From Bacteroidetes bacterium 43-16 (lineage in GTDB: Bacteria; Bacteroidota; Bacteroidia; Chitinophagales; Chitinophagaceae): DNA of 59,635 nt. Below are positions 1-59,635 of this stretch, piece by piece. A program made the translations under genes and the position numbers. Numbering within the stretch: position 1 is the stretch's first letter; the number at the start of each line of letters is the position of its first letter. Location of the stretch: contig MKTB01000023.1 in assembly GCA_001897525.1 (NCBI GenBank), forward strand, positions 1-59,635, in the 5' to 3' direction. The notes below the pieces were generated by a model, which was not told where the DNA came from, searched no databases, and saw nothing but the letters and a program-made list of their open reading frames with translations.

Positions 1-485
1 AGCGCATAGAATTTAAGACCTCCAGCTATTATGGCAACGACTACAAAGTCTTGTCCTGGTCGCCTGCCAGCGCCTTCAGCGATCAGAACGCCAAAAGCCA
101 GAAAGCATCCTTTACCGAACCGGCACAGGTCATCGTAAGGGCGAGGTCGAGAGAAGGATGTGAAGATGAGTTCCGGGTAGACATCAACCCGAGGGAATAC
201 AGCAAAGATGTGGCCGTACCAAATGCCTTTAGCCCTAACGGGGATGGCCTGAATGATATGTTCCGGCCTATACTGAAGCTGGAACGTGCATACAATACCA
301 TCGAGTTCAATATCTATAACCGCTATGGTCAGTTGGTACACGCTACGGCTAACCTGAACAATGGCTGGGACGGGATGCACAACGGCCGCCCTGCGGATAA
401 TGGGGTCTACAGCTACAAGCTGGTGATCTACTTCCTGGATGGCACGAATAAGGTGTTCTCGGGTGAGGTGAACCTGGTCCGCTAA
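1..485 (+). CDS. C-terminal part of a type IX secreted protein (type B sorting domain)
   Basis: The frame is open from base 3, so the gene starts before the window; 160 residues are visible. The last 90 or so form a gliding-motility-associated C-terminal (CHU_C, type B) sorting domain, with the hallmark VPNAFSPNGDGLNDMF, then NIYNRYGQLV, WDG, NGVYSYKL and a terminal GEVNLVR. In this family the domain directs an outer-membrane-crossing cargo to the type IX machinery, and porV and a porU-like sortase are encoded later in this window. The upstream residues look like the end of an Ig/PKD-like surface domain, but the function of the whole protein cannot be read. An internal TTG at base 51 is not the start. 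Confidence 0.9.
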   Translation, partial: RIEFKTSSYYGNDYKVLSWSPASAFSDQNAKSQKASFTEPAQVIVRARSREGCEDEFRVDINPREYSKDVAVPNAFSPNGDGLNDMFRPILKLERAYNTIEFNIYNRYGQLVHATANLNNGWDGMHNGRPADNGVYSYKLVIYFLDGTNKVFSGEVNLVR

Positions 486-517
486 ACAAATAAAATCAAG
501 CAATATTTTCCTTAACT

Positions 518-557
518 AAGCAAGCCATTGATCCCCGGGTCAATGGTTTTGCTTTTT
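518..557 (+). terminator. Intrinsic terminator after the type IX cargo gene
   Basis: The arms AAGCAAGCCATTGA and TCAATGGTTTTGCTT pair around a CCCCGGG loop and run into a short T tract. It lies 33 bases after the stop codon of the preceding gene. Confidence 0.75.
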
Positions 558-583
558 AGGTAAAACGCTATTCCGTGTCAATG

Positions 584-591
584 TATATTTG
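584..591 (+). promoter_or_regulatory. Candidate -7 promoter element (TATATTTG)
   Basis: Exact match to the Bacteroidota -7 consensus TAnnTTTG, downstream of a terminator and about 95 bases before the BtrH-like gene. No clear -33 TTTG is visible, so this is tentative. Confidence 0.4.
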
Positions 592-685
592 TGTTTAGAG
601 TCATTTTTGTGGCTTAAAAAATCCCGGATATTTTTATACTGACATAGAGCTGACACCGGGCAATCCTACATTTGCTGAAAAGAAT

Positions 686-1663
686 ATGAAACAGGAAATT
701 AAATACTTTGACGGGCAACACTGCGAGACTACGGCTACGGGTACATTGTTGCGGCAACTGGGCATTGACTTGTCTGAGCCGATGCTCTTTGGTTTGGGGG
801 AAGGGCTCAGCTTTATTTTCTGGAATATGAAGACCATGGACTTCCCATTTATGGGCGGGAGAATAAAGACCGACCTGCTGACCCAAAATATAGCCCGGGC
901 ACTTAAGCTGGAATTGAAAGTGAAGGAAACCTCTTCTGTAAAAAAAGCCTGGAGCGAGGTGAAGGAGCTGCTGGATGCAGACCGGGTGGTGGGCCTTAAG
1001 CTGGATTGTTATCATTTGTCTTACTTCAAACGAGCTTTCCATTTTGCCGGGCATTATGCCGCTATATATGACTATGACGAGCAGCAGGCTTATTTAATTG
1101 ATACCCGGCAGCAGGGTGGACGAGTACAGACTTCCCTGGAAAGCCTCGCACTGGCCCGTGCAGAAAAGGGGCCTATGTCTTCCCGGAATTTATACTATAC
1201 ACTGGAGCATAGCGGCGAGGCTCTTGACCTGCCAACTGCCATTATTGAGGCGATCCGTAATAATGCAAAAGCGTACCTGAACCCGCCGATCAGGAATATA
1301 GCCTATAAAGGCATTGAGCAGGCTGCAAAGGGAATTGTAACCTGGTTTACTACCAGTTCAAATATAGCAGAAGAATTTACTGCTGCGGCCAACATGATGG
1401 AAAAAGCAGGTACGGGTGGTGCTTTGTTCCGGAATTTATACCGTGATTTTTTACAAGAAAGTTATGCACTACTGCAGTTGGAAGCGCTGGAGCAGGCTTA
1501 CCATTCCTTTGTGGAAATAGCTGCGTTCTGGACAACAGTGGCCGACCTGTTTGTGAAGATCGGCGCAACTAAAGACCGGGTATATTTGGATGAAGCAGTT
1601 GTTCTATTGCGACAAATTGCCCGGAAAGAAAAGCAGGTGATGGAAAAGCTGTCGCAGCTATAA
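686..1663 (+). CDS. BtrH N-terminal / DUF4872 domain protein
   Basis: 325 residues. The N-terminal half resembles the butirosin biosynthesis BtrH N-terminal domain. It has GQHCETTATGTLLRQLG (Cys about residue 13) and GEGLSFIFW near the start, then a GHYAAIYDYD segment about residues 121-130 that fits a papain-like Cys/His fold. The C-terminal half matches the helical DUF4872 region. BtrH itself is an acyltransferase that moves an acyl chain from a carrier protein to an aminoglycoside. Here there is no carrier protein, NRPS/PKS or aminoglycoside gene nearby, so the substrate is unknown. There is no signal peptide, so it is probably cytoplasmic. The gene stands alone and converges with idi. Family assignment is fairly sure; function is not. 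Confidence 0.7.
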   Translation: MKQEIKYFDGQHCETTATGTLLRQLGIDLSEPMLFGLGEGLSFIFWNMKTMDFPFMGGRIKTDLLTQNIARALKLELKVKETSSVKKAWSEVKELLDADRVVGLKLDCYHLSYFKRAFHFAGHYAAIYDYDEQQAYLIDTRQQGGRVQTSLESLALARAEKGPMSSRNLYYTLEHSGEALDLPTAIIEAIRNNAKAYLNPPIRNIAYKGIEQAAKGIVTWFTTSSNIAEEFTAAANMMEKAGTGGALFRNLYRDFLQESYALLQLEALEQAYHSFVEIAAFWTTVADLFVKIGATKDRVYLDEAVVLLRQIARKEKQVMEKLSQL

Positions 1664-1722
1664 ACGGTGATCTGCTGGATAGATTGGGTTGGTTGATTAC
1701 AGGCTGTTGCCTGTAGCCGGGT

Positions 1723-2238
1723 CTATACGATGTCTGCAGGAAGCATTTGGACGGCCTTCCTGAACCAGAAGGTGAAATTTTCGGGTTGCAGCTCCATCTC
1801 TTCTGCTAATGCTTCGCTGCTGATCCAGCGGTAGTCCTGTACTTCATCAGGATGGGGGCAAGGCAGGGCATCTGTAAAGCCTATATATACATGGTCGTAT
1901 TCGTGCTCTATCAACCCGTTTTCTACCGGGGTATGGTAAATGAAGGAGAATGCTTTTTGAATGTCACATTGCAGGCCCATTTCAAACTCAAGTCTTTGCA
2001 GGGCACTGTCTTTGAGCGCCTCTCCGGGCTGGGGATGGGAGCAACAGGCATTGGTCCAAAGCCCGCCGCCATGATACTTTGCGGCAGCTCTTTGATGGAT
2101 CAGCATTTCTTTTTGAGAATTAAACAGGAATATGGAAAAAGCACGATGAAGTGCGCCTTTTACATGCGCTTCCATTTTGTCCATCTCACCGATCACCGTA
2201 TCGTTCTGGTCCACTAAAATTACTTTGTCTCTTTGCAT
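1723..2238 (-). CDS. idi: Isopentenyl-diphosphate delta-isomerase, type I
   Basis: 171 residues, normal for the Nudix-type (type I) enzyme. It interconverts isopentenyl and dimethylallyl diphosphate, the C5 precursors of carotenoids. The catalytic cysteine motif WTNACCSHP is at residues 61-69, the acidic metal-binding stretch EHEYDHVY starts at 111, and the Nudix-like RLEFEMG is about 82-88. It is the last gene of the carotenoid operon, 11 bases after the photolyase gene, which supports a role in precursor supply for pigment. Confidence 0.93.
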   Translation of the reverse strand: MQRDKVILVDQNDTVIGEMDKMEAHVKGALHRAFSIFLFNSQKEMLIHQRAAAKYHGGGLWTNACCSHPQPGEALKDSALQRLEFEMGLQCDIQKAFSFIYHTPVENGLIEHEYDHVYIGFTDALPCPHPDEVQDYRWISSEALAEEMELQPENFTFWFRKAVQMLPADIV

Positions 2239-2249
2239 CGCATAAAATT

Positions 2250-3551
2250 TTACCGGGTTTGTTGCAGGGCCTTCTTGTAGGTTTGAAGCGCCCGTTCACG
2301 GGCCACTTCATGCCGGATGACAGGAGGCTTTATCTCTTGTTCAAAGTCAGGGTTCCAGGTTTTGATGTATTTCAGCTCTTTATCGAATTTCAGGGTTTGC
2401 GTAGTAGGGTTGAAGATCCGGAAGTATGGTGCTGCATCGCAGCCGCAGCCTGCAGCCCATTGCCAGTTGCCATTGTTGGCAGAGAGGTCATAGTCATTGA
2501 GCTTTTGTGCAAAATATGCTTCGCCCCATCGCCAGTCGATCAGCAGGTGCTTGCAGAGGAAGCTGGCCACGATCATGCGTACCCGGTTATGCATATAACC
2601 TGTCTGGTTGAGCTGGCGCATACCTGCATCTACAATAGGGTAGCCGGTGTTGCCTGTGCACCACAACTGGAATTCTTCTTCATTATTGTTCCACTCAATA
2701 AAATCGTATTGTGTTTTAAAGGACTGGTGTACCACCCGGGGGAAATGGAACAGGATCTGCATAAAGAATTCTCTCCAGATCAATTCAGATAACCAAACCT
2801 CGTTATGGGCTAAGGCAAAAGATACGCATTGCCTGGTGCTTATGGTGCCAAACCTTAAGGCGATGCCCAGGTGTGTAGTACCTTGTGCAGCCGGGTAATC
2901 CCGGAGTTTATCATAGTTTTTGATGAGTTCTGTATCCAGTTGCGGCTTGCTGAAATTCATGTCTGTTTTGGAAAAACCAAGCTGGTCGAGGCCCGGAAGG
3001 GTCAAGGCTGCTGTCTGGTGGAAATTCCCGGGAAGAACTTGCTGCTCTTGCAGGTGCTCAGGCCTTAAGAGGCTACGCCATTTTTTGGCATAGGGCGTGT
3101 ACACGGTATAGGCTCCCTGGTCGGGCTTGAGCACATCTGCCTGGTCGAAAATGACCTGGTCTTTATAGCTGTGAAAAGAGATGCCAGCTGCTTCCAGTAA
3201 GGTTTTTATCTGCTGGTCTCTGGCTATAGCTTTGGGTTCATAATCCCGGTTGGTATACACGGCCTGTATGTCATATTGCTCCATCCATGTAGTAAAAGCA
3301 GCCGAGGGTGTGCCATGAAAAGTAAGCAAACCGGATTGTTGCTGCTGCAACTGTTCATTGATAACACTCAGCGCCTGATGGATGTAATCAACACGCCGGT
3401 CTTTTTTATCTTCCAGCCTGTTTAGTATTTCGGTATCGAAAATAAAGACAGGCAATACCGGGTAGCCCGAAGCTAATGCTTTGGACAGACCGTTATTGTC
3501 TTCCAGCCGCAGATCGCGCCTGAACCAGTATAGCACTACTTTATTTTTCAT
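2250..3551 (-). CDS. phrB: Deoxyribodipyrimidine photolyase
   Basis: 433 residues, cryptochrome/photolyase family; it should repair UV-induced pyrimidine dimers using blue light and FAD. The N-terminal antenna-binding Rossmann-like domain opens with VLYWFRRDLRLEDNNGL. The C-terminal FAD domain holds WREFFMQ, the WRWGEAYFAQKLNDYD segment and NNGNWQWAAGCGCDAAPYFR. Its start codon lies inside the 3' end of the lipocalin gene (11-base overlap), so the two are translationally linked. Its place in a carotenoid operon suggests a joint light-damage response. Whether it is a CPD or (6-4) enzyme cannot be decided by eye; the overall look favours a class I type CPD enzyme. Confidence 0.92.
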   Translation of the reverse strand: MKNKVVLYWFRRDLRLEDNNGLSKALASGYPVLPVFIFDTEILNRLEDKKDRRVDYIHQALSVINEQLQQQQSGLLTFHGTPSAAFTTWMEQYDIQAVYTNRDYEPKAIARDQQIKTLLEAAGISFHSYKDQVIFDQADVLKPDQGAYTVYTPYAKKWRSLLRPEHLQEQQVLPGNFHQTAALTLPGLDQLGFSKTDMNFSKPQLDTELIKNYDKLRDYPAAQGTTHLGIALRFGTISTRQCVSFALAHNEVWLSELIWREFFMQILFHFPRVVHQSFKTQYDFIEWNNNEEEFQLWCTGNTGYPIVDAGMRQLNQTGYMHNRVRMIVASFLCKHLLIDWRWGEAYFAQKLNDYDLSANNGNWQWAAGCGCDAAPYFRIFNPTTQTLKFDKELKYIKTWNPDFEQEIKPPVIRHEVARERALQTYKKALQQTR

Positions 3552-4098
3552 TCAATAGAGGATTGTTTTTGTCCTGCTTCACCCAGATCAGCTTACTGGT
3601 ATCATAGCCGATCTCTTCTGCCAGTTTCATATAGCGTTGTTTTACCGATTCGGGAATCGTTTTTTCCCTGGACAACAGCCAGAGGTATTTCAGGTTGCGT
3701 CCTGCTACTAAAGCGTATTGGTAGTTATCATCTATGGCCACTACATTGTATCCGGCGTAGAAGGGTTTGAAGAAGGTAACTTTCAGGGCTCCTACGGTTT
3801 TGTTGATCCTGAATTTGGCACTTCCGGTAGAGGATTTCCAGGTTTCTTTTTTGAAATCATGACCGCTGTTGAAGACCTTTATGGTACCGTTATCCTTCAG
3901 GCTGTACTGGGCAGATACGTTATCGAGATCTTTTTCGAAACGGTAATCGAACCGGGCGATCTCGTACCAGGTACCTAGATATTTATTGGCATCAAAGTTT
4001 TTAACTGGTTTTGCTTTTTTAGGAATAGAAGCACAGCCGGACAATAATGCTGCTGCTCCGACGGATAGTGCTACTGCTAGAATGAGTTTATTTTTCAT
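3541..4098 (-). CDS. blc: Bacterial lipocalin (Blc-like lipoprotein)
   Basis: 185 residues. A signal peptide with lipobox LLSGC predicts an outer-membrane-anchored lipoprotein. The lipocalin signature YLGTWYEIARFDYRFEKDL is at about 41-59, and the barrel closes with VAIDDNYQYALVAGR and LWLLSREKTIP. Blc-type lipocalins bind fatty acids or lysophospholipids and are stress induced. The gene overlaps the lycopene cyclase gene by 4 bases and the photolyase gene by 11, so it is embedded in the carotenoid operon. A role in handling lipids or carotenoids in the envelope is an inference. Confidence 0.9.
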   Translation of the reverse strand: MKNKLILAVALSVGAAALLSGCASIPKKAKPVKNFDANKYLGTWYEIARFDYRFEKDLDNVSAQYSLKDNGTIKVFNSGHDFKKETWKSSTGSAKFRINKTVGALKVTFFKPFYAGYNVVAIDDNYQYALVAGRNLKYLWLLSREKTIPESVKQRYMKLAEEIGYDTSKLIWVKQDKNNPLLNEK

Positions 4099-4787
4099 GA
4101 TATCTTTTTTTGAAATAGTTTGAAAAAATAAATGTTGAGCAAAAACTGGCTGTAACCGTACACGGCATCTTCAATGGGAATGGTGAGCATACGGATACCT
4201 AAAAAACGTTCCGGGTTATAATTTACAATGGGCGAGTCAATACCCGTTCCGGTGAGTACACCGTTGACGAAGAAAAAACCCGGCATGAGGATGATATAGG
4301 TTAAGGATGCTCTCCCGATCCATTCTTTCTTTACGATGAAATGCAGGAAGATCAGGGTGGCTATAGTGACTATAGCGGTAAGCAGGGTATAGGTTTTGCC
4401 GGGATGCAGGAGTGCCACCACGGCACAGGTAATGATGGTGACAAAAACTATTATATTGTTGAAGCCATTGGCCCAGCTCCAGTCAAAGAATTTTTCCAAG
4501 CAGTAATAAGTAAATACGCACGAGAAGGGGATGCAGAAAAAGAACAGCCATTCTTCCAGGGGTAAGCCGGCGATGTTAAGGCCTATCGTATAATCTGTGT
4601 TGAACCACCACACGCCCATCTTTGTAAACCATACATCCCAGGCGATGAAAGGAATAGCCACTACCGTACTGGACAGCAGAAAGGTGCCGAACAGTTTGTG
4701 GAAACGGATCCTTTTATCAAAAGATGCAATGAAGCAAATGATGATGGTGAAAAAATTGATCAGCAGGTATGTATAGGGCTGGAGCAT
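4095..4787 (-). CDS. crtY: Lycopene beta-cyclase, fused CrtYc-CrtYd type
   Basis: 230 residues, strongly hydrophobic, about 6-7 membrane segments. Two tandem lycopene-cyclase domains are visible: the first ends in LPLEEWLFFFCIPFSCVFTYY (PxEEW motif, about 78-98), the second in TIPIEDAVYGYSQFLLNIYFF near the C terminus (PxED motif). Actinobacteria encode these halves as separate CrtYc and CrtYd subunits; here, as in other Bacteroidota, they are one polypeptide. It should cyclise both ends of lycopene to beta-carotene. The start codon overlaps the crtZ stop (TAATG). Confidence 0.9.
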   Translation of the reverse strand: MLQPYTYLLINFFTIIICFIASFDKRIRFHKLFGTFLLSSTVVAIPFIAWDVWFTKMGVWWFNTDYTIGLNIAGLPLEEWLFFFCIPFSCVFTYYCLEKFFDWSWANGFNNIIVFVTIITCAVVALLHPGKTYTLLTAIVTIATLIFLHFIVKKEWIGRASLTYIILMPGFFFVNGVLTGTGIDSPIVNYNPERFLGIRMLTIPIEDAVYGYSQFLLNIYFFKLFQKKIS

Positions 4788-5239
4788 TATTTTTTATTAA
4801 AATACATTTTGAAATATTTGACCGGTACCCAGAGGAAGCCGAAGCATTCCCCGTCTTCTTTCCCTGTATGCTTATGGTGCTGCTTATGTGCCCTGCGTAT
4901 GGCCAGCAGGTAGGGGTTTTCGGTATTACGCAGTAAGCTGATCCGCTGATGGATGAAAATGTCATGGACAAAAAAGTAGGCCATACCATATAGGGTGATG
5001 CCCAGGCCGATGTAAAACAGGTGATTGAAGCCCTGTTCTGCACCCAAATACATCAGCACAATAGCCGGTAAGGCAAAGATGACAAAGAACCAGTCGTTCC
5101 TTTCCAGATGTCCTTCATTGCTATGGTCATGATGGTCGCGGTGCAGGGCCCAGAGGAAGCCGTGCATCACGTATTTATGGATGATCCAGGTTGCGCCTTC
5201 CATCAAGAAGAAGGTGACCAGGAGTAGGAGTATATTCAT
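4787..5239 (-). CDS. crtZ: Beta-carotene hydroxylase
   Basis: 150 residues, membrane-bound di-iron fatty-acid-hydroxylase superfamily. All four histidine motifs are visible: HKYVMH, HRDHHDH, HDIFIHQR and HKQHHKH. The family adds 3-hydroxyl groups to beta-ionone rings, giving zeaxanthin from beta-carotene. It lies directly upstream of the cyclase gene (TAATG junction) and 10 bases after an unknown gene. No crtW ketolase is seen, so zeaxanthin is the expected end product of the genes present. Confidence 0.92.
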   Translation of the reverse strand: MNILLLLVTFFLMEGATWIIHKYVMHGFLWALHRDHHDHSNEGHLERNDWFFVIFALPAIVLMYLGAEQGFNHLFYIGLGITLYGMAYFFVHDIFIHQRISLLRNTENPYLLAIRRAHKQHHKHTGKEDGECFGFLWVPVKYFKMYFNKK

Positions 5240-5249
5240 AGCTTTTTCA

Positions 5250-5708
5250 TTAAATAAGTTTGTTACACATCGCGGTCAGCGATTTTGATTCTATCTTGTG
5301 CAGGTTGGTCTTTATAAACTTTTTGTCTTCTTTGATATTGCTGCTGTAATTTAAAAAATCCGGGCAGTTGACCTGTATGGATAGCCTGATGAAACGCAGT
5401 TCTACATTATCCGGCGCTGCCTTAATGGCCTGTTCTATATGCTTCTTCCCTTTGTTGAAGGTGTTCAGCTTGGCCAGGGGATTGCTGGTATGATTGGCCC
5501 AGATGGTTTGAAAAGCACCCAGATAGCCTAAGTATACCACATTGTTGGTCTGCCCCGATAGCTGTTCGATGAGCGAGCTGCACAGTTTTTCATTCTTTAC
5601 TGCCTGCTCATAACTCTTGCGTACATATTCCAGGTCCAGGGCCAACACCCGGGAGGTCACTGCAGACAGCAGTATTGTAGCGATGATCAGGGCAGCAATT
5701 TTTTTCAT
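5250..5708 (-). CDS. Unknown secreted protein of the carotenoid operon
   Basis: 152 residues with an N-terminal signal peptide (MKKIAALIIATILLSAVTS, cleavage near residue 23). The mature part is helical and TPR-like: Tyr/Leu-rich helices, then KKHIEQAIKAAPDNVELRFIRLSIQ at about 88-112, with cysteines at about 43, 115 and 148. It overlaps the crtB stop codon by 4 bases (ATGA) and ends 10 bases before crtZ, so it is co-translated with pigment enzymes. No enzyme motif is recognisable. Its position suggests a periplasmic or envelope partner of carotenoid synthesis, but that is inference from context only. Confidence 0.8.
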   Translation of the reverse strand: MKKIAALIIATILLSAVTSRVLALDLEYVRKSYEQAVKNEKLCSSLIEQLSGQTNNVVYLGYLGAFQTIWANHTSNPLAKLNTFNKGKKHIEQAIKAAPDNVELRFIRLSIQVNCPDFLNYSSNIKEDKKFIKTNLHKIESKSLTAMCNKLI

Positions 5709-6541
5709 AACAGGGCCATTTTATATTGCAGGTAGCTACTCATGGCTAAGGAAAGTTTATGCCCGTTATGGATCCTGATTCTTTCATTCAGGATTCTTTC
5801 GGCCGGTGTATTCCTTATTTTTTTGAATAAAGATAAGTAGTATTTATAGGCCAGGTAAACTCCGAATCTTGAAGCCACGGGAAGTAGTTTGATGCCTTCC
5901 AGTGCATCCTTAAACTCTGCTGCTATCTCGGTTTCGATCTGGCTTTTAATATGGTTATTAAAAACGTTCATCTCTATATTCGGGAAATAGGTGCGCCCCA
6001 ATACCTGGTAATCATCTTTAAGGTCCCTGAGGAAATTGACCTTTTGAAAGGCCGATCCCAGTTTCATGGCAAAAGGCTTTAGCTGTTCATATTTCGCTTT
6101 ATCACCATTGACAAAGATCTGAAGGCACATCAGCCCGACGACTTCTGCAGAACCCAGGATATATTCTTTGTACAGATCTGAATTGTAGTCGATCTTTTCC
6201 AGGTCCATTTCCATACTGTGCAGGAACTGCCGGATCAAAGCTTCGTCTATACTATATTTATGTACCACTTCCTGGAAAGACTGCAGGATAGGGTTGATGG
6301 AAATGCCTTCATGTATAGCTTGCCAGGCCTGTTCGGTAAACCGGTTCAGCAAAGTTTTTTTATCATAATTATGAAAGCTGTCCACAATCTCGTCTGCCAG
6401 GCGGACGAATCCGTAAATGGCATAGATTGCAGGGCGTATGCAGGGGCTCAAAGCAAGAATGCCCAATGAAAAACTGGTACTATACTTCTTCGTTGTGGCC
6501 TTGCTCACCTGGTAGGATAATTCGTCAAACAGTTGCTTCAT
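5705..6541 (-). CDS. crtB: Phytoene synthase
   Basis: 278 residues, squalene/phytoene synthase family. Two aspartate-rich substrate-binding motifs are present: LADEIVDSF about 48-56 and FLRDLKDDYQVLGRTYFP about 170-187, the latter typical of phytoene synthases. It condenses two geranylgeranyl diphosphates to phytoene. The gene follows crtI by 24 bases and overlaps the next gene by 4. No GGPP synthase (crtE) is in the window, so that step must be encoded elsewhere. Confidence 0.93.
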   Translation of the reverse strand: MKQLFDELSYQVSKATTKKYSTSFSLGILALSPCIRPAIYAIYGFVRLADEIVDSFHNYDKKTLLNRFTEQAWQAIHEGISINPILQSFQEVVHKYSIDEALIRQFLHSMEMDLEKIDYNSDLYKEYILGSAEVVGLMCLQIFVNGDKAKYEQLKPFAMKLGSAFQKVNFLRDLKDDYQVLGRTYFPNIEMNVFNNHIKSQIETEIAAEFKDALEGIKLLPVASRFGVYLAYKYYLSLFKKIRNTPAERILNERIRIHNGHKLSLAMSSYLQYKMALL

Positions 6542-6565
6542 GTAGCCTTCGCTTTTGGGTATAGG

Positions 6566-8092
6566 TTAATGTTTAATAGGCAACTCTTGCGGATGCATGG
6601 ATGAGTTGGCCGGTTTTTGTTGTTGTTTCATTTTGTGTACTTCCCCGGCTACTATTCTACCGGAAATAATAGATGGAGGTACGCCCGGTCCCGGTACGGT
6701 CAGTTGACCGGTATAGAACAGGTTAGGTAAATGCTTATTCCTGATCGAAGGCTTTAATACCGCAGTTTGCCTGAGTGTATTGGCCAGCCCGTATGCATTG
6801 CCCTGGTAAGCATTATAGTCCCGGGTAAAGTCGCTGACGCAATAGCTTCTTTTGTACCTGATATGCGCTGCCAGGTGCTCTGTCCCGGTATGCTTTTCCA
6901 GGCGGGCGATCATTTCGTTTAAATATTGTTCTCTTATAGTTTCGTCATCGGCTATTCCCGTGGCCAGGGGCATGAGCAGGAACAGGTTTTCATGTCCTTC
7001 CGGTGCTACATTGGGATCTGTTTTTGAAGGACAACAGGTGTAGAACAGCGGTTGCTCGGGCCAGTTTTTATGCTCATAGATGCTTTGGATATGCACATCG
7101 AGGTCATGCTCAAAAAATAAAGTATGGTGTTTCAGCTTAGGAAGAACGGTGTCTAATCCTATATAGTAAATAAGGCAGGAAGGGGCAAAGGTGCGGCTTT
7201 CCCAGTACTTATCCGTATAGTTTTTTCTTCCGCTGTCAATCAGTGTTTCACTGTGGTGATAGTCGGAAGATGCGATCACGGCATCGAAATATAACTGCTC
7301 GCCCTTTACTTGAATGGAAGTGACCTTATTGTTGGCTGTAATGATCTTTTCTACCGGGTGATTGAAGTGAAATATAGCGCCCTGCTGCTCGGCGATCTTT
7401 TTCATGGCCAGCACCAGTTGATAGAATCCACCCATAGGGTACCAGGTGCCTAAGGCATAGCCTCCGTAGTTCATCAGGCTGTAAAGGGCAGGTATGTTTT
7501 GAGGTGCAGCGCCCAGGAATATAACCGGGAATTCCATCAGCATCCTGAGGTACGGATGAGTAAAGTATTTGCCCACATAAGACCTGAAATTGGTGAGCAG
7601 GTCCAGCTTTAAGGCGTTTTTGGCAATTTTGGGCGACATGAATTCCAGCCAGCTATAGCAAGGCTTATTCACAAATTCCTGCATGCCTACTTCATATTTA
7701 TATTTGGCAGACTGCATAAAGGTATCCAGTTTGCGGCCACTGCCCGGCTCTATTTGCTCAAAAAGATCTTTCAAGTCCTCATAGCTTTCCGGTATGGAAA
7801 GTATGCCCTTATCCATCACCATTTCAAATTGCGGATTCAGCGAAATCAACTCATAGAAATCAGTGGCTTTATAGCCGAAATCCTGAAAAAAATGATCAAT
7901 AATATCAGGCATCCAATACCAGCTCGGGCCCATGTCAAAAGTATATCCCTCTTCAGTAGTAAACTGTCTGGCCCTTCCACCCGGCTGATCATGCTGTTCA
8001 AAAACATGTACCTCATTGCCTGATTTTGCGGCATAAGCTGCAGCAGACAATCCTGAAATCCCTGAACCTATTATGGCTATCTTTTTGCCCAT
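6566..8092 (-). CDS. crtI: Phytoene desaturase
   Basis: 508 residues. The N-terminal FAD-binding fold is IAIIGSGISGLSAAAYAAKSG followed by the GGRARQF motif. The C-terminal CrtI signature is NLFYTGQLTVPGPGVPPSI with SGRIVAGEV. The family introduces up to four double bonds into phytoene to make lycopene. It is the first gene of the eight-gene crtI-crtB-unknown-crtZ-crtY-blc-phrB-idi unit, with its own promoter 63 bases upstream. Confidence 0.94.
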   Translation of the reverse strand: MGKKIAIIGSGISGLSAAAYAAKSGNEVHVFEQHDQPGGRARQFTTEEGYTFDMGPSWYWMPDIIDHFFQDFGYKATDFYELISLNPQFEMVMDKGILSIPESYEDLKDLFEQIEPGSGRKLDTFMQSAKYKYEVGMQEFVNKPCYSWLEFMSPKIAKNALKLDLLTNFRSYVGKYFTHPYLRMLMEFPVIFLGAAPQNIPALYSLMNYGGYALGTWYPMGGFYQLVLAMKKIAEQQGAIFHFNHPVEKIITANNKVTSIQVKGEQLYFDAVIASSDYHHSETLIDSGRKNYTDKYWESRTFAPSCLIYYIGLDTVLPKLKHHTLFFEHDLDVHIQSIYEHKNWPEQPLFYTCCPSKTDPNVAPEGHENLFLLMPLATGIADDETIREQYLNEMIARLEKHTGTEHLAAHIRYKRSYCVSDFTRDYNAYQGNAYGLANTLRQTAVLKPSIRNKHLPNLFYTGQLTVPGPGVPPSIISGRIVAGEVHKMKQQQKPANSSMHPQELPIKH

Positions 8093-8154
8093 TTAAAAAA
8101 TATTATTGGCTTGATGATTTGTTATTGGGATATTGTATTCAATATTATAGAACA

Positions 8155-8198
8155 CAAATATACCAATTATGTATTAATAAGTGCAAAAAAGTACTTTT
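8155..8198 (-). promoter_or_regulatory. crtI promoter with palindromic GTAC operator
   Basis: On the minus strand a -33 TTTG (8184-8187) is followed after 21 bases by TATATTTG (8155-8162), an exact Bacteroidota promoter pair, 63 bases before crtI. The perfect 12-base palindrome AAAAGTACTTTT (8187-8198) abuts and overlaps the -33 element. Related GTAC boxes lie upstream of the MarR gene, so this is a candidate operator for that regulator. Confidence 0.65.
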
Positions 8199-8219
8199 AA
8201 TTTTATAGTAAATATATGA

Positions 8220-8255
8220 AAAAGAGAGATAACTAAGATAAGTTATCTCTCTTTT
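8220..8255 (-). terminator. Terminator between the MarR gene and crtI
   Basis: A perfect 15-base stem (AAAAGAGAGATAACT with its complement, 6-base loop) followed by a T tract in the minus direction. It lies 29 bases after the MarR stop codon and separates the regulator transcript from the crt operon. Confidence 0.75.
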
Positions 8256-8284
8256 AATCAATAAATAATGATTTATTTTAATCC

Positions 8285-8956
8285 TTATACTGCAGGTAAA
8301 TAGTCTTCCAGGGCTTTTAATTCTTTATTGTTGTAATTGTCATAATGGAAGTGGTCCAGTTTTTTCAGCATCATCGCCAATTGTTCTTTTTCTGTATCCG
8401 TTAATGATCCGCTGGCTATTTTGCCCAGGGTGTTCATTTTATGGAAAATCTTGTATAATTCAAATTTCCCGGATTCGGTAAGCTGTATCAGGTGGCTGCG
8501 CTGATCTTCCGGGTTATCTACCTGGATGAACATATTAGACTTGATGAGGCGGTTGATGATCTCAATACCGCTGCTTTTCTCAATAATATTTCTCCGGATC
8601 AGTTCTGTCTTGGTAATGCGCTCATGCTGCATCACATTGATCAGGAAACTGAATTCTTCCAGGGTCCTGATATTACTTTCCGCAAAAGCTGTTTTGGCAT
8701 AGAATTTAATATACCTGTTGAGCAGGAGTAAATGTTGGGCAATCACGCGCTCTATATTGTTTTCAATATGATGCGGACTTTTAAGAATATTAGGATTGGT
8801 TTTCCCGATTATAGAATTTTTCAGATTGTCCAGATCATGAGCAGGATTAAGGGATGCTACAAAGCCTTCTATATTCAGCGCTTCTTTATCCGCAGCATTT
8901 TTTTCATAGTTTTCCAGCTTATCGATCAATTCTTTTAATAATTCTAAACTATTCAT
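8285..8956 (-). CDS. MarR-family transcriptional regulator
   Basis: 223 residues, longer than the usual 140-160 because of about 70 extra N-terminal residues. The winged-helix core is about 95-180: FLINVMQHERITKTELIRR, a recognition-helix stretch SSGIEIINRLIKSNMF, then the wing and MarR signature DQRSHLIQLTESGKFEL. MarR proteins are dimeric repressors or activators that often respond to small ligands. It sits directly upstream of the carotenoid operon in the same direction, separated by a terminator. GTAC-centred boxes occur upstream of both genes. Control of the carotenoid operon is inferred from this layout. Confidence 0.85.
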   Translation of the reverse strand: MNSLELLKELIDKLENYEKNAADKEALNIEGFVASLNPAHDLDNLKNSIIGKTNPNILKSPHHIENNIERVIAQHLLLLNRYIKFYAKTAFAESNIRTLEEFSFLINVMQHERITKTELIRRNIIEKSSGIEIINRLIKSNMFIQVDNPEDQRSHLIQLTESGKFELYKIFHKMNTLGKIASGSLTDTEKEQLAMMLKKLDHFHYDNYNNKELKALEDYLPAV

Positions 8957-8962
8957 CGCTTT

Positions 8963-9072
8963 AAAATAGTACGTTTTTAGGCTATAATTTTACATTAAAG
9001 TAGTATTATAAGTACGAAAATAACTAATATTTAATAATTCTTTAATTATTTCGTACGATTATGTACTTTATT
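8963..9072 (-). promoter_or_regulatory. Cluster of GTAC boxes upstream of the MarR gene
   Basis: Four GTAC-centred boxes are spaced through the MarR leader: TAGTACGTTTTT near 8968, AAGTACGAAAATAA near 9011, TTATTTCGTACGA near 9046, and TGTACTTTAT near 9062. The second and third form an inverted repeat (GTACGAAAATAA, 9012-9023, against TTATTTCGTAC, 9046-9056). Similar half-sites occur at the crtI promoter, suggesting autoregulation. No clean -7 element was found here. Confidence 0.45.
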
Positions 9073-9087
9073 AAAGGGATTAACATT

Positions 9088-9465
9088 TTAACCAATAGGT
9101 TCCCATAACTCTATTTTGTTGCCTTCTGCATCCATAATGTGTACAAATTTTCCATAATCGTAAGTTTCGATCTTGTCCAGGATGGTAACCCCCTCTCTTT
9201 CAAGTTCTGCCACCAGTGCTTCCAGGTCTGCTACCCTGTAGTTGATCATAAATTCCTTTTCTGATGGTGCGAAGTATTGGGTGCTTTCCGGGAAAGGACT
9301 CCATTGTGTGCTTCCCTTCTGATCCGGAGCAGCTTCCTCGCGCCACTCAAAACTGGCCCCATAATCATTGGTGTCTAAACCGAGGTGTTTCTGGTACCAG
9401 GATCTCATTTTTTCTGTGTCTTTGCATTTGAAAAAAATGCCGCCAATGCCTGTAACCTTTTTCAT
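9088..9465 (-). CDS. VOC (glyoxalase/bleomycin-resistance) family protein
   Basis: 125 residues, the size of a two-module vicinal-oxygen-chelate domain. It begins GIGGIFFKCKDTEKMRSWYQKHLGLDTNDYG and ends KFVHIMDAEGNKIELWEP, with the metal-ligand-type Glu in the final strand. The family includes glyoxalases, dioxygenases and drug-binding proteins, and the substrate cannot be told from sequence. It is a single-gene unit with no informative neighbours. Confidence 0.85.
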   Translation of the reverse strand: MKKVTGIGGIFFKCKDTEKMRSWYQKHLGLDTNDYGASFEWREEAAPDQKGSTQWSPFPESTQYFAPSEKEFMINYRVADLEALVAELEREGVTILDKIETYDYGKFVHIMDAEGNKIELWEPIG

Positions 9466-9598
9466 TGTCTGAATATTTTGAATGCTGTTTGGAAATTAGT
9501 TTTTCGCTGCATATTTATGCAGGAATACAAGACTAAAATTACAGAAACTATATCAATGAGCGCAGCGATTTTTAATCTTTACTTAAAGGGCTTTCCTG

Positions 9599-11983
9599 TT
9601 ATTTGGCCCTGCTCCGCTCTTCAGTATTGCCCTGGTCTCTTTGCGTGGACTTTATATTATTGTTGCCGAAATTGTAGCTTAAAGAAATCCTGAACCCTCT
9701 GCTGTCACCATAGCTGCGTACATCGTTTTGAATACTATTGGAAAGGTAGGTGATCAGCGGCCTTTGCCCGTTCAGCAAGTCTTCAGCAGTAAGCGTAAGG
9801 CTGAGCTGCTGTTTTAAGGACAAAACTTTCATGGAGATATCCAGCATATGCATCGTGGAGATATGAAAGATCTGGTAAGTGCCGGCCGGCTGTACTGAAT
9901 AATTGACACCGAGGAAAACAGATTTTGATTTGTTCAGCGTGAAGTCGTTATTGGTATATAAATAGGCATTGTAGCCGGCTGTTGACCGGATATATTCCGT
10001 TTGGGAACTTAGCTGCTGATAGTTCACATTAAAGCCGGTAAAACTGTTCCACCAGGACCATTTATTAAAATTGTAATAGCTGGAAAGGCCCAACTGGTGA
10101 ATGTTTCCATAGTTCAAAGGCGTTTGACGGGTAATGTTTGTTCCCGGGTCAATGATAGATAGCTCCTGGCTGAAACCGGCTACCCGGGTATAATAGACAG
10201 AATTGACCCATTGTTGATTTTTGGTGTAGGAAAATGAAATATTATCGATAAAGGAAGGCTGTAGCAGGGGATTGCCTTCTGAATAGAAATAAGGACTGGT
10301 GCGTACTATAAAAGGATTCAGGTAATCAAAATCTGGCCTGCGTATCCTCCTGCTGTAGTTGATCGAAAATGAATTTTTTTCGTCAGGGATATAGGTCAGG
10401 TAGGCAGTAGGGAAGCTTTGCCAATAGCTGTTTTTGTGGCGCTGTTGCAGGTTTTCAGAAAAACCTTCGGTTTGTGTGGCTTCCATTCTCAGTCCGACCT
10501 GGCCGGCCCATTGTTCATTGAACTGCTTTTGCGCAGAAAGGTATAGTGCTTCATTGTATTCTTTATAGCTAAATACATTGGACTGTTCTGTATTGAGTAC
10601 GGGTGCTCCGGTACGATGATCATAAACCTTAAGATCGTTCCGGGTATTGGTATAAGAGAGCTTCGCCCCCAGGCTGATGTCGGCCCATTTATAGGGCAGG
10701 GACAGGTCTGTTTTCAGGGAATAGTTTTTGATGTGATTGATATTGACATTTTTAGCGGAGAAGAAGGTATTGGGTACACTATTTTTATCTTGGTCCCATT
10801 CATTTCCGGCAAAAAACTGCTTGTCTTTCTTTTGATAATTGAAGTAGTCGATATCAACCGTCAGCTGCTTTCCTGAGCTGTCCAGCTTAATCGCATGGTA
10901 CCAGTTGAGGGCATTCATGCCGGGCGTATTGCCTGCATTTACATCGGTGGCGATATAGCCATTTTCATTTCCCTTATCGTCTGTTCTTGTAGTGAAAGGA
11001 TGGTTGATAGACTTACGTTGTGTAAAGCTCCCGGAATATTTTAAACCCGTGGTCCACTGCCTGCTTAGCTTATAATCAATGCCCAACCCTAAGCCCAGCA
11101 TATCATTCCTGGTATTGTTGCGCACCGCCTGCTGCCAGGTTTCTCCGGGATAAAAAATATGGCTTTCTGAGCTGGTCAATAGTTTTTCTTTTCCGGTGCT
11201 GGCCGATGCCTGTACCGAAAGCCTGTTATGGTTGTACTGGAATAATCCCTGCAGGTTGCCGCTGTTGTAGGTTTTACGGAGGTAAGAAGCCCCGATATTT
11301 GCGTTCCAGGCATTCTTCCGGGCCGTTTTCAGTTTGATATTGATGAGACCACTGCTGCCTGCAGCATCATACTTTGCAGGTGGTGTAGTGATCACTTCTA
11401 TGCTCCTGATCGTGTTGGCCGGGATGGATTTAAGTAATGCCGCCAGGTCTTCGGCAGGAAGCCTTTGTAAGCGGTCGTCTATCATGATGAGCACTGCTCC
11501 TTTCCCGGGAATGGAAATGGTTTCGTTTTGCACCCTTACCGTGGGTGTTGCCTTTAATGCATCCAGTGCGTTACCACCTGTCGCCGAAGTAGCATTTTCT
11601 ACATGGAATACCAGGCGGTCCACCTTTTGCTCCAGCAGCCTTTTCCTTTCTGTGAATACAAAGCCTTCCAGGGCTACGGCATCATCGACGATGATAGGCG
11701 GTAACAGCGTGTCGCCGCTAAGGTGCAGGCTCAGCGACTGGTCTGACTGTTCAACAAGCAGCTGATAAGTTCCGGCTTCTGCCTCCATGTGGTAGGCACC
11801 GGTACTGTCTGTCATTGTTTGCAGCAGGGGAGTGCTGTCTGCTGTGATGAGCCGGATGGCGGTATAGGCCATTGCCTCATTTTTGTTATTGACAACATGG
11901 CCACGAATAGTGTATTGTTGCGCGTAAAGGGAAGGCTGCAAGGCCAGTAGCAAAAGAAAGAAGCAAATTCTGTTCATGATCAT
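9599..11983 (-). CDS. TonB-type outer membrane receptor (OMP_b-brl_3 family)
   Basis: 794 residues. A signal peptide ends at SLYAQQ. A CarboxypepD_reg-like beta-sandwich (YTIRGHVVNNKNEAMAYTAIRL) covers about 23-100. A plug-like region follows (GNALDALKATPTVRVQNETISIPGKG, then SIEVITTPPAKYDAAGSSGLINI). The rest is a beta-barrel of the outer-membrane beta-barrel family 3 type, ending in SYNFGNNNIKST plus a short charged tail. No TonB box is evident, and these proteins are usually annotated as receptors of unknown ligand. It follows the DUF5694 gene by one base, so the two are an operon. Confidence 0.85.
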   Translation of the reverse strand: MIMNRICFFLLLLALQPSLYAQQYTIRGHVVNNKNEAMAYTAIRLITADSTPLLQTMTDSTGAYHMEAEAGTYQLLVEQSDQSLSLHLSGDTLLPPIIVDDAVALEGFVFTERKRLLEQKVDRLVFHVENATSATGGNALDALKATPTVRVQNETISIPGKGAVLIMIDDRLQRLPAEDLAALLKSIPANTIRSIEVITTPPAKYDAAGSSGLINIKLKTARKNAWNANIGASYLRKTYNSGNLQGLFQYNHNRLSVQASASTGKEKLLTSSESHIFYPGETWQQAVRNNTRNDMLGLGLGIDYKLSRQWTTGLKYSGSFTQRKSINHPFTTRTDDKGNENGYIATDVNAGNTPGMNALNWYHAIKLDSSGKQLTVDIDYFNYQKKDKQFFAGNEWDQDKNSVPNTFFSAKNVNINHIKNYSLKTDLSLPYKWADISLGAKLSYTNTRNDLKVYDHRTGAPVLNTEQSNVFSYKEYNEALYLSAQKQFNEQWAGQVGLRMEATQTEGFSENLQQRHKNSYWQSFPTAYLTYIPDEKNSFSINYSRRIRRPDFDYLNPFIVRTSPYFYSEGNPLLQPSFIDNISFSYTKNQQWVNSVYYTRVAGFSQELSIIDPGTNITRQTPLNYGNIHQLGLSSYYNFNKWSWWNSFTGFNVNYQQLSSQTEYIRSTAGYNAYLYTNNDFTLNKSKSVFLGVNYSVQPAGTYQIFHISTMHMLDISMKVLSLKQQLSLTLTAEDLLNGQRPLITYLSNSIQNDVRSYGDSRGFRISLSYNFGNNNIKSTQRDQGNTEERSRAK

Positions 11984-11984
11984 T

Positions 11985-12827
11985 TTATCTTAAATAGTCG
12001 AGTACATTTACCAGTTTGTATTTCGGGCTGCGTCTCATGAAATCGTTGAAGTAAGCGGTATGAGAAGCGCCCATGAGTATAAATACCCGGTCTTCTTTCT
12101 TGAGCGGGATCTTGTTCAGGTTGCTGTACATGACCAGGTTGCGGTGATAGTATTTTGCGGCTTCATCGGCTCCCTGGGCTTTATCTTCTGTAGCCACATG
12201 GGTTAAGATGTCAGCATTTATATTGATCATGAAATCAAAATATGCCGGGGAGTTCATTAACCGGAAAAAATTGATGAGGGACAGTTTTTTTTCAACGCCG
12301 GCCGTTTCATATTTTTCGGCCATGGCTGCGTATTGCAGGTAGGTGGCGCTGTCCGGGATGGGGGAGATCTTTTCCACGATATTATAATTGTAACTTTCCC
12401 TGTAATCTATTCCGTAGATCTTTTGCGTGCCGGACAGCCTGCCCACTTCATAAGCCAGCAGTTCTATTTCTGAAGGTTGTTTAAAGGTCATTTCCGGGTT
12501 CTTCAGGTAGGCCTGGTATTCTTGCAGCAGTCCTGCATCATACTTGGGCAGCATTTCCACGATGATGACGGTAGGTTTGAATTTCGCGATCTTTTTCGCG
12601 ATCTCATGTACCTGGCGTTTGTTTTCCTTGCTATGCTCATCAAATTCATAGCTGTGGTCATCGGTGGTAAAGCTCATATGGAAAGTACCCATATTCAATA
12701 CCGGTATGGTTTGCGGAAACTTCCCGGGAATAAGCTCTTTGGGCTTTTGCGCAGCTGTGCGGGTAAAGGTAAATAGTGCCAGCATCAGTAGCACTTGTTT
12801 CAGTTGAATGTTTTTAGATGTGCTCAT
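11985..12827 (-). CDS. DUF5694 domain protein, exported
   Basis: 280 residues with an N-terminal signal peptide (LMLALFTFTRTAAQ). The body resembles the TraB/ChaN-like DUF5694 family: IPVLNMGTFHMSF, KFKPTVIIVEMLPKYDAGL, QKIYGIDYRES and RVFILMGASHTAYFNDFM, with conserved His, Glu and Asp that could bind a metal. Its biochemical role is not established. It is the promoter-proximal gene of a two-gene unit with the outer membrane receptor and is divergent from the LytS/LytTR pair. Confidence 0.7.
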   Translation of the reverse strand: MSTSKNIQLKQVLLMLALFTFTRTAAQKPKELIPGKFPQTIPVLNMGTFHMSFTTDDHSYEFDEHSKENKRQVHEIAKKIAKFKPTVIIVEMLPKYDAGLLQEYQAYLKNPEMTFKQPSEIELLAYEVGRLSGTQKIYGIDYRESYNYNIVEKISPIPDSATYLQYAAMAEKYETAGVEKKLSLINFFRLMNSPAYFDFMININADILTHVATEDKAQGADEAAKYYHRNLVMYSNLNKIPLKKEDRVFILMGASHTAYFNDFMRRSPKYKLVNVLDYLR

Positions 12828-12882
12828 GTCAATGATTATTTTATGAGGACAAAATTTGTAAAACCGGCAATAGGTTTAAAAT

Positions 12883-12917
12883 TTTATCGACAAACCTGTG
12901 CCGTTTATCGACAAACC
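12883..12917. promoter_or_regulatory. Phased direct repeat, probable LytTR operator
   Basis: TTTATCGACAAACC occurs twice, at 12883-12896 and 12904-12917, exactly 21 bases apart. LytTR response regulators bind two direct repeats about two helical turns apart, and the complementary strand gives the GTTTGT core expected for them. The site lies in the divergent region between the DUF5694 gene and the histidine kinase gene. Confidence 0.6.
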
Positions 12918-12967
12918 CTTACTCACTTTATGTACGATAGTTCTACTTTTACAAAAACAAAAAAGAG

Positions 12968-13999
12968 ATGATGAAGCATGGCTCACTTTCCAGGAAGAAG
13001 GAATTTGCGATACATATTGTATTCTGGCTGATATGGTCTTATTATGGCTTCCTGGTCATTGGCGAGCATGGCTTGCAGATAGGCAGTCCCTCACTTTTTA
13101 TTATCACAGGGTATATTTTGTACTTTGTCCTTTTTTATTGTAATTATCTATGGGTATTGCCCCGGGTGTTCCAGCCGTTTAAGTGGCAAAAAGCATTATT
13201 GGGCTTTCTTTTGCTCTTTGTGCTGTTCTCCGGTCTCAGATATCTTACAGAGCAGGTCATTACTGTGTACCTGTTCGGCCTGAGGAACTATCCGCCGGGT
13301 ACCAACATTGGCTACTACCTGTACGATAATCTTTATTACAGTTCTCAGCCGCTTATCCTCAGTTCTGTACTTTGGTCGGTGATCTACCTCATCAGGACCC
13401 TGGAATACAATGCCTTTATTATTGAAGAAAATAAAAACACAGAGATTAAATTCCTGAAAGCACAGATCAATCCCCATTTTGTGTTCAATACCCTGAATAA
13501 TATTTATTCTATGGTCTATTTTAAATCCGAAAAATCTTTGCCGGCCATAGAGAAGCTCAGCGAGATCATGCGTTTTACCACCTATGAATCGCAAAGAGAA
13601 CGCATTAAAATAGCCGACGAGATCAATTATATCAAGGCCTATATTGAGCTGGAGCAATTGCGGCATGAGGAAACTGATTTTGTGGATTTTTCTTTGGCTA
13701 TGGAAAGTGAGTTCCTTGAAATTCCACCTTATATCTTATCTCCGCTGGTAGAAAATGCGCTGAAGCATGGTATTGTTTCCAAAGCTTCACCGGTAACAAT
13801 AGTACTTCAAACAGAGCCGCACAGGCTTCATTTTAAAGTGGAGAATGAGATCGGGTATCAGAAGAAGGATAAACTGGGAGGGATAGGCTTGAATAATCTG
13901 GAACGCAGGCTGGATATTTATTTTCCCGGCAAACATGATTTATTTTTGAAGACTGAAAACGGCCGGTTTACGGCTATATTGACAATAGAATTGAAATGA
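12968..13999 (+). CDS. LytS-type sensor histidine kinase
   Basis: 343 residues. Four hydrophobic segments occupy about residues 10-150. The His_kinase domain follows, with phospho-acceptor motif KAQINPHFVFNTLNNIYSMV, then the ATP-binding N box LSPLVENALKHG and the G box GGIGLNNLERRL. This family senses envelope or nutrient signals and phosphorylates LytTR regulators. The stop codon overlaps the start of the response regulator gene (ATGA), so they form a pair. Confidence 0.92.
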   Translation: MMKHGSLSRKKEFAIHIVFWLIWSYYGFLVIGEHGLQIGSPSLFIITGYILYFVLFYCNYLWVLPRVFQPFKWQKALLGFLLLFVLFSGLRYLTEQVITVYLFGLRNYPPGTNIGYYLYDNLYYSSQPLILSSVLWSVIYLIRTLEYNAFIIEENKNTEIKFLKAQINPHFVFNTLNNIYSMVYFKSEKSLPAIEKLSEIMRFTTYESQRERIKIADEINYIKAYIELEQLRHEETDFVDFSLAMESEFLEIPPYILSPLVENALKHGIVSKASPVTIVLQTEPHRLHFKVENEIGYQKKDKLGGIGLNNLERRLDIYFPGKHDLFLKTENGRFTAILTIELK

Positions 14000-14691
14000 G
14001 TAAAAAGATCAATTGTATTATACTGGATGATGAACCGCTGGCGGTACAGCTCATCTCCGATTATGCTTCCAGGCTGTCCCAGCTTCATGTAGTGTATGCA
14101 GGGAGTGATGCCTTTAAAGCTATTGAACATTTGCAGGCCGAGACGGTAGACCTGGTATTCATTGATATCCAGATGCCGCAACTGACGGGTATAGAATTGA
14201 TGCAGCTGTTTAACCAGAAGCATAATTTTATCATTACTTCGGCTTATCCGCAGTATGCCCTGGATGCATACCAGTTTCATGTGATTGATTTTTTGCTGAA
14301 ACCCGTCACCTTCGCGCGTTTTTACCAGGGTGTAGAGAAATACCAGCGCTGGCAGGAGACCTTTCAGCAGGCTGATACCGGGGATAGCTACCTCCTGGTA
14401 AAGTCAGATCGTAAGCAGTATAGAATAGCAACAGAGACCATTCAATATATAGAGGGACTAAAAGACTATATCCGTATTCATACCGATACGGAAAAGATCA
14501 TGGTATTGGAGAACCTGAAGGATATCCTGACCCGGCTCCCCGGGCATAAATTTGTACGTATCCACCGTTCTTATATTATTCCCAGGAATGGGATTAAAGT
14601 AATAGAAGGCAACCAGATCAGGATGACCAACGGTACCTGGCTGCCTATTGGCGAAACTTACCGTAAACAGACAGATGAATGGTTGCGCTAG
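13996..14691 (+). CDS. LytTR response regulator
   Basis: 231 residues. The receiver domain (1-120) has the acidic pair DDEP, the phospho-acceptor Asp in LVFIDIQMPQLTGIEL and a Lys in LLKPVTF. The LytTR DNA-binding domain (about 130-231) includes QYIEGLKDYIRIHT and FVRIHRSYIIP. LytTR proteins bind paired direct repeats. A matching repeat lies upstream of its partner kinase, so autoregulation or control of the divergent DUF5694/receptor unit is likely. Confidence 0.93.
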   Translation: MSKKINCIILDDEPLAVQLISDYASRLSQLHVVYAGSDAFKAIEHLQAETVDLVFIDIQMPQLTGIELMQLFNQKHNFIITSAYPQYALDAYQFHVIDFLLKPVTFARFYQGVEKYQRWQETFQQADTGDSYLLVKSDRKQYRIATETIQYIEGLKDYIRIHTDTEKIMVLENLKDILTRLPGHKFVRIHRSYIIPRNGIKVIEGNQIRMTNGTWLPIGETYRKQTDEWLR

Positions 14692-14698
14692 GAGCTGC

Positions 14699-17032
14699 TT
14701 AATAATTTACAGACAATCCTACTCCAAAGCCCATATCACTATCATAGTGGGTACGGATTCCGAGGTTCCTGGTAAGGATATAGCGCAGGTCCACCATGTA
14801 TTCCAAATCGGTATTGACCATAAAACCTGCTCTTAATCTTTTTGCAATCGGAATATCTTCACGCATCAGAGACACACGAAATATACCGTCATGATAGACT
14901 TCCGCCTGCAGGTTGACCAGCATAGGCAGAGTATACATCACCCCTAAGCTTACCGCGGCCCTGTTGTCCTTTTTGTTGGTCTGCCCGAATATATTTTTCT
15001 CATGCTCATCGATACCCATTTTACGGTAGCGCCAGTCGAAACCGATGAAGGGCATCAGCCACTGCATTTTACCGATGTATCTTCCCAAATGGGTTTCCAC
15101 TTCATAGCCGTGCATATCATTGTAGCCCAAGCGCCATTCTGATCCCAGGCTCCATCTTGCATTCTTCAACATGGCTGATCCATCGTTACCGTTGGTAGCA
15201 AAATCATTTTCGGCCATCAGGTGCGGCATATTATGGTCTCGCTGTAACTTTCGGTAAGCTTTTGCTTTATCTGGTAGATAAGGGTTTTGATAATCATCTA
15301 CAGCAAACACCCTGTTCATTCCCGACATCATATGGTACAGGATATGACAGTGGAAAAACCAGTCTCCTTCCTCATTAGCCAAAAATTCTATGGTATCGGT
15401 TTCCATCGGCATAATGTCCAGTACATTTTTCAAAGGTGCTTTTTCCCCTTTGCCATTAATGATCCTGAAGTCAAAACCGTGCAGGTGCATCGGATGCCGC
15501 ATCATCGAATTGTTGTAAAGTGTAATCCGTAATACTTCGCCTTTTTTAACGAGGATCTTATCCGTTTCAGCCAGTATACGGTTATCCATACTCCATACGT
15601 AGCGGTTCATATTTCCGGTAAGGGTAAATTTCATTTCTTTAACCGAAGCATTTTTCGGAAGTTCTGTATTGTGGGGAGATTCGAGCATACTGTAATTCAG
15701 CGTCACGATATTACTCATTGCGTTAGAATTATAGCGATTGGGATCTTCCTCCATATTCATTTTGTGGCCATTGTTATTTTCATGGTCCGGCATTTGGTGC
15801 TGGCTATGGTCCATTTCCGGCATTTTGTTTTTTGCAGGTTTGCCTTTTTTCTTTTCCTCTCCGGTAATTTCGGGATACATGACCACGTTCATATCCATCT
15901 GCTGTAAAGACATATTCATGCCCATATCATCCAGGTCTCCGTTCATCTTCATCATCCCGTTCATCATCTTCATTCCTTCAAAATATTTCAAACGAGGCAA
16001 AGCACCTGCATACTGCTTCACTCCGTTTCCTATGAAATAGCTGGAAGACTGGGTACGGTCCTCGGTTGTGGCTATAAATTCAAAGGCCTTTCCGTCTTCA
16101 GGAATGGTAACCACTACATCATAGGTTTCAGAGACAGCGATGATGAGCCTGTCTACCTCAACAGGAGTTACATCATTACCGTCGCTGGCCACTACGCTCA
16201 TTTTACCGCCTGCATAGCGCAGCCAGAAGTAGGAAGATGCACCGCCGTTAGCAATGCGTAAGCGGACCTTGTCACCCGCTTTAAGCGGTTTTCCGTCAAT
16301 ACTTTTAAGCTCCGTTATATTTTTACCGTTCATCAATACTTTCTCATAATACACATCGCTCACGTCCATTGCCAGCATACGTTTCCATTCGTTTTTGATC
16401 TTAGTTTTAAAATATCCGCCACGGATAGCTTCTGCGTAACTTTGAGTAGCTCCTTTCCTGATGGCAAACCAGTCGGTAGCTGAGTGCAGCATACGATGTA
16501 CATTATCCGGGTTGAAATTGGTCCATTCGCTAAGTACAATGGGTACAGAGGGCAGATCATCTATACCTTTACGGAATGTTTTATCATCCTCCCTTTTATG
16601 CATAATGAAATTACCATACATTCCTATCTGTTCCTGCAAACCTTCATGTGAGTGGTACCAGTGTGTGCCGTTCTGGATAATGGGAAAACGATAGGTGAAT
16701 GATGTACCGGGTTTGATCGGTTTTTGGGTTAAATAAGGAATGCCATCCTCCTTATTGGGCAAAAATAAGCCGTGCCAGTGGAGCGCAGTTCCTTCTTTCA
16801 ACTGATTATGTACTACAATTTCGGCAGTATCTCCTTCTGTAAATTCAAGAGTTGGCATCGGGATCTGCCCGTTTGCGGCTATGGCTCTTTTTTCTTTGCC
16901 TGCAAAATTCACAATGGTATCTTTAAGCACCAAATCGTAACGAACTACTTTTTGCGCGAAAAGGGATTGCGTCAAAAGCAGGATAAAAACTGCCGGTAAT
17001 AAACGGTTGAGTATATGGATGGATCTGTTCAT
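14699..17032 (-). CDS. Multicopper oxidase with C-terminal outer-membrane-barrel-like extension
   Basis: 777 residues. A signal peptide ends near residue 27 (LFAQK). Cupredoxin domains carry HWHG (85-88), HWYHSH (124-129), HPMHLHG (513-519) and the HCHILYH motif (561 on), together the full set of type 1, 2 and 3 copper ligands. A Met/His-rich stretch at about 350-440 is typical of CopA/CueO enzymes that oxidise Cu(I). After about residue 630 the protein continues with amphipathic strands (WRLGYNDMHGYEVETHLG to GIRTHYDSDMGFGVGLSVNY) resembling the CopB copper-resistance family. It is the last gene of a five-gene operon starting at 18974. Confidence 0.9.
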   Translation of the reverse strand: MNRSIHILNRLLPAVFILLLTQSLFAQKVVRYDLVLKDTIVNFAGKEKRAIAANGQIPMPTLEFTEGDTAEIVVHNQLKEGTALHWHGLFLPNKEDGIPYLTQKPIKPGTSFTYRFPIIQNGTHWYHSHEGLQEQIGMYGNFIMHKREDDKTFRKGIDDLPSVPIVLSEWTNFNPDNVHRMLHSATDWFAIRKGATQSYAEAIRGGYFKTKIKNEWKRMLAMDVSDVYYEKVLMNGKNITELKSIDGKPLKAGDKVRLRIANGGASSYFWLRYAGGKMSVVASDGNDVTPVEVDRLIIAVSETYDVVVTIPEDGKAFEFIATTEDRTQSSSYFIGNGVKQYAGALPRLKYFEGMKMMNGMMKMNGDLDDMGMNMSLQQMDMNVVMYPEITGEEKKKGKPAKNKMPEMDHSQHQMPDHENNNGHKMNMEEDPNRYNSNAMSNIVTLNYSMLESPHNTELPKNASVKEMKFTLTGNMNRYVWSMDNRILAETDKILVKKGEVLRITLYNNSMMRHPMHLHGFDFRIINGKGEKAPLKNVLDIMPMETDTIEFLANEEGDWFFHCHILYHMMSGMNRVFAVDDYQNPYLPDKAKAYRKLQRDHNMPHLMAENDFATNGNDGSAMLKNARWSLGSEWRLGYNDMHGYEVETHLGRYIGKMQWLMPFIGFDWRYRKMGIDEHEKNIFGQTNKKDNRAAVSLGVMYTLPMLVNLQAEVYHDGIFRVSLMREDIPIAKRLRAGFMVNTDLEYMVDLRYILTRNLGIRTHYDSDMGFGVGLSVNY

Positions 17033-17056
17033 TTTCCTGTATTTTGTTGTTGAAAT

Positions 17057-17506
17057 CTAAGGCTGCTCTTTCAGCCATTTTATTAAAACTTCAATTTCCT
17101 CTTTATTGAGTTCTGCATTTTTGTGTACTAAGGTATAGGACCAGAGTGGCATTTGCTCTGTTTTTATCTGTTCCTCTATTGAGCGGAGCAAACGTTCCTG
17201 TTTCCGTGCAGCGTAATTGCCCCATTCATTAAAATTCAATTCATTCTTAGCCTCGCTGATGTGCTTTTCTACCAGCCATCTGCCGGGCTGCACATAGTCG
17301 TACCACAGATAGTTGGTATTGTTGCTATGGCAGTCGTAGCAAGATCTTCGCAGGATCTTGCTTACCTCAACAGGTGTTTGATAATAGCGGATAAAATCGG
17401 TGGTGTACACCTTACCATTATCTGTATTGGGGGCGGGCTGAAAAAACTGGCTCACTAAAAAAGCAAAGAATAAAGTGGTTAAAACCGGTTTAATTGCCTT
17501 TTTCAT
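17057..17506 (-). CDS. Heme-binding domain protein (c-type heme motif)
   Basis: 149 residues. One N-terminal hydrophobic segment (TTLFFAFLVSQFF) suggests a membrane anchor. A single CYDCH motif (about 56-60) predicts covalent heme c. The following YDYVQPGRWLVEKHI and NFNEWGNYAARKQERLLRSI match the Haem_bd family common in Bacteroidota, and MPLWSY supplies a possible axial Met. It may pass electrons from the neighbouring multicopper oxidase or act as an envelope redox protein. It is 24 bases upstream of that oxidase gene. Confidence 0.85.
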   Translation of the reverse strand: MKKAIKPVLTTLFFAFLVSQFFQPAPNTDNGKVYTTDFIRYYQTPVEVSKILRRSCYDCHSNNTNYLWYDYVQPGRWLVEKHISEAKNELNFNEWGNYAARKQERLLRSIEEQIKTEQMPLWSYTLVHKNAELNKEEIEVLIKWLKEQP

Positions 17507-17507
17507 T

Positions 17508-18092
17508 TCAATACTCTTTTTGCACCGATCCGCAGGTTGTCATCTTACTGCCATAATAGGGATTCTTAATTTCTTTTGTTTCACTAATCCAAACGGCACC
17601 TTTACCATCATTAAACATTGGGCAATGGTTCTGATATAGCTTTTGTGTAGTGCCCATTAATTCAATCAGGTCAGCCATATCTTTGCTTAAAGAAGCCAGA
17701 TGCTCTCTTTGGTGGTCTATCTTTCCGGCATTAGCTCCTATATGTTCTGCATTCTCTTTGGCATTATCCGCAATTTCTGTATAATCTTTGAGCTTGTCTC
17801 CGGGAATCGCTTTTATATCCACAGCATTCAGCGTACTAAAAAGCTGTTTTCCTGCATCGGCCGCAGCTTTGTCATCATCTGCCGTCAGTGCATTTTTTAG
17901 AGCAAGATAGTCTTTGATAACCGCATCAAAGGAAAACTTTTCGGGGGCGGTATTATTACTCCCGGATGTATGGGTATCCTGTACTGTGGCATTATCAACT
18001 ACCTGTTGCTCACGATTCTTATCAGGTGCCTGGTTACAGGAGGATAGGATAAAAGTGGCCAGGGCAAGACTGGATAGGTTTGTGTATTTCAT
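17508..18092 (-). CDS. DUF3347 lipoprotein, copper-operon type
   Basis: 194 residues. The signal peptide with lipobox FILSSC predicts a lipoprotein. After a low-complexity linker, a helical DUF3347 domain (about 55-150) is followed by a conserved tail with NHCPMFNDGKGAVW and EIKNPYYGSKMTTCGS. The Cys and Met residues of this tail are plausible Cu(I) ligands. DUF3347 domains are found alone or fused to CusB-like adaptors. One base separates it from the heme-binding gene. A second DUF3347 gene starts the operon. Confidence 0.85.
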   Translation of the reverse strand: MKYTNLSSLALATFILSSCNQAPDKNREQQVVDNATVQDTHTSGSNNTAPEKFSFDAVIKDYLALKNALTADDDKAAADAGKQLFSTLNAVDIKAIPGDKLKDYTEIADNAKENAEHIGANAGKIDHQREHLASLSKDMADLIELMGTTQKLYQNHCPMFNDGKGAVWISETKEIKNPYYGSKMTTCGSVQKEY

Positions 18093-18102
18093 CTTTACAA
18101 TT

Positions 18103-18522
18103 TTATTGTTTCAAGAAGGCTTTATAGTTGGCCTCGTTTTCAAAATAAGTCACCTCGCCCTTGTCACCTGTAATAGCGATCACTGCTGCAGCTTTGTCAA
18201 CCTGATTTTTGGAGACAGGATCAACGGCCATCCTTACGGCTTCTTCTTTTGGTATTCTTTTTTCACACATTTCACAACAGCCGTAGTATTTCTTCCCGTT
18301 ATGAACTACTTCAATTTGCTTTTTCCCCATAAAGGCATTGTTGACCATACATACTTCATCGTGGGGTACTACGTCTCCTTTTTGATAATCTGCTCCGGCA
18401 GTTTTCCCGGTGCTATGATTCATACTTCCTGTATCACCGCTGCTTCGCGGCGTTTTATTTTCTGTACAGGCTGTAGCAAAAACGGCCAGGAAAAGAATAA
18501 TTACAATTTGAAAGTTTTTCAT
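18103..18522 (-). CDS. Cys-rich metal-binding lipoprotein (TRASH/YHS-like)
   Basis: 139 residues. Lipobox ATAC at about 16-19 predicts lipidation. The core has EVCMVNNAFMGKKQIEVV followed by GKKYYGCCEMCEKRI, a treble-clef-like cysteine arrangement resembling TRASH/YHS or MlpB-type metal-binding domains. A C-terminal segment (VTYFENEANYKAFL) resembles NosL/YHS strands. It sits between two DUF3347 genes in the copper operon, with gaps of 8-10 bases. Metal binding is inferred from the motif and the operon. Confidence 0.75.
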   Translation of the reverse strand: MKNFQIVIILFLAVFATACTENKTPRSSGDTGSMNHSTGKTAGADYQKGDVVPHDEVCMVNNAFMGKKQIEVVHNGKKYYGCCEMCEKRIPKEEAVRMAVDPVSKNQVDKAAAVIAITGDKGEVTYFENEANYKAFLKQ

Positions 18523-18530
18523 AATCCTGG

Positions 18531-18974
18531 CTATTGTTTAGTGGCGGTTACTTTTCCACAGGTAAGCATAGAAGACCCGTAATAAGGGTTTTTAATTTCT
18601 TTTTCTTTGCTCAGCCAGTTAGCTTTTTTCATCGGGCAATACTGGTAATATACAGTCTGGTTCAGTTTTTTATCACTCTCCACCAGTTTCCAGAGACTGA
18701 CGGATACCTGATCCAGTGCGGCTCTTTGTTTTTCTATATTACCTGCTTTACTTAGTTTTTCAGCAGCCTGCAGCAACGTTGCTTTCTGGCTGAAATCACT
18801 TTCATTTTTAATGGATTGGTACAGTGCAGTTGCGGCCACAGAAGCTGCTTTACTATCACTATTTACCAGTGCATTTTTTACATCGAGGTAGTTGTTCAAA
18901 AGTTTACCCGTATTCTGGGCAAATGCTGAAAATCCGAAGAACAGTATTGCTACTGCAAAAAATAACTTTTTCAT
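18531..18974 (-). CDS. DUF3347 periplasmic protein, first gene of the copper oxidase operon
   Basis: 147 residues. Signal peptide MKKLFFAVAILFFGFSAFAQ. The DUF3347 helices are about 22-105, with the same tail as its paralogue: YQYCPMKKANWLSKEKEIKN then YYGSSMLTCGK. Unlike the paralogue it is soluble periplasmic rather than lipidated. It is the promoter-proximal gene. The conserved copper-region operator and -7 TTTG lie 76-140 bases upstream. Confidence 0.87.
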   Translation of the reverse strand: MKKLFFAVAILFFGFSAFAQNTGKLLNNYLDVKNALVNSDSKAASVAATALYQSIKNESDFSQKATLLQAAEKLSKAGNIEKQRAALDQVSVSLWKLVESDKKLNQTVYYQYCPMKKANWLSKEKEIKNPYYGSSMLTCGKVTATKQ

Positions 18975-19047
18975 TTTTTCACTTTTTTTAAAGATTGAAT
19001 ATTTAGATGGATACGGAGCCGGGCTGTCAACTCCCGGTTTCTTATAT

Positions 19048-19113
19048 TACAAAGTTCCGCCGATTATGCCTTACCTTGTTTACAATTTTTCTTATTTGAT
19101 TTATGATATTTAC
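19048..19113 (-). promoter_or_regulatory. Conserved copper-region promoter (DUF3347/oxidase operon)
   Basis: Reading the minus strand, the box GTAAATATCATAAATCAAAT begins at 19113 and the -7 CTTTGTA ends at 19048. The first base of the box and the TTTG are 60 bases apart, as in five other promoters of this window. It is the most divergent copy in the middle of the box (CATAAATC instead of TACAAATT). Confidence 0.6.
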
Positions 19114-19123
19114 GGTTTTATGC

Positions 19124-19690
19124 TTACAGATAATGGATGTAGCCTATTCCCGGGAGATATTGGCAGTCATCACAGATATCATATGCTGCTGTTGATCTTT
19201 CAGGCTGGTCAAAATTGGCTTTCAGAAAAGTGTCTGAAAATAATGCATAAGGCGGATGTTGTGCAATGCGGTTTTTCAGCATCTTGTGGGCTTCTACTAC
19301 GGTGGGGCCATACAGTTTTTTAAACTTGCCGATTCTGTAGCTTGTAAATGCGCCATAATGCACAATGGTTTTCAAAGAGAGCGGGATCTCCAGCTCCAAA
19401 TGCTCTGATAACTGTTGCAGTTCTTTAGAGAACTCAAGGTGGGTATGTTCTATCTGCATCAGGGTTTCCTGAAAAGTAGGCAGATAATGGTATTTATAAA
19501 AAAGCACAGCGTCACCCTCTATGTCGGAAATTTCCAGACGGAGTATGTTGCTGTTTATAATGGATTGGATAAGGCTTTCTGTAATGTATTTCCCAACTGA
19601 TATTTCTGAACTCATCACGAAATCGGTAAACCCGGAAATGTCAGGGATCATCAACATTCCAATGGAATCTTCTGTACTTTGCGTTTCCAT
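19124..19690 (-). CDS. DUF2652 protein (nucleotide-cyclase-like fold)
   Basis: 188 residues. It opens GMLMIPDISGFTDFVMSSEI and continues with EISDIEGDAVLFYKY, giving the DISGF and EGDAV pair that DUF2652 shares with class III adenylate cyclase catalytic domains. Most residues for catalysis beyond these are absent, so activity is doubtful. There is no signal peptide. It stands between the copper oxidase promoter and the tandem repeat region, and no link to copper is evident. Confidence 0.75.
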   Translation of the reverse strand: METQSTEDSIGMLMIPDISGFTDFVMSSEISVGKYITESLIQSIINSNILRLEISDIEGDAVLFYKYHYLPTFQETLMQIEHTHLEFSKELQQLSEHLELEIPLSLKTIVHYGAFTSYRIGKFKKLYGPTVVEAHKMLKNRIAQHPPYALFSDTFLKANFDQPERSTAAYDICDDCQYLPGIGYIHYL

Positions 19691-19883
19691 TACTCAGGAT
19701 TTTATTATAATGAAGTGAGGATAAATCCGGGTTCCTCAGCTACGGGTTAAACTTTTTGGGCATAAAGGTTTTTTGCCTGTATTTGCGGCTTTGAAGGACA
19801 CTTGCCTGAGAAGACGGTATCTTGTATTCACCGCTCATTTTAATTGAGAGCAACCGCCGCTGTTCATTTTATTTCAATGGGAT
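19691..19883. other. Intergenic DNA without recognisable gene
   Basis: No open frame of note, no hairpin with T tract and no match to the copper promoter box. The duplicated block begins at its right edge. Confidence 0.5.
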
Positions 19884-19897
19884 TATAGTAAAAAATA

Positions 19898-20034
19898 CTG
19901 GAAGGAGGAGACCGGATGTGACTTCTATTCCTTTCATTCCCGATGACTGGCATAGCGTGTGAAACTGCCTAATATGAAGAAAGTAATTCTTCTTCTCAAC
20001 GCTATGTCTGTTCTATCCGCCTCCTGCCTTCCAG
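19898..20034. ncRNA. 137-nt long hairpin element, copy 1 (possible structured RNA)
   Basis: The ends pair as CTGGAAGGAGGAGACCGGAT against ATCCGCCTCCTGCCTTCCAG with few bulges. Inside, CATAGCG pairs with CGCTATG and GAAGAA with TTCTTC around AGTAA. The second copy (20277-20413) has the same length and retains all three helices despite base changes. It could be a non-coding RNA, a processing or terminator structure downstream of the HMA gene, or a MITE-like element. No reverse transcriptase or transposase is nearby. Confidence 0.4.
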
Positions 20035-20118
20035 CTAACACACCATAATAACACTAATGTCTGTTCAAAACCCAGGTGATTTTAAAACCTGCAGATGGTG
20101 ATCTTTTATCATTTAGTT

Positions 20119-20225
20119 TTATTTTTCTATGGATTCAATTTTGAATCCTGCTTTTCTACGGCTTCTATTACTTCCTTTTCTGTAATACCTTCTGTTTTTA
20201 CGTGAGCACTTTTATCTTTTCTATG
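20119..20225 (-). pseudogene. Remnant of an HMA metal-binding gene
   Basis: This matches the last 35 or so codons of the intact gene at 20498-20719. One base is missing in the TTTTTCTAC run near 20153 and another in ACGGTGAGC near 20202, and homology stops near 20225. The CxxC part and the start are absent. It arose from the tandem duplication and cannot make a functional protein. Confidence 0.82.
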
Positions 20226-20262
20226 AGTTGATCATAACTGCTGCCGTTCATTTCAAAATGTT

Positions 20263-20605
20263 TATAGTAAAAAATGCTGGAAGGAGGAGACCGGATGTAA
20301 CTTTTATTTTTTTAATTTCAGATGTCTGGCATAGCGCGTGAAACTGCCTAATATGGAGAAGGTAACTCTTCTTCTCAACGCTATGTCTGCTCTATCCGCC
20401 TCCTGCCTCCCAGCTAACAAACCATAATAACACTAATGCCTGTTCAAAACCCAGGTGATTTTAAAACCTGCTGATGGCGATCTCCTATAATTTAGTTTTA
20501 TTTTTCTATGGATTCGATTTTGAATCCTGCTTTTTCTACGGCTTCTATTACTTCCTTTTCTGTAATACCTTCTGTTTTTACGGTGAGCATCTTATCTTTT
20601 TTATG
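20263..20605. repeat. Tandem duplication, right copy (intact end)
   Basis: The functional partner of 19884-20225: it contains hairpin copy 2 and runs into the intact HMA gene. The 36-base stretch between the copies (20226-20262) is unrelated except for a short TTCATTT stretch. Confidence 0.88.
20277..20413. ncRNA. 137-nt long hairpin element, copy 2
   Basis: Same architecture as 19898-20034: terminal arms CTGGAAGGAGGAGACCGGAT and ATCCGCCTCCTGCCTCCCAG, middle helix CATAGCG/CGCTATG, apical helix GAGAAG/CTTCTC. It lies 85 bases downstream of the HMA stop codon. On the minus strand it is followed by CATTTTTT, so it could end that transcript. Confidence 0.4.
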
Positions 20606-20719
20606 GATATCTACTTCCCAGTTTTCAATACCTTCTGCCTGGTCCAGGAAAGGGGTTACCGATGCCAGACAGCTTGCACAATTGATATTGGTTTTGAACT
20701 GCAATATTTTGTTTTCCAT
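20498..20719 (-). CDS. CopZ-like HMA-domain metal-binding protein
   Basis: 73 residues, a single ferredoxin-like HMA domain. The CxxC site is NCASC (14-18), and the fold ends KEVIEAVEKAGFKIESI. Such proteins carry Cu(I) in the cytoplasm and hand it to P-type ATPases such as the CopA encoded at 37070-39487. It is monocistronic, with its own copper-type promoter 32 bases upstream. A broken duplicate of its 3' end lies downstream. Confidence 0.88.
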   Translation of the reverse strand: MENKILQFKTNINCASCLASVTPFLDQAEGIENWEVDIHKKDKMLTVKTEGITEKEVIEAVEKAGFKIESIEK

Positions 20720-20748
20720 TTTCTTTAAATTTTTATTGTTTTTCTTAA

Positions 20749-20813
20749 TACAAAGTTGGACAATAGTAGGTCTCTATTTTTGCTATATTCCCGGTTTAAT
20801 TTGTAACATTTAC
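20749..20813 (-). promoter_or_regulatory. Conserved copper-region promoter (CopZ-like gene)
   Basis: Minus strand: box GTAAATGTTACAAATTAAAC plus CGG begins at 20813. The -7 element CTTTGTA is at 20749-20755, the TTTG starting 59 bases after the box start, and the start codon is 32 bases further on. Best match to the six-promoter consensus. Confidence 0.7.
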
Positions 20814-20897
20814 TGTTGCGCAAAAAAACTGTACTATATAGCCGCAAAAGCAGCGAAACCGGGACATTGAGCCGGTCGATCTTGTATAGTTTGATCT

Positions 20898-21695
20898 TTA
20901 CAGACGGTAAGCATAACCGATCATTACGTTAGCTGCTCCGGATCTGTTCTTTCCATTGGCAGATCCTTTCTGGATATTAATAAAACCATAATTACCGCCT
21001 CCTTCAATGAAGATCATATTGCGTTTCATTTTAAATCCAATGCCTACATTACCGGCCAAGCCGAAATTGAATGAACGAAGCTGTTCTTTAATATCTTTTG
21101 TATTGTCAAAAGGTAAGCTCAGGATGCCTGCAGAAGGGTTCGTGGGATTTGCAGGAACGGGTTTTGTTTTTCCTTCATCAAGATAAACCTGGCTACTGCC
21201 TTCGGTGACTTGCTTGCCACTCAGCAACAGCCCTGCAAATGGTCCGGCACCGGCATAGATCCGCCATTTCTTTTTAGGTCCCAGGTCCCATCCGAATTTG
21301 GCTAAAACCGGCAACATCAGATAATCAAGTTTAGCTGTGCTTTTAAAATCTGCATATAAATAGGGAGGTGCCTGCGGACCAAATAAAGGAGCCATCTGTG
21401 CCGGAAGGGGAAAAGCTTGCACACCGTCTTTCTTCCCGCCCTGCTGTGAATACTCCAGCATTGCCTGAATGGAAAAAAGCTTACTGGTGTGGTATTCTGC
21501 AAAGACACCAAAACCTGCTCCCAGCCTTGAACTGTAGCCTTTGTTCAGTGGATTAACCTCCGAACCACTACCTGCCGTCAAATTGGGTATAGCAAGCCCT
21601 CCACGGGCACCTATACTCCATCGCTGGGCTGATACTGATTGAGGAGTGTACAACAGAACTGTTGCTGTGATTATGGATAATATATATTTTTTCAT
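20898..21695 (-). CDS. Outer membrane beta-barrel protein (PorT-like)
   Basis: 265 residues from the ATG at 21693-21695. An upstream in-frame start would add 18 residues before an otherwise perfect signal peptide (MKKYILSIITATVLL, cleaved after VSAQ). The mature part is an eight-strand-type barrel: WSIGARGGLAIPNL, GFGVFAEYHTSKLFSIQAMLEYSQQGG, LMLPVLAKFGW and a final NVMIGYAYRL. This is the outer-membrane beta-barrel (OMP_b-brl_2) family, function unknown. It follows the HMBD protein gene by 96 bases and may share its copper promoter. Confidence 0.82.
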   Translation of the reverse strand: MKKYILSIITATVLLYTPQSVSAQRWSIGARGGLAIPNLTAGSGSEVNPLNKGYSSRLGAGFGVFAEYHTSKLFSIQAMLEYSQQGGKKDGVQAFPLPAQMAPLFGPQAPPYLYADFKSTAKLDYLMLPVLAKFGWDLGPKKKWRIYAGAGPFAGLLLSGKQVTEGSSQVYLDEGKTKPVPANPTNPSAGILSLPFDNTKDIKEQLRSFNFGLAGNVGIGFKMKRNMIFIEGGGNYGFINIQKGSANGKNRSGAANVMIGYAYRL

Positions 21696-21791
21696 TTTAA
21701 AATTTTTTAATGGGACTGTTCCACCTTTTGTTTCATTACATTGGTGCATATCCCGGTTATCATTTTTTATACTGTTACCTTCTGACCCTTA

Positions 21792-22643
21792 TTAATGGTG
21801 GGCTCCTTTATGGTTTGTCTCTGCCTGTTCTCCGCGCGAAACGGTTACCGTAAAGTCTGCCGTATGTACCACATCATTTACTTTAAATTGTACCCACATC
21901 CGGTATAGTCCTGCTTTTTTAATGATTGTTTCCGCATAAATAGGAAAAATCGGGTCTGCTATAGGATGGATATGAAGAAAGTCGTAATCGACTCTGCTGA
22001 TCATTACAATATGTGCATTGGCTCCCAGGTAGGGCTGCATATCTTTTGCCTGCAGTATTCTGCAGTCTTTCACTATTGAAAATCTCAGGTCTTGCGGATG
22101 ATTGGTCGTAAGCTCGTCCCCATTCAGCAAAAACACGGTATAGCCATCAGCTATTGATGCCAGTTTTGTTTCCAGCCTTTGCGGTATGGCCGTAGTAGCA
22201 CCGGACACCTCGATGTGGTGTGTATTGACTTCCTGAGCACTCCCGCCCGGCTTATAATCGGTAAATAAAAGGTATTTTCCTGCTGCCGGAAATATTTCGG
22301 AAATATGATAAGTCCCATCCTGTTGTTCTTCAGGATGAATATGATCAAACCACGACAGTTCTTCGTTTACGATCAGGAGATGTAATTTCTTTTCGTGTAC
22401 TACGTCCAGCATTACGTTTCTGCCCTGTTCGGTAATCGCAATATTCAGACTAACAGGTTTGCAGGCTTCTATGTGCTGCGTTCCGGTACTTATTTTTACT
22501 TCTGTTCTGTTCTCCCTTTCTTTACCTGCGGGTATTAATGTCATTCCACATTCAGGACATTTGTCGCCTTTATTCCCTGTTACTTTCGGGTGCATAGGAC
22601 AAGTGTACACATTGCTGAGGTTTTGTTGAAGGTCTGTACTCAT
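21792..22643 (-). CDS. HMBD heavy-metal-binding-domain protein
   Basis: 283 residues. The N terminus holds a heavy-metal-binding domain, YTCPMHPKV followed by GDKCPECGMTLIPAG (about 13-40). Two beta-rich segments follow, with LSWFDHIHPEEQQDGTYH and VDYDFLHIHPIAD, whose paired HxH motifs could bind copper, and a His-rich end. There is no signal peptide, so the protein is either cytoplasmic or exported by an unrecognised route. It is first in a transcript with a copper-type promoter 120-185 bases upstream. The role is probably metal binding, inferred. Confidence 0.75.
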   Translation of the reverse strand: MSTDLQQNLSNVYTCPMHPKVTGNKGDKCPECGMTLIPAGKERENRTEVKISTGTQHIEACKPVSLNIAITEQGRNVMLDVVHEKKLHLLIVNEELSWFDHIHPEEQQDGTYHISEIFPAAGKYLLFTDYKPGGSAQEVNTHHIEVSGATTAIPQRLETKLASIADGYTVFLLNGDELTTNHPQDLRFSIVKDCRILQAKDMQPYLGANAHIVMISRVDYDFLHIHPIADPIFPIYAETIIKKAGLYRMWVQFKVNDVVHTADFTVTVSRGEQAETNHKGAHH

Positions 22644-22762
22644 AATAGGATAATTTTTATTACTACCGGAGGAGGCTTTACAGGAAGGATAAAATTGCTA
22701 CGGAGGTGCCGCAACCGGTAAGTGGATTTTTAAATGATTGATTTTACCCTTCTCATTTATTA

Positions 22763-22828
22763 CACAAATTTCAGTTGCCGGAGACTTACCTGTATTGCGT
22801 TTTTACTTATTTAATTTGCAATATTTAC
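22763..22828 (-). promoter_or_regulatory. Conserved copper-region promoter (HMBD gene)
   Basis: Minus strand: box GTAAATATTGCAAATTAAAT begins at 22828. The -7 ATTTGTG is at 22763-22769, with 60 bases between box start and TTTG. The TAA of the box is the stop codon of the preceding MFS gene (22825-22827). The long leader (122 bases) before the HMBD start is unexplained. Confidence 0.6.
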
Positions 22829-24024
22829 AGATTATTTGGTGTAGACCTTCCTTTATACAAAACAATTCTTACAGCTACTATCAAAGTAATGATCAGCATC
22901 GGGATCAGCACTACATTCACGCCTTTCCAGCCCCAGTGGTTGAAAAGACTTCCTGCAAAGAAACTGGCAATACTGATGACCGTAAACACCGTAAAATCGT
23001 GAAAAGCCTGTGTTTTCTCCTTCTCCTCAGGCCGGTAAACTTTAGTAAGCAGAGAAGAGCCACCGATAAACAGGAAATTCCAGCCCAGGCCTACCACAAA
23101 CAATGCCGCCACAAAGTAGCCCGTACCCGTCCCGCTAAGGGCTATAACAATATAAAGCAGCATAATCAGCAAGCCCGAAATAATGATCCGGTAAACACCG
23201 AATTTCTGAATGAGCATTCCGGTAAAGAATGAAGGCAGAAACATTCCCAGTACGTGCCATTGAATAACCATTGCCGAGCTCTCTGACGGATGCCCGAAAC
23301 CGTACATCGCAATGGGTGTAACGGTCATAGACATACCCATTACGGCAAATGCAGTAGATGAAGCAAGTACCGCAAGGATGGCATCTTTATTTTTAATGAT
23401 TTCCTTTAAAGCCCGTCCCTTTACTTTAGTATCATTTACCTGAAGTAATGTTGTTTTGCCTAACTTCAGCAGGGATATAATACCCAACGCTAATAAGCTC
23501 AGTAAAATGATAGAAAAATAGGAATAGGCATAAGGTTCAGCGCCCATATGCTGTGTGAATTTAGCCAGATTGGGCCCGGCAAATGCAGCAACAATACCTC
23601 CTGCAATTACGAAAGAAATAGCTTTGCTTTTCGCCTGCTCCGGAACAGCATCAGCAGCGGCAAAGCGATAATACTGTGAAAATCCCTGATAAGCGCCTAC
23701 CAGCATATTGCCTATGGAAAATATCCAGAATGAATGCTGAACAATACCATACCAGGAAACCAACCCGGCCAGCCCGCCTATCAGGGTACCCATCATAAAC
23801 GCCTTACGCTGACCAATTTTTTTGATGATCACAGAAGCAGGAATCATCATCCCCGCCGTACCCACCGTAATCATTGCGATAGGTAAAGTAGAAAGGTTTT
23901 TATCCGGGGCCATTGCCAGTCCAGCCAATCCCGATAAGGTAATGACCAGGATAGAGGCCGTCTGGAACAGTGCCTGCGCGATAAACAGCAGGTACACATT
24001 TTTCCACTGAACAGTTGTTTTCAT
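22825..24024 (-). CDS. MFS transporter, 12-TM type
   Basis: 399 residues from the ATG at 24022-24024; a TTG seven codons upstream is inside a perfect palindrome and is less likely. Twelve hydrophobic segments are visible, with MFS motif A-like KKIGQRKAFMMGTLIGG between TM2 and TM3 and a second half starting LAVLASSTAFAVMGM. It is an exporter of unknown substrate. It sits between copper genes, but its upstream region holds a 38-base palindrome rather than the copper promoter box. The RM unit has been inserted just upstream. Confidence 0.85.
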   Translation of the reverse strand: MKTTVQWKNVYLLFIAQALFQTASILVITLSGLAGLAMAPDKNLSTLPIAMITVGTAGMMIPASVIIKKIGQRKAFMMGTLIGGLAGLVSWYGIVQHSFWIFSIGNMLVGAYQGFSQYYRFAAADAVPEQAKSKAISFVIAGGIVAAFAGPNLAKFTQHMGAEPYAYSYFSIILLSLLALGIISLLKLGKTTLLQVNDTKVKGRALKEIIKNKDAILAVLASSTAFAVMGMSMTVTPIAMYGFGHPSESSAMVIQWHVLGMFLPSFFTGMLIQKFGVYRIIISGLLIMLLYIVIALSGTGTGYFVAALFVVGLGWNFLFIGGSSLLTKVYRPEEKEKTQAFHDFTVFTVISIASFFAGSLFNHWGWKGVNVVLIPMLIITLIVAVRIVLYKGRSTPNNL

Positions 24025-24059
24025 AAGCTTAAACTTTGAGGTCAAAGTTTAAGCTTATG
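24022..24059. promoter_or_regulatory. 38-base perfect palindrome at the MFS start codon
   Basis: Two 18-base arms (24022-24039 and 24042-24059, beginning CATAAGCTTAAACTTTGA) are exact reverse complements around a GG spacer. The left end is the MFS start codon itself. Size and form suit a dimeric repressor site or a MerR-type operator. It could also form an RNA hairpin that hides the start codon. No regulator gene is adjacent. Confidence 0.6.
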
Positions 24060-24130
24060 CTCAAGCTTAGTATTATGTTATTTCTTGTTTGTTTTGTGAA
24101 GTTTACGGGTTTCTCTTACAAACAGAAAAG

Positions 24131-24195
24131 CTGTAAAACCCTCTGGTAGTAAAGCTTTTTATTATTCTTGTAAATACTAATCCTTTGAAAATAAT
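24131..24195. repeat. 65-base direct repeat flanking the RM genes, left copy
   Basis: 60 of 65 bases match 26628-26692, including an uninterrupted 31-base core starting AGCTTTTTATTATTC. Each copy contains a hairpin with a T tract on both strands (here AAAAGCT/AGCTTTT). Only these two copies are seen in the window, on either side of the restriction-modification pair. Confidence 0.85.
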
Positions 24196-24262
24196 CAGCA
24201 ATATTGTCAAAGTAAAATTGGTTGGAACTACGCAGGTTTAAATATGATCCGGACAATATCTT

Positions 24263-25225
24263 TTAGGTGATGTTGCCATTTTCATCTTCATATATGAATT
24301 CCAATTGTCCGATTGAAATTTGTTTGTTTTGTTGTTTGTCAAGGATGTAGTCTTTAATACAATTTGCTACAAATTCTCCCAATTTTACGGGCACGGCATT
24401 ACCAATAATTTGTTCAAGGTCTGTTTTTGTGCCATTGAGAACAAAATTATCCGGGAAAGTCTGTATGAGGCTTCTTTCCTTTGTTGTTAAAGGTCTTAAA
24501 TCTTCGGTAATTTCTACAGGGTCGCCTTCGTGTTTTGTGTAGCCTTTTGGAATTGGCCTGTTTACGCCGCGTATTGTCGGGCTTGGTTCATAAATGCTGA
24601 AAATACCACGTCTTGCATAGCTTCTCGGATGCCTGTAATAATATTCCAGACCTAAGGAATTGCCGAAATAATCAAACAATGTTGTTGGTTTTGCAGTTTG
24701 TTTTTTAGCAAAATACGGGTTTAAAAAGTTGTCTTGCGACTGTTTATGCCCAACCAGGAAAAAGCGTTTTCTTGACTGAGGAACGCCACACAAACTTGCA
24801 TCTAAAACTTGATAAGAAATGCCGTAACCTGCTTTCTTGAAAATTTGTAATGCTTCTTTTAGGATACGGCTTTTTGTAATTCTTTCTACGTTTTCCATTA
24901 CAAACCATTCGGGCTTTGCTGCTGAAACTATGTTAGCAAATGATATGGTTAAATCTGCTCTTCCCAGGGTTTCATCACGCTTTCCTGCACTTGAAAAATC
25001 CTGGCAAGGCGGGCCACCTATTATCATTTGGGGTTGAAGGCTTTTTACAAATTCAAGTCCTTCTTCACTTCCCAGATCGGTGTCGTAAATAGGGTGGTCA
25101 AAATTTTCTTTATACACTTTTACGGCTGGTTCCCATTTGTCAAAAGCTGCTAATATGTCAAATCCTGCGTTTTGAAATCCCAGGGATAAACCTCCGCAAC
25201 CTGAAAATAAATCTACGATCTCCAT
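24263..25225 (-). CDS. DNA (cytosine-5-)-methyltransferase
   Basis: 320 residues with the ordered C5-methylase motifs: I DLFSGCGGLSLGFQ (5-18), IV GGPPCQDFSSAGK with catalytic Cys74, VI MENVERI, VIII QSRKRFFLVG, and X GNAVPVKLGEFVA. Between VIII and X lies a short target-recognition region. It should protect host DNA at the site cut by the adjacent endonuclease. Its start overlaps the endonuclease stop (TAATG), so it is translated after the nuclease. If the nuclease is HindVP-like, the site would be GRCGYC, which remains inference. Confidence 0.93.
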   Translation of the reverse strand: MEIVDLFSGCGGLSLGFQNAGFDILAAFDKWEPAVKVYKENFDHPIYDTDLGSEEGLEFVKSLQPQMIIGGPPCQDFSSAGKRDETLGRADLTISFANIVSAAKPEWFVMENVERITKSRILKEALQIFKKAGYGISYQVLDASLCGVPQSRKRFFLVGHKQSQDNFLNPYFAKKQTAKPTTLFDYFGNSLGLEYYYRHPRSYARRGIFSIYEPSPTIRGVNRPIPKGYTKHEGDPVEITEDLRPLTTKERSLIQTFPDNFVLNGTKTDLEQIIGNAVPVKLGEFVANCIKDYILDKQQNKQISIGQLEFIYEDENGNIT

Positions 25226-26298
25226 TAGCTAAATAATTCAGGTGAGTTAAAAATAATTGCATCAAATCGTCTTTCGGGACTCAGCAAATTTTGTCCGCCA
25301 CCAAGAATGATATTCCTGATGTCTTTTTTCTCAATTCTTGGCATTGTGAGTTCCGGACAAGCCATATAGCGGTGTGTAACACGCCCACTTACCGCAAATG
25401 CTTTGTCGTTTTTCGTGTTATAAGAAAGTTCGTCGATGATCTTATGATGGTTGATTTGTCCATTTTTTGAAAAATCATACAGCATTTTGAACAACCAGAT
25501 AATAGTTCTTATTTGTCTTGTGATTTTATTGTTAGAGGATAGTTCGCCTCTTGCCACATCAACGAAAAGTTGTGTAAAGGCAAAGTTGCTCCAAACAAAA
25601 ACGTCCAAACAATGGTCAGAAAGTTTTGGCGATTTTCCGTTTGTTTTCCAAATTGGTTGTAATAAAATCGGTTCTTGCTTATCTAAAACGGAAAGAATGA
25701 TTTTGTCGATCGTTAAAATCATTTTGGTTATATGCGGCCAGACCGCTGTTCCGTCTGTCCAGTCTGTTATATGGTCAAATTGATCTCCTATAATTTGAGC
25801 AAGTTCTTTTTGCCGGTCTTTGAAATTGGAAGCAATACTACAAGCCAAATAGACTATTGTGTCTGGTCTTATGACGATTTCGCAACCGTAGTATTCTTCA
25901 CTTAGATTGCAAGTGGAATTATCAGGTAATGCCGTCAGCTTTACTTCAATGGGTCGTAAAACCTGTCCGCTATCCCGTGATTGAGTCACTAAATCAACTC
26001 TGGGTAAAGTACCGATAACTAATTGCTGGTAGGGCGTGTATTGACTTTCAAAGGAGAAAAACAAATCGTCAGAGGTTGGGTTTATACCATAAAGTTGCTC
26101 TGCCGAAATTTTTTGATGTTCAATTTTAAGGTCTTTGTCAAGACAGATATAAACGTTGTCTAAATTTTTAGAAGCAAAAAAGTTGGTCAAACCCGCAGGA
26201 AACGAAGAATTAAACTGGTTTTTGCCCCAAGTATCAGCTTGTGTAAAATCCCTGTTTGAATGCTTAATTCCGAATAGTCCCGCTTTTTGTATGTCCAT
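25225..26298 (-). CDS. Type II restriction endonuclease, HindVP-like
   Basis: 357 residues from the ATG at 26296-26298. The longer frame uses a TTG that is part of the -7 promoter element, so it is rejected. The N terminus GLFGIKHSNRDFTQADTWGK and NQFNSSFPAGL resembles the HindVP family. A PD-(D/E)xK-like core is visible as LPRVDLV (D) then RPIEVKLTALPD (ExK). Enzymes of this family cut GRCGYC. It is transcribed first, with the methylase gene directly after. The family call rests on remembered motif similarity and is moderately sure. Confidence 0.75.
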   Translation of the reverse strand: MDIQKAGLFGIKHSNRDFTQADTWGKNQFNSSFPAGLTNFFASKNLDNVYICLDKDLKIEHQKISAEQLYGINPTSDDLFFSFESQYTPYQQLVIGTLPRVDLVTQSRDSGQVLRPIEVKLTALPDNSTCNLSEEYYGCEIVIRPDTIVYLACSIASNFKDRQKELAQIIGDQFDHITDWTDGTAVWPHITKMILTIDKIILSVLDKQEPILLQPIWKTNGKSPKLSDHCLDVFVWSNFAFTQLFVDVARGELSSNNKITRQIRTIIWLFKMLYDFSKNGQINHHKIIDELSYNTKNDKAFAVSGRVTHRYMACPELTMPRIEKKDIRNIILGGGQNLLSPERRFDAIIFNSPELFS

Positions 26299-26322
26299 AA
26301 TTTCTATATCTAATTCCAGCTT

Positions 26323-26330
26323 CAAATTTA
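26323..26330 (-). promoter_or_regulatory. -7 element of the RM operon (TAAATTTG)
   Basis: Exact TAnnTTTG on the minus strand, 25 bases before the chosen ATG. It explains the spurious upstream TTG start. Confidence 0.6.
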
Positions 26331-26627
26331 CTAATAATTTTGGGAAGGTTCTTTCCTCTCTTAGTTGGTTCTGGTATAGTAGCTGCCGGCATTGTGCCTA
26401 ATCCTCAAATATATGAAATGCTAAAATGTATGAAAATGAAATTTATATACAGGTATTTAATCTTATTATCAGCTGGTTACACGTTCATTTTTAATTTGTT
26501 TTTATTTTGCATTAATGCATTTTTAGTTTTCGTATTTGTAAACAATACAAAAGACGATAAAACTAAATTACAAAAATACAGACATACAGATCATCACAAA
26601 TTCATACCTTATTTAATAAAAAAAAAA
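26331..26627. other. AT-rich region upstream of the RM operon
   Basis: No convincing gene. An imperfect inverted repeat (ATTTTTAGTTTTCGT at 26519-26533 against ACGATAAAACTAAAT at 26554-26568, two-base bulge) could be a regulatory site. A 97-codon plus-strand frame here is hydrophobic low-complexity sequence and is not called. Confidence 0.45.
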
Positions 26628-26692
26628 CTGTAAAACCCTCCGGTAGTACAGCTTTTTATTATTCTTGTAAATACTAATCCCCTGAAAACAAT
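26628..26692. repeat. 65-base direct repeat flanking the RM genes, right copy
   Basis: Partner of 24131-24195. On the minus strand its hairpin (AAGCTGTA/TACAG region) is followed by nine T, making a good terminator for the HMA gene that ends at 26761. That suggests the original locus was HMA gene, terminator, MFS gene, before the RM insertion. Confidence 0.85.
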
Positions 26693-26693
26693 G

Positions 26694-26726
26694 CCGCATC
26701 AAAACTATATCACTCTATTGATGCGG
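26694..26726. terminator. Hairpin downstream of the small HMA gene
   Basis: Perfect 9-base stem CCGCATCAA/TTGATGCGG with a 15-base loop, 34 bases after the stop of the 83-residue HMA protein. It lacks a T tract of its own and adjoins the right direct repeat, which has one. Confidence 0.45.
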
Positions 26727-26760
26727 AGACACTGTTTTCAACAAGGATAATGGATAATGT

Positions 26761-27012
26761 TTAATCATTATTGCAGCAGCCTCTATTGTAACCTGATGCA
26801 TTACTGTCTTTCTCTGTCGAAACAGTATAGCCTGCTTTCTCTATCGCATCTATTACTTCTTCTTCCCTGCTCTCTGAAGTAAAGGAAATGGTAAGATGGC
26901 CTGCTGCTATATTGTCTATTTGTACACCTTCTATTTCTTGTACGGCGTTGTTTACCCTGGTCTGGCAGTGTGTACTCTGCATATTGGGTACGCTGATGGT
27001 TAATTGCTTCAT
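26761..27012 (-). CDS. HMA-like protein with SxHC metal site
   Basis: 83 residues, one HMA fold: LTISVPNMQSTHCQTRVNNA at the N terminus, VIDAIEKAGYTVS before the tail. The usual CxxC is changed to S13-T-H-C16, so the first Cys is lost and a His sits next to the second. The C-terminal tail adds a CC pair (GCCNND). The first HMA domain of CopA in this window has the same SxHC change. It has its own copper-type promoter and is followed by the RM-flanking repeat. Metal binding is likely but with altered ligands. Confidence 0.78.
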   Translation of the reverse strand: MKQLTISVPNMQSTHCQTRVNNAVQEIEGVQIDNIAAGHLTISFTSESREEEVIDAIEKAGYTVSTEKDSNASGYNRGCCNND

Positions 27013-27033
27013 TTTATTAAAATGTTTTACTGA

Positions 27034-27099
27034 TATAAAATTACATCGGTTATCAGGTTTCTTTTTTGCAGGATTGCCGGTTTAAGTTGTAAGATTTTA
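27034..27099 (-). promoter_or_regulatory. Conserved copper-region promoter (SxHC HMA gene)
   Basis: Minus strand: box TAAAATCTTACAACTTAAAC plus CGG begins at 27099. The -7-like ATTTTAT (27034-27040) is a weaker match than the others, in the equivalent position. The TAA within the box is the stop codon of the upstream MFS gene (27097-27099). Confidence 0.55.
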
Positions 27100-28515
27100 T
27101 GGTTTGGGTGCCTTGATTCCGAAAGCGGCAATAATGGCGGCAATCACACATACAACAGACGCAGCGAAGAACGCCGTCTGAAAACCTGAGTTCAGTGCTG
27201 TTGCTTCCGGGGCACCGATCATTTTTATGGCATTCGTTTTTGCAGCGGAAATGGCTACGATAATAGCTAAGCCCAATGCAGATCCTACCTGATAGCTGGT
27301 GTTTACCAGGCCGGATGCCAGTCCCATTTCCTCTGGTGGTGCACTGGCCGTTGCCGCAATGGTTCCCGGAATATAGGTAAGCGACATCCCCACCGCAGCC
27401 AGTAAAGAGGCAGGCAGTACATCTGCCACAAACGTTCCGTCCACCGGAACTCTGCTGAACAGGAATAATGAAACAGCCAGCGCTATCAGACCCATTATCA
27501 TATTCGATTTAAAGCCAAACCGGGCGACCAGTCTCCCCGTAGCCCCTACCATCAGCAGCATAATGGCAATGGTCATAGGCAAAAGTGCCAACCCGCTGTT
27601 GAAAGCCGAGTAATGAAGTGTTTGCTGGAGATACAGGTTAAGGAAAAACCATAAGGGAATCCAGGCTGCGGCCAGCAGGATCATTACAATATTTCCATAG
27701 GAAAGATTCGACACTTTGAAAATGTGCAGTGGCATCAGCGGATGTTTTTTATACTTCTGGCTGAAATAGAAAGCAACCAGCAATGCTATGGAAATAAGGA
27801 GCATACTGATGGTTTCAAATGACAGCCAGCCTGCAATTTCAGCCGATACAATGGCATATACCATCATCACCAGGGCAACCGTGGCCAGTATGGCACCTAC
27901 CACATCTACTTTCCCTTTTTGCGTCATTCCTTTTATCAGTAAGGGCTTGCTGCGCATCAGTACCAAAAGCCCTATGGGAATATTGATCAGGAATATCCAG
28001 TGCCAGGAAAGCCATTCTGTAATGGCTCCTCCCAGAAAAACTCCGGCAGAACCGCCTGCCGCCGCAGAAGCTCCCCAAAATCCCAATGCCTTATTCAGTT
28101 CTTTGGGATCGGAAAACATCGTAAAGACCAGCATCAGTGATGAGGGTGCAATGAAAGCCGAACCCAGTCCCTGTAATGCTCTCCCGGTATTAAGCACGGA
28201 ATCTGACCAGGCAAGTCCGGCAAGCAGTGAGGCTGCAGTAAGGATAATGAATCCCCACATAAAAATTTTGCGCGCCCCGAAGAGGTCGGACAAACGGCCT
28301 CCCAGCATTAGAAAACCACCAAACAGGATCACATAGGCATTAAAGATCCATTGCATCCCGGATTGGGTATAGCCAAGGTCTGCTTTGATGGCTGATAAAG
28401 CGACACCAATGATGGAGGTGTCCATTATCACCACAAATTCCGCAGTACAGAGTAATATAAGCGCTGCCCAGCGTTTGCTGTATAAAGCAGGAGGTGTTGT
28501 CGTTGTATTATTCAT
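27097..28515 (-). CDS. MFS multidrug transporter, DHA2 (14-TM) family
   Basis: 472 residues, about 14 hydrophobic segments. Motif D1-like FVVIMDTSIIGVALSAI lies in TM1, motif A GGRLSDLFGARKIFMWG in the TM2-3 loop, and motif C-like GGSAGVFLGGAITEW in TM5. The family exports cationic drugs and dyes by proton antiport. It is the last large gene of the RND operon, 39 bases after the TolC-like gene. It thus appears to share the copper-type promoter at 34120-34187. Confidence 0.9.
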   Translation of the reverse strand: MNNTTTTPPALYSKRWAALILLCTAEFVVIMDTSIIGVALSAIKADLGYTQSGMQWIFNAYVILFGGFLMLGGRLSDLFGARKIFMWGFIILTAASLLAGLAWSDSVLNTGRALQGLGSAFIAPSSLMLVFTMFSDPKELNKALGFWGASAAAGGSAGVFLGGAITEWLSWHWIFLINIPIGLLVLMRSKPLLIKGMTQKGKVDVVGAILATVALVMMVYAIVSAEIAGWLSFETISMLLISIALLVAFYFSQKYKKHPLMPLHIFKVSNLSYGNIVMILLAAAWIPLWFFLNLYLQQTLHYSAFNSGLALLPMTIAIMLLMVGATGRLVARFGFKSNMIMGLIALAVSLFLFSRVPVDGTFVADVLPASLLAAVGMSLTYIPGTIAATASAPPEEMGLASGLVNTSYQVGSALGLAIIVAISAAKTNAIKMIGAPEATALNSGFQTAFFAASVVCVIAAIIAAFGIKAPKP

Positions 28516-28554
28516 TGAATTGTTTTTTTTGAAAGGGTAATTGTTTTATCAAGA

Positions 28555-29904
28555 TTAAAGTTCAAGCAGACCCAGTGCGTTTTTAAGCTCCACATCCAGT
28601 ACCTTAAGATTATAGACAGCCTGCAGATAGCTGATTTTAGCCTGTGTCAGCGCCAGTTCTGCATCGGTAAGCTCCAGACGGGAACTTCTGCCGTTTTTGA
28701 AGCGGTCCTCCATCATCCGGTGGCTCAGTTCCGCAGAGGCTACCGTTGTCTGTTGTATATCCAGCTGTCTCAGGGCTTCTTCCCATTTGCTCAGGATACC
28801 TGCCAGCTGGGTTTTTACCTCATCTTTAAGATCGTTCAGGCGAATGGCTTCCTGGTCTGTTTTTATCTTAGCCTGCGTGGTACGGGACCTGGTACGGTTT
28901 CCGTCAAAAATCGGTACGGAGAACTGAAGCCCCACAAAAGAGGTCCTTGGCCAGGTATCCAGCCTGAAGTCATCTTCCTGCGCCTGAATCTGGTATTGAC
29001 CTATAAGGGATAATCTGGGCATCAGTCCGGCACGGGTCGCTTCCGTTTTTTTCTGTTGGAGGTTAATGACGAGCTGCTGGATATTCAGGTCTTTGCGGTT
29101 TTCAGCAGCTATTTTCAGTGCTTCATCCAGAGAACTGAATGCTGATCGCTCTGTGGCCAGATCAAATTCAAGTTTGTCGGTCAGAGCGATCCGTTCTTCT
29201 TTTTCCATTCCGATCAGTCTTTTCAGTTCCAGTTCCGATACTTCGATGTTATTTTTAAGGTAGGAAACTGCGGATCTGATATTTTCCACAGCAATAAAAT
29301 TGCTTAAAGTATCTGCCTTTATCGCTTTTCCCTGGAGGAACAATAAACGGGTGTCTTTTAATGCCCTTACATTACGCTGAAAACTTTGATCCAAAAGATC
29401 AGTCTGCTCATTCATCAGCAGCATATTGAGGTAAAGAGAGGCGACCTTATAGGCGATCTTGCGCTGCAGCTCTATGGTTTTTTCTTTTTCAATTTCCTCA
29501 CTTATTTTGTTCACGCTTAACTGGCGGTGTATGGAGGGGTCAATAATAGGCTGATAGAGGGACACAAATCCGCTCAGCGCATTTTTTCCTCCTACGGATA
29601 CAGCTTCTACGGCATTGTTAGTGCCTGCAAAAGAACCCGGCAGAAATATGACCTGGCGGTCTAAATACCGGATATAGGAGGCTCCGGCAGAGATATTGGG
29701 AAGATAGCCATTGCGGGTTTCCCTGGTCTGCTCTGCAGTATAAATCTCTTCCAATGCCTGTGCCTGTATCTGCTTGTTCCCTTTCTTTGCCATTTCCAAA
29801 GCTTCGGGAAGCGAAAGCGTGGTTTGCTGTGCTTTAAGGGAGACACTTCCCACCACGAACAGCAATCCGGTACTGATGATCAATAATAGATTTTTCATTT
29901 TCAA
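28555..29904 (-). CDS. TolC-family outer membrane efflux protein
   Basis: 449 residues. Signal peptide to about SLKAQQ. Two OEP repeats form the coiled-coil and barrel: LSLPEALEMAKKGNKQIQAQ in the first, SLDEALKIAAENRKDLNIQQ in the second, with VPIFDGNRTRSRTTQAKI and the terminal ELTDAELALTQAKISYLQAVYN. It should be the outer membrane channel for the RND pump encoded just before it. Its start overlaps the pump stop codon by 4 bases. Confidence 0.92.
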   Translation of the reverse strand: MKMKNLLLIISTGLLFVVGSVSLKAQQTTLSLPEALEMAKKGNKQIQAQALEEIYTAEQTRETRNGYLPNISAGASYIRYLDRQVIFLPGSFAGTNNAVEAVSVGGKNALSGFVSLYQPIIDPSIHRQLSVNKISEEIEKEKTIELQRKIAYKVASLYLNMLLMNEQTDLLDQSFQRNVRALKDTRLLFLQGKAIKADTLSNFIAVENIRSAVSYLKNNIEVSELELKRLIGMEKEERIALTDKLEFDLATERSAFSSLDEALKIAAENRKDLNIQQLVINLQQKKTEATRAGLMPRLSLIGQYQIQAQEDDFRLDTWPRTSFVGLQFSVPIFDGNRTRSRTTQAKIKTDQEAIRLNDLKDEVKTQLAGILSKWEEALRQLDIQQTTVASAELSHRMMEDRFKNGRSSRLELTDAELALTQAKISYLQAVYNLKVLDVELKNALGLLEL

Positions 29905-32900
29905 TGGTTTTTAGGATGAATACTTACGATATCTTCTTCTACTACTTCCTTGCTGCGTTTTTTACTGGACAGATAGGAATACACGGCAGGGATGATGAAC
30001 AGGGTCAATATGCCTGAAAACACCAGCCCTCCGGCAATTACAATTCCTAAAGACTGTCGGCTGTTAGGTGTAAGCGCAATAGGCAAAGCACCGAATATCA
30101 TTGCCAGTGAAGTCATCAGGATAGGACGGAAACGCTGCTCAGCGGCGTGTATAGCAGCATCGAATTTTGAAAATCCCTGATCTTTCAGGTGGTTGGCGAA
30201 TTCTACGATCAGGATTCCGTTTTTGGTGATGAGCCCTACCAGTGTAATGATCCCGATCTGGCTGAATACATTCAGGCTCTGGCCAAACCAGGAAAGACTA
30301 AGTACAGCACCTGTTACAGCCATAGGCACGGTAAGCATTATGATAAGCGGGTCTCTTAAGCTTTCAAACTGGGCGGCAAGGATCATATAGATCAGCACCA
30401 GTGCAAGGATCAGGGTAAACATAATATTGCCCTGGCTTTCTCTATAATCTCTGGACTGCCCGGCCAGCGAGCTTTTGAAGTTGTCTCCTAAAACTTTTTT
30501 CTTGATCTGCTCTATCTCTTCTATACCTTCTGCAAGGCTTACCCCCGGAGCGGTGGCTGCAGAAATGGTGGCTGAAGTGTACTGGTCATATCTGTAAATG
30601 GCTGCGGGACTCACCGCTTCTTCTTTTGTAATAAGGTTACCCAGAGGAATCATTTGCCCTGTTACGGAACGCACATAGATAGAATTAAGGTCACTGGCAT
30701 CATTTCTCAGTTTTCGTTCCAGTTGCCCGATGACTTCATACTGCCTGTCGTTGCGCAGGAAATAGCCATAGCGCTGTCCGGATAAGGAAAGCTGTAAAGT
30801 TCTGGCTACTTCTTCCATAGAAACTCCCATCATTGCTGCTTTTCTGCGGTCTATGTTTATTTTCACTTCGGGTTTGTTTATTTTCAGATCCGAGTCTACG
30901 AACATCAGTTTTTTACTTTGACGGGCCGCTGCCAAAAACTTAGGCAGTACAACAGTAAGACTGTCAAGATTAGGAGATTGCAGAACAAACTGCACGGGCA
31001 TACCGCCTCCATAACGGGTACCGATGGTAGGTGGCAGGTAAGGAAACAGCAGGAATCCCCGGAACTGACCGGAAGCTGCACCATACTGGTTGTACAGATC
31101 CTGGATAGATGCTTTTCTTTCTTTAGGTTCTTTGAGGTAAATACTCTGCGCGGCGACATTTACGGGTGCCGGAGCAGGGATAAAGGAAATGGCCACCATA
31201 GAATAGGTCTGGTACAGGCCGTCTGTATTATCGTTGACGTATTTACCGACTTCGATCATATTTTTTTTCATATACTCAAAGGAGACTCCCTCCGGCGCAA
31301 TGGCAATAAGGCTCAGATTGGAACGGTCTTCAACTGGTGCCAGCTCGGAGGGCAGGCTTCTGCCTACAAAATAGATGAGCAACGTAGTTCCTGCCAGGAA
31401 AACCCAGGCCATCCATCTTACTTTCATAAAGGCTTTCAGTATTTTAAAATAACCATTGTTGAGCCATACAAAAAAGGGCTCGGAAACCCGGTAAAACCAG
31501 TTTGGCTTTTCTTTCTTTTTAAGGAAATAGGCACTCAGCATCGGGGTAAGTGTAAGGGCTACAAAGGCGGATACCAGTACGGAACCGGATACCACAATGG
31601 CAAATTCAAGGAAAAGCTGGCCGCTGATTCCCCCCATAAACACGATGGGCAGAAATACCGCTGCCAGTGTAATGGTGGTAGAGATTACGGCAAAGTAGAT
31701 TTCCCTGGAGCCTTTAAAGGCTGCCTGTACCGGGGACATTCCCTCTTCTATCTTTTTATAAATATTTTCGAGTACTACAATGGCATCGTCCACCACCAGC
31801 CCTATGGCAAGCACCAGTCCTAAAAGGGTAAGCACATTGATGGAGAATCCGGCGACATACATAATGAAGAATGCGGAAAGAATGGACACGGGAATGGCTA
31901 TTACGGGAATAATGGTGGAACGCCAGTCACGCAGGAACAGGAAGATGATAAGCACCACCAGCCCAAAGGCAATAAAAAGGGTTTCTTCTACTTCCTTAAT
32001 GGATTCTCTTACGGATTTGGTAAAGTCAAATCCTACAATAAGACGGTAATCTGAGGGAATCTCCTTACGAAGCTGCTCCAGCCGTTTGTAAAATTCATCT
32101 ACCACCTGTATGGCGTTGGCACCGCGCTGTATCTGCACGGCAACACCTATGCCTACACGGTTGAGGTTCCCGGTTTCATTGATGATGGCGGTACGTTCAT
32201 TTTCTTCGCCCAGCTCTGCCGAACCTATATCTTTCAAATAAATAACGGTATTACCCACCTGCTTGATGAGCATCTGCTCAAAATCTTCGGCGGTGGTCAG
32301 CCTCCCAAGTGTGCGGATGCTCAGTTCGGTCTCGTTACCCTCCAGTCTGCCCGAGGGGAGGTCTATATTCTCCCGGAGCAATGCCCTGCGGATATCTTCC
32401 GGGGTAAGGTTGTAGGCTGCCAGCTTCACAGGGTCAAAACGCAGGCGCATCGCATATTTATGTTCACCTACGATGGCTACATTATTGATTCCGGGGATGG
32501 ACTGCATCCTGTCTTTGATGGTGGTAGAAGCGAGGTGGCTTACTTCTTTTATATCTTTGGTATCGCTTTCTACTTCCAGGAAGGCCACGAGGTTATCGGG
32601 CGATGTGGCTTTTTGTACAATAGGCGGGTCTACATCGGCGGGTAACTGTTTTCTCGATTTGGAAACTTTATCCCTTACATCGTTCAGGGCATCTTCCAGG
32701 TCTATGTCCCTGTTAAACTCTACTGAAATAACGCTTACCTGCTCCCTGGACTCGGAAGAAATGGTACGGATACCGCTTGCCTCTGCAATGGATTCTTCCA
32801 TCGGCCGGGTAAGCTTGGATGCGATAACATCGGGACTTGCCCCGGGATAAAAGGTAATGACGGAGATTACCGGCGGTTCGGTAAGCGGAAACTCCCGGAT

Positions 32901-32999
32901 GCCGAGCTGCTTCCATCCCACAATGCCGAGGATAACGATCAGCAGGGAGAATACGCCTGCCAATACAGGTTTTTTTATACTTAAATCTGAAATACTCAT
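29901..32999 (-). CDS. RND efflux permease (HAE-1/AcrB-type)
   Basis: 1032 residues, normal for AcrB-like pumps. It starts MSISDLSIKKPVLAGVFSLL and has twelve membrane segments and two large periplasmic loops. The proton-relay aspartate pair is in LVLAIGLVVDDAIVVLENIY (TM4). FLFLRDWRSTIIP and ALVLIYMILAAQFESLRDP are typical of the drug-exporting branch rather than the CzcA/CusA heavy-metal branch, whose hallmark metal-relay residues I do not see. Substrates are unknown. It lies between adaptor and TolC genes. Confidence 0.93.
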   Translation of the reverse strand: MSISDLSIKKPVLAGVFSLLIVILGIVGWKQLGIREFPLTEPPVISVITFYPGASPDVIASKLTRPMEESIAEASGIRTISSESREQVSVISVEFNRDIDLEDALNDVRDKVSKSRKQLPADVDPPIVQKATSPDNLVAFLEVESDTKDIKEVSHLASTTIKDRMQSIPGINNVAIVGEHKYAMRLRFDPVKLAAYNLTPEDIRRALLRENIDLPSGRLEGNETELSIRTLGRLTTAEDFEQMLIKQVGNTVIYLKDIGSAELGEENERTAIINETGNLNRVGIGVAVQIQRGANAIQVVDEFYKRLEQLRKEIPSDYRLIVGFDFTKSVRESIKEVEETLFIAFGLVVLIIFLFLRDWRSTIIPVIAIPVSILSAFFIMYVAGFSINVLTLLGLVLAIGLVVDDAIVVLENIYKKIEEGMSPVQAAFKGSREIYFAVISTTITLAAVFLPIVFMGGISGQLFLEFAIVVSGSVLVSAFVALTLTPMLSAYFLKKKEKPNWFYRVSEPFFVWLNNGYFKILKAFMKVRWMAWVFLAGTTLLIYFVGRSLPSELAPVEDRSNLSLIAIAPEGVSFEYMKKNMIEVGKYVNDNTDGLYQTYSMVAISFIPAPAPVNVAAQSIYLKEPKERKASIQDLYNQYGAASGQFRGFLLFPYLPPTIGTRYGGGMPVQFVLQSPNLDSLTVVLPKFLAAARQSKKLMFVDSDLKINKPEVKINIDRRKAAMMGVSMEEVARTLQLSLSGQRYGYFLRNDRQYEVIGQLERKLRNDASDLNSIYVRSVTGQMIPLGNLITKEEAVSPAAIYRYDQYTSATISAATAPGVSLAEGIEEIEQIKKKVLGDNFKSSLAGQSRDYRESQGNIMFTLILALVLIYMILAAQFESLRDPLIIMLTVPMAVTGAVLSLSWFGQSLNVFSQIGIITLVGLITKNGILIVEFANHLKDQGFSKFDAAIHAAEQRFRPILMTSLAMIFGALPIALTPNSRQSLGIVIAGGLVFSGILTLFIIPAVYSYLSSKKRSKEVVEEDIVSIHPKNH

Positions 33000-33020
33000 T
33001 TTTGCTGAAATTTTATTAGA

Positions 33021-34079
33021 TTATTTAACCGGAACCGGGGCTACCGGCATTCCATCGCCCAGGCGCAGGATATTGGAGATAATAACGCTGTCTCCTGTAC
33101 TGATCCCGGATGTTATGGTTACCTTTGTTTCGGTACGGTTTGCAATCGTGACTGGAACGGTTTTGGCCACGCCTTTTTTGATTACAAATGCATTGTAGCC
33201 TTTTTGCCCGGGTACAAGTGCTTCTGAGGGCAATTGTACGCCCGTGGCTCCTTTTTCTCCGGTGTTGAACAGTACTTTTACAGAAAGACCTGCGCGCAAC
33301 ATTCCCTTGTCATTGGAGGTTACAGCCTGTACCAAAAGGCTTCTTCCCTGGGCTTCCAGTCCCGGTTCGGTGGCTATGATGGAGGCTGTATATTCTTTAT
33401 CCGAAAGAACGGTTTTGAATTTTATGCTACTGCCCATTTGTACATAAGAAAGGTATTGCTCGGGAACGGAAAAACTGATTTTAATGCTTCCCTGGTCCTG
33501 CAGAGTAACGAGCGTTGTTCCGGGGGAGACATAAGCACCTGTCTGCAATTTTGTGATCCCTATTTTACCTGAAAAAGGGGCCCTGATGACTGTTTTGCTC
33601 AGTTCTGCACGTAAGAGGTCCTGCTGGGCTTCCAGGGTATTCAGCTGCATATGGGCTTCATCGTATTCCTGCTGGTTGACGGTTTCTGTTTTCAAAAGAT
33701 TGGCCAGACGCTGCTGGGTAATCTTTGCCAGTTTTATCTGTGCAGCCACCTGTCTCAGGCGGGAAGTGATCTCTGCATCGTTGAGGGTGTAGAGTACTGC
33801 GCCCTGCTTTACGTAGCTGCCGTCTTTAAAGGCTACTCTGGTTATTTTCTGTGCCAGCTCCCCAACGATGGCTACTTCCCGATAGGGTTCTATGGTCCCT
33901 ACGAGTGACTCTTCCAGGTTCAGAGCTTCCTGCTGTGCCACGATGATATCAACGGGCAGCTTAGTGTTTGCCGGAGCTGCAGCCGGTTTCTGTTCTTTAC
34001 CGCCGCAAGCCGCTAAAAAGAGACTAAGCAACGGAATAATAACAGCCGGCTTTTGCAACGTAGATAATTTATGTAACAT
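33021..34079 (-). CDS. RND periplasmic adaptor (membrane fusion) lipoprotein
   Basis: 352 residues from the ATG at 34077-34079. An in-frame extension of 15 residues upstream is AT-rich leader and is dropped. The lipobox FLAAC (Cys25) marks a lipoprotein. Barrel-sandwich, coiled-coil and beta-barrel domains follow: YREVAIVGELAQKITRVAFKDG, then VRQ..KITQQRLANLL helices, then VIRAPFSGKIGITKLQTGAYVSPG. It links the RND pump to the TolC channel. It is the first gene of the adaptor-RND-TolC-MFS operon and has a copper-type promoter 43 bases upstream. Confidence 0.9.
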   Translation of the reverse strand: MLHKLSTLQKPAVIIPLLSLFLAACGGKEQKPAAAPANTKLPVDIIVAQQEALNLEESLVGTIEPYREVAIVGELAQKITRVAFKDGSYVKQGAVLYTLNDAEITSRLRQVAAQIKLAKITQQRLANLLKTETVNQQEYDEAHMQLNTLEAQQDLLRAELSKTVIRAPFSGKIGITKLQTGAYVSPGTTLVTLQDQGSIKISFSVPEQYLSYVQMGSSIKFKTVLSDKEYTASIIATEPGLEAQGRSLLVQAVTSNDKGMLRAGLSVKVLFNTGEKGATGVQLPSEALVPGQKGYNAFVIKKGVAKTVPVTIANRTETKVTITSGISTGDSVIISNILRLGDGMPVAPVPVK

Positions 34080-34119
34080 ATTATTAAAATTTAGGATGAT
34101 ACAATCAAGAATAATTAAT

Positions 34120-34187
34120 GACAAATGTACCGTGGTGCAGTAAGCTGCTTTTTACACAATTGCTTTTAGGTTTTGTAATATTTCTTA
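34120..34187 (-). promoter_or_regulatory. Conserved copper-region promoter (RND operon)
   Basis: Minus strand: AGAAATATTACAAAACCTAA begins at 34185, aligned to the GTAAATATTACAAAT box. The -7 ATTTGTC is at 34120-34126, again 60 bases between box start and TTTG. Here the neighbouring gene is on the opposite strand, so the box is not conserved for reasons of coding. Confidence 0.55.
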
Positions 34188-34371
34188 TTACCGTAAGGCT
34201 ATATAAAAAAGATGGATCGGTATGTTGGTAAACTATGTGGGGAGATCACACGGAGGGTGGGTTTGAGGTGCAAAAATGGTGTTGTGGCTGGATTGAAAAC
34301 GGGAGTCATATTGTATAAATTTGTAATTTGCATAGGTGGGGGAAACTATATTTACTTTTAACTACGGAGCA
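34188..34371. other. Intergenic DNA between divergent units
   Basis: No gene, strong hairpin or promoter consensus recognised; presumably it holds the promoter of the KilA-N unit. Confidence 0.4.
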
Positions 34372-34488
34372 ATGCACTTTCATCCTGTAGAAAAAATAAT
34401 CCGGCTATATGAAGAGAATCTTGTATTGCAGGAGAGAATGCTGAATGGAAAGGTTGAAAGGAGGGTAAGGCTGGAAAAATCTATTTGA
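34372..34488 (+). CDS. Small ORF, possible tail of an XRE-type regulator
   Basis: 38 codons with ATG and stop, ending 4 bases before the KilA-N start. The product is highly charged and helical (VEKIIRLYEENLVLQERML), like the C-terminal helix seen in some Bacteroidota XRE regulators. It could be a degenerate gene end, a leader peptide or chance. An AGGAG-like stretch inside it (near 34470) may be only a coincidence. Confidence 0.3.
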   Translation: MHFHPVEKIIRLYEENLVLQERMLNGKVERRVRLEKSI

Positions 34489-34492
34489 AAAG

Positions 34493-35326
34493 ATGCAAGC
34501 AAAATATGGTATGAATAAAAATAAAAAGATACAGGTAGAGGGTAAAGAGATAACTATACTTTTTGACAACGATCAAGAATATATCTCGCTTACGGATATG
34601 CTTAAGGCCAAAGATGGAGATTTCTTCATTTCTGATTGGCTTCGAAACAGAAATACGGTTGAATATCTTGGCATATGGGAGACGGTTTATAATCCTAATT
34701 TTAATTATGGCGAATTTGCCATAATTAAAAGTCAGGCCGGGTTGAATAGCTATAAATTAAGTGTGAAAGAATGGGTTGAAAAAACTGGCGCAATTGGGCT
34801 GAAAGCAACAGCAGGAAGATATGGGGGAACTTATGCCCACCCTGACATTGCGTTTGAATTTGGAATGTGGATTAGCCCCCAGTTCAAGATTTATTTAATC
34901 AAAGAGTTTCAACGCCTCAAGGATGATGAAAACAACCGCCTGCAACTGGACTGGAACCTGCAACGAACTATTTCCAAAATCAATTACCACATACATACTG
35001 ATGCCATCAAAGAAAACCTGGTGCCTAAAGTCATTAGCAGCCGGCAAGCCAGCCACGTATATGCTACTGAGGCTGATCTGCTGAACGTGGCCCTTTTCGG
35101 TATTACAGCCAAAGAATGGCGTGATGCCAATCCCAACAAATCTGGCAACATAAGGGATTATGCCACATTAGAGCAGCTAGTCGTGTTGAGTAATATGGAA
35201 AGTATTAATGCTTTGCTGATCAAACAAGGACTGCCACAAAGCGAAAGGCTGCTGCAGCTCAACCAGGTGGCGATAACGCAAATGAAATCGCTGGTCGGAA
35301 GTAAGGAAATAAAAAGGCTGAAGTAG
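34493..35326 (+). CDS. KilA-N domain protein
   Basis: 277 residues. The KilA-N DNA-binding-like domain is about 15-145: ISLTDMLKAKDGDFFISDWL, LNSYKLSVKEWVEKTGAIGLK, and the signature AHPDIAFEFGMWISPQFKIYL. The C-terminal part (about 150-277) is helical and unassigned, with RDYATLEQLVVLSNMES and a Lys-rich end. KilA-N proteins are typical of phages and mobile DNA, but no other phage gene is nearby. An ATG six codons in (34511) is an alternative start. Confidence 0.8.
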   Translation: MQAKYGMNKNKKIQVEGKEITILFDNDQEYISLTDMLKAKDGDFFISDWLRNRNTVEYLGIWETVYNPNFNYGEFAIIKSQAGLNSYKLSVKEWVEKTGAIGLKATAGRYGGTYAHPDIAFEFGMWISPQFKIYLIKEFQRLKDDENNRLQLDWNLQRTISKINYHIHTDAIKENLVPKVISSRQASHVYATEADLLNVALFGITAKEWRDANPNKSGNIRDYATLEQLVVLSNMESINALLIKQGLPQSERLLQLNQVAITQMKSLVGSKEIKRLK

Positions 35327-35390
35327 CGGAGCAAAGTGCTCACTCAATTTCGGAAACGATGCCCAAACCGGGGAGCAAGGGTTTTAAGGA

Positions 35391-35984
35391 TCAATGGTCT
35401 TCCTGTCTGGCGTTCTTTTGAGTAATAGCCTGCTTATCTGCCCTGATTTTTTTAAAGTAGGCAGAGGTAAAACCGGTATGTTTTTTCAATTGATTGGAAA
35501 GATGGGCAGGGCTGCTGTAGCCTAAATTATAGGCGATGTCTGATAAGGTCTGATCGGTATAGACCAACAGTTCTTTGACCTTCTCTATTTTGCTGTGAAT
35601 GATAAATTTTTCAAGTGTATATTCGTGAAAAAGGGAAAAAAGTGAGCTAAGGCTGCCATAGTCTTTATTCAGTTCATTGCTTATCAATACTGAAAATTTG
35701 ACGGGGATTCCAGTGTCTAACTGCTGCTGAATGCCTTTTTGCACGGCAGCCTTTATGTCTTCAATAATCTTCTGATTCCTGTTGTACAGCAAATCAAACC
35801 CCAATGCCTGCAAAACAGACCGGATTGCCTGCTCGTCAATATCGGGGTTGTTTTTCTTCAGGATCACCTCACCTAAACGTACTTCGGCGAGTTCCAGACC
35901 TAGCTGGGACAAGGCATCAGACAGAACATAGATACACCTGCTGCATACCATCCCTTTGATGTGTATTTTGGAAGTATTTGTCAT
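35391..35984 (-). CDS. AraC-family regulator with N-terminal HMA-like CxxC domain (paralogue 1)
   Basis: 197 residues. Residues 1-70 look like a small HMA-type fold: KIHIKGMVCSRCIYVLSDAL with C14 and C17, then VRLGEVILKK and VLQALGFDLLYNR. A short helical linker follows. The C-terminal AraC double HTH (about 95-190) has KIEKVKELLVYTDQTLSDIA and LGYSSPAHLSNQLKKHTGF. The arrangement suggests a regulator that senses Cu(I) or another soft metal directly through the CxxC. It is the third gene after copA and the CDF gene, 64 bases downstream of the latter. Confidence 0.82.
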   Translation of the reverse strand: MTNTSKIHIKGMVCSRCIYVLSDALSQLGLELAEVRLGEVILKKNNPDIDEQAIRSVLQALGFDLLYNRNQKIIEDIKAAVQKGIQQQLDTGIPVKFSVLISNELNKDYGSLSSLFSLFHEYTLEKFIIHSKIEKVKELLVYTDQTLSDIAYNLGYSSPAHLSNQLKKHTGFTSAYFKKIRADKQAITQKNARQEDH

Positions 35985-36048
35985 TGTGGTTCTATTTGAT
36001 TGTTCAAAAGCAGATTAATGGTTATGGTTTTTATCTTTTTTTAAAACA

Positions 36049-37002
36049 TCAATGATGATGGTGCGCCCCGGTAGGACTTGTTTTTGTGTTGCATAATACT
36101 GAGGTATCGTGTCTGTGTTCGGTTGTTTCCAATTGAATGGTTACGTGGTGAATGTTTAAGTGCAGCAGATCGTGTTCTATTTTACCGAGTAATATTTCAC
36201 GGGCCTCACTCGTCATTTTTTCATTGACTACGACGTGGCAGGTCATTGCGTTTAAGCCGCTGGTAATGGTCCATATATGCAGGTCGTGAATGCTGATGAT
36301 CTCTTCTGTTCCTACTATTTTCTGTGTTACATTTTCTATGTTAACATTATCCGGTGTGCCTTCCATCAGCACGTGTATGGCTGATTTTGTCACGAGGTAG
36401 CCGCTTCGTAAAACCAATACAGAAACGATCATACTTGCCAGGGCATCTGCCCAGATCCAGCCGAAAAACATAATGAGCAAAGCGGCAATAATAGCCCCTA
36501 CGGAGCCCAGCATATCACTGATCACGTGCAAATAAGCGCCCCGCATATTCAGGTTTTCTTTTACATCGGCACCACGCATCATTATCCAGGCTACCAGTAT
36601 GTTTACCGCTAATCCTATCACTGCAACAATGAGCATTCCGCCGGACAGGATCTCGGGGGGCTTTTGGAAACGCTCTATGGCTTCATAAATAATGTAGGCG
36701 GAGATCAGGATCAATGTTACTCCATTGATGACCGCAGCCAATATTTCAAACCGTTTGTAACCATAAGTTTTTCCATAATCTGCTACTTTGCTGCTGAATG
36801 TAAAAGCCATCAGGGCGATAAAAAGAGATATGGCATCACTCAGCATATGTCCTGCATCTGCAAGCAGGGAAAGGCTGTTTGTAAGTAATCCGCCAATAAC
36901 CTCTACCGCCATATAGATGGTAATAATAACGAGGCTTATGGTTAATGTCTTTTTATTGGCACTGCCGGTATGGCTGTGATCGTGGTTATGGTTATGTTCC
37001 AT
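36049..37002 (-). CDS. Cation diffusion facilitator (CzcD/ZitB-like)
   Basis: 317 residues from the ATG at 37000-37002, which opens the His-rich N terminus MEHNHNHDHSHTG; a 14-residue upstream extension is not typical. Six membrane segments carry the metal-binding pairs in LLADAGHMLSDAISL (TM2) and LHVISDMLGSVG (TM5). The cytoplasmic C-terminal domain includes SIHDLHIWTITSGLNAMTCHV and ends in a HHHH tract. The family exports Zn, Co or Cd by proton antiport. It follows copA by 67 bases, so the operon may serve several metals. Confidence 0.92.
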   Translation of the reverse strand: MEHNHNHDHSHTGSANKKTLTISLVIITIYMAVEVIGGLLTNSLSLLADAGHMLSDAISLFIALMAFTFSSKVADYGKTYGYKRFEILAAVINGVTLILISAYIIYEAIERFQKPPEILSGGMLIVAVIGLAVNILVAWIMMRGADVKENLNMRGAYLHVISDMLGSVGAIIAALLIMFFGWIWADALASMIVSVLVLRSGYLVTKSAIHVLMEGTPDNVNIENVTQKIVGTEEIISIHDLHIWTITSGLNAMTCHVVVNEKMTSEAREILLGKIEHDLLHLNIHHVTIQLETTEHRHDTSVLCNTKTSPTGAHHHH

Positions 37003-37069
37003 TACTGTTGGTTTTAGCTGTAAAAAACTACTCTTTAATGTCACTCTTTCAATAGCCGGGTTTCTTGTT

Positions 37070-39487
37070 TTATTTTTTCCACTTTAACCGTAAGCTGTTG
37101 GACACTACGCTTACGCTGCTCAATGCCATTGCGGCACCGGCGATCATCGGGTTAAGGAGAAAGCCGTTGACAGGATAGAGGATCCCTGCTGCAACGGGAA
37201 TACCTATAAGATTATAGATGAATGCCCAAAACAGGTTCTGTTTTATGGTAGCTACGGTCTGCCTGGACAGCTTTATGGCTTGTGGTATTTTGGTGAGATC
37301 GGAGGATATGATGGTCATCTTGGCTACATCCATTGCGATATCACTGCCTTTACCCATTGCGATACTTACATCTGCGGTAGCCAGTGCGGTGCTGTCATTG
37401 ATCCCATCGCCTACCATTGCCACTACTTTTCCCTGCTGCTGCAGTTCTTTTATAAAATCGGCTTTATGCTGGGGTAATACTTCTGCTTTGTAATGTTTAA
37501 TACCCGTCTGCTCTGCTATTGCTCTGGCTGTGGCTTCATTATCACCTGTAAGCATATAGAGGTCTATACCTGCTTCCTGCATTTGCCGGATGGCTTCTAC
37601 AGAGGTTTCTTTGATCTTGTCGGATATGGCAATGACTGAAAGCGCCTGCTTGCTGCTGGCAAACCAGATAACGGTTTTGGATTGTCTACCCCATTCATCT
37701 GCCTGCTGTTGTAAGATTTCATTGATGGTAATGTTGTTTTCTATGAGCAGTTTTTTGTTGCCTACGAAATAAAGTTCACCTTTATGTATGGCTTTGGCAC
37801 CTTTGCCCGTAATGCTGTCGAACTGGGATAATGAGGTGGCGGGTACAGCTCCAAGATGCTTGACCACTGCTTCTGCCAATGGATGTTCGGATTGTTTTTC
37901 TATGCTTAACAGAATATTTTTAGTGGTATCATTGCCATCCAGCCACTTGATACCGGTTACTTCGGGCTTTCCCTCGGTAATGGTTCCTGTTTTGTCTAAA
38001 ACAATGGCGTTTACTTTTTTCGCTAATTCGAGGCTTTCTGCATCTTTTATTAGAATACCTTTTTCTGCCCCTTTGCCTACGCCTACCATAATGGCTGTAG
38101 GTGTGGCTAGTCCCAGAGCGCAGGGACAGGCGATCACCAATACCGTAATGGCGGCCAGCAAGCCCTGCACGACTCCGTTATTGCCTCCCAGAATAAACCA
38201 TAGAATAAATGTAAGGATGGCTATTGCCATCACCACGGGGACAAAAATGCCTGCAATCTTGTCCACCAGCTTCTGCACGGGGGCTTTGCTGCCCTGTGCG
38301 TCCTGTACCATTTTAATGATTTGGGCCAGCATTGTCTCTTTCCCTACTTTCACTGCACGGAACCGGAAGCTGCCTTTTTGGTTGATGGTTCCGGCAAATA
38401 CTTTTTCATCTGCTGCCTTCAGTACGGGAACGGGCTCTCCGCTCAGCATACTTTCATCTACATAGGAGCTGCCGGATGTTACCATCCCGTCTACTGCTAT
38501 TTTTTCACCTGGTTTTACAAGGATCACATCTCCGGTGCTTACTGCTTCAATGGGAATTTGTTTTTCTGTGCCGTCCGCTTGTATCACCATTACGGTTTTA
38601 GGTTGTAATCCCATCAGTTTTTTGATGGCTGATGAGGTGTTGCCTTTGGCTTTTTCTTCCAGCAATTTTCCTAAGAGGATGAAGGCTACGATTACGGCTG
38701 CTGCTTCAAAATAAACGTGGGCGTGTAATCCTCTTTGATGCCAAAAGTCTTCAAACAGCATATTGAACACGCTGAATATATAGGCAATCCCGGTACTCAG
38801 GGCTACCAGGGTATCCATATTGGCAGAGCGGTGCCGGGCCTGCTTCCAGGCGTTTATAAAGAAGTCTTTTCCCAGCCATAGTACCACGGGTGTGGCAAAG
38901 AGCCACATAATCGGGTTGGCATAAGGCATATCCATTAAAAACATTCCTATGATCACCACAGGTATGGACAGGATAACTGCCCAGATGGTTTTGTTCTTCA
39001 ACTGCCGGAATTTTTTGGCGTGGATGGCTTCTAATGTTTCCTGCTGCTGGCTTTCATCTGTGATCAGCAGATCGTAGCCGATAGACTGTACTGCCTGCTG
39101 CAGTTGAACGGCATCGATCATATTGGGCAGGTATTCTACAGTAAGATTCCCCGTGGCAAAGTTTACTGAAGAGCTTACCACACCCTCCTGGTATTTTACT
39201 ATGCTTTCTGTACTGCCGGCACAGGAGGCGCAGGTCATCCCCAATACGGGAAAGGTACGTTTCACTGTAGAAACTCCATAGCCCAGGTCACGAATGGCTT
39301 TAACGGCTTCTGCGACAGCTTCGGTATTGTCTACTGTAATGGCTGCCCTGCGGTTATTGAGTTCCACTTTGTGGGTATCTATACCGGTAACCTGTTGCAG
39401 TCCTTTTTCAACGATCAGGGCACAATGCTCGCTTTCTACGTCTTCCAGGGGTAAATAGATGGTTTCTTTATTGTCGTGGGATGCCAT
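37070..39487 (-). CDS. copA: Copper-exporting P-type ATPase
   Basis: 805 residues, P1B-1 type. Two N-terminal HMA domains: the first (about 11-75) has S19-E-H-C22 in place of CxxC, the second (about 78-145) the normal GMTCASC (C86, C89). Core motifs are TGEK-type SGEPVPV, ACPCALGLATPTA (CPC in TM6), DKTGTITEG (phosphorylation Asp), SEHPLAEAV (HP motif), GDNEATA and GDGINDSTAL. It pumps Cu(I) out of the cytoplasm. It is preceded by an HMA-AraC gene, whose stop codon lies in the copA operator, and followed by the CDF and second HMA-AraC genes. Confidence 0.95.
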   Translation of the reverse strand: MASHDNKETIYLPLEDVESEHCALIVEKGLQQVTGIDTHKVELNNRRAAITVDNTEAVAEAVKAIRDLGYGVSTVKRTFPVLGMTCASCAGSTESIVKYQEGVVSSSVNFATGNLTVEYLPNMIDAVQLQQAVQSIGYDLLITDESQQQETLEAIHAKKFRQLKNKTIWAVILSIPVVIIGMFLMDMPYANPIMWLFATPVVLWLGKDFFINAWKQARHRSANMDTLVALSTGIAYIFSVFNMLFEDFWHQRGLHAHVYFEAAAVIVAFILLGKLLEEKAKGNTSSAIKKLMGLQPKTVMVIQADGTEKQIPIEAVSTGDVILVKPGEKIAVDGMVTSGSSYVDESMLSGEPVPVLKAADEKVFAGTINQKGSFRFRAVKVGKETMLAQIIKMVQDAQGSKAPVQKLVDKIAGIFVPVVMAIAILTFILWFILGGNNGVVQGLLAAITVLVIACPCALGLATPTAIMVGVGKGAEKGILIKDAESLELAKKVNAIVLDKTGTITEGKPEVTGIKWLDGNDTTKNILLSIEKQSEHPLAEAVVKHLGAVPATSLSQFDSITGKGAKAIHKGELYFVGNKKLLIENNITINEILQQQADEWGRQSKTVIWFASSKQALSVIAISDKIKETSVEAIRQMQEAGIDLYMLTGDNEATARAIAEQTGIKHYKAEVLPQHKADFIKELQQQGKVVAMVGDGINDSTALATADVSIAMGKGSDIAMDVAKMTIISSDLTKIPQAIKLSRQTVATIKQNLFWAFIYNLIGIPVAAGILYPVNGFLLNPMIAGAAMALSSVSVVSNSLRLKWKK

Positions 39488-39510
39488 ACTTCGTTTGTTT
39501 TATATTACAA

Positions 39511-39576
39511 TACAAAGTTGGCTACAATCCGGAGGAATGCTCTTGCGGAATTGCCGGATAGATTTGTAAGATTTAC
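39511..39576 (-). promoter_or_regulatory. Conserved copper-region promoter (copA)
   Basis: Minus strand: box GTAAATCTTACAAATCTATC plus CGG begins at 39576. The -7 CTTTGTA is at 39511-39517, with 60 bases from box start to TTTG and 25 more to the start codon. The TAA of the box is the stop codon of the upstream AraC gene (39573-39575). Confidence 0.7.
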
Positions 39577-40136
39577 ACCTCGTCCAGGGGTTTTCTTTTC
39601 TCTTCCCGGATGTTCTTAAACTGGCTGGGGGTAAGGCCTGTAACTTTTTTAAACTGGTTGCTGAGGTAAGCTACACTGGAGTAATTTAAGCGGAAAGCGA
39701 TCTGGCTCAGCGACAGTTCGTCATAAACCAGCAATTCTTTTACTTTTTCAATTTTTTGTGCGATAAAATATTTTTCGATAGTAGTATTTTCTATTTCCGA
39801 GAATAGATTGGATAGGTAATTGTAGTCGTGATGCAGGCCGCTGCTCAATACTTCAGAAAGGTTGGTCCTGGCTTCATTGTCCTGGTGATGTACCAATTCA
39901 ATAATGATGTTTTTTATTTTTTCAATGATACGGACCTTTTTATCATCAATCAATTCAAACCCTAATGGAACAAGTGCGGCTTCCAGCTCCTTTTTTTGCT
40001 CCTCGGTCAGCTCTTCTGCGAGTATCACTTCACCAAGCCCAACGCTCTGGACGTTCAGGCCAAGTTTATCCAATTCATTGCTCACCACCATAATACAGCG
40101 GTTACAAACCATATTTTTAATAAAGAGTGTATTCAT
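39573..40136 (-). CDS. AraC-family regulator with N-terminal HMA-like CxxC domain (paralogue 2)
   Basis: 187 residues. It begins MNTLFIKNMVCNRCIMVVSNEL with C11 and C14 in an HMA-like segment, then VGLGEVILAEELTEEQKKEL and PLGFELIDD. The AraC HTH domain (about 90-178) has KIEKVKELLVYDELSLSQIAF and LNYSSVAYLSNQFKKVTGLTPS. It is clearly homologous to the regulator at 35391-35984 along its full length. Directly upstream of copA in the same direction, it is the prime candidate activator for the six copper-type promoters. A separate direct repeat lies upstream of its own start. Confidence 0.85.
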   Translation of the reverse strand: MNTLFIKNMVCNRCIMVVSNELDKLGLNVQSVGLGEVILAEELTEEQKKELEAALVPLGFELIDDKKVRIIEKIKNIIIELVHHQDNEARTNLSEVLSSGLHHDYNYLSNLFSEIENTTIEKYFIAQKIEKVKELLVYDELSLSQIAFRLNYSSVAYLSNQFKKVTGLTPSQFKNIREEKRKPLDEV

Positions 40137-40162
40137 AAGGGTAGGTATAGGACAAAATTTCG

Positions 40163-40211
40163 CAAAATCTGTCTACCGAAATTACTTTTTTTTACAAAAT
40201 CTTGCTACCGA
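40163..40211 (-). promoter_or_regulatory. 32-base-phased direct repeat upstream of the HMA-AraC gene
   Basis: CAAAATCTGTCTACCGA (40163-40179) and CAAAATCTTGCTACCGA (40195-40211) differ only at two bases and are 32 bases apart, about three helical turns. They lie 27-75 bases upstream of the start codon, where an AraC-type protein could regulate its own gene. The sequence differs from the six-promoter box. Confidence 0.5.
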
Positions 40212-40516
40212 TTTTAGTTTTTTCTAGGAATCATTTTCCCGGTTCTATTTATATGATATGACTGCTAACTTATAACGTATGTTTGTATTTTTTTATTTAT
40301 TTTCGGGCATGAATGAATATAAAAATGGGCCGGTCTTAGACTTATGTTGTTATGTGCATGATATTCAATGAATTTCTATATATTTGCATCATTCTTTCAA
40401 TAAACTGGACAGATTTACCTGCTCTTATAGGAAGGAATCAGCCGGAAATATAAGGATAATTGCAAGCATTATTGCATCCCTATATATTTTTTTTCATTCA
40501 ATTCAAAAAAGTTTCG
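40212..40516. other. Intergenic region between the AraC gene and the ribosomal operon
   Basis: About 300 AT-rich bases with no open frame of note. This is the boundary between the copper region and the alpha ribosomal operon, on opposite strands. No repeat, integrase site or strong hairpin was recognised. Confidence 0.45.
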
Positions 40517-40524
40517 TACCTTTG
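40517..40524 (+). promoter_or_regulatory. -7 element of the alpha ribosomal operon (TACCTTTG)
   Basis: Exact TAnnTTTG, 18 bases before the infA start codon, so the leader would be very short. Confidence 0.65.
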
Positions 40525-40541
40525 CGTTCCTTTTAGAAATT

Positions 40542-40760
40542 ATGTCAAAACAACCACTAATAAAACAAGACGGAAGTATCGTAGAAGCCTTATCCAACGC
40601 TATGTTCAGGGTAAGATTAGAGAACGGGCACGAGATTTTAGCTACTATTTCAGGAAAGATGCGTATGCACTACATTCGTATCCTTCCGGGCGATAAAGTT
40701 GGGGTGGAGATGAGTCCTTATGATCTTTCAAGAGGAAGAATCATCTACAGGTATAAATAA
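40542..40760 (+). CDS. infA: Translation initiation factor IF-1
   Basis: 72 residues, the standard length; a single S1/OB fold. Visible: IEGTI-equivalent [40 protein letters not shown] and [19 protein letters not shown]. It binds the ribosomal A site during initiation. It is first in the operon here, although in many genomes secY and map precede it. Confidence 0.97.
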
Positions 40761-40808
40761 TAAGAGGTCTTAAACTGTTTTTTGTAAAACTATAATAATA
40801 AAATTAAC

Positions 40809-40925
40809 ATGAAAGTTCGTGCAGCCATCAAAAAGCGCAGTGCAGATTGTAAAATCGTGCGTCGCAAAGGCAAATTGTATGTGATCAACAAAAAGAATCC
40901 TCGTTTTAAACAACGTCAGGGATAA
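40809..40925 (+). CDS. rpmJ: Ribosomal protein L36 (zinc-free form)
   Basis: 38 codons: begins [20 protein letters not shown] and ends [10 protein letters not shown]. The Zn-binding CxxC...C...H of classical L36 is reduced to one cysteine (C14), so it cannot hold zinc. This C-minus form is common in Bacteroidota. It lies 48 bases after infA and 34 before rpsM. Confidence 0.96.
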
Positions 40926-40959
40926 TTTATTACTAAACTTTTTTAAACAAATTTTTTAA

Positions 40960-41340
40960 ATGGCTCGTATAGCTGGTATCGATTTACCGAAAAACAAACG
41001 TGGCGAGATAGGTTTGACTTATATTTATGGTATTGGTCGTAGCACTGCTCGTTATATTCTTGCTAAATCTGAAATTTCTTATGATAAGAAAGTAAATGAA
41101 TGGAACGATGACGAACAAACTGCCATCCGTAACATCATTGGTTCAGAATTCAAAGTAGAAGGTCAATTACGTTCTGAAGTTCAAATGAACATCAAACGTT
41201 TGATGGACATCGCATGTTACCGTGGTGTACGTCACCGTAAAGGTTTACCTCTTCGTGGACAACGTACGAAAACAAACAGCCGTACCCGTAAAGGAAAACG
41301 TCGTACAGTTGCCGGTAAGAAAAAAGCAGCGAAAAAGTAA
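40960..41340 (+). CDS. rpsM: Ribosomal protein S13
   Basis: 126 residues, standard. It starts [20 protein letters not shown] and contains the helix-two-turn-helix and the conserved [22 protein letters not shown], ending in a Lys-rich tail that contacts P-site tRNA. It lies between rpmJ and rpsK. Confidence 0.98.
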
Positions 41341-41352
41341 TATTAAAACCAT

Positions 41353-41425
41353 TCGGATTAGTACTGGATCTCCATTTTTTACTTTTTCAGGAAGGAGGAT
41401 TAGTCCGACTAAGTGCATAGCTTAG
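41353..41425 (+). other. Structured spacer between rpsM and rpsK
   Basis: Within the 119-base gap, CGGATTAGT...GGATCTCC can pair imperfectly with GGAGGATTAGTCCG, followed by a small stem ACTAAG/CTTAGT. It could be a regulatory leader or processing site inside the operon; the pairing is imperfect. Confidence 0.3.
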
Positions 41426-41459
41426 TATTTTAAAACATTCAAAAGATTACCTTAATAAA

Positions 41460-41864
41460 ATGGCAAAAGGAAAAGTTAGTGCTGCTAAAGCGGCCGCCAA
41501 AAAAAGAGTAGTAAAAGTTGACGCACACGGTGATGTGCACATCACATCTACTTTCAACAATATTATTATCAGTTTTACAAATAAAGCCGGTCAGGTTATC
41601 TCCTGGTCTTCTGCAGGTAAAATGGGCTTCCGTGGTTCTAAAAAGAACACCCCATACGCTGCACAACAAGCTGCTGCTGATGCTGCGAAAGTTGCTATGG
41701 ATGCAGGCTTGAAAAAAGTTGATGTTATCGTTAAAGGACCTGGTTCTGGCCGTGAAGGTGCGATTCGTTCTGTAGCGAATAGCGGTATTGAAGTAATCAC
41801 GATTAAAGATATTACTCCGATTCCTCACAATGGTTGTCGTCCTCCTAAGAAACGTCGCGTATAA
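41460..41864 (+). CDS. rpsK: Ribosomal protein S11
   Basis: 134 residues. Conserved [35 protein letters not shown] and [14 protein letters not shown], with the C-terminal [18 protein letters not shown]. It binds the 690 and 790 loops of 16S rRNA in the platform. Confidence 0.98.
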
Positions 41865-41870
41865 TATTAA

Positions 41871-41929
41871 TTAATAACGAATAGTGAACAGAGAATAGTA
41901 TTACTGTTCACTATTCACTATTCGTTAAT
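41871..41929. repeat. Palindromic spacer with alternative pairings between rpsK and rpsD
   Basis: The left arm TTAATAACGAATAGTGAACAG (41871-41891) can pair through GAATAGTGAACAG with CTGTTCACTATTC (41904-41916), or through TAACGAATAGTG with CACTATTCGTTA (41917-41928), because the right arm carries a duplicated CACTATT unit. No T tract follows, so it is not a normal terminator. It could be a small dispersed repeat or an attenuator. Confidence 0.6.
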
Positions 41930-42025
41930 CCATAATAATAATTCCCTTCCGTATCCGCTTTTTCGATTTTTATATGAGACGGGAGAGATATTTTTTAATT
42001 AAAAGTCGGGAAAATAAACTTTAAA

Positions 42026-42631
42026 ATGGCTCGTTACACTGGACCAAAAAACAAGATCAATCGTATCTTTGGTGAACCAATCTTAGGTTCCGGAAAAAAT
42101 CTTTCAAAAAACAGCAACCCTCCGGGTATGCACGGTGGTAACCGTAAGCGTAAATCTCAATCTGAATACGCTATTCAACTGAAAGAAAAACAAAAAGCGA
42201 AATTCACTTACCTGGTATTGGAGAAACAATTCAGAAACATCTACAAAGAAGCATCCCGTCTGAAAGGTGCAACTGGTGAGAACCTGATCAAATTGTTGGA
42301 ATCTCGTCTGGACAATACAGTATATCGTTTAGGTTTAGCGCCTACTCGTCCTGCTGCACGTCAATTGGTATCTCACAAACACATTTTAGTGAATGGTGAT
42401 CCGGTTAATATCCCATCTTATGTATTGAAAGCTGGTGATGTAGTAGAACTGAAACCAAAATCTAAAGTAAACTCTGCGGTAACAAGCCTTACCCGTTCTA
42501 AAAATCCAAACATCAACTGGTTGGATATGAACGAGAAAGAACTGAAAGGTACTTTCTTGTCTGCACCTGAGCGTGAGTTTGTTCCAGAAAATATCAAAGA
42601 GCAATTAATTGTAGAGTTGTACTCTAAATAA
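42026..42631 (+). CDS. rpsD: Ribosomal protein S4
   Basis: 201 residues. MARYTGPKNKINRIFGEPIL, the S4 RNA-binding domain LESRLDNTVYRLGLAPTRPAARQLVSHKH, and GDPVNIPSYVLKAGD. It lacks the N-terminal zinc cysteines found in some S4 proteins. It often acts as the autogenous repressor of the alpha operon. Confidence 0.97.
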   Translation: MARYTGPKNKINRIFGEPILGSGKNLSKNSNPPGMHGGNRKRKSQSEYAIQLKEKQKAKFTYLVLEKQFRNIYKEASRLKGATGENLIKLLESRLDNTVYRLGLAPTRPAARQLVSHKHILVNGDPVNIPSYVLKAGDVVELKPKSKVNSAVTSLTRSKNPNINWLDMNEKELKGTFLSAPEREFVPENIKEQLIVELYSK

Positions 42632-42640
42632 TCATGAACT

Positions 42641-42675
42641 TTTGGTTACCCCCATATTATTTGGGGGTAATCAAA
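42641..42675 (+). other. Hairpin between rpsD and rpoA
   Basis: TTTGGTTACCCCCA pairs with TGGGGGTAATCAAA (one G-T pair) around a seven-base loop. Only a weak T-rich stretch follows, so it may partly attenuate or process the transcript before rpoA. Confidence 0.5.
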
Positions 42676-42757
42676 TTTACATTTATATTGCGCACAAAAT
42701 TATTTTTAAGCCAATTTTAAAAATTGGTTAAACTTCCAAAAACAACAAACTTTCAAT

Positions 42758-43756
42758 ATGGCTATATTGAGTTTCCAAAAGCCCGACAAAATTGTATTGC
42801 AAAAAGCGACTGACTTTGAAGCACAATTTGAATTCCGTCCGTTGGAGCCAGGATATGGTGTTACCATTGGTAATGCATTGCGCAGAGTACTGCTGAGTTC
42901 TCTTGAGGGATATGCAATAACGGGAATCAAAATTGCTACAGTAGATCACGAGTTTGATACTATTAAAGGCGTAATTGAAGATGTTACCGAAATCATTCTG
43001 AATTTGAAACAAGTTCGTTTCAAAGCAGTAACTGAAGGGGTATCTTCTGATAAAGTTTCTTTGGTAATTAAAGGTAAAGAGCAATTCACTGCAGGTATGA
43101 TCGGAGAAGCTACTCCTCATTTTGAAGTGATGAATCCTGAATTGGTTATTTGTAACTTAGATACTTCTGCTGCCCTGGAAATTGATATTTTCATTGGAAA
43201 AGGCCGTGGTTATGTACCTGCTGAAGAAAATAAACCTAAGGATAATGCCTTAAGCTATATCTCAATTGACTCTATTTTTACACCAATCAAGAATGTAAAA
43301 TATTCAATTGAAAATACCCGTGTGGAGCAACGTACCGACTATGAAAAATTAGTTATGGACGTGATTACAGATGGTACAATTCATCCGGAAGAAGCGGTTA
43401 AAGAAGCATCTCGCATCTTAATTCAGCACCTGATGATCATCACTGACGAAAATATCTCTCTGGACACTAAACGTGAAGAAAAAGAAGATACAGTTGATGA
43501 AGGATTGTTACAATTACGTAAAGTATTAAATACACCATTAGAAGATCTGGAACTTTCTGTACGTGCATTCAACTGCCTGAAAGCTGCTAAGATCAACTCC
43601 CTGATTGAATTGGTACAATACACCCAGGAAGAGCTGATGAAGTTCCGTAACTTCGGACAAAAATCTTTAACTGAAATCGAACAGGTTTTAGGAGAAAGAG
43701 GCTTAAGCTTTGGTATGGATGTATCTCGCGTAAAAGCAAGCGAGTTAAATCATTAA
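42758..43756 (+). CDS. rpoA: RNA polymerase alpha subunit
   Basis: 332 residues. N-terminal dimerisation domain with FEFRPLEPGYGVTIGNALRRVLLSSLEG. A flexible linker about 235-260 (KREEKEDTVDEG). The C-terminal domain has LELSVRAFNCLKAAKINSLIEL and FGQKSLTEIEQVLGERGLSFG, which binds activators and UP elements. Confidence 0.98.
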   Translation: MAILSFQKPDKIVLQKATDFEAQFEFRPLEPGYGVTIGNALRRVLLSSLEGYAITGIKIATVDHEFDTIKGVIEDVTEIILNLKQVRFKAVTEGVSSDKVSLVIKGKEQFTAGMIGEATPHFEVMNPELVICNLDTSAALEIDIFIGKGRGYVPAEENKPKDNALSYISIDSIFTPIKNVKYSIENTRVEQRTDYEKLVMDVITDGTIHPEEAVKEASRILIQHLMIITDENISLDTKREEKEDTVDEGLLQLRKVLNTPLEDLELSVRAFNCLKAAKINSLIELVQYTQEELMKFRNFGQKSLTEIEQVLGERGLSFGMDVSRVKASELNH

Positions 43757-43768
43757 TATTAATTACAC

Positions 43769-43800
43769 ACCGTTTGGTCCCCCTGGCCAAACGGTTCCTT
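43769..43800 (+). terminator. Hairpin after rpoA
   Basis: ACCGTTTGG/CCAAACGGT stem (43769-43777 and 43787-43795) followed by TCCTTTATTT. It lies between rpoA and rplQ, so it is perhaps a partial terminator. Confidence 0.6.
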
Positions 43801-43906
43801 TATTTATAATTCATAAGTTTTGCCGGAAGCAATTCGGATAGGGGGCGGTAGAACAGTGCTGTATGCCTTGACACGGTACAGTATTTCATAAAAGTCATTA
43901 TTTAAA

Positions 43907-44434
43907 ATGCGTCACGGAGACAAAGTAAACAATTTAGGCCGTACTACGGCACACAGGAAAGCTTTATTAAACAATTTAGCTGCTCAGTTGATTCAACACA
44001 AAAGAATCACTACTACTTTAGCTAAAGCTAAAGCTTTGCGTGTATTTGTAGAGCCATTGATTACAAGATCTAAAAATGACACTACACACAATCGTCGTTT
44101 AGTGTTCTCTCACTTACAAAACAAAGAATCTATCAAAGAATTATTCAGCGTTGTAAGTGAAAAAGTAGCAGACCGTCCAGGTGGTTACACGCGTATCATT
44201 AAGTTAGCGCCACGTTTGGGTGATGCTGCTGAAATGGCACTGATCGAATTAGTAGATTTCAACACTACTTACAATGTAGGCGAGAAAACTGCTGCTAAGA
44301 AAACACGTCGTAGCCGTGGTGGTAATGTTAAGAAAGCTGTTGAAACTGCTGAAGCAACTCCTGCAGTTGAAGAAGCTCCTAAAGCTGAAAACGAAGCTAC
44401 TAACGAAGAAACAAAACCAGAAGGAGCAGAATAA
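43907..44434 (+). CDS. rplQ: Ribosomal protein L17 with acidic C-terminal tail
   Basis: 175 residues. The core (1-120) is standard: [24 protein letters not shown] and [16 protein letters not shown]. About 50 extra residues, first basic ([11 protein letters not shown]) then Ala/Glu-rich, form an unstructured tail as in other Bacteroidota L17 proteins. It is the last gene of the operon, before a strong terminator. Confidence 0.96.
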
Positions 44435-44459
44435 GATCATTCTGATCATCTTTCCTGAT

Positions 44460-44492
44460 AAAAGCGCAACACTTCCTGTTGCGCTTTTTTTT
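44460..44492 (+). terminator. Terminator of the alpha ribosomal operon
   Basis: AAAGCGCAACA/TGTTGCGCTTT stem with a six-base loop and eight T, 26 bases after the rplQ stop. Confidence 0.9.
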
Positions 44493-44680
44493 GTGCGTGT
44501 ACCCGAGCTTAGCATTCATTATTGTGGCTATGTAGGAGTTATTGATGTATTCCTGGATGGTGAAGGAGCACAAATCTGAAGTTATTTTATCCATTTTTAT
44601 GCTTAATTGTCTAAAAACCAACCAAATGAATTGTTATATGGTCTTATTTAAGATGCGAACTCTTTAAATCATCTATAACA

Positions 44681-46342
44681 ATGAAGCGAATTCTATTAGC
44701 AATACTCATTACCTGCTCCCTGCAGGTAGAAGCCCAGCAATCCTGGCAATGGCTTAAATCGCCCCATTCCTATGGCAATATGAACCACAAAGGCATGGAT
44801 GTAGATGCCAACGGCAATGTATTTACCATTGGCCAGCAATGGCAATCCGCTGATTATGGAAATATTAATATCCAGCATTCCGGCGATTATTTTAGCCTTT
44901 ACCTGGCTAAGCAGGATGCTGCAGGCAGCTACCTGTTTGCCAAAAAAATATGGGCAGATAAGGGCATTACATCAGCGGTTATCAAGCTGGACAATACAGG
45001 TAATGTGTTTGTATTCGGTACTTGCTATGGCTACACCCTTCACCTTAGTCCCACCGATTCCCTGAGCTATAGCACCACATTAAGTCCTACCGACCAGACT
45101 AAATTTTTCCTGGCCAAATACGACAATAATGGCAATTTTCTTTGGGCAAAAAAAGGAGAAGGCGCTACTATGTATAGTAATGCCAGGGCAATTACCAATA
45201 TTGGTCCGGACATTTACATTGGCGGGGATTACAATGGCGGCGCAAGCTTCCTGGGCCTGACTCTGCCGGTGAAAAGTGCCAACAGTAGTTTTGTGCTCAA
45301 GGTAGATAATAATGGCAACGGGGCCTGGATAAATGCAGCTACAATCACTGCCATGACTTTCATGACGGCGTTAACCAATGATGGCACTAATTTATATGCC
45401 TGTGGTAAATTTCAAAACACTATTGGCTTTAATAATGTGATGGTCAATAATCCCCTGGCTACATCTGGTGGAGGCGAGCGCATATTCCTTTTCAAATTTA
45501 ATGCAAGCGGCACCGCTGTATGGGGAAAGGAAGAGGGTGGTATTGCAAATTTTGTAACCACGGCCGATGATGCCAATAATGCAAATACATTGGCTTATGA
45601 TGGGAGTGGTTATTTATATATGGGCGGCTCTTACCAGGACCCTGCCGGAAATATCAGTAACCAATTACAGCAACCCTTTGTATCAAAATATGATGTAAGT
45701 AATGGCAGCAAACAATGGACGGTCAATTATGCCGGTAATATTGGCAATGCGATCAATGGCATTGTGATAGATTCCAATGCGAATCCGATCTGCGTGGGAG
45801 AGTATATCGGTAATATGACTATCGGTAGCTTCAATCTCCTGTCAGATGCCGGCAGCAGGAAAGGAATGATACTGCGTTTAGATAAAAATACAGGCACTTG
45901 TACTTCGGCTACCGGTATCGGTAATGCAGGAGAAAAAGCAAATGTACAAAGGATATACATGCCTGCTGATAAGTCTTATTATGTTGTATCCGGTTCCTAT
46001 GGTTCTATGCTACACATCGGCAACCTTAATACTACTTCAAGCGGCAATAACACGGATTTTGTTGCTAAATATGCTTTGGGCAAACCTACTGGTGTGGGCA
46101 ACCTGGCTGCTTTATCCTATAAACTTTACCCCGTTCCGGCTACCGAAGGCTTGAATTTTGAGTTGCCAGGCAGTACTCAAGGTACGATCAGTATTGTCAA
46201 TATCCTGGGCCAGACTGTGTACCGGCAAGACTTTAATGATGCTAAAGGTCATATTGACCTGAGTCAATTGACAGCCGGGCAGTATTACTTTAAAATACAA
46301 ACCCAGGATGCTGCCGGCATTCGTACATTCACCAAATTGTAA
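44681..46342 (+). CDS. Secreted beta-propeller-like protein with type A (Por) sorting domain
   Basis: 553 residues. Signal peptide ends LQVEAQQ. The body consists of repeated SBBP/beta-propeller-like units with DVDANGNVFTIG, KLDNTGNVFVFG, KYDNNGNFLWAKKG, KVDNNGNGAWINA and similar. The C-terminal 80 or so residues are a type A sorting domain: YKLYPVPATEGLNFEL, SIVNILGQTVYRQDF, LTAGQYYFKI. It should be exported by the type IX system and anchored or released by the PorU-like sortase encoded 3 kb downstream. Ligand or function unknown. Confidence 0.85.
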   Translation: MKRILLAILITCSLQVEAQQSWQWLKSPHSYGNMNHKGMDVDANGNVFTIGQQWQSADYGNINIQHSGDYFSLYLAKQDAAGSYLFAKKIWADKGITSAVIKLDNTGNVFVFGTCYGYTLHLSPTDSLSYSTTLSPTDQTKFFLAKYDNNGNFLWAKKGEGATMYSNARAITNIGPDIYIGGDYNGGASFLGLTLPVKSANSSFVLKVDNNGNGAWINAATITAMTFMTALTNDGTNLYACGKFQNTIGFNNVMVNNPLATSGGGERIFLFKFNASGTAVWGKEEGGIANFVTTADDANNANTLAYDGSGYLYMGGSYQDPAGNISNQLQQPFVSKYDVSNGSKQWTVNYAGNIGNAINGIVIDSNANPICVGEYIGNMTIGSFNLLSDAGSRKGMILRLDKNTGTCTSATGIGNAGEKANVQRIYMPADKSYYVVSGSYGSMLHIGNLNTTSSGNNTDFVAKYALGKPTGVGNLAALSYKLYPVPATEGLNFELPGSTQGTISIVNILGQTVYRQDFNDAKGHIDLSQLTAGQYYFKIQTQDAAGIRTFTKL

Positions 46343-46366
46343 GTTTTAAGAGCGCAATTAAATAAC

Positions 46367-46402
46367 AAAGCGGCTGACCTGAAAAGGGTAGCCGCTTTTG
46401 TG
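46367..46402. terminator. Bidirectional terminator between converging genes
   Basis: AAAGCGGCT/AGCCGCTTTT stem with a 14-base loop; T-rich on the plus strand and AAAG-flanked for the minus strand. It serves the cargo gene and probably tyrS. Confidence 0.75.
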
Positions 46403-46423
46403 TATTCGTTGTAAGGATATCGT

Positions 46424-47707
46424 TTATTCGAAAATACCTAAATAATATTGTTTCTTTCCTTTCTGGAATAAGATGTACTTATCATTGAGCAAATCTGCAG
46501 TAGTGATTTTAGATTCAATACCCTGGATCTTTTCCTTATTCATGCTCACACCACCTGCGGTCAGCATTTTGCGTGCTTCACCTTTAGAGGGGAAGATGCC
46601 CGACTCTGCGAAATAAGTGATTGGGTCGAGGCCGTCACCGGTTAATGTTGCTTTATCATACCTTACCTGGTGTACCCCATCCATGATCTCCAGCAATTGT
46701 TGCTCATTAAGCGTGATCAGGGCCTCTTTAGTCGCTTTTCCAAACAGGATCTCTGTAGCTTGCTGTGCAAAGACCAGGTCTTCTTTTGAATGGACCATAG
46801 TCGTGATCTCTTCTGCCAGGCGCTTTTGTAAAATGCGGGTATGCGGTGCTGCCTCATGCTCCGCGATCAGCGCTTCGATTTCAGGAATAGGAATAAAAGT
46901 GAAGATCTTGATGAAGTTTTTAGCATCATCATCAGAAACATTTAACCAGAACTGGTAGAATACATAGGGAGAGGTTTTCGTCCGGTCCAGCCATACATTA
47001 CCGCCTTCTGTTTTACCAAACTTTCCACCATCTGCCTTTTTTAATAAAGGACAGGTAAAGGCATATACATCACTGCCGCCCATTCTGCGGATCAGTTCTG
47101 TACCGGTAGTGATATTGCCCCACTGATCGGCACCGCCTGCCTGCAATTTAACTCCTTCATGCTTGTTGAGGTGATAGAAGTCATATCCCTGGATCAGCTG
47201 GTAAGAGAATTCTGTAAAGCTTAGTCCAAACTCTAAACGCTTCTGCACGGAATCTTTTGCCATCATATAGTTGACAGAAATGTGTTTACCTGCATCACGG
47301 ATAAAGTCTAAGAAAGTATAGTTTTTGAACCAGTCATAGTTGTTGACGATCTTAGCTGCATTGGGCAAAGTAGCATCAAAATCCAGGAATCTTTCGAGTT
47401 GCTGCTGAATGCCATTCAGGTTTTTCTCTAAAGTAGCGGCATCCAGCAAATTGCGTTCCGCAGATTTACCGGTCGGATCACCGATCATTCCCGTAGCACC
47501 ACCAACAAGCGCTAGAGGCCTGTGCCCGTTTCTTTGCAGGTGCATGAGTATGATAATAGGCAGCATACTGCCTATATGCAAACTGTCTGCTGTAGGATCG
47601 AACCCGATATAGGCACTCACCATTTCTTTGGCCAGGATCTCTTCTGTGCCGGGAATTATATCTTGAAGCAGCCCTCGCTGTTGTAATTCGGGGATGAAAT
47701 TGTTCAT
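46424..47707 (-). CDS. tyrS: Tyrosyl-tRNA synthetase
   Basis: 427 residues, bacterial TyrRS. The class I HIGH-type motif is [12 protein letters not shown] (His-Ile-Gly) and the KMSKS-type motif is [33 protein letters not shown] and [15 protein letters not shown] belong to the catalytic core. The C-terminal S4-like RNA-binding domain has [22 protein letters not shown]. Single gene. Confidence 0.97.
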
Positions 47708-47731
47708 TTTATATCGCTATTTGTCAGGCGG

Positions 47732-47739
47732 CAAAAATA
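47732..47739 (-). promoter_or_regulatory. -7 element of tyrS (TATTTTTG)
   Basis: Exact TAnnTTTG on the minus strand, 25 bases before the tyrS start codon. Confidence 0.5.
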
Positions 47740-47862
47740 TCAAGAAAAAAGGATTAGGCTTGATTTTAAGCTTATTATTTTTGAGGGTATTGAAATAGAG
47801 TAGGATAGCTATCACGGATCAATAAATTAATTTATTAAATATCTATTTTGCTCAATTTGATT

Positions 47863-47870
47863 TACCTTTG
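47863..47870 (+). promoter_or_regulatory. -7 element of porV (TACCTTTG)
   Basis: Exact TAnnTTTG with a TTTTG upstream at 47846-47850. The leader to the TTG start codon of porV is about 95 bases. Confidence 0.5.
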
Positions 47871-47971
47871 CAGGTTGGCTGGATTCCGTTTTTGAGCTAC
47901 TGCTGTTAAAAGCATCAGGAGGCTGAAAGGAAGCTATATTTTGTGAAGCATAAATATAAACGCATATAATT

Positions 47972-49219
47972 TTGAAAACTACAAAAAGTTTGTTGTTGGC
48001 AGCTGCACTGCTGACTTTTACAGCAAGTGCTATCAACGCGCAGAGTAGGATTTATGTAAATGAGTACCTGAATATTGGCGTGGGTGCGCGCGCATTAGCT
48101 ATGGGCGGTGCGCAGGCGGCAAGTACGGCTGATGCCTATTCCGTTTACTGGAACCCGGCAGGCCTGGTGCGTATGGATAATGATGCAGAACTGGGATTGA
48201 TGCATGCAGAGTATTTTGCCGGAATTTTTCAATATGATCATGGTAGTTTTGGCCTAAAGCTTAAAGATAAAAAAAGAGCAGTAGGGCTTTCTTTTACCCG
48301 TTTCGGCGCTAACAATATTCCTTATACCATAGACTACGTACAGCCCGACGGGTCTTTTGATGAATCCAAGCTAAAAGATATTTCTGCGGCAGACTATGCG
48401 TTTAACATCAGCTACAGCCAGATGCTGAACTGGTTTAAAAACAACAGTAAAGTAAAGGCCAGCCTGGGGGCCAATGCAAAGATCATCTACCGCCATGTGG
48501 GCTCTATGTCGCAGGCATGGGGAGCAGGCATGGACTTAGGCCTGCAGATCTATGCTCCTCAATGGCGTTTAGGGATATCTGCAAGAGATATCACCACCAC
48601 CACTACCAGCTGGAGTTTTAACTTCACCGAGCGCGAGAAAGAAGTCTTTCGCCAGACGGATAATGAGATTCCTATAAAATCTTATGAAGTGATGTATCCG
48701 CGCCTGAATGTGGCTTATGGAAGATACCTGTTTAAGCCTGAGAATAAATTTCAGTTACTGGCAGAGCTTGCTGCCGATATCACTACCGATGGTAAGCGCT
48801 TGACTTTGTTGTCTACAGATGTGGTCAGTATTGATCCCCGCTTAGGTTTAGAAGCCTCTTACAAGAATTCAATCTTTTTAAGGGCCGGTATCAGTAACCT
48901 TTACCGGGCACTGGATAATACAGATACGACTAATACACAAAAATACCTGGTGTACCAGCCTGCTGTGGGCGTTGGCTTTAAGATCAGTCAATTGCATATA
49001 GATTATGCCTTTACCAGTCTGAATATGCAAAGTAACCCTCTGTACACCCATGTTGTTTCCCTCAAGCTTAACTTTAATAAAAAGACTAAAAAAACGGCAT
49101 CACCGGGCAGTCCGGACCAAAATAATAATCCAGATCAATCTGCTAGCCCGACAATAACAGCACCTCCTGCAGCCCCTAAGCCAGGAACTGCCGATCAACC
49201 TAATCAACCTAAACCCTGA
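47972..49219 (+). CDS. porV: Type IX secretion outer membrane protein PorV
   Basis: 415 residues starting at TTG (47972): this gives a complete signal peptide (MKTTKSLLLAAALLTFTASA, cleaved after INAQ), and there is no ATG alternative before the mature protein. The mature barrel begins YVNEYLNIGVGARALAMGGA and QAASTADAYSVYWNPAGLV, the PorV/PorQ hallmark of FadL-like proteins. PorV ferries cargo from the translocon to the PorU sortase. After residue 365 or so a 45-residue Pro/Asn/Gln-rich tail follows the last barrel strand, unusual for an outer membrane barrel. 38 bases separate it from the porU-like gene. Confidence 0.9.
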   Translation: MKTTKSLLLAAALLTFTASAINAQSRIYVNEYLNIGVGARALAMGGAQAASTADAYSVYWNPAGLVRMDNDAELGLMHAEYFAGIFQYDHGSFGLKLKDKKRAVGLSFTRFGANNIPYTIDYVQPDGSFDESKLKDISAADYAFNISYSQMLNWFKNNSKVKASLGANAKIIYRHVGSMSQAWGAGMDLGLQIYAPQWRLGISARDITTTTTSWSFNFTEREKEVFRQTDNEIPIKSYEVMYPRLNVAYGRYLFKPENKFQLLAELAADITTDGKRLTLLSTDVVSIDPRLGLEASYKNSIFLRAGISNLYRALDNTDTTNTQKYLVYQPAVGVGFKISQLHIDYAFTSLNMQSNPLYTHVVSLKLNFNKKTKKTASPGSPDQNNNPDQSASPTITAPPAAPKPGTADQPNQPKP

Positions 49220-49257
49220 TAAAGAAGAATCCTATTTGAATTCAAATATCAATTAGC

Positions 49258-52200
49258 ATGAAAAAATTAAGCTATCTCCTTTCTATATTATTGCTTCTGT
49301 TTTTTAGTTCCCTTAATTCCTTTGCACAGGTGCTGGGCAATGAATGGATCAATTACAGCCAGAGTTATTTTAAATTTAAAGTCGGGCAAAACGGTATCTA
49401 CCGTATTCCGCAAAGCCTGCTACAGGCCAATGGATTGGGTAATGTACAGGGCAGCCAGTTTGCCCTCTTCAGAGATGGGGTACAGGTACCTGTTTACGTG
49501 AGTACCAATGGAACCTTGGGAGCCAATGATTATATCGAATTTTATGGGGCCAAAGCAGATGGCAGGGCAATGGACCGGGAAATGTATGAACCGAATACCA
49601 GCCTGCAGGGCGATCCCGATGTCAGTATCCTGTCTGATACCGCCTATTATTTCCTGACTTTTGGTGGGACTAACAATTTAAGGCTAACGCTGCAAAGCAA
49701 TGTAATCCCTCCTGCACCGCCTGCGGCAGAACCCTATTGTATCACCACGGTAAGACCAAATGAAAATATCAGGGAATACTGGTTCTCCAGTGGAGAAAGC
49801 TATTTTAAAGAGCAGTCCCAGTCTTTATTCTATTATTCTGCCAAGCAAGATAAGGGCGAGGGGCTGGCCTATTCTGTGTACCACTCCGTTAATCTTACCT
49901 TTCCGACAGTTGCAGCATATAGTGTTGCCAACCCGGTGTTGGGAACCGCATTTTTGTTTAATAATAAATTGAATAACCAGAGGATCAACTTCTATGTCGG
50001 TGGCTGGGAGGTTTTGGCTGATACGGTCAATGCCTTTCAATATATCCAGAACAATATACCTTTTAACCAATCCTATTTAGCCGCAACGAATACCCCGGTT
50101 ATTTACAATACCTATAATAGTCCTTTGATCAGCGTTTTAAAAGCTACGATCACTTATAACCGGACCTTTGACTTTAACGGGGTAGCAAGATTGAACTTTT
50201 TAGTGCCGGCTAATGGTAATGCGCAAAGACTGGTACTTTCCAATTTAAACCCCTCTGCCAGCAATACATTAGTAGACCTGAATACCAATAGCCTGTATCG
50301 TCTATCCGGGACCAATGAAGTCATGTTAAGCCCGGTGTCACAACAGAGAAATATGTTCTTTGGTAACAGTATAGGAACGATTACTGCTTTGATGCCGGTT
50401 ACTTTCAGGAATTATATCACTACAGCCAACCAGGGTAATTATATCATTTTGTCGCACGGGCAATATATCAATCATCCCGGAGGAAGCGTAAATCAATATG
50501 CCAGTTACAGGAGGTCAAATTTAGGGGGCGGCTACCAGGTCGTTGTGGTAGATGTCAATGATCTATACGACCAGTTTGGTTACGGATATGAATACCATCC
50601 AATAGCGATCAGAAGATTTTTGAAATATGCCCAGGCAAATGCAGGCTGGGTGAACAAGCCCGAATATATGTTTATCCTGGCTAAGGGGATGACTTACCAA
50701 AATATTGCCGGTTACAGAATTAATCCGGCATTGACTTATCCCATTGTGCCTACTTATGGTGAACCCGGCTCAGACAATTTGTTTGCAGAAATAGAGCATT
50801 CCAATATCCCTTCCATTGCGATCGGGAGATTTTCCGCAATGACAGAAGGAGAGATCGGCAACTATTTAGAAAAAGTAAAAAAATATGAAGCCGCTTTAAG
50901 TACGCCATCTGTTCCTACCCTGGAAAATTCATTATGGAAGAAGAAAGCCCTGCATATAGCAGGGGCTTCAGATGAAAATAGCCAGACGGTCTTTTACGGA
51001 TCCCTGAACATTTGCAAGTCCATCCTGGAGGATACGCTGATTGGTGGTTTTGTGACAACAGTTGGTAAGTCTACCACAAACGTGACGGAAAATGCCAGTG
51101 CACAGATCGACTCTTTGATTGCCTCAGGAGTTCAGTATGTGAATTTTTACGGGCATGCTTCCGCTGTAGGTTTTGATTACAACCTGAATAATCCTGATGA
51201 CATCAATTCAAGTCCAAGGTTCCCTGTTTTCATGGCCTATGGTTGTGATGTGGCTGCAATTTATGAACCCACCAATTCAAGGGCGGTAAGTGAGAAATAC
51301 TTATTGTCCAACAATGGCGGTGCTATTGCCATGATCGCCTGTTCCAACTATGGATGGACCGGTTACCTGGATAATTATATGCAGGGACTGTACCGTAAAA
51401 TGGCGCGTGACCAATATGGCGCTACCTTAGGCAAACAATTTATCAAAAATATTGAAACCTTTCAGAACGGAGGCGGCTCAAATATCTATTACGCGATCCA
51501 TTCCCAGAATATGATCTTACAGGGAGATCCCGGATTAAAGATATATTCACCGGAATTGCCCGACTTTTACATCGAGGAATCCCTGGTATCTACTAACCCT
51601 GGTGTCATCAATACCACGATCGATTCTTTTGAAATTAAAGCTACTTTACACAACCTGGGTAAAGCTACCAATGACCCTTATAAAGTCAGGTTGACCAAAA
51701 CAAAAGCTGGATCAGGAGTAGTATTGTATAAAGATTCCGTAACCGTGAGCACCGTTACAACGACCAATGTAATCTTCAAAGTGCCTATTGATCCAAACAA
51801 TGATATTGGTTTATTTAACTATACCATTTCCTTGAATGAAGAACAAAGCCCGGATGAGATCACTTTTGCAAACAATAAAGTGAGCATACAGATGTATATC
51901 TCTGAAAATAATTTAAAGCCGGTATATCCTTATGACTTCTCTATAGTACACGAGCAGAATATTGAGTTGAAGGCCTCTACACTCAATCCTTTCCTGCCTT
52001 CCACTAACTTTAAACTGGAAATAGATACTACAGAATATTTTAATAGTCCTTTCAAGCAAAGCCGTAATGTGACCAGCTCGGGTGGTGTCATTAAATGGCA
52101 AATACCCTTCCAGATGACAGATAGTACGGTGTACTACTGGCGCACTACCATAGATTCTATGATCGGTGGACGCTATTACTGGAACAACAGTTCATTCGTT

Positions 52201-54267
52201 TATCTGAAAAACGGCTCAGACGGCTGGAATCAATCTCATTATTTTCAATATAAATACGATGATTCCATTGATATAAAAATCAATGAACCCGACAGGCTGT
52301 TCAAAGGACGGGATTATGAAAAGAACTTAAGGGTGCAGTGTCGCGTATATGGCTATGGAAGCGGTGAGAATACCTTTTACATCAATGGGGCAACCACCGG
52401 TTTTGCTTATTGTGGTGTAACGGGCAATAATAGCTTATTGTTTATGCTGATCAATCCAGTTACAGGTGAAGCAGTACCCAATACCGGGCAGTTCCCGGGA
52501 GCAATCGTTGCCTGTGACCAGACCCGGTCGCGCCAATTTGAATTTCCGACAGGTACAGCAACACAAAGAAAACTGATCATTGACTTTATCGACAGTGTCA
52601 AAGACCAGCACTATATTATGGTGAAATCAAGCACATTCGCCTCTTCTTCTGCGCCAACGGATATCAACCAGTGGAAAACAGAGGATGAAGCCTTAAATGG
52701 TGCCGGTATTTCCTTATACCAGTCCTTTATGAACCTGGGCCTGACCGGCATTGCTCAATACACTCAGAAGCGGCCTTTTATAGGAGTAGCTAAAAAAGGA
52801 AATACAACATTTAGCCCTATTTTCTCTATGGGAAGTACCGTGGATGAATTACTGATATTAGATACAGATTTGCCTTTCACCTTACCATCAGGGTATATGG
52901 AAAGTACAGTGGTAGGTCCGGCTGCAGAATGGCAGAACTTACTGTGGAAAACATCCGCTATCAACAGCCAGGAAACAGAGGGCGACAAAACTCATGTGAC
53001 GGTATTCGGATTAAGCACTGCCGATCAGCTAACCGGAGATTCCTTATTCACGACGACGGTAACGGATTATGCATTAAATACAGTCAATGCCAGCCAATAT
53101 CCTTACCTGAGACTGAAATGGTATACCGAAGACAGCGTATCGGCAACATTGCCGCAACTGGATTACTGGCGCGTATTACACAAGCCTTTGCCGGAAGCCG
53201 CATTAAATCCCAATGCTTATTTCTCATTTAAAGATACTTTGAACGAAGGAGAGCCGGTTAGTTTAAAATTCGCCATAGAGAACCTGAGAGAACTGCCTAT
53301 GGACAGTATGCTGGTACGGTTCAGGCTGATCGATGCCAATAATACCTCAAGGATCGTTGGTGAAAAAAGATATAAGAAACTGCTTGGCTATGATACTTTG
53401 CATGCCCAGCTGGACTTTAATCCCAGTCAATATTTAGGTAAGAATACTTTGCTGGTAGAGGCCAATCCTGATAAGGACCAACCGGAACACTATCATCCCA
53501 ATAATCTGGGCTATCTGCCATTATTCGTAAAGGGAGATTACTATGCTCCTGTCATGGATGTAACCTTTGACGGCGTGCACATTTTAAATAAAGACATCGT
53601 CTCCGCAAAACCATTTATTAATATATTGATCAGGGATGAAAACCGGAATAGCCTGCTCATAGATACGGCTAAAGTAATTGTTTCCCTGCTCAATATCCAA
53701 ACGGGTTTAGAACAGCGGATTGGTTTTGACGGGAATATTTGCCGTTTCGTCCCCGCTTCCGGAACAGATAAAAATGAAGCGAGGGTAGAGTACCGGCCTA
53801 CGCTGGAAGATGGGGTGTATACCCTTAAAGTTGCTGCCAGGGACAATGCAGGGAACGTATCCGGTAATGTTACTAATAAATACGAGATCAGCTTTGAAGT
53901 GATCAACAAATCGACCATAACCAATGTGCTCAACTATCCCAATCCTTTCTCTACCTCTACACAGTTCCTGTTTACATTGACCGGGGCTGAGATACCTTCC
54001 CAGTTCAAGATCCAGGTCATCTCCATTACAGGAAAGGTAGTGCGTGAAATTAAAAAATCTGAATTGGGCAATATCCATATAGGTAGAAACAGGACAGAAT
54101 ATAAGTGGGACGGCAGAGATGAATTCGGGCAGCTATTGGGTAATGGCGTGTACCTGTACCGGGTCATCACCAATAATAAAGAAGGCGAGAGCATAGAGCG
54201 CCGCAATAATGCAAGTATCGACCGTTACTTTAAAAACGACTACGGCAAGCTGTATATCATGAGATAA
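49258..54267 (+). CDS. porU: Type IX secretion sortase, PorU-like (long PorU2-type)
   Basis: 1669 residues, much longer than the 1100-1300 of classical PorU. Signal peptide ends SFAQ. A gingipain-type C25 peptidase region spans about 390-760, with probable catalytic His633 in YVNFYGHASAVG and Cys663 in MAYGCDVAA, spaced 30 apart as in gingipains. Long beta-rich middle domains follow. The C terminus is a FlgD/Por-like Ig domain (NVLNYPNPFSTSTQFLF, EYKWDGRDEFGQLLGNGVYLYRV). The sortase cleaves sorting signals from cargo and attaches lipopolysaccharide-type anchors. Directly behind porV. Confidence 0.87.
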   Translation: MKKLSYLLSILLLLFFSSLNSFAQVLGNEWINYSQSYFKFKVGQNGIYRIPQSLLQANGLGNVQGSQFALFRDGVQVPVYVSTNGTLGANDYIEFYGAKADGRAMDREMYEPNTSLQGDPDVSILSDTAYYFLTFGGTNNLRLTLQSNVIPPAPPAAEPYCITTVRPNENIREYWFSSGESYFKEQSQSLFYYSAKQDKGEGLAYSVYHSVNLTFPTVAAYSVANPVLGTAFLFNNKLNNQRINFYVGGWEVLADTVNAFQYIQNNIPFNQSYLAATNTPVIYNTYNSPLISVLKATITYNRTFDFNGVARLNFLVPANGNAQRLVLSNLNPSASNTLVDLNTNSLYRLSGTNEVMLSPVSQQRNMFFGNSIGTITALMPVTFRNYITTANQGNYIILSHGQYINHPGGSVNQYASYRRSNLGGGYQVVVVDVNDLYDQFGYGYEYHPIAIRRFLKYAQANAGWVNKPEYMFILAKGMTYQNIAGYRINPALTYPIVPTYGEPGSDNLFAEIEHSNIPSIAIGRFSAMTEGEIGNYLEKVKKYEAALSTPSVPTLENSLWKKKALHIAGASDENSQTVFYGSLNICKSILEDTLIGGFVTTVGKSTTNVTENASAQIDSLIASGVQYVNFYGHASAVGFDYNLNNPDDINSSPRFPVFMAYGCDVAAIYEPTNSRAVSEKYLLSNNGGAIAMIACSNYGWTGYLDNYMQGLYRKMARDQYGATLGKQFIKNIETFQNGGGSNIYYAIHSQNMILQGDPGLKIYSPELPDFYIEESLVSTNPGVINTTIDSFEIKATLHNLGKATNDPYKVRLTKTKAGSGVVLYKDSVTVSTVTTTNVIFKVPIDPNNDIGLFNYTISLNEEQSPDEITFANNKVSIQMYISENNLKPVYPYDFSIVHEQNIELKASTLNPFLPSTNFKLEIDTTEYFNSPFKQSRNVTSSGGVIKWQIPFQMTDSTVYYWRTTIDSMIGGRYYWNNSSFVYLKNGSDGWNQSHYFQYKYDDSIDIKINEPDRLFKGRDYEKNLRVQCRVYGYGSGENTFYINGATTGFAYCGVTGNNSLLFMLINPVTGEAVPNTGQFPGAIVACDQTRSRQFEFPTGTATQRKLIIDFIDSVKDQHYIMVKSSTFASSSAPTDINQWKTEDEALNGAGISLYQSFMNLGLTGIAQYTQKRPFIGVAKKGNTTFSPIFSMGSTVDELLILDTDLPFTLPSGYMESTVVGPAAEWQNLLWKTSAINSQETEGDKTHVTVFGLSTADQLTGDSLFTTTVTDYALNTVNASQYPYLRLKWYTEDSVSATLPQLDYWRVLHKPLPEAALNPNAYFSFKDTLNEGEPVSLKFAIENLRELPMDSMLVRFRLIDANNTSRIVGEKRYKKLLGYDTLHAQLDFNPSQYLGKNTLLVEANPDKDQPEHYHPNNLGYLPLFVKGDYYAPVMDVTFDGVHILNKDIVSAKPFINILIRDENRNSLLIDTAKVIVSLLNIQTGLEQRIGFDGNICRFVPASGTDKNEARVEYRPTLEDGVYTLKVAARDNAGNVSGNVTNKYEISFEVINKSTITNVLNYPNPFSTSTQFLFTLTGAEIPSQFKIQVISITGKVVREIKKSELGNIHIGRNRTEYKWDGRDEFGQLLGNGVYLYRVITNNKEGESIERRNNASIDRYFKNDYGKLYIMR

Positions 54268-54286
54268 CGTTTGTCAGGAAAATATA

Positions 54287-54325
54287 ATTAAAAAGGTCTT
54301 GTGCTCCGCACAAGACCTTTTTAAT
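54287..54325. terminator. Bidirectional terminator after the porU-like gene
   Basis: Perfect 17-base stem (ATTAAAAAGGTCTTGTG and its complement) with a five-base loop; T tracts on both strands. It serves porU and the converging deacetylase gene. Confidence 0.92.
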
Positions 54326-54326
54326 G

Positions 54327-54947
54327 CTAAGAAAGTGTTGCCAGCTCCCAGCCCTTCTTTTTGCAATGCGCCAGTAAGCGGGGCAGCACATATTCCATAT
54401 TAGCCCGTGCCTTTTCACTATCGTGCAGTACCAGTATATTGCCCGGCTCCAGGTTGAACACAATATTTTCCAGGCATTTCTGCGGACTGATGGTCTGGTC
54501 CCAGTCGCCCGGGATCAAGGTCCATAAAATGATTTTAAAACCTTTTGCGCTGAGTAATTTGGCCTGTGATCTTTTTATACTGCCATAAGGCGGGCGGAAC
54601 AGGTCACTATTAATAAAAAGCTGTGCCTGCTCAATATCTTTCAGGTACAGATCGTCTTTTGTTTTTCTTCCTTTGAGGTGTGTGTGGCTGTGATTGCCTA
54701 CAGCATGGCCTTTGCTGATGATGCTACTATACACATCCGGGTACTCGATCACATTCTTGCCAATGCAGAAAAAGGTGGCCAGCGCCTCGTGCTGCTCCAG
54801 CTGTTCCAATACCCAGGGCGTGATCTCAGGGTGAGGGCCATCATCAAAAGTTAAATAAACTTTCGGTTGGGCATCACTGCTGGCACCTTCCCAGGTATAG
54901 CGTTTAAAAAGACTTTGTATCCAGTCCGGAATGCTGTTGATATACAT
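54327..54947 (-). CDS. Polysaccharide deacetylase family protein
   Basis: 206 residues, NodB homology domain without signal peptide. Metal and catalytic motifs: TFDDGPHPE (motif 1), HSHTHLKG (motif 2), FRPPYGS (motif 3), and LHDSEKA near the C terminus. The family removes acetyl groups from N-acetylated sugars such as peptidoglycan or chitin-like glycans. The substrate cannot be told. Its promoter element TAATTTTG lies 17 bases upstream. Confidence 0.92.
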   Translation of the reverse strand: MYINSIPDWIQSLFKRYTWEGASSDAQPKVYLTFDDGPHPEITPWVLEQLEQHEALATFFCIGKNVIEYPDVYSSIISKGHAVGNHSHTHLKGRKTKDDLYLKDIEQAQLFINSDLFRPPYGSIKRSQAKLLSAKGFKIILWTLIPGDWDQTISPQKCLENIVFNLEPGNILVLHDSEKARANMEYVLPRLLAHCKKKGWELATLS

Positions 54948-54963
54948 GACAAAATAATTAGTC

Positions 54964-54971
54964 CAAAATTA
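54964..54971 (-). promoter_or_regulatory. -7 element of the deacetylase gene (TAATTTTG)
   Basis: Exact TAnnTTTG on the minus strand, in the divergent region shared with tdk. Confidence 0.5.
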
Positions 54972-55009
54972 GGAACAATTCTAAACAAAGCGGACTAATA
55001 AATTTTGGT

Positions 55010-55017
55010 ACTTTTGC
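55010..55017 (+). promoter_or_regulatory. -7 element of tdk (TACTTTTG)
   Basis: Exact TAnnTTTG, 26 bases before the chosen tdk ATG. Its presence shows that the in-frame TTG codons just around it are not the start. Confidence 0.6.
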
Positions 55018-55043
55018 GGCTGAAAAATCACTTGAGCTTATTT

Positions 55044-55610
55044 ATGTTTATTGAACCGCTCCATTCGAAAAAGTCTGGTTGGATTGAAGTTATTTGTGGG
55101 TCTATGTTTTCGGGCAAAACTGAAGAGCTGATTCGCAGACTGAAGCGCGCTCAGATCGCTAACCAGAAAGTGGAGATCTTTAAACCTGCCATAGATACCC
55201 GTTATGATGATACAGACGTAGTGTCTCATAATGCTACACGTATCCGTTCTACTCCGGTCAGTTCCTCTCAAAACATTCTCTTGCTGGCAGATGAAGTAGA
55301 TGTGGTAGGTATTGATGAAGCCCAGTTTTTTGATCCCGAAATAGCCAATGTTGCCGAAACCCTGGCTAAGAACGGCATCCGTGTCATTGTAGCCGGTCTG
55401 GATATGGATTTTAAGACCCAGCCATTCGGACCAATGCCCTTACTCCTGGCTAAAGCAGACTATATTACCAAACTACATGCCATCTGTGTTAAGTGCGGAC
55501 AGATCGCGCATTTCTCCTTCAGGAAAGCAGCGGAAGAGCAAAAAGTTTTATTGGGGGAAACAGATATTTACGAGCCCAGGTGCAGAAGCTGCTATTACAA
55601 TGTAGAGTAG
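55044..55610 (+). CDS. tdk: Thymidine kinase
   Basis: 188 residues from the ATG at 55044; the frame extends further up but only through promoter sequence. P-loop [20 protein letters not shown], catalytic and base-binding [11 protein letters not shown], lasso region [11 protein letters not shown], and zinc cysteines CVKCG and CRSC. It phosphorylates thymidine with ATP in the salvage pathway. Confidence 0.95.
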
Positions 55611-55614
55611 CCCT

Positions 55615-56799
55615 TTATTTATTTTCCTTAAGCTGAATAGAAAAAGAAGCAAGCACCGGGTTGTGGTCAGAGAGGGCTACATCCGGTGAGCTATACCCTT
55701 TGCAGTTAAAGAATTTGCTGTCATAGAAGATATAGTCTATCCTCAAAGTAGGAAAAATGTTTCGGTAAGTACGGCCAAAGCCAAAACCCTTATCTACAAA
55801 AGCATCTGAGAGCTCTCCCTTTACCTTCCGGTACACATAAGATCCCGGCATATCATTCATGTCGCCACAGATAATAGTCGGTAGGGTAGCCTTATCCGTG
55901 ATAGAATCAATGATATTGGCTTGCTGGGCACGCTTTGAAGAGGCCAGTATTAGTTTGGTGAGTATCCCTTTAGTTTTAGATTCCACCTTGGTGGGCAATT
56001 TAGCCGTCTTCTCCTCTGCAAAAGCTACTTCCTCATTGCTTAAAGTCACCGACTGCAAATGCGTTACATAAAGCCTGATCTTCTTTTGTTCCCCCAGGTC
56101 AACATCTACACCCATCAGGTTATAATAATCCCTTTTAGTGTCCAGAGCATAACGATGCATTTTTGACAAAGGAAACTTTGAAAATACGGCATGACCTACC
56201 TTAATGATGTCGCCCGGCTTGGCCTCGATGTTTATATTACGCTTAGGATAATCATCTTCAATAGAAAACTCATAATAACTATAGCCCAGGCCGCGGAGCA
56301 GTTCCACATAAGGCTCATTGATATTGTCTGCATCTACATAATATTCCTGTAGGCAGAGAATGTCAGGGGCTTGTTCACTGATAAATTCGATGATCTTATT
56401 TTTAGATTGCTTGTTTTTAGTCCATTCTCCCAGGTCAAACAAGTGCACATTCCAGGTCATCACCTTAAGCGCCTGGTCCTCGGCCTTTACCGTAGCGCCC
56501 AGCAGGTTGATGCCGAAAGATGCTTTAGTGACCGAAAAGCAACATAGCAGTGCTGCCAGGGGGATAAGACTGAATTTTTTTCTTTGTGTAAACAGCCAGA
56601 AGATAAGAAAAAACACATTTGCCGCCACTGCAAAAACATTCGAAAAACTAAACAGGCTCAGGATAGACTCATTCACAGAAACATCACGGTAGGCTGCCCA
56701 GGTACAAAGCGATAACCAAAGCACCGCGCCTATCGTGAAAAAAAGCCCGGTGCTCCTGAAAAATAAATTAAGCCTGCTAATGAATTTATTTTGCTTCAA
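55615..56799 (-). CDS. Membrane-anchored endonuclease/exonuclease/phosphatase family protein
   Basis: 394 residues. Three N-terminal membrane segments (about 10-105). The EEP domain (about 115-394) has the characteristic motifs KVMTWNVHLFDL, DILCLQEYYVD, THLQSV, CGDMNDMPGS and LSDHNPVLASF. The active site is probably outside the cytoplasmic membrane. The family includes nucleases, lipid phosphatases and sphingomyelinases; the substrate is unknown. It is third in an operon behind two rhomboid genes, 21 bases after the second. Confidence 0.87.
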   Translation of the reverse strand: MKQNKFISRLNLFFRSTGLFFTIGAVLWLSLCTWAAYRDVSVNESILSLFSFSNVFAVAANVFFLIFWLFTQRKKFSLIPLAALLCCFSVTKASFGINLLGATVKAEDQALKVMTWNVHLFDLGEWTKNKQSKNKIIEFISEQAPDILCLQEYYVDADNINEPYVELLRGLGYSYYEFSIEDDYPKRNINIEAKPGDIIKVGHAVFSKFPLSKMHRYALDTKRDYYNLMGVDVDLGEQKKIRLYVTHLQSVTLSNEEVAFAEEKTAKLPTKVESKTKGILTKLILASSKRAQQANIIDSITDKATLPTIICGDMNDMPGSYVYRKVKGELSDAFVDKGFGFGRTYRNIFPTLRIDYIFYDSKFFNCKGYSSPDVALSDHNPVLASFSIQLKENK

Positions 56800-56820
56800 T
56801 GGTTTAAAATACTAAAAATA

Positions 56821-57681
56821 TTATTGATATCGCTCCAGTAATGCACGCTCCTCTTTAGTTAATGATTGAATGCCCCGTTCATTGATTTTGTCCAGTATTG
56901 CGTCCAGTTCTGCATTTTCTTCCCGGAATGTTTTATCCCCGATCTTCTTTTTGGCGGCAACCTTATGAGCGCCCCAGCCAAGCAGTTTATTGCTGGCCAC
57001 GCCCAGTTTCAGGCCTTTATTCGCCAGTTGCATATACAATACACCGGCCAGGCCACCAGCAATCAATAAGCCAAAATAAGGGTAATTTCTGGATTCAAAA
57101 AGAACCAATATATTAATGATTAAATAAATAACGATCAATAACCATAAAGGGACCGAAAAATTGGAGGAAAAATAAATTTTATATTTCGGGGCTACACTTA
57201 AAGCGCCCAGCGAGAAACCAAGTACAGCAGCATCGGCACCGCTAAACATATTCGCCGGATGCGGGAGGGGGAAATAATATTGTAAACCGATGAAAGCAAT
57301 CCCGCCAATGACATTAGATACGATGAACAAAGGCAGAATTTCGCTTTTACCCACCAATTGCTGGATCACACTGCCGAAGACAAATAACCAGACCAAAGTG
57401 GTAAACAGCTTGAAAAAACTTAAGCCCGTAAACATAAAGGTCAGGAGCGTCCAGGGATGCTTCAGCATACCTTCAAAAGGCTGCAGGGCAAAATGCACAT
57501 ATATTTTGCTTTCAAAATAAAAGGTCGATTCCGGAGACGGAACCTGCTGCCACATAAAGATGACGATCTTTGCCAGGTGCAGCATGATATAGCCTGTACC
57601 ACAAAAGAAAACCAGCTTCAGCAGCGGATTGTGCTCATAATCCGATAATAAAGTTTTCCTGCTACTATTTAAATAATCCAT
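56821..57681 (-). CDS. Rhomboid-family protein lacking the catalytic dyad
   Basis: 286 residues with six membrane segments and a C-terminal cytoplasmic domain (DUF6576-like, ELDAILDKINERGIQSLTKEE). The fold is rhomboid: PWTLLTFMFTGLSFFKLFTTLVWLFVFG, then NMFSGADAAVLGFSLG where active rhomboids have GASG. The catalytic Ser is therefore Asp, and the TM6 His (as in HLGG) is replaced in YFGLLIAGGLAGVLY. It is probably a pseudoprotease that binds clients of the active paralogue encoded immediately upstream, 3 bases apart. Confidence 0.83.
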   Translation of the reverse strand: MDYLNSSRKTLLSDYEHNPLLKLVFFCGTGYIMLHLAKIVIFMWQQVPSPESTFYFESKIYVHFALQPFEGMLKHPWTLLTFMFTGLSFFKLFTTLVWLFVFGSVIQQLVGKSEILPLFIVSNVIGGIAFIGLQYYFPLPHPANMFSGADAAVLGFSLGALSVAPKYKIYFSSNFSVPLWLLIVIYLIINILVLFESRNYPYFGLLIAGGLAGVLYMQLANKGLKLGVASNKLLGWGAHKVAAKKKIGDKTFREENAELDAILDKINERGIQSLTKEERALLERYQ

Positions 57682-57684
57682 AAT

Positions 57685-58395
57685 TTATCTTAAAAAGAGT
57701 TTGCCTTTACTTTTCCAGTAAGCTAAGATGAAGAAGGCAAAAAGCATGCCTCCAAGGTGAGCGAAGTGAGCTACATTATCGCCGGGCGAGTTGCTGATCC
57801 CTGATACCAGTCCGACAACAGCCAGTATGGCCACAAAATATTTAGCTTTCATGGGGAACAGGAAATAGATCTGTACGATCGCATTCGGGAACATAAAGCC
57901 AAAGGCAAACAGTGCGCCATAAACAGCTCCCGAAGCGCCTACCATTGGTACATTCACCGGGGAGTAAGGTTGTTGGAGTAATTGGCCATATTGCTCCGGG
58001 TAGGTATGCACTATGGTCATGAATTCAGCCAGCATAAAATGAGATACTACCATTTGGCATAATGCCGCGCCCAGCCCGCTGATGAAATATAAAATCAAAA
58101 ATTTCTTTGTACCCAATACATTCTCTACCGGTGTGCCGATCATCCAGAGCGCAAACATATTGAACAGGATATGCGTAAAGTTAACGGTACTATGCATAAA
58201 CATATGTGTGACCAACTGCCAGGGCCTGAAAAAGGGAGAGTCCCAGGTAAATAAACCTAAAATTAAACTCAGATCAATATTCATCCTTTCCATGCCTAGC
58301 TGAAGCAGGAAAACCAGAACATTGATGATAATAAGGTTTTTAATAACCGGGGGCAGACTACTATATCTTCCTATATTTCCAAATTGTTGCGACAT
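57685..58395 (-). CDS. Rhomboid intramembrane serine protease (active)
   Basis: 236 residues, six membrane segments. HMFMHSTVNFTHILFNMFALWMIG carries the HxxxN part of the oxyanion site, VGASGAVYGALFAFG the catalytic Ser and NVAHFAHLGGMLFAF the catalytic His. It cleaves membrane-spanning segments; the substrates here are unknown. It is first in the three-gene unit. Confidence 0.93.
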   Translation of the reverse strand: MSQQFGNIGRYSSLPPVIKNLIIINVLVFLLQLGMERMNIDLSLILGLFTWDSPFFRPWQLVTHMFMHSTVNFTHILFNMFALWMIGTPVENVLGTKKFLILYFISGLGAALCQMVVSHFMLAEFMTIVHTYPEQYGQLLQQPYSPVNVPMVGASGAVYGALFAFGFMFPNAIVQIYFLFPMKAKYFVAILAVVGLVSGISNSPGDNVAHFAHLGGMLFAFFILAYWKSKGKLFLR

Positions 58396-58414
58396 GTCTT
58401 CAAGTAATTCTGCC

Positions 58415-58422
58415 CAAAAATA
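58415..58422 (-). promoter_or_regulatory. -7 element of the rhomboid operon (TATTTTTG)
   Basis: Exact TAnnTTTG on the minus strand, 20 bases before the rhomboid start codon. Confidence 0.5.
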
Positions 58423-58507
58423 CAGAATAAAACGTGGTTTTAATATTTATGTAACCTTTTGTCGCTGCTAAATCTATCCTAATGAGCAGAGCCTTGTACA
58501 TTTTCAC

Positions 58508-58515
58508 TAAATTTG
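58508..58515 (+). promoter_or_regulatory. -7 element of the nucleotidyltransferase gene (TAAATTTG)
   Basis: Exact TAnnTTTG. It covers the TTG at 58513 that opens the longer frame, so the ATG at 58540 is the better start. Confidence 0.6.
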
Positions 58516-58539
58516 CCTCAATTTCAATCCTCCAATTCA

Positions 58540-59271
58540 ATGAAAGCAATGATACTGGCAGCAGGTTTGGGTACACGCCTTAAACCGTTTACGGATCATC
58601 ATCCCAAAGCCCTCGCCCCGGTAAACGGTAAAAGTTTACTGGAAATAAACATTACCAATCTGCAGAAATTCGGTATCCGTGATGTGGTGGTCAATGTGCA
58701 TCATTTCGCAGAGCAGATCGAGCAGGTGCTTACAGCTAATAAAGGCTTTGGTAGTAATGTCCAGGTTTCAGATGAAAGGGCTGAAGTATTGGAGACGGGT
58801 GGGGGATTGAAGAAAGCCATACCACTATTGAGAGATACAGAAGATATACTCGTGATGAACGTGGATATTCTTTCCGACTTTGACCTGAACCGTATGTTCC
58901 TGCAACATAAAAGGACCGGGGCCCTGGCGACATTAGCCGTACAGGAACGCAGCACCTCGCGCTACTTCCTCTTTAAAGAAGAAGAAAAAAACCTGCGGCT
59001 ATGTGGCTGGCGACATGCCACCACCCTGGAAGAAAAACTACCCTGTTCTGCTGCAGCTAAAATGACCCCACTGGCTTTTAGCGGTATACAGATCATACAA
59101 TCCACCTTTTTACATAAGATCGTGCAGGAGGGTAAGTTCTCGCTCGTAGACCTCTACCTCTCCCTCTGCTGCAATGAGCGCATCCTGGCCTGGAACCATA
59201 CCGGAGACAGCCTGCTGGATGTAGGTAAGCCCGAAAGCCTGGACAAAGCAGCGCAAATGTTCAATCTATAA
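58540..59271 (+). CDS. Sugar-1-phosphate nucleotidyltransferase (MurU/HddC-like)
   Basis: 243 residues from the ATG at 58540. The N-terminal signature MKAMILAAGLGTRLKPFTDH and HPKALAPVNGKSLLEI are those of NTP-transferases, with the metal-binding Asp in DILVMNVDILSDFD. Short length and lack of a C-terminal left-handed helix suggest MurU (MurNAc-1-P uridylyltransferase) or HddC-like enzymes. It makes an activated sugar for cell wall recycling or surface polysaccharide. Followed 27 bases later by an aminotransferase gene. Confidence 0.87.
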   Translation: MKAMILAAGLGTRLKPFTDHHPKALAPVNGKSLLEINITNLQKFGIRDVVVNVHHFAEQIEQVLTANKGFGSNVQVSDERAEVLETGGGLKKAIPLLRDTEDILVMNVDILSDFDLNRMFLQHKRTGALATLAVQERSTSRYFLFKEEEKNLRLCGWRHATTLEEKLPCSAAAKMTPLAFSGIQIIQSTFLHKIVQEGKFSLVDLYLSLCCNERILAWNHTGDSLLDVGKPESLDKAAQMFNL

Positions 59272-59298
59272 TCATCTTTCAATTTTTTTTCATACCAC

Positions 59299-59635
59299 AT
59301 GAACCAACGTCAATTGTTCCAGCAATACCTGGCACCCACCTCGCCCGAACCTATGGCTTTACCCATAACAAAGGCGGAGGCCGAGTTTTTGTATGATGAT
59401 ACCGGTAAAAAATATATTGACCTCATCGGGGGCATAAGTGTATGTAATGTAGGGCATCGTCATCCTAAAGTAGTGGAAGCCATCACCAGGCAGGCAAATG
59501 ACTATTTACACGTAATGGTTTACGGGGAATTGGTGCAATCACCTATGGTGAACTATGCTGCACTGCTGGCCGCTCACCTGCCGGAAACGCTATCCTGTAC
59601 CTATTTTACCAATTCTGGTGCAGAGGCGGTTGAAG
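59299..59635 (+). CDS. Class III aminotransferase, N-terminal part
   Basis: Open from the ATG at 59299 to the end of the window, 112 codons. MNQRQLFQQYLAPTSPEPMA, FLYDDTGKKYIDLIGGISVC, NVGHRHPKVVEAI and TYFTNSGAEAVE are typical of PLP-dependent class III (acetylornithine/4-aminobutyrate-like) aminotransferases. The PLP lysine lies beyond the window. Substrate cannot be told. Confidence 0.9.
   Translation, partial: MNQRQLFQQYLAPTSPEPMALPITKAEAEFLYDDTGKKYIDLIGGISVCNVGHRHPKVVEAITRQANDYLHVMVYGELVQSPMVNYAALLAAHLPETLSCTYFTNSGAEAVE

Follow-up and report, generated by a model that had tools for sequence, protein, structure and literature searches.

A putative shared operator in front of copper genes of Bacteroidetes bacterium 43-16 and its probable activator, an HMA-AraC protein

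Activators of the AraC/XylS family (AraC, MarA/SoxS, MelR) carry a DNA-binding domain of two helix-turn-helix motifs and act from direct-repeat operators adjacent to the core promoter, as at araI with its 21-bp repeat; the HMA-AraC proteins described here have a DNA-binding domain of the same kind, and their predicted binding sites share this arrangement. They differ from those activators in that an HMA-like metal-binding domain would serve as sensor in place of a sugar-binding cupin, and the promoter is of the Bacteroidota -7 type. CueR, CsoR, CopY and CusR control copA, chaperone and efflux genes, a target set similar to the one predicted here, but their protein families and operators are unrelated to those of HMA-AraC. 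No kinship of HMA-AraC1 to these four regulators was seen in comparison with protein family models, where it matched AraC-type models only, or in its profile, which matched AraC-type and HMA chains. The sensor half resembles the Atx1/CopZ chaperones and the HMA domains of Cu-ATPases in profile, fold and CxxC site, and differs from them in being fused to a transcription factor and in having a motif of MVCxRC rather than GMTCxxC type. In Bacteroidales, CsoR is called noticeably absent in a passage of PMC4938975. Among the titles and abstract beginnings of the open-licence PMC papers listed, none pointed to an HMA-AraC copper regulator or its operator in Bacteroidota, and the switch is apparently undescribed so far. 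The box reported here is a concrete candidate for how Bacteroidota switch on copper defence.

The window, meaning the whole 59,635-nt stretch of DNA analysed, holds a copper island in which local duplications were seen. Its genes are as follows.

39573..40136, minus strand: HMA-AraC1, the proposed Cu(I)-responsive activator (187 aa, MVCNRC)
37070..39487, minus strand: copA, Cu-translocating P-type ATPase with two HMA domains
36049..37044, minus strand: cation diffusion facilitator (CDF), copA operon
35391..35984, minus strand: HMA-AraC2, last gene of the copA operon (197 aa, GMVCSRC)
27097..34079, minus strand: efflux operon (HlyD/CusB-like, AcrB-type RND, OEP, MFS)
26761..27012, minus strand: HMA metallochaperone-like protein, 83 aa
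22825..24024, minus strand: MFS transporter (likely start ATG 24024, not TTG 24045)
20898..22643, minus strand: HMBD protein and outer-membrane beta-barrel gene
20498..20719, minus strand: CopZ-like HMA protein, 73 aa (Pfam HMA slightly below cut-off)
14699..18974, minus strand: operon of DUF3347, unknown, DUF3347, haem-binding and multicopper oxidase genes

Six minus-strand boxes had been reported here, and all were present where claimed. An 18-base pattern allowed three mismatches gave nine matches in the window vs 1.75 expected (equalled in 0 of 100 shuffles), namely five of the six known boxes, 24089-24106 and three others; the weak box of the gene at 34079 was absent from this set. As a genome-wide search tool the single 18-base box was rejected (200 matches vs 188 for the reversed pattern), and a longer motif model separated targets better. 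This motif was learned unseeded from 80 loci of other Bacteroidota, the own genome not being used, from DNA beginning 6 bases before the regulator stop codon; an initial run that captured the regulator gene's conserved 3' end, not the operator, was discarded. Applied to the window, the motif returned seven sites scoring 38.3 to 16.4 (next best 3.8), so that all six boxes were recovered from other genomes alone. First-order Markov replicas (n=1000) gave 15 matches scoring at least 16 in total, with a maximum of one per replica, and smaller sets reached top scores of 15.6 (100 replicas) and 25.2 (30 replicas); a lone weak site could therefore be due to chance, seven sites could not. The shared box in front of copper genes is thus confirmed as real. 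The six predicted members stand, and their total is corrected to seven by a site before the MFS gene. E values below derive from R1, a model built from 60 of the 80 loci, leaving out the 20 whose score over the 200 bases past the regulator did not exceed 15.

39541..39578, minus strand: operator of copA, overlapping the HMA-AraC1 stop codon (score 38.3; R1 E=1.0e-11, the genome's top match; -7 TTTG from 39516)
34150..34187, minus strand: operator of the RND/MFS efflux operon (score 16.4, the weakest; E=0.0022)
27064..27101, minus strand: operator of the HMA gene starting at 27012 (score 21.3; E=0.0032; -7 is TTTT)
24071..24108, minus strand: seventh operator, before the MFS gene, new (score 22.8; E=6.7e-4)
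22793..22830, minus strand: operator of the HMBD gene (score 27.1; E=0.0015)
20778..20815, minus strand: operator of the CopZ-like gene (score 24.9; E=1.3e-5; spacing one base shorter)
19078..19115, minus strand: operator of the DUF3347/oxidase operon (score 23.0; E=2.9e-5)

Over the whole genome 14 sites were found at E<0.005 (150 of 2667 first-pass candidates scored), ten of them before metal-linked genes: the seven of the window, with the MFS gene at 24024 counted solely by its location in the copper island, and three elsewhere, before a second copA, an HMA-chaperone operon and a Fur-family gene with an apparent P-type-ATPase fragment after it. The original prediction of one copper regulon under an activator, with HMA-AraC proteins as candidates, is supported by this check, activation being the part that we infer. 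Three further sites, the second and third best of the genome included, precede secreted beta-propeller or T9SS-type proteins, which have no known copper role; the remaining site precedes a pseudouridine synthase, of unclear class. The operator offers a way to candidate copper genes by their promoter, such as those for secreted, DUF3347 and Csp-like proteins.

HMA-AraC proteins are found widely in Bacteroidota, and the operator co-occurs with them in part of the genomes. In 60 of the 80 loci from other genomes the motif lay within 200 bases past the HMA-AraC stop, in 49 of these at the stop codon itself, a layout shared by the copA of the window, whose operator lies at the end of an HMA-AraC gene. 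At least one site scoring >12 was present in 76 of the 80 loci, all fetched DNA considered, and in none of the fetched DNA of L090, L094, L096 and L131. These sites numbered 110: 108 were on the regulator's strand, 104 had a -7 T-run at the right distance and 90 preceded a gene whose product, by a pattern-based call, has an N terminus of HMA or copA type. Among 97 genomes of the family, the operator was found at E<=1e-4 in 43/72 with and 0/25 without HMA-AraC; at E<=0.01, 14 of the 72 had no site, and six of the 25 had one or more (five in G032). Among 247 genomes of the phylum, operators at E<=0.001 occurred in 40/119 with HMA-AraC vs 4/128 without (p=8e-11), the other 79 of the 119 having none at that threshold. 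Downstream genes were surveyed for the 109 best listed family matches outside the own genome (29 + 80 loci), of which 108 were scanned, L293 giving no ORF. Many of the predicted targets are copper genes.

HMA-AraC1 belongs to the AraC/XylS family by its C-terminal two-helix-turn-helix domain of about 100 aa: this part matched Pfam HTH_18/HTH_AraC, its predicted helices fit two helix-turn-helix motifs, and the best Foldseek matches were AraC-type domains (8 chains at E<=0.001). The whole protein was predicted to fold as an HMA-like and a two-HTH part (pLDDT 87), with profile matches to Cu-ATPase HMA domains and AraC/SoxS DNA-binding domains. The N-terminal part has the predicted beta-alpha-beta-beta-alpha-beta fold of HMA (E2-7 H12-24 E29-33 E36-39 H45-58 E61-63); family profile A1 matched HMA domains of Cu-ATPases, at 2.6e-7 for the strongest, Foldseek matched Atx1/CopZ-type chains at E of about 0.05-0.2 only, and Pfam and NCBIfam gave no HMA match at E<=0.001 for either HMA-AraC of the window. 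The CxxC site is formed by C11 and C14, both kept in 137 of 154 homologues examined. HMA domains are able to bind other soft metals.

The boxes are very probably the operator of HMA-AraC1, acting as a Cu(I)-responsive activator of the copper genes. The genome encodes two more such proteins, HMA-AraC2 (35391-35984) and a third at C17:254605, either of which might be the main binder, HMA-AraC1 merely adjoining copA; matches of both to HMA-AraC1 cover most of that query, and HMA-AraC2 is a member of the copA operon whose L066 and L101 homologues carry their own site (score 16.2). This is unlikely, since the operator lies within 200 bases past an AraC1-type gene in 60/80 loci and HMA-AraC2 falls in a separate, distant clade of 3 rows in the tree of 100 (drawn from 154 HMA-AraC rows, midpoint root for drawing only).

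Bacteroidota promoters consist of a -7 element, TANNTTTG, and a -33 TTG. In all 60 model sites from other genomes TTTG, which was not part of the motif that located them, began 23-25 bases past the motif, with A at TTTG-3 in 59 and the full TA in 15; a -33 TTG was found in none of the 60. The predicted spacing of about 60 bases proved fixed: the -7 T-run lies 59 or 60 bases after the GTAAAT G, or the base standing for it, at all seven window sites, and the fixed spacing also holds at the 60 sites elsewhere. Of the six promoters for which a -7 TTTG had been given, that of 27012 reads TTTT. Known RNA elements are not indicated, as Rfam gave no match at gathering score between positions 17000 and 41000.

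With Cu(I) held by the cysteines of its HMA domain (MVCNRC), HMA-AraC1 would bind through two AraC domains to the 21-bp direct repeat GTAAATCTTACAAATC / cAaAATtNCacAAca. Because the inner half-site would occupy the place of the -33 TTG, the bound protein would bring RNA polymerase to a promoter having only a -7 element (aNNTTTG). The copA-CDF-HMA-AraC2, chaperone, RND/MFS pump, HMBD/outer-membrane and DUF3347/oxidase genes would be induced jointly, and HMA-AraC2 might relay the signal. Metal-released repressors, e.g. CsoR and CopY, are common, and an HMA-AraC on the same operator could likewise be a repressor relieved by copper; this is decidedly improbable, as the sites stand a single fixed distance upstream of the -7 and replace the -33, neither of which a blocking repressor needs. 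With a predicted activator, its operator and its targets listed, the copper response of this large phylum is open to direct testing.

The motif matches itself best as a direct repeat with a shift of 21 bp (r=0.75). This repeat, the predicted binding site, takes up the position of the -33; the second half-site, proposed at some 30 bases further on, is its second copy at 21 bp. The 21-bp shift was best in all five site sets compared (10 of the 109 sites, scoring <10, dropped). The CCGG or TAAG tail attributed to the box lies between the half-site cores, a place that in other genomes is mostly TTTCC-like. For the proposed copper branch, which keeps CxxC, the half-site reads GTAAAT-N-TTACAAAT. A supported sister group of HMA-AraC (26 rows of the tree, serine replacing the first cysteine in 15) goes with half-sites altered to GTGAAT-N-ATATAACT, the 21-bp repeat and promoter spacing being unchanged. 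The partial inverted symmetry of the box (r=0.61 over 12 columns) would also suit a GTAA-N3-TTAC dyad in the outer half-site, bound by an unrelated dimeric regulator, a very remote prospect given the stronger direct repeat, a stress-type consensus that lacks the GTAA...TTAC reading and the co-occurrence of operator and HMA-AraC. That the boxes are promoter DNA recently duplicated within one copper island, a place of local duplications, and share no regulator is practically excluded by the differing DNA from half-sites to -7 among the seven window sites and by conservation of the motif, which recurs in numerous families across the phylum and elsewhere in this genome on other contigs.

There is about an even chance that the HMA-AraC family has split, a copper sensor having been rewired, with sensor and operator both changed, into a different switch; the sister clade is perhaps a natural case of metal sensor relatives with altered signal site and operator. 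The Ser-type grouping is based on the regulators sampled, and other genomes may hold such regulators too. The predicted sister targets form a mixed set, partly rather than largely stress-type: CsbD, cupin and YceI genes and a Dps-like one are among them, and two of these regulators have a site before their own gene.

The operator motif was learned from other genomes, chosen to avoid circularity. The training loci (n = 80), each encoding a relative of the window's HMA-AraC, an AraC-type protein with an HMA-like N-terminal domain, were searched without a seed in the DNA from 6 bases before the regulator stop to 200 bases past it. One strong 38-base motif,.tGTAAATCTTACAAATCatttcCAaAATt.cAcAAca, was recovered with a log-likelihood of 1141 (60 starts), versus 123 for one letter-shuffled control (25 starts), and scored above 15 in 60 of the 80 loci. 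In 35 of these 60 the motif started 6 bases ahead of the regulator gene's end, placing its GTAA over the stop codon TAA, and the copA site of the window is of this type; in 14 it started 2 bases before the gene end and in 11 further on. Places scoring above 12 numbered 110 across the 80 loci, with 108 on the regulator's strand and the -7 T-run in place at 104. Ninety of the 110 preceded a protein with an HMA or copA-type pattern in its first 50 residues, and the remaining 20 included, by sequence reading, CDF, Csp-like, HMBD, DUF3347-like, membrane-fusion and MFS proteins.

Running the foreign motif on the window gave seven sites (scores 38.3, 27.1, 24.9, 23.0, 22.8, 21.3 and 16.4), and the eighth best place scored 3.8. 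One thousand Markov replicas of the window yielded 15 matches of at least 16 in total, at most one per replica; among 30 further replicas one match reached 25.2. The six minus-strand boxes of the original prediction were all present at their claimed positions and correspond to six of the seven sites. The seventh is additional:

24071-24108, minus strand, operator driving an MFS gene with likely start ATG 24024

A spacing of 59-60 bases from each box to a -7 TTTG had also been claimed; the distance, taken from the box G position to the T-run, held at all seven sites, and the TTTG did not, as the 27012 promoter carries TTTT at -7, without the A three bases before it. A perfect inverted repeat at 24022-24059 (two 18-nt arms, 2 nt between) lies over the -7 element and start of the MFS gene and could be the site of a second regulator.

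Compared with itself, the motif matched best as a direct repeat shifted by 21 bp (12 columns, r = 0.75), and 21 was the best of shifts 8 to 22 in all five site sets compared, the window included. TTTG, which lies outside the motif as learned, started 23, 24 or 25 bases past it in 60/60 foreign sites (10, 48 and 2, respectively), preceded at three bases by A in 59. A TTG at the -33 place was absent from all 60 foreign sites and, by eye, from 7/7 window sites. This layout is what an AraC-type activator would be predicted to show if its inner half-site, when bound, replaced the -33 contact.

The structure of HMA-AraC was predicted with confidence (pLDDT 87): a linker helix joins an HMA-like domain of beta-alpha-beta-beta-alpha-beta fold to an AraC domain that carries two HTH motifs. 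Its sequence profile matched Cu-ATPase HMA domains plus AraC, SoxS and YesN domains; Foldseek ranked AraC-type domains first, with Atx1/CopZ-type chains further down (E about 0.05-0.2), the AraC part was the sole match reported by Pfam and NCBIfam, and 13 of the 15 plasmid records listed with relatives name them AraC family or helix-turn-helix proteins. By sequence and modeled fold the DNA-binding half is an AraC-family member, and the protein is predicted to work like an AraC-type activator; what sets it apart is the HMA-like half, its putative sensor, together with a copper regulon that is widespread. Searches of open-licence PMC papers, judged by titles and abstract starts, turned up no account of such a regulator for copper or of this operator in Bacteroidota. 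CsoR is described as noticeably absent from Bacteroidales in PMC4938975. The same-family genome G001 and Taibaiella helva have an identical HMA-AraC in common, and the window most likely belongs to a Chitinophagaceae.

Co-occurrence was scored with R1, a model of the 60 foreign sites, some of which came from the genomes scored and raise their scores. Among 97 family genomes the operator was found in 58/72 with HMA-AraC versus 6/25 without at E<=0.01, and in 43/72 versus 0/25 at E<=1e-4. Among 247 phylum genomes, which include the window's own and some family genomes and were filtered more strictly than in the family test, the counts at E<=0.001 were 40/119 with HMA-AraC versus 4/128 without (p = 8e-11). 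The other 79 of the 119 had no site at that threshold, so many of the relatives must recognize another operator, have diverged or escaped detection. One family genome (G032) had five operator matches yet no HMA-AraC match; as it is 91% complete in 310 contigs, the regulator may be absent from the assembly.

Run on the 4.73-Mb own genome, R1, whose E-values are rough, found 14 places at E<0.005, seven of them inside the window. The proposal of one copper regulon was supported in that metal-linked genes follow 10 of the 14 sites, with the MFS gene of the window counting by location only; three others precede secreted proteins and one is of unclear kind.

Predicted operator sites of the own genome outside the window (C, contig; L, locus)
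C3, before a second copA with HMA and HMBD
C13, before an HMA-chaperone operon with DUF3347 and, by sequence reading, an RND pump
C39, before a Fur-family gene, then what reads as a P-type-ATPase fragment
C15:400520 (L179), before a beta-propeller protein
C33:238535 (L180), before a beta-propeller protein
C19:105319 (L184), before a CHU_C secreted protein
C24, before a pseudouridine synthase; an HMA gene lies on the opposite strand
C33:84495 (L186), fifteenth place, before a DUF983 gene; weak (E=0.2) and correctly spaced

L179, L180 and L184 show the usual operator-promoter spacing before large secreted-type proteins without known copper role, and one of the two beta-propeller proteins has a T9SS tail in the part covered. 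Two of these secreted-protein sites rank second and third in the genome. The DUF983 gene at L186 is followed by a gene reading as a SufS-type cysteine desulfurase.

The first gene past the site holds an HMA domain in 47 of the 108 best family sites: 4/38 in genomes where a Ser-type regulator (first metal cysteine changed to serine) was found, and 43/70 in the rest. Genes after those 38 sites were mixed (CsbD and cupin, two each; YceI, short-chain dehydrogenase, peptidase M48, response regulator and an ice-binding-like protein; many of unknown kind; the Ser-type regulator itself in two cases). In genomes with the Ser-type paralogues (n = 15; listed as L050, L298, L300, L302, L305-L308, L311, L312, L314, L315, L319 and L331), operators stood mostly before genes without an HMA domain. 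In the tree all 15 fell in a 26-row group (support 98) with 8 CxxC-bearing rows of NMVCIRC type and 3 others. Since CxxC-bearing rows share this group, membership of it, rather than cysteine loss, may be what accompanies the altered targets. In G070, whose regulator (L056) lies in the Ser-containing group and keeps CxxC, a Dps-like gene (sequence reading) follows a site. With site groups assigned by a simple sequence pattern for HMA, G in column 5 occurred in 22/34 sister sites versus 4/43 before HMA genes of the same family and 1/60 named sites, and A in column 10 in 25/34 versus 7/43 and 7/60; another 22 sites, which belong to neither group, have an intermediate look. Sister sites retained the 21-bp repeat, and TTTG stood at 24 in 23/35; these sites were located by a model trained on copper operators and including TTTG, which biases their spacing towards it.

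A Chryseobacterium locus (L101) carries eight sites within 9.5 kb, two of them weak (12.3 and 12.4), which by sequence reading precede copA, CDF, a Csp-like protein, a lipoprotein, an HMA chaperone, an AraC2 homologue, a TetR-type-like regulator gene and a membrane-fusion protein. AraC2 homologues there have a site of their own, and in the window AraC2 closes the copA operon; from this arrangement a relay from AraC1, the HMA-AraC adjoining copA, to AraC2 would be plausible.

Within the copper island, a HindVP-type restriction endonuclease and a cytosine methylase (24263-26325) are flanked by 80-nt direct repeats, 88% alike (24116-24195 and 26613-26692), and look like an inserted restriction-modification unit. 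A duplicated block at 19868-20582 (288 nt at 90% and 51 nt at 100%, spacing 379-380) takes in a piece of the CopZ-like gene and appears to be what is left of a chaperone gene that was duplicated. A KilA-N domain gene (34493-35326) separates the efflux operon from HMA-AraC2; it is encoded on the plus strand, opposite to the surrounding copper genes.
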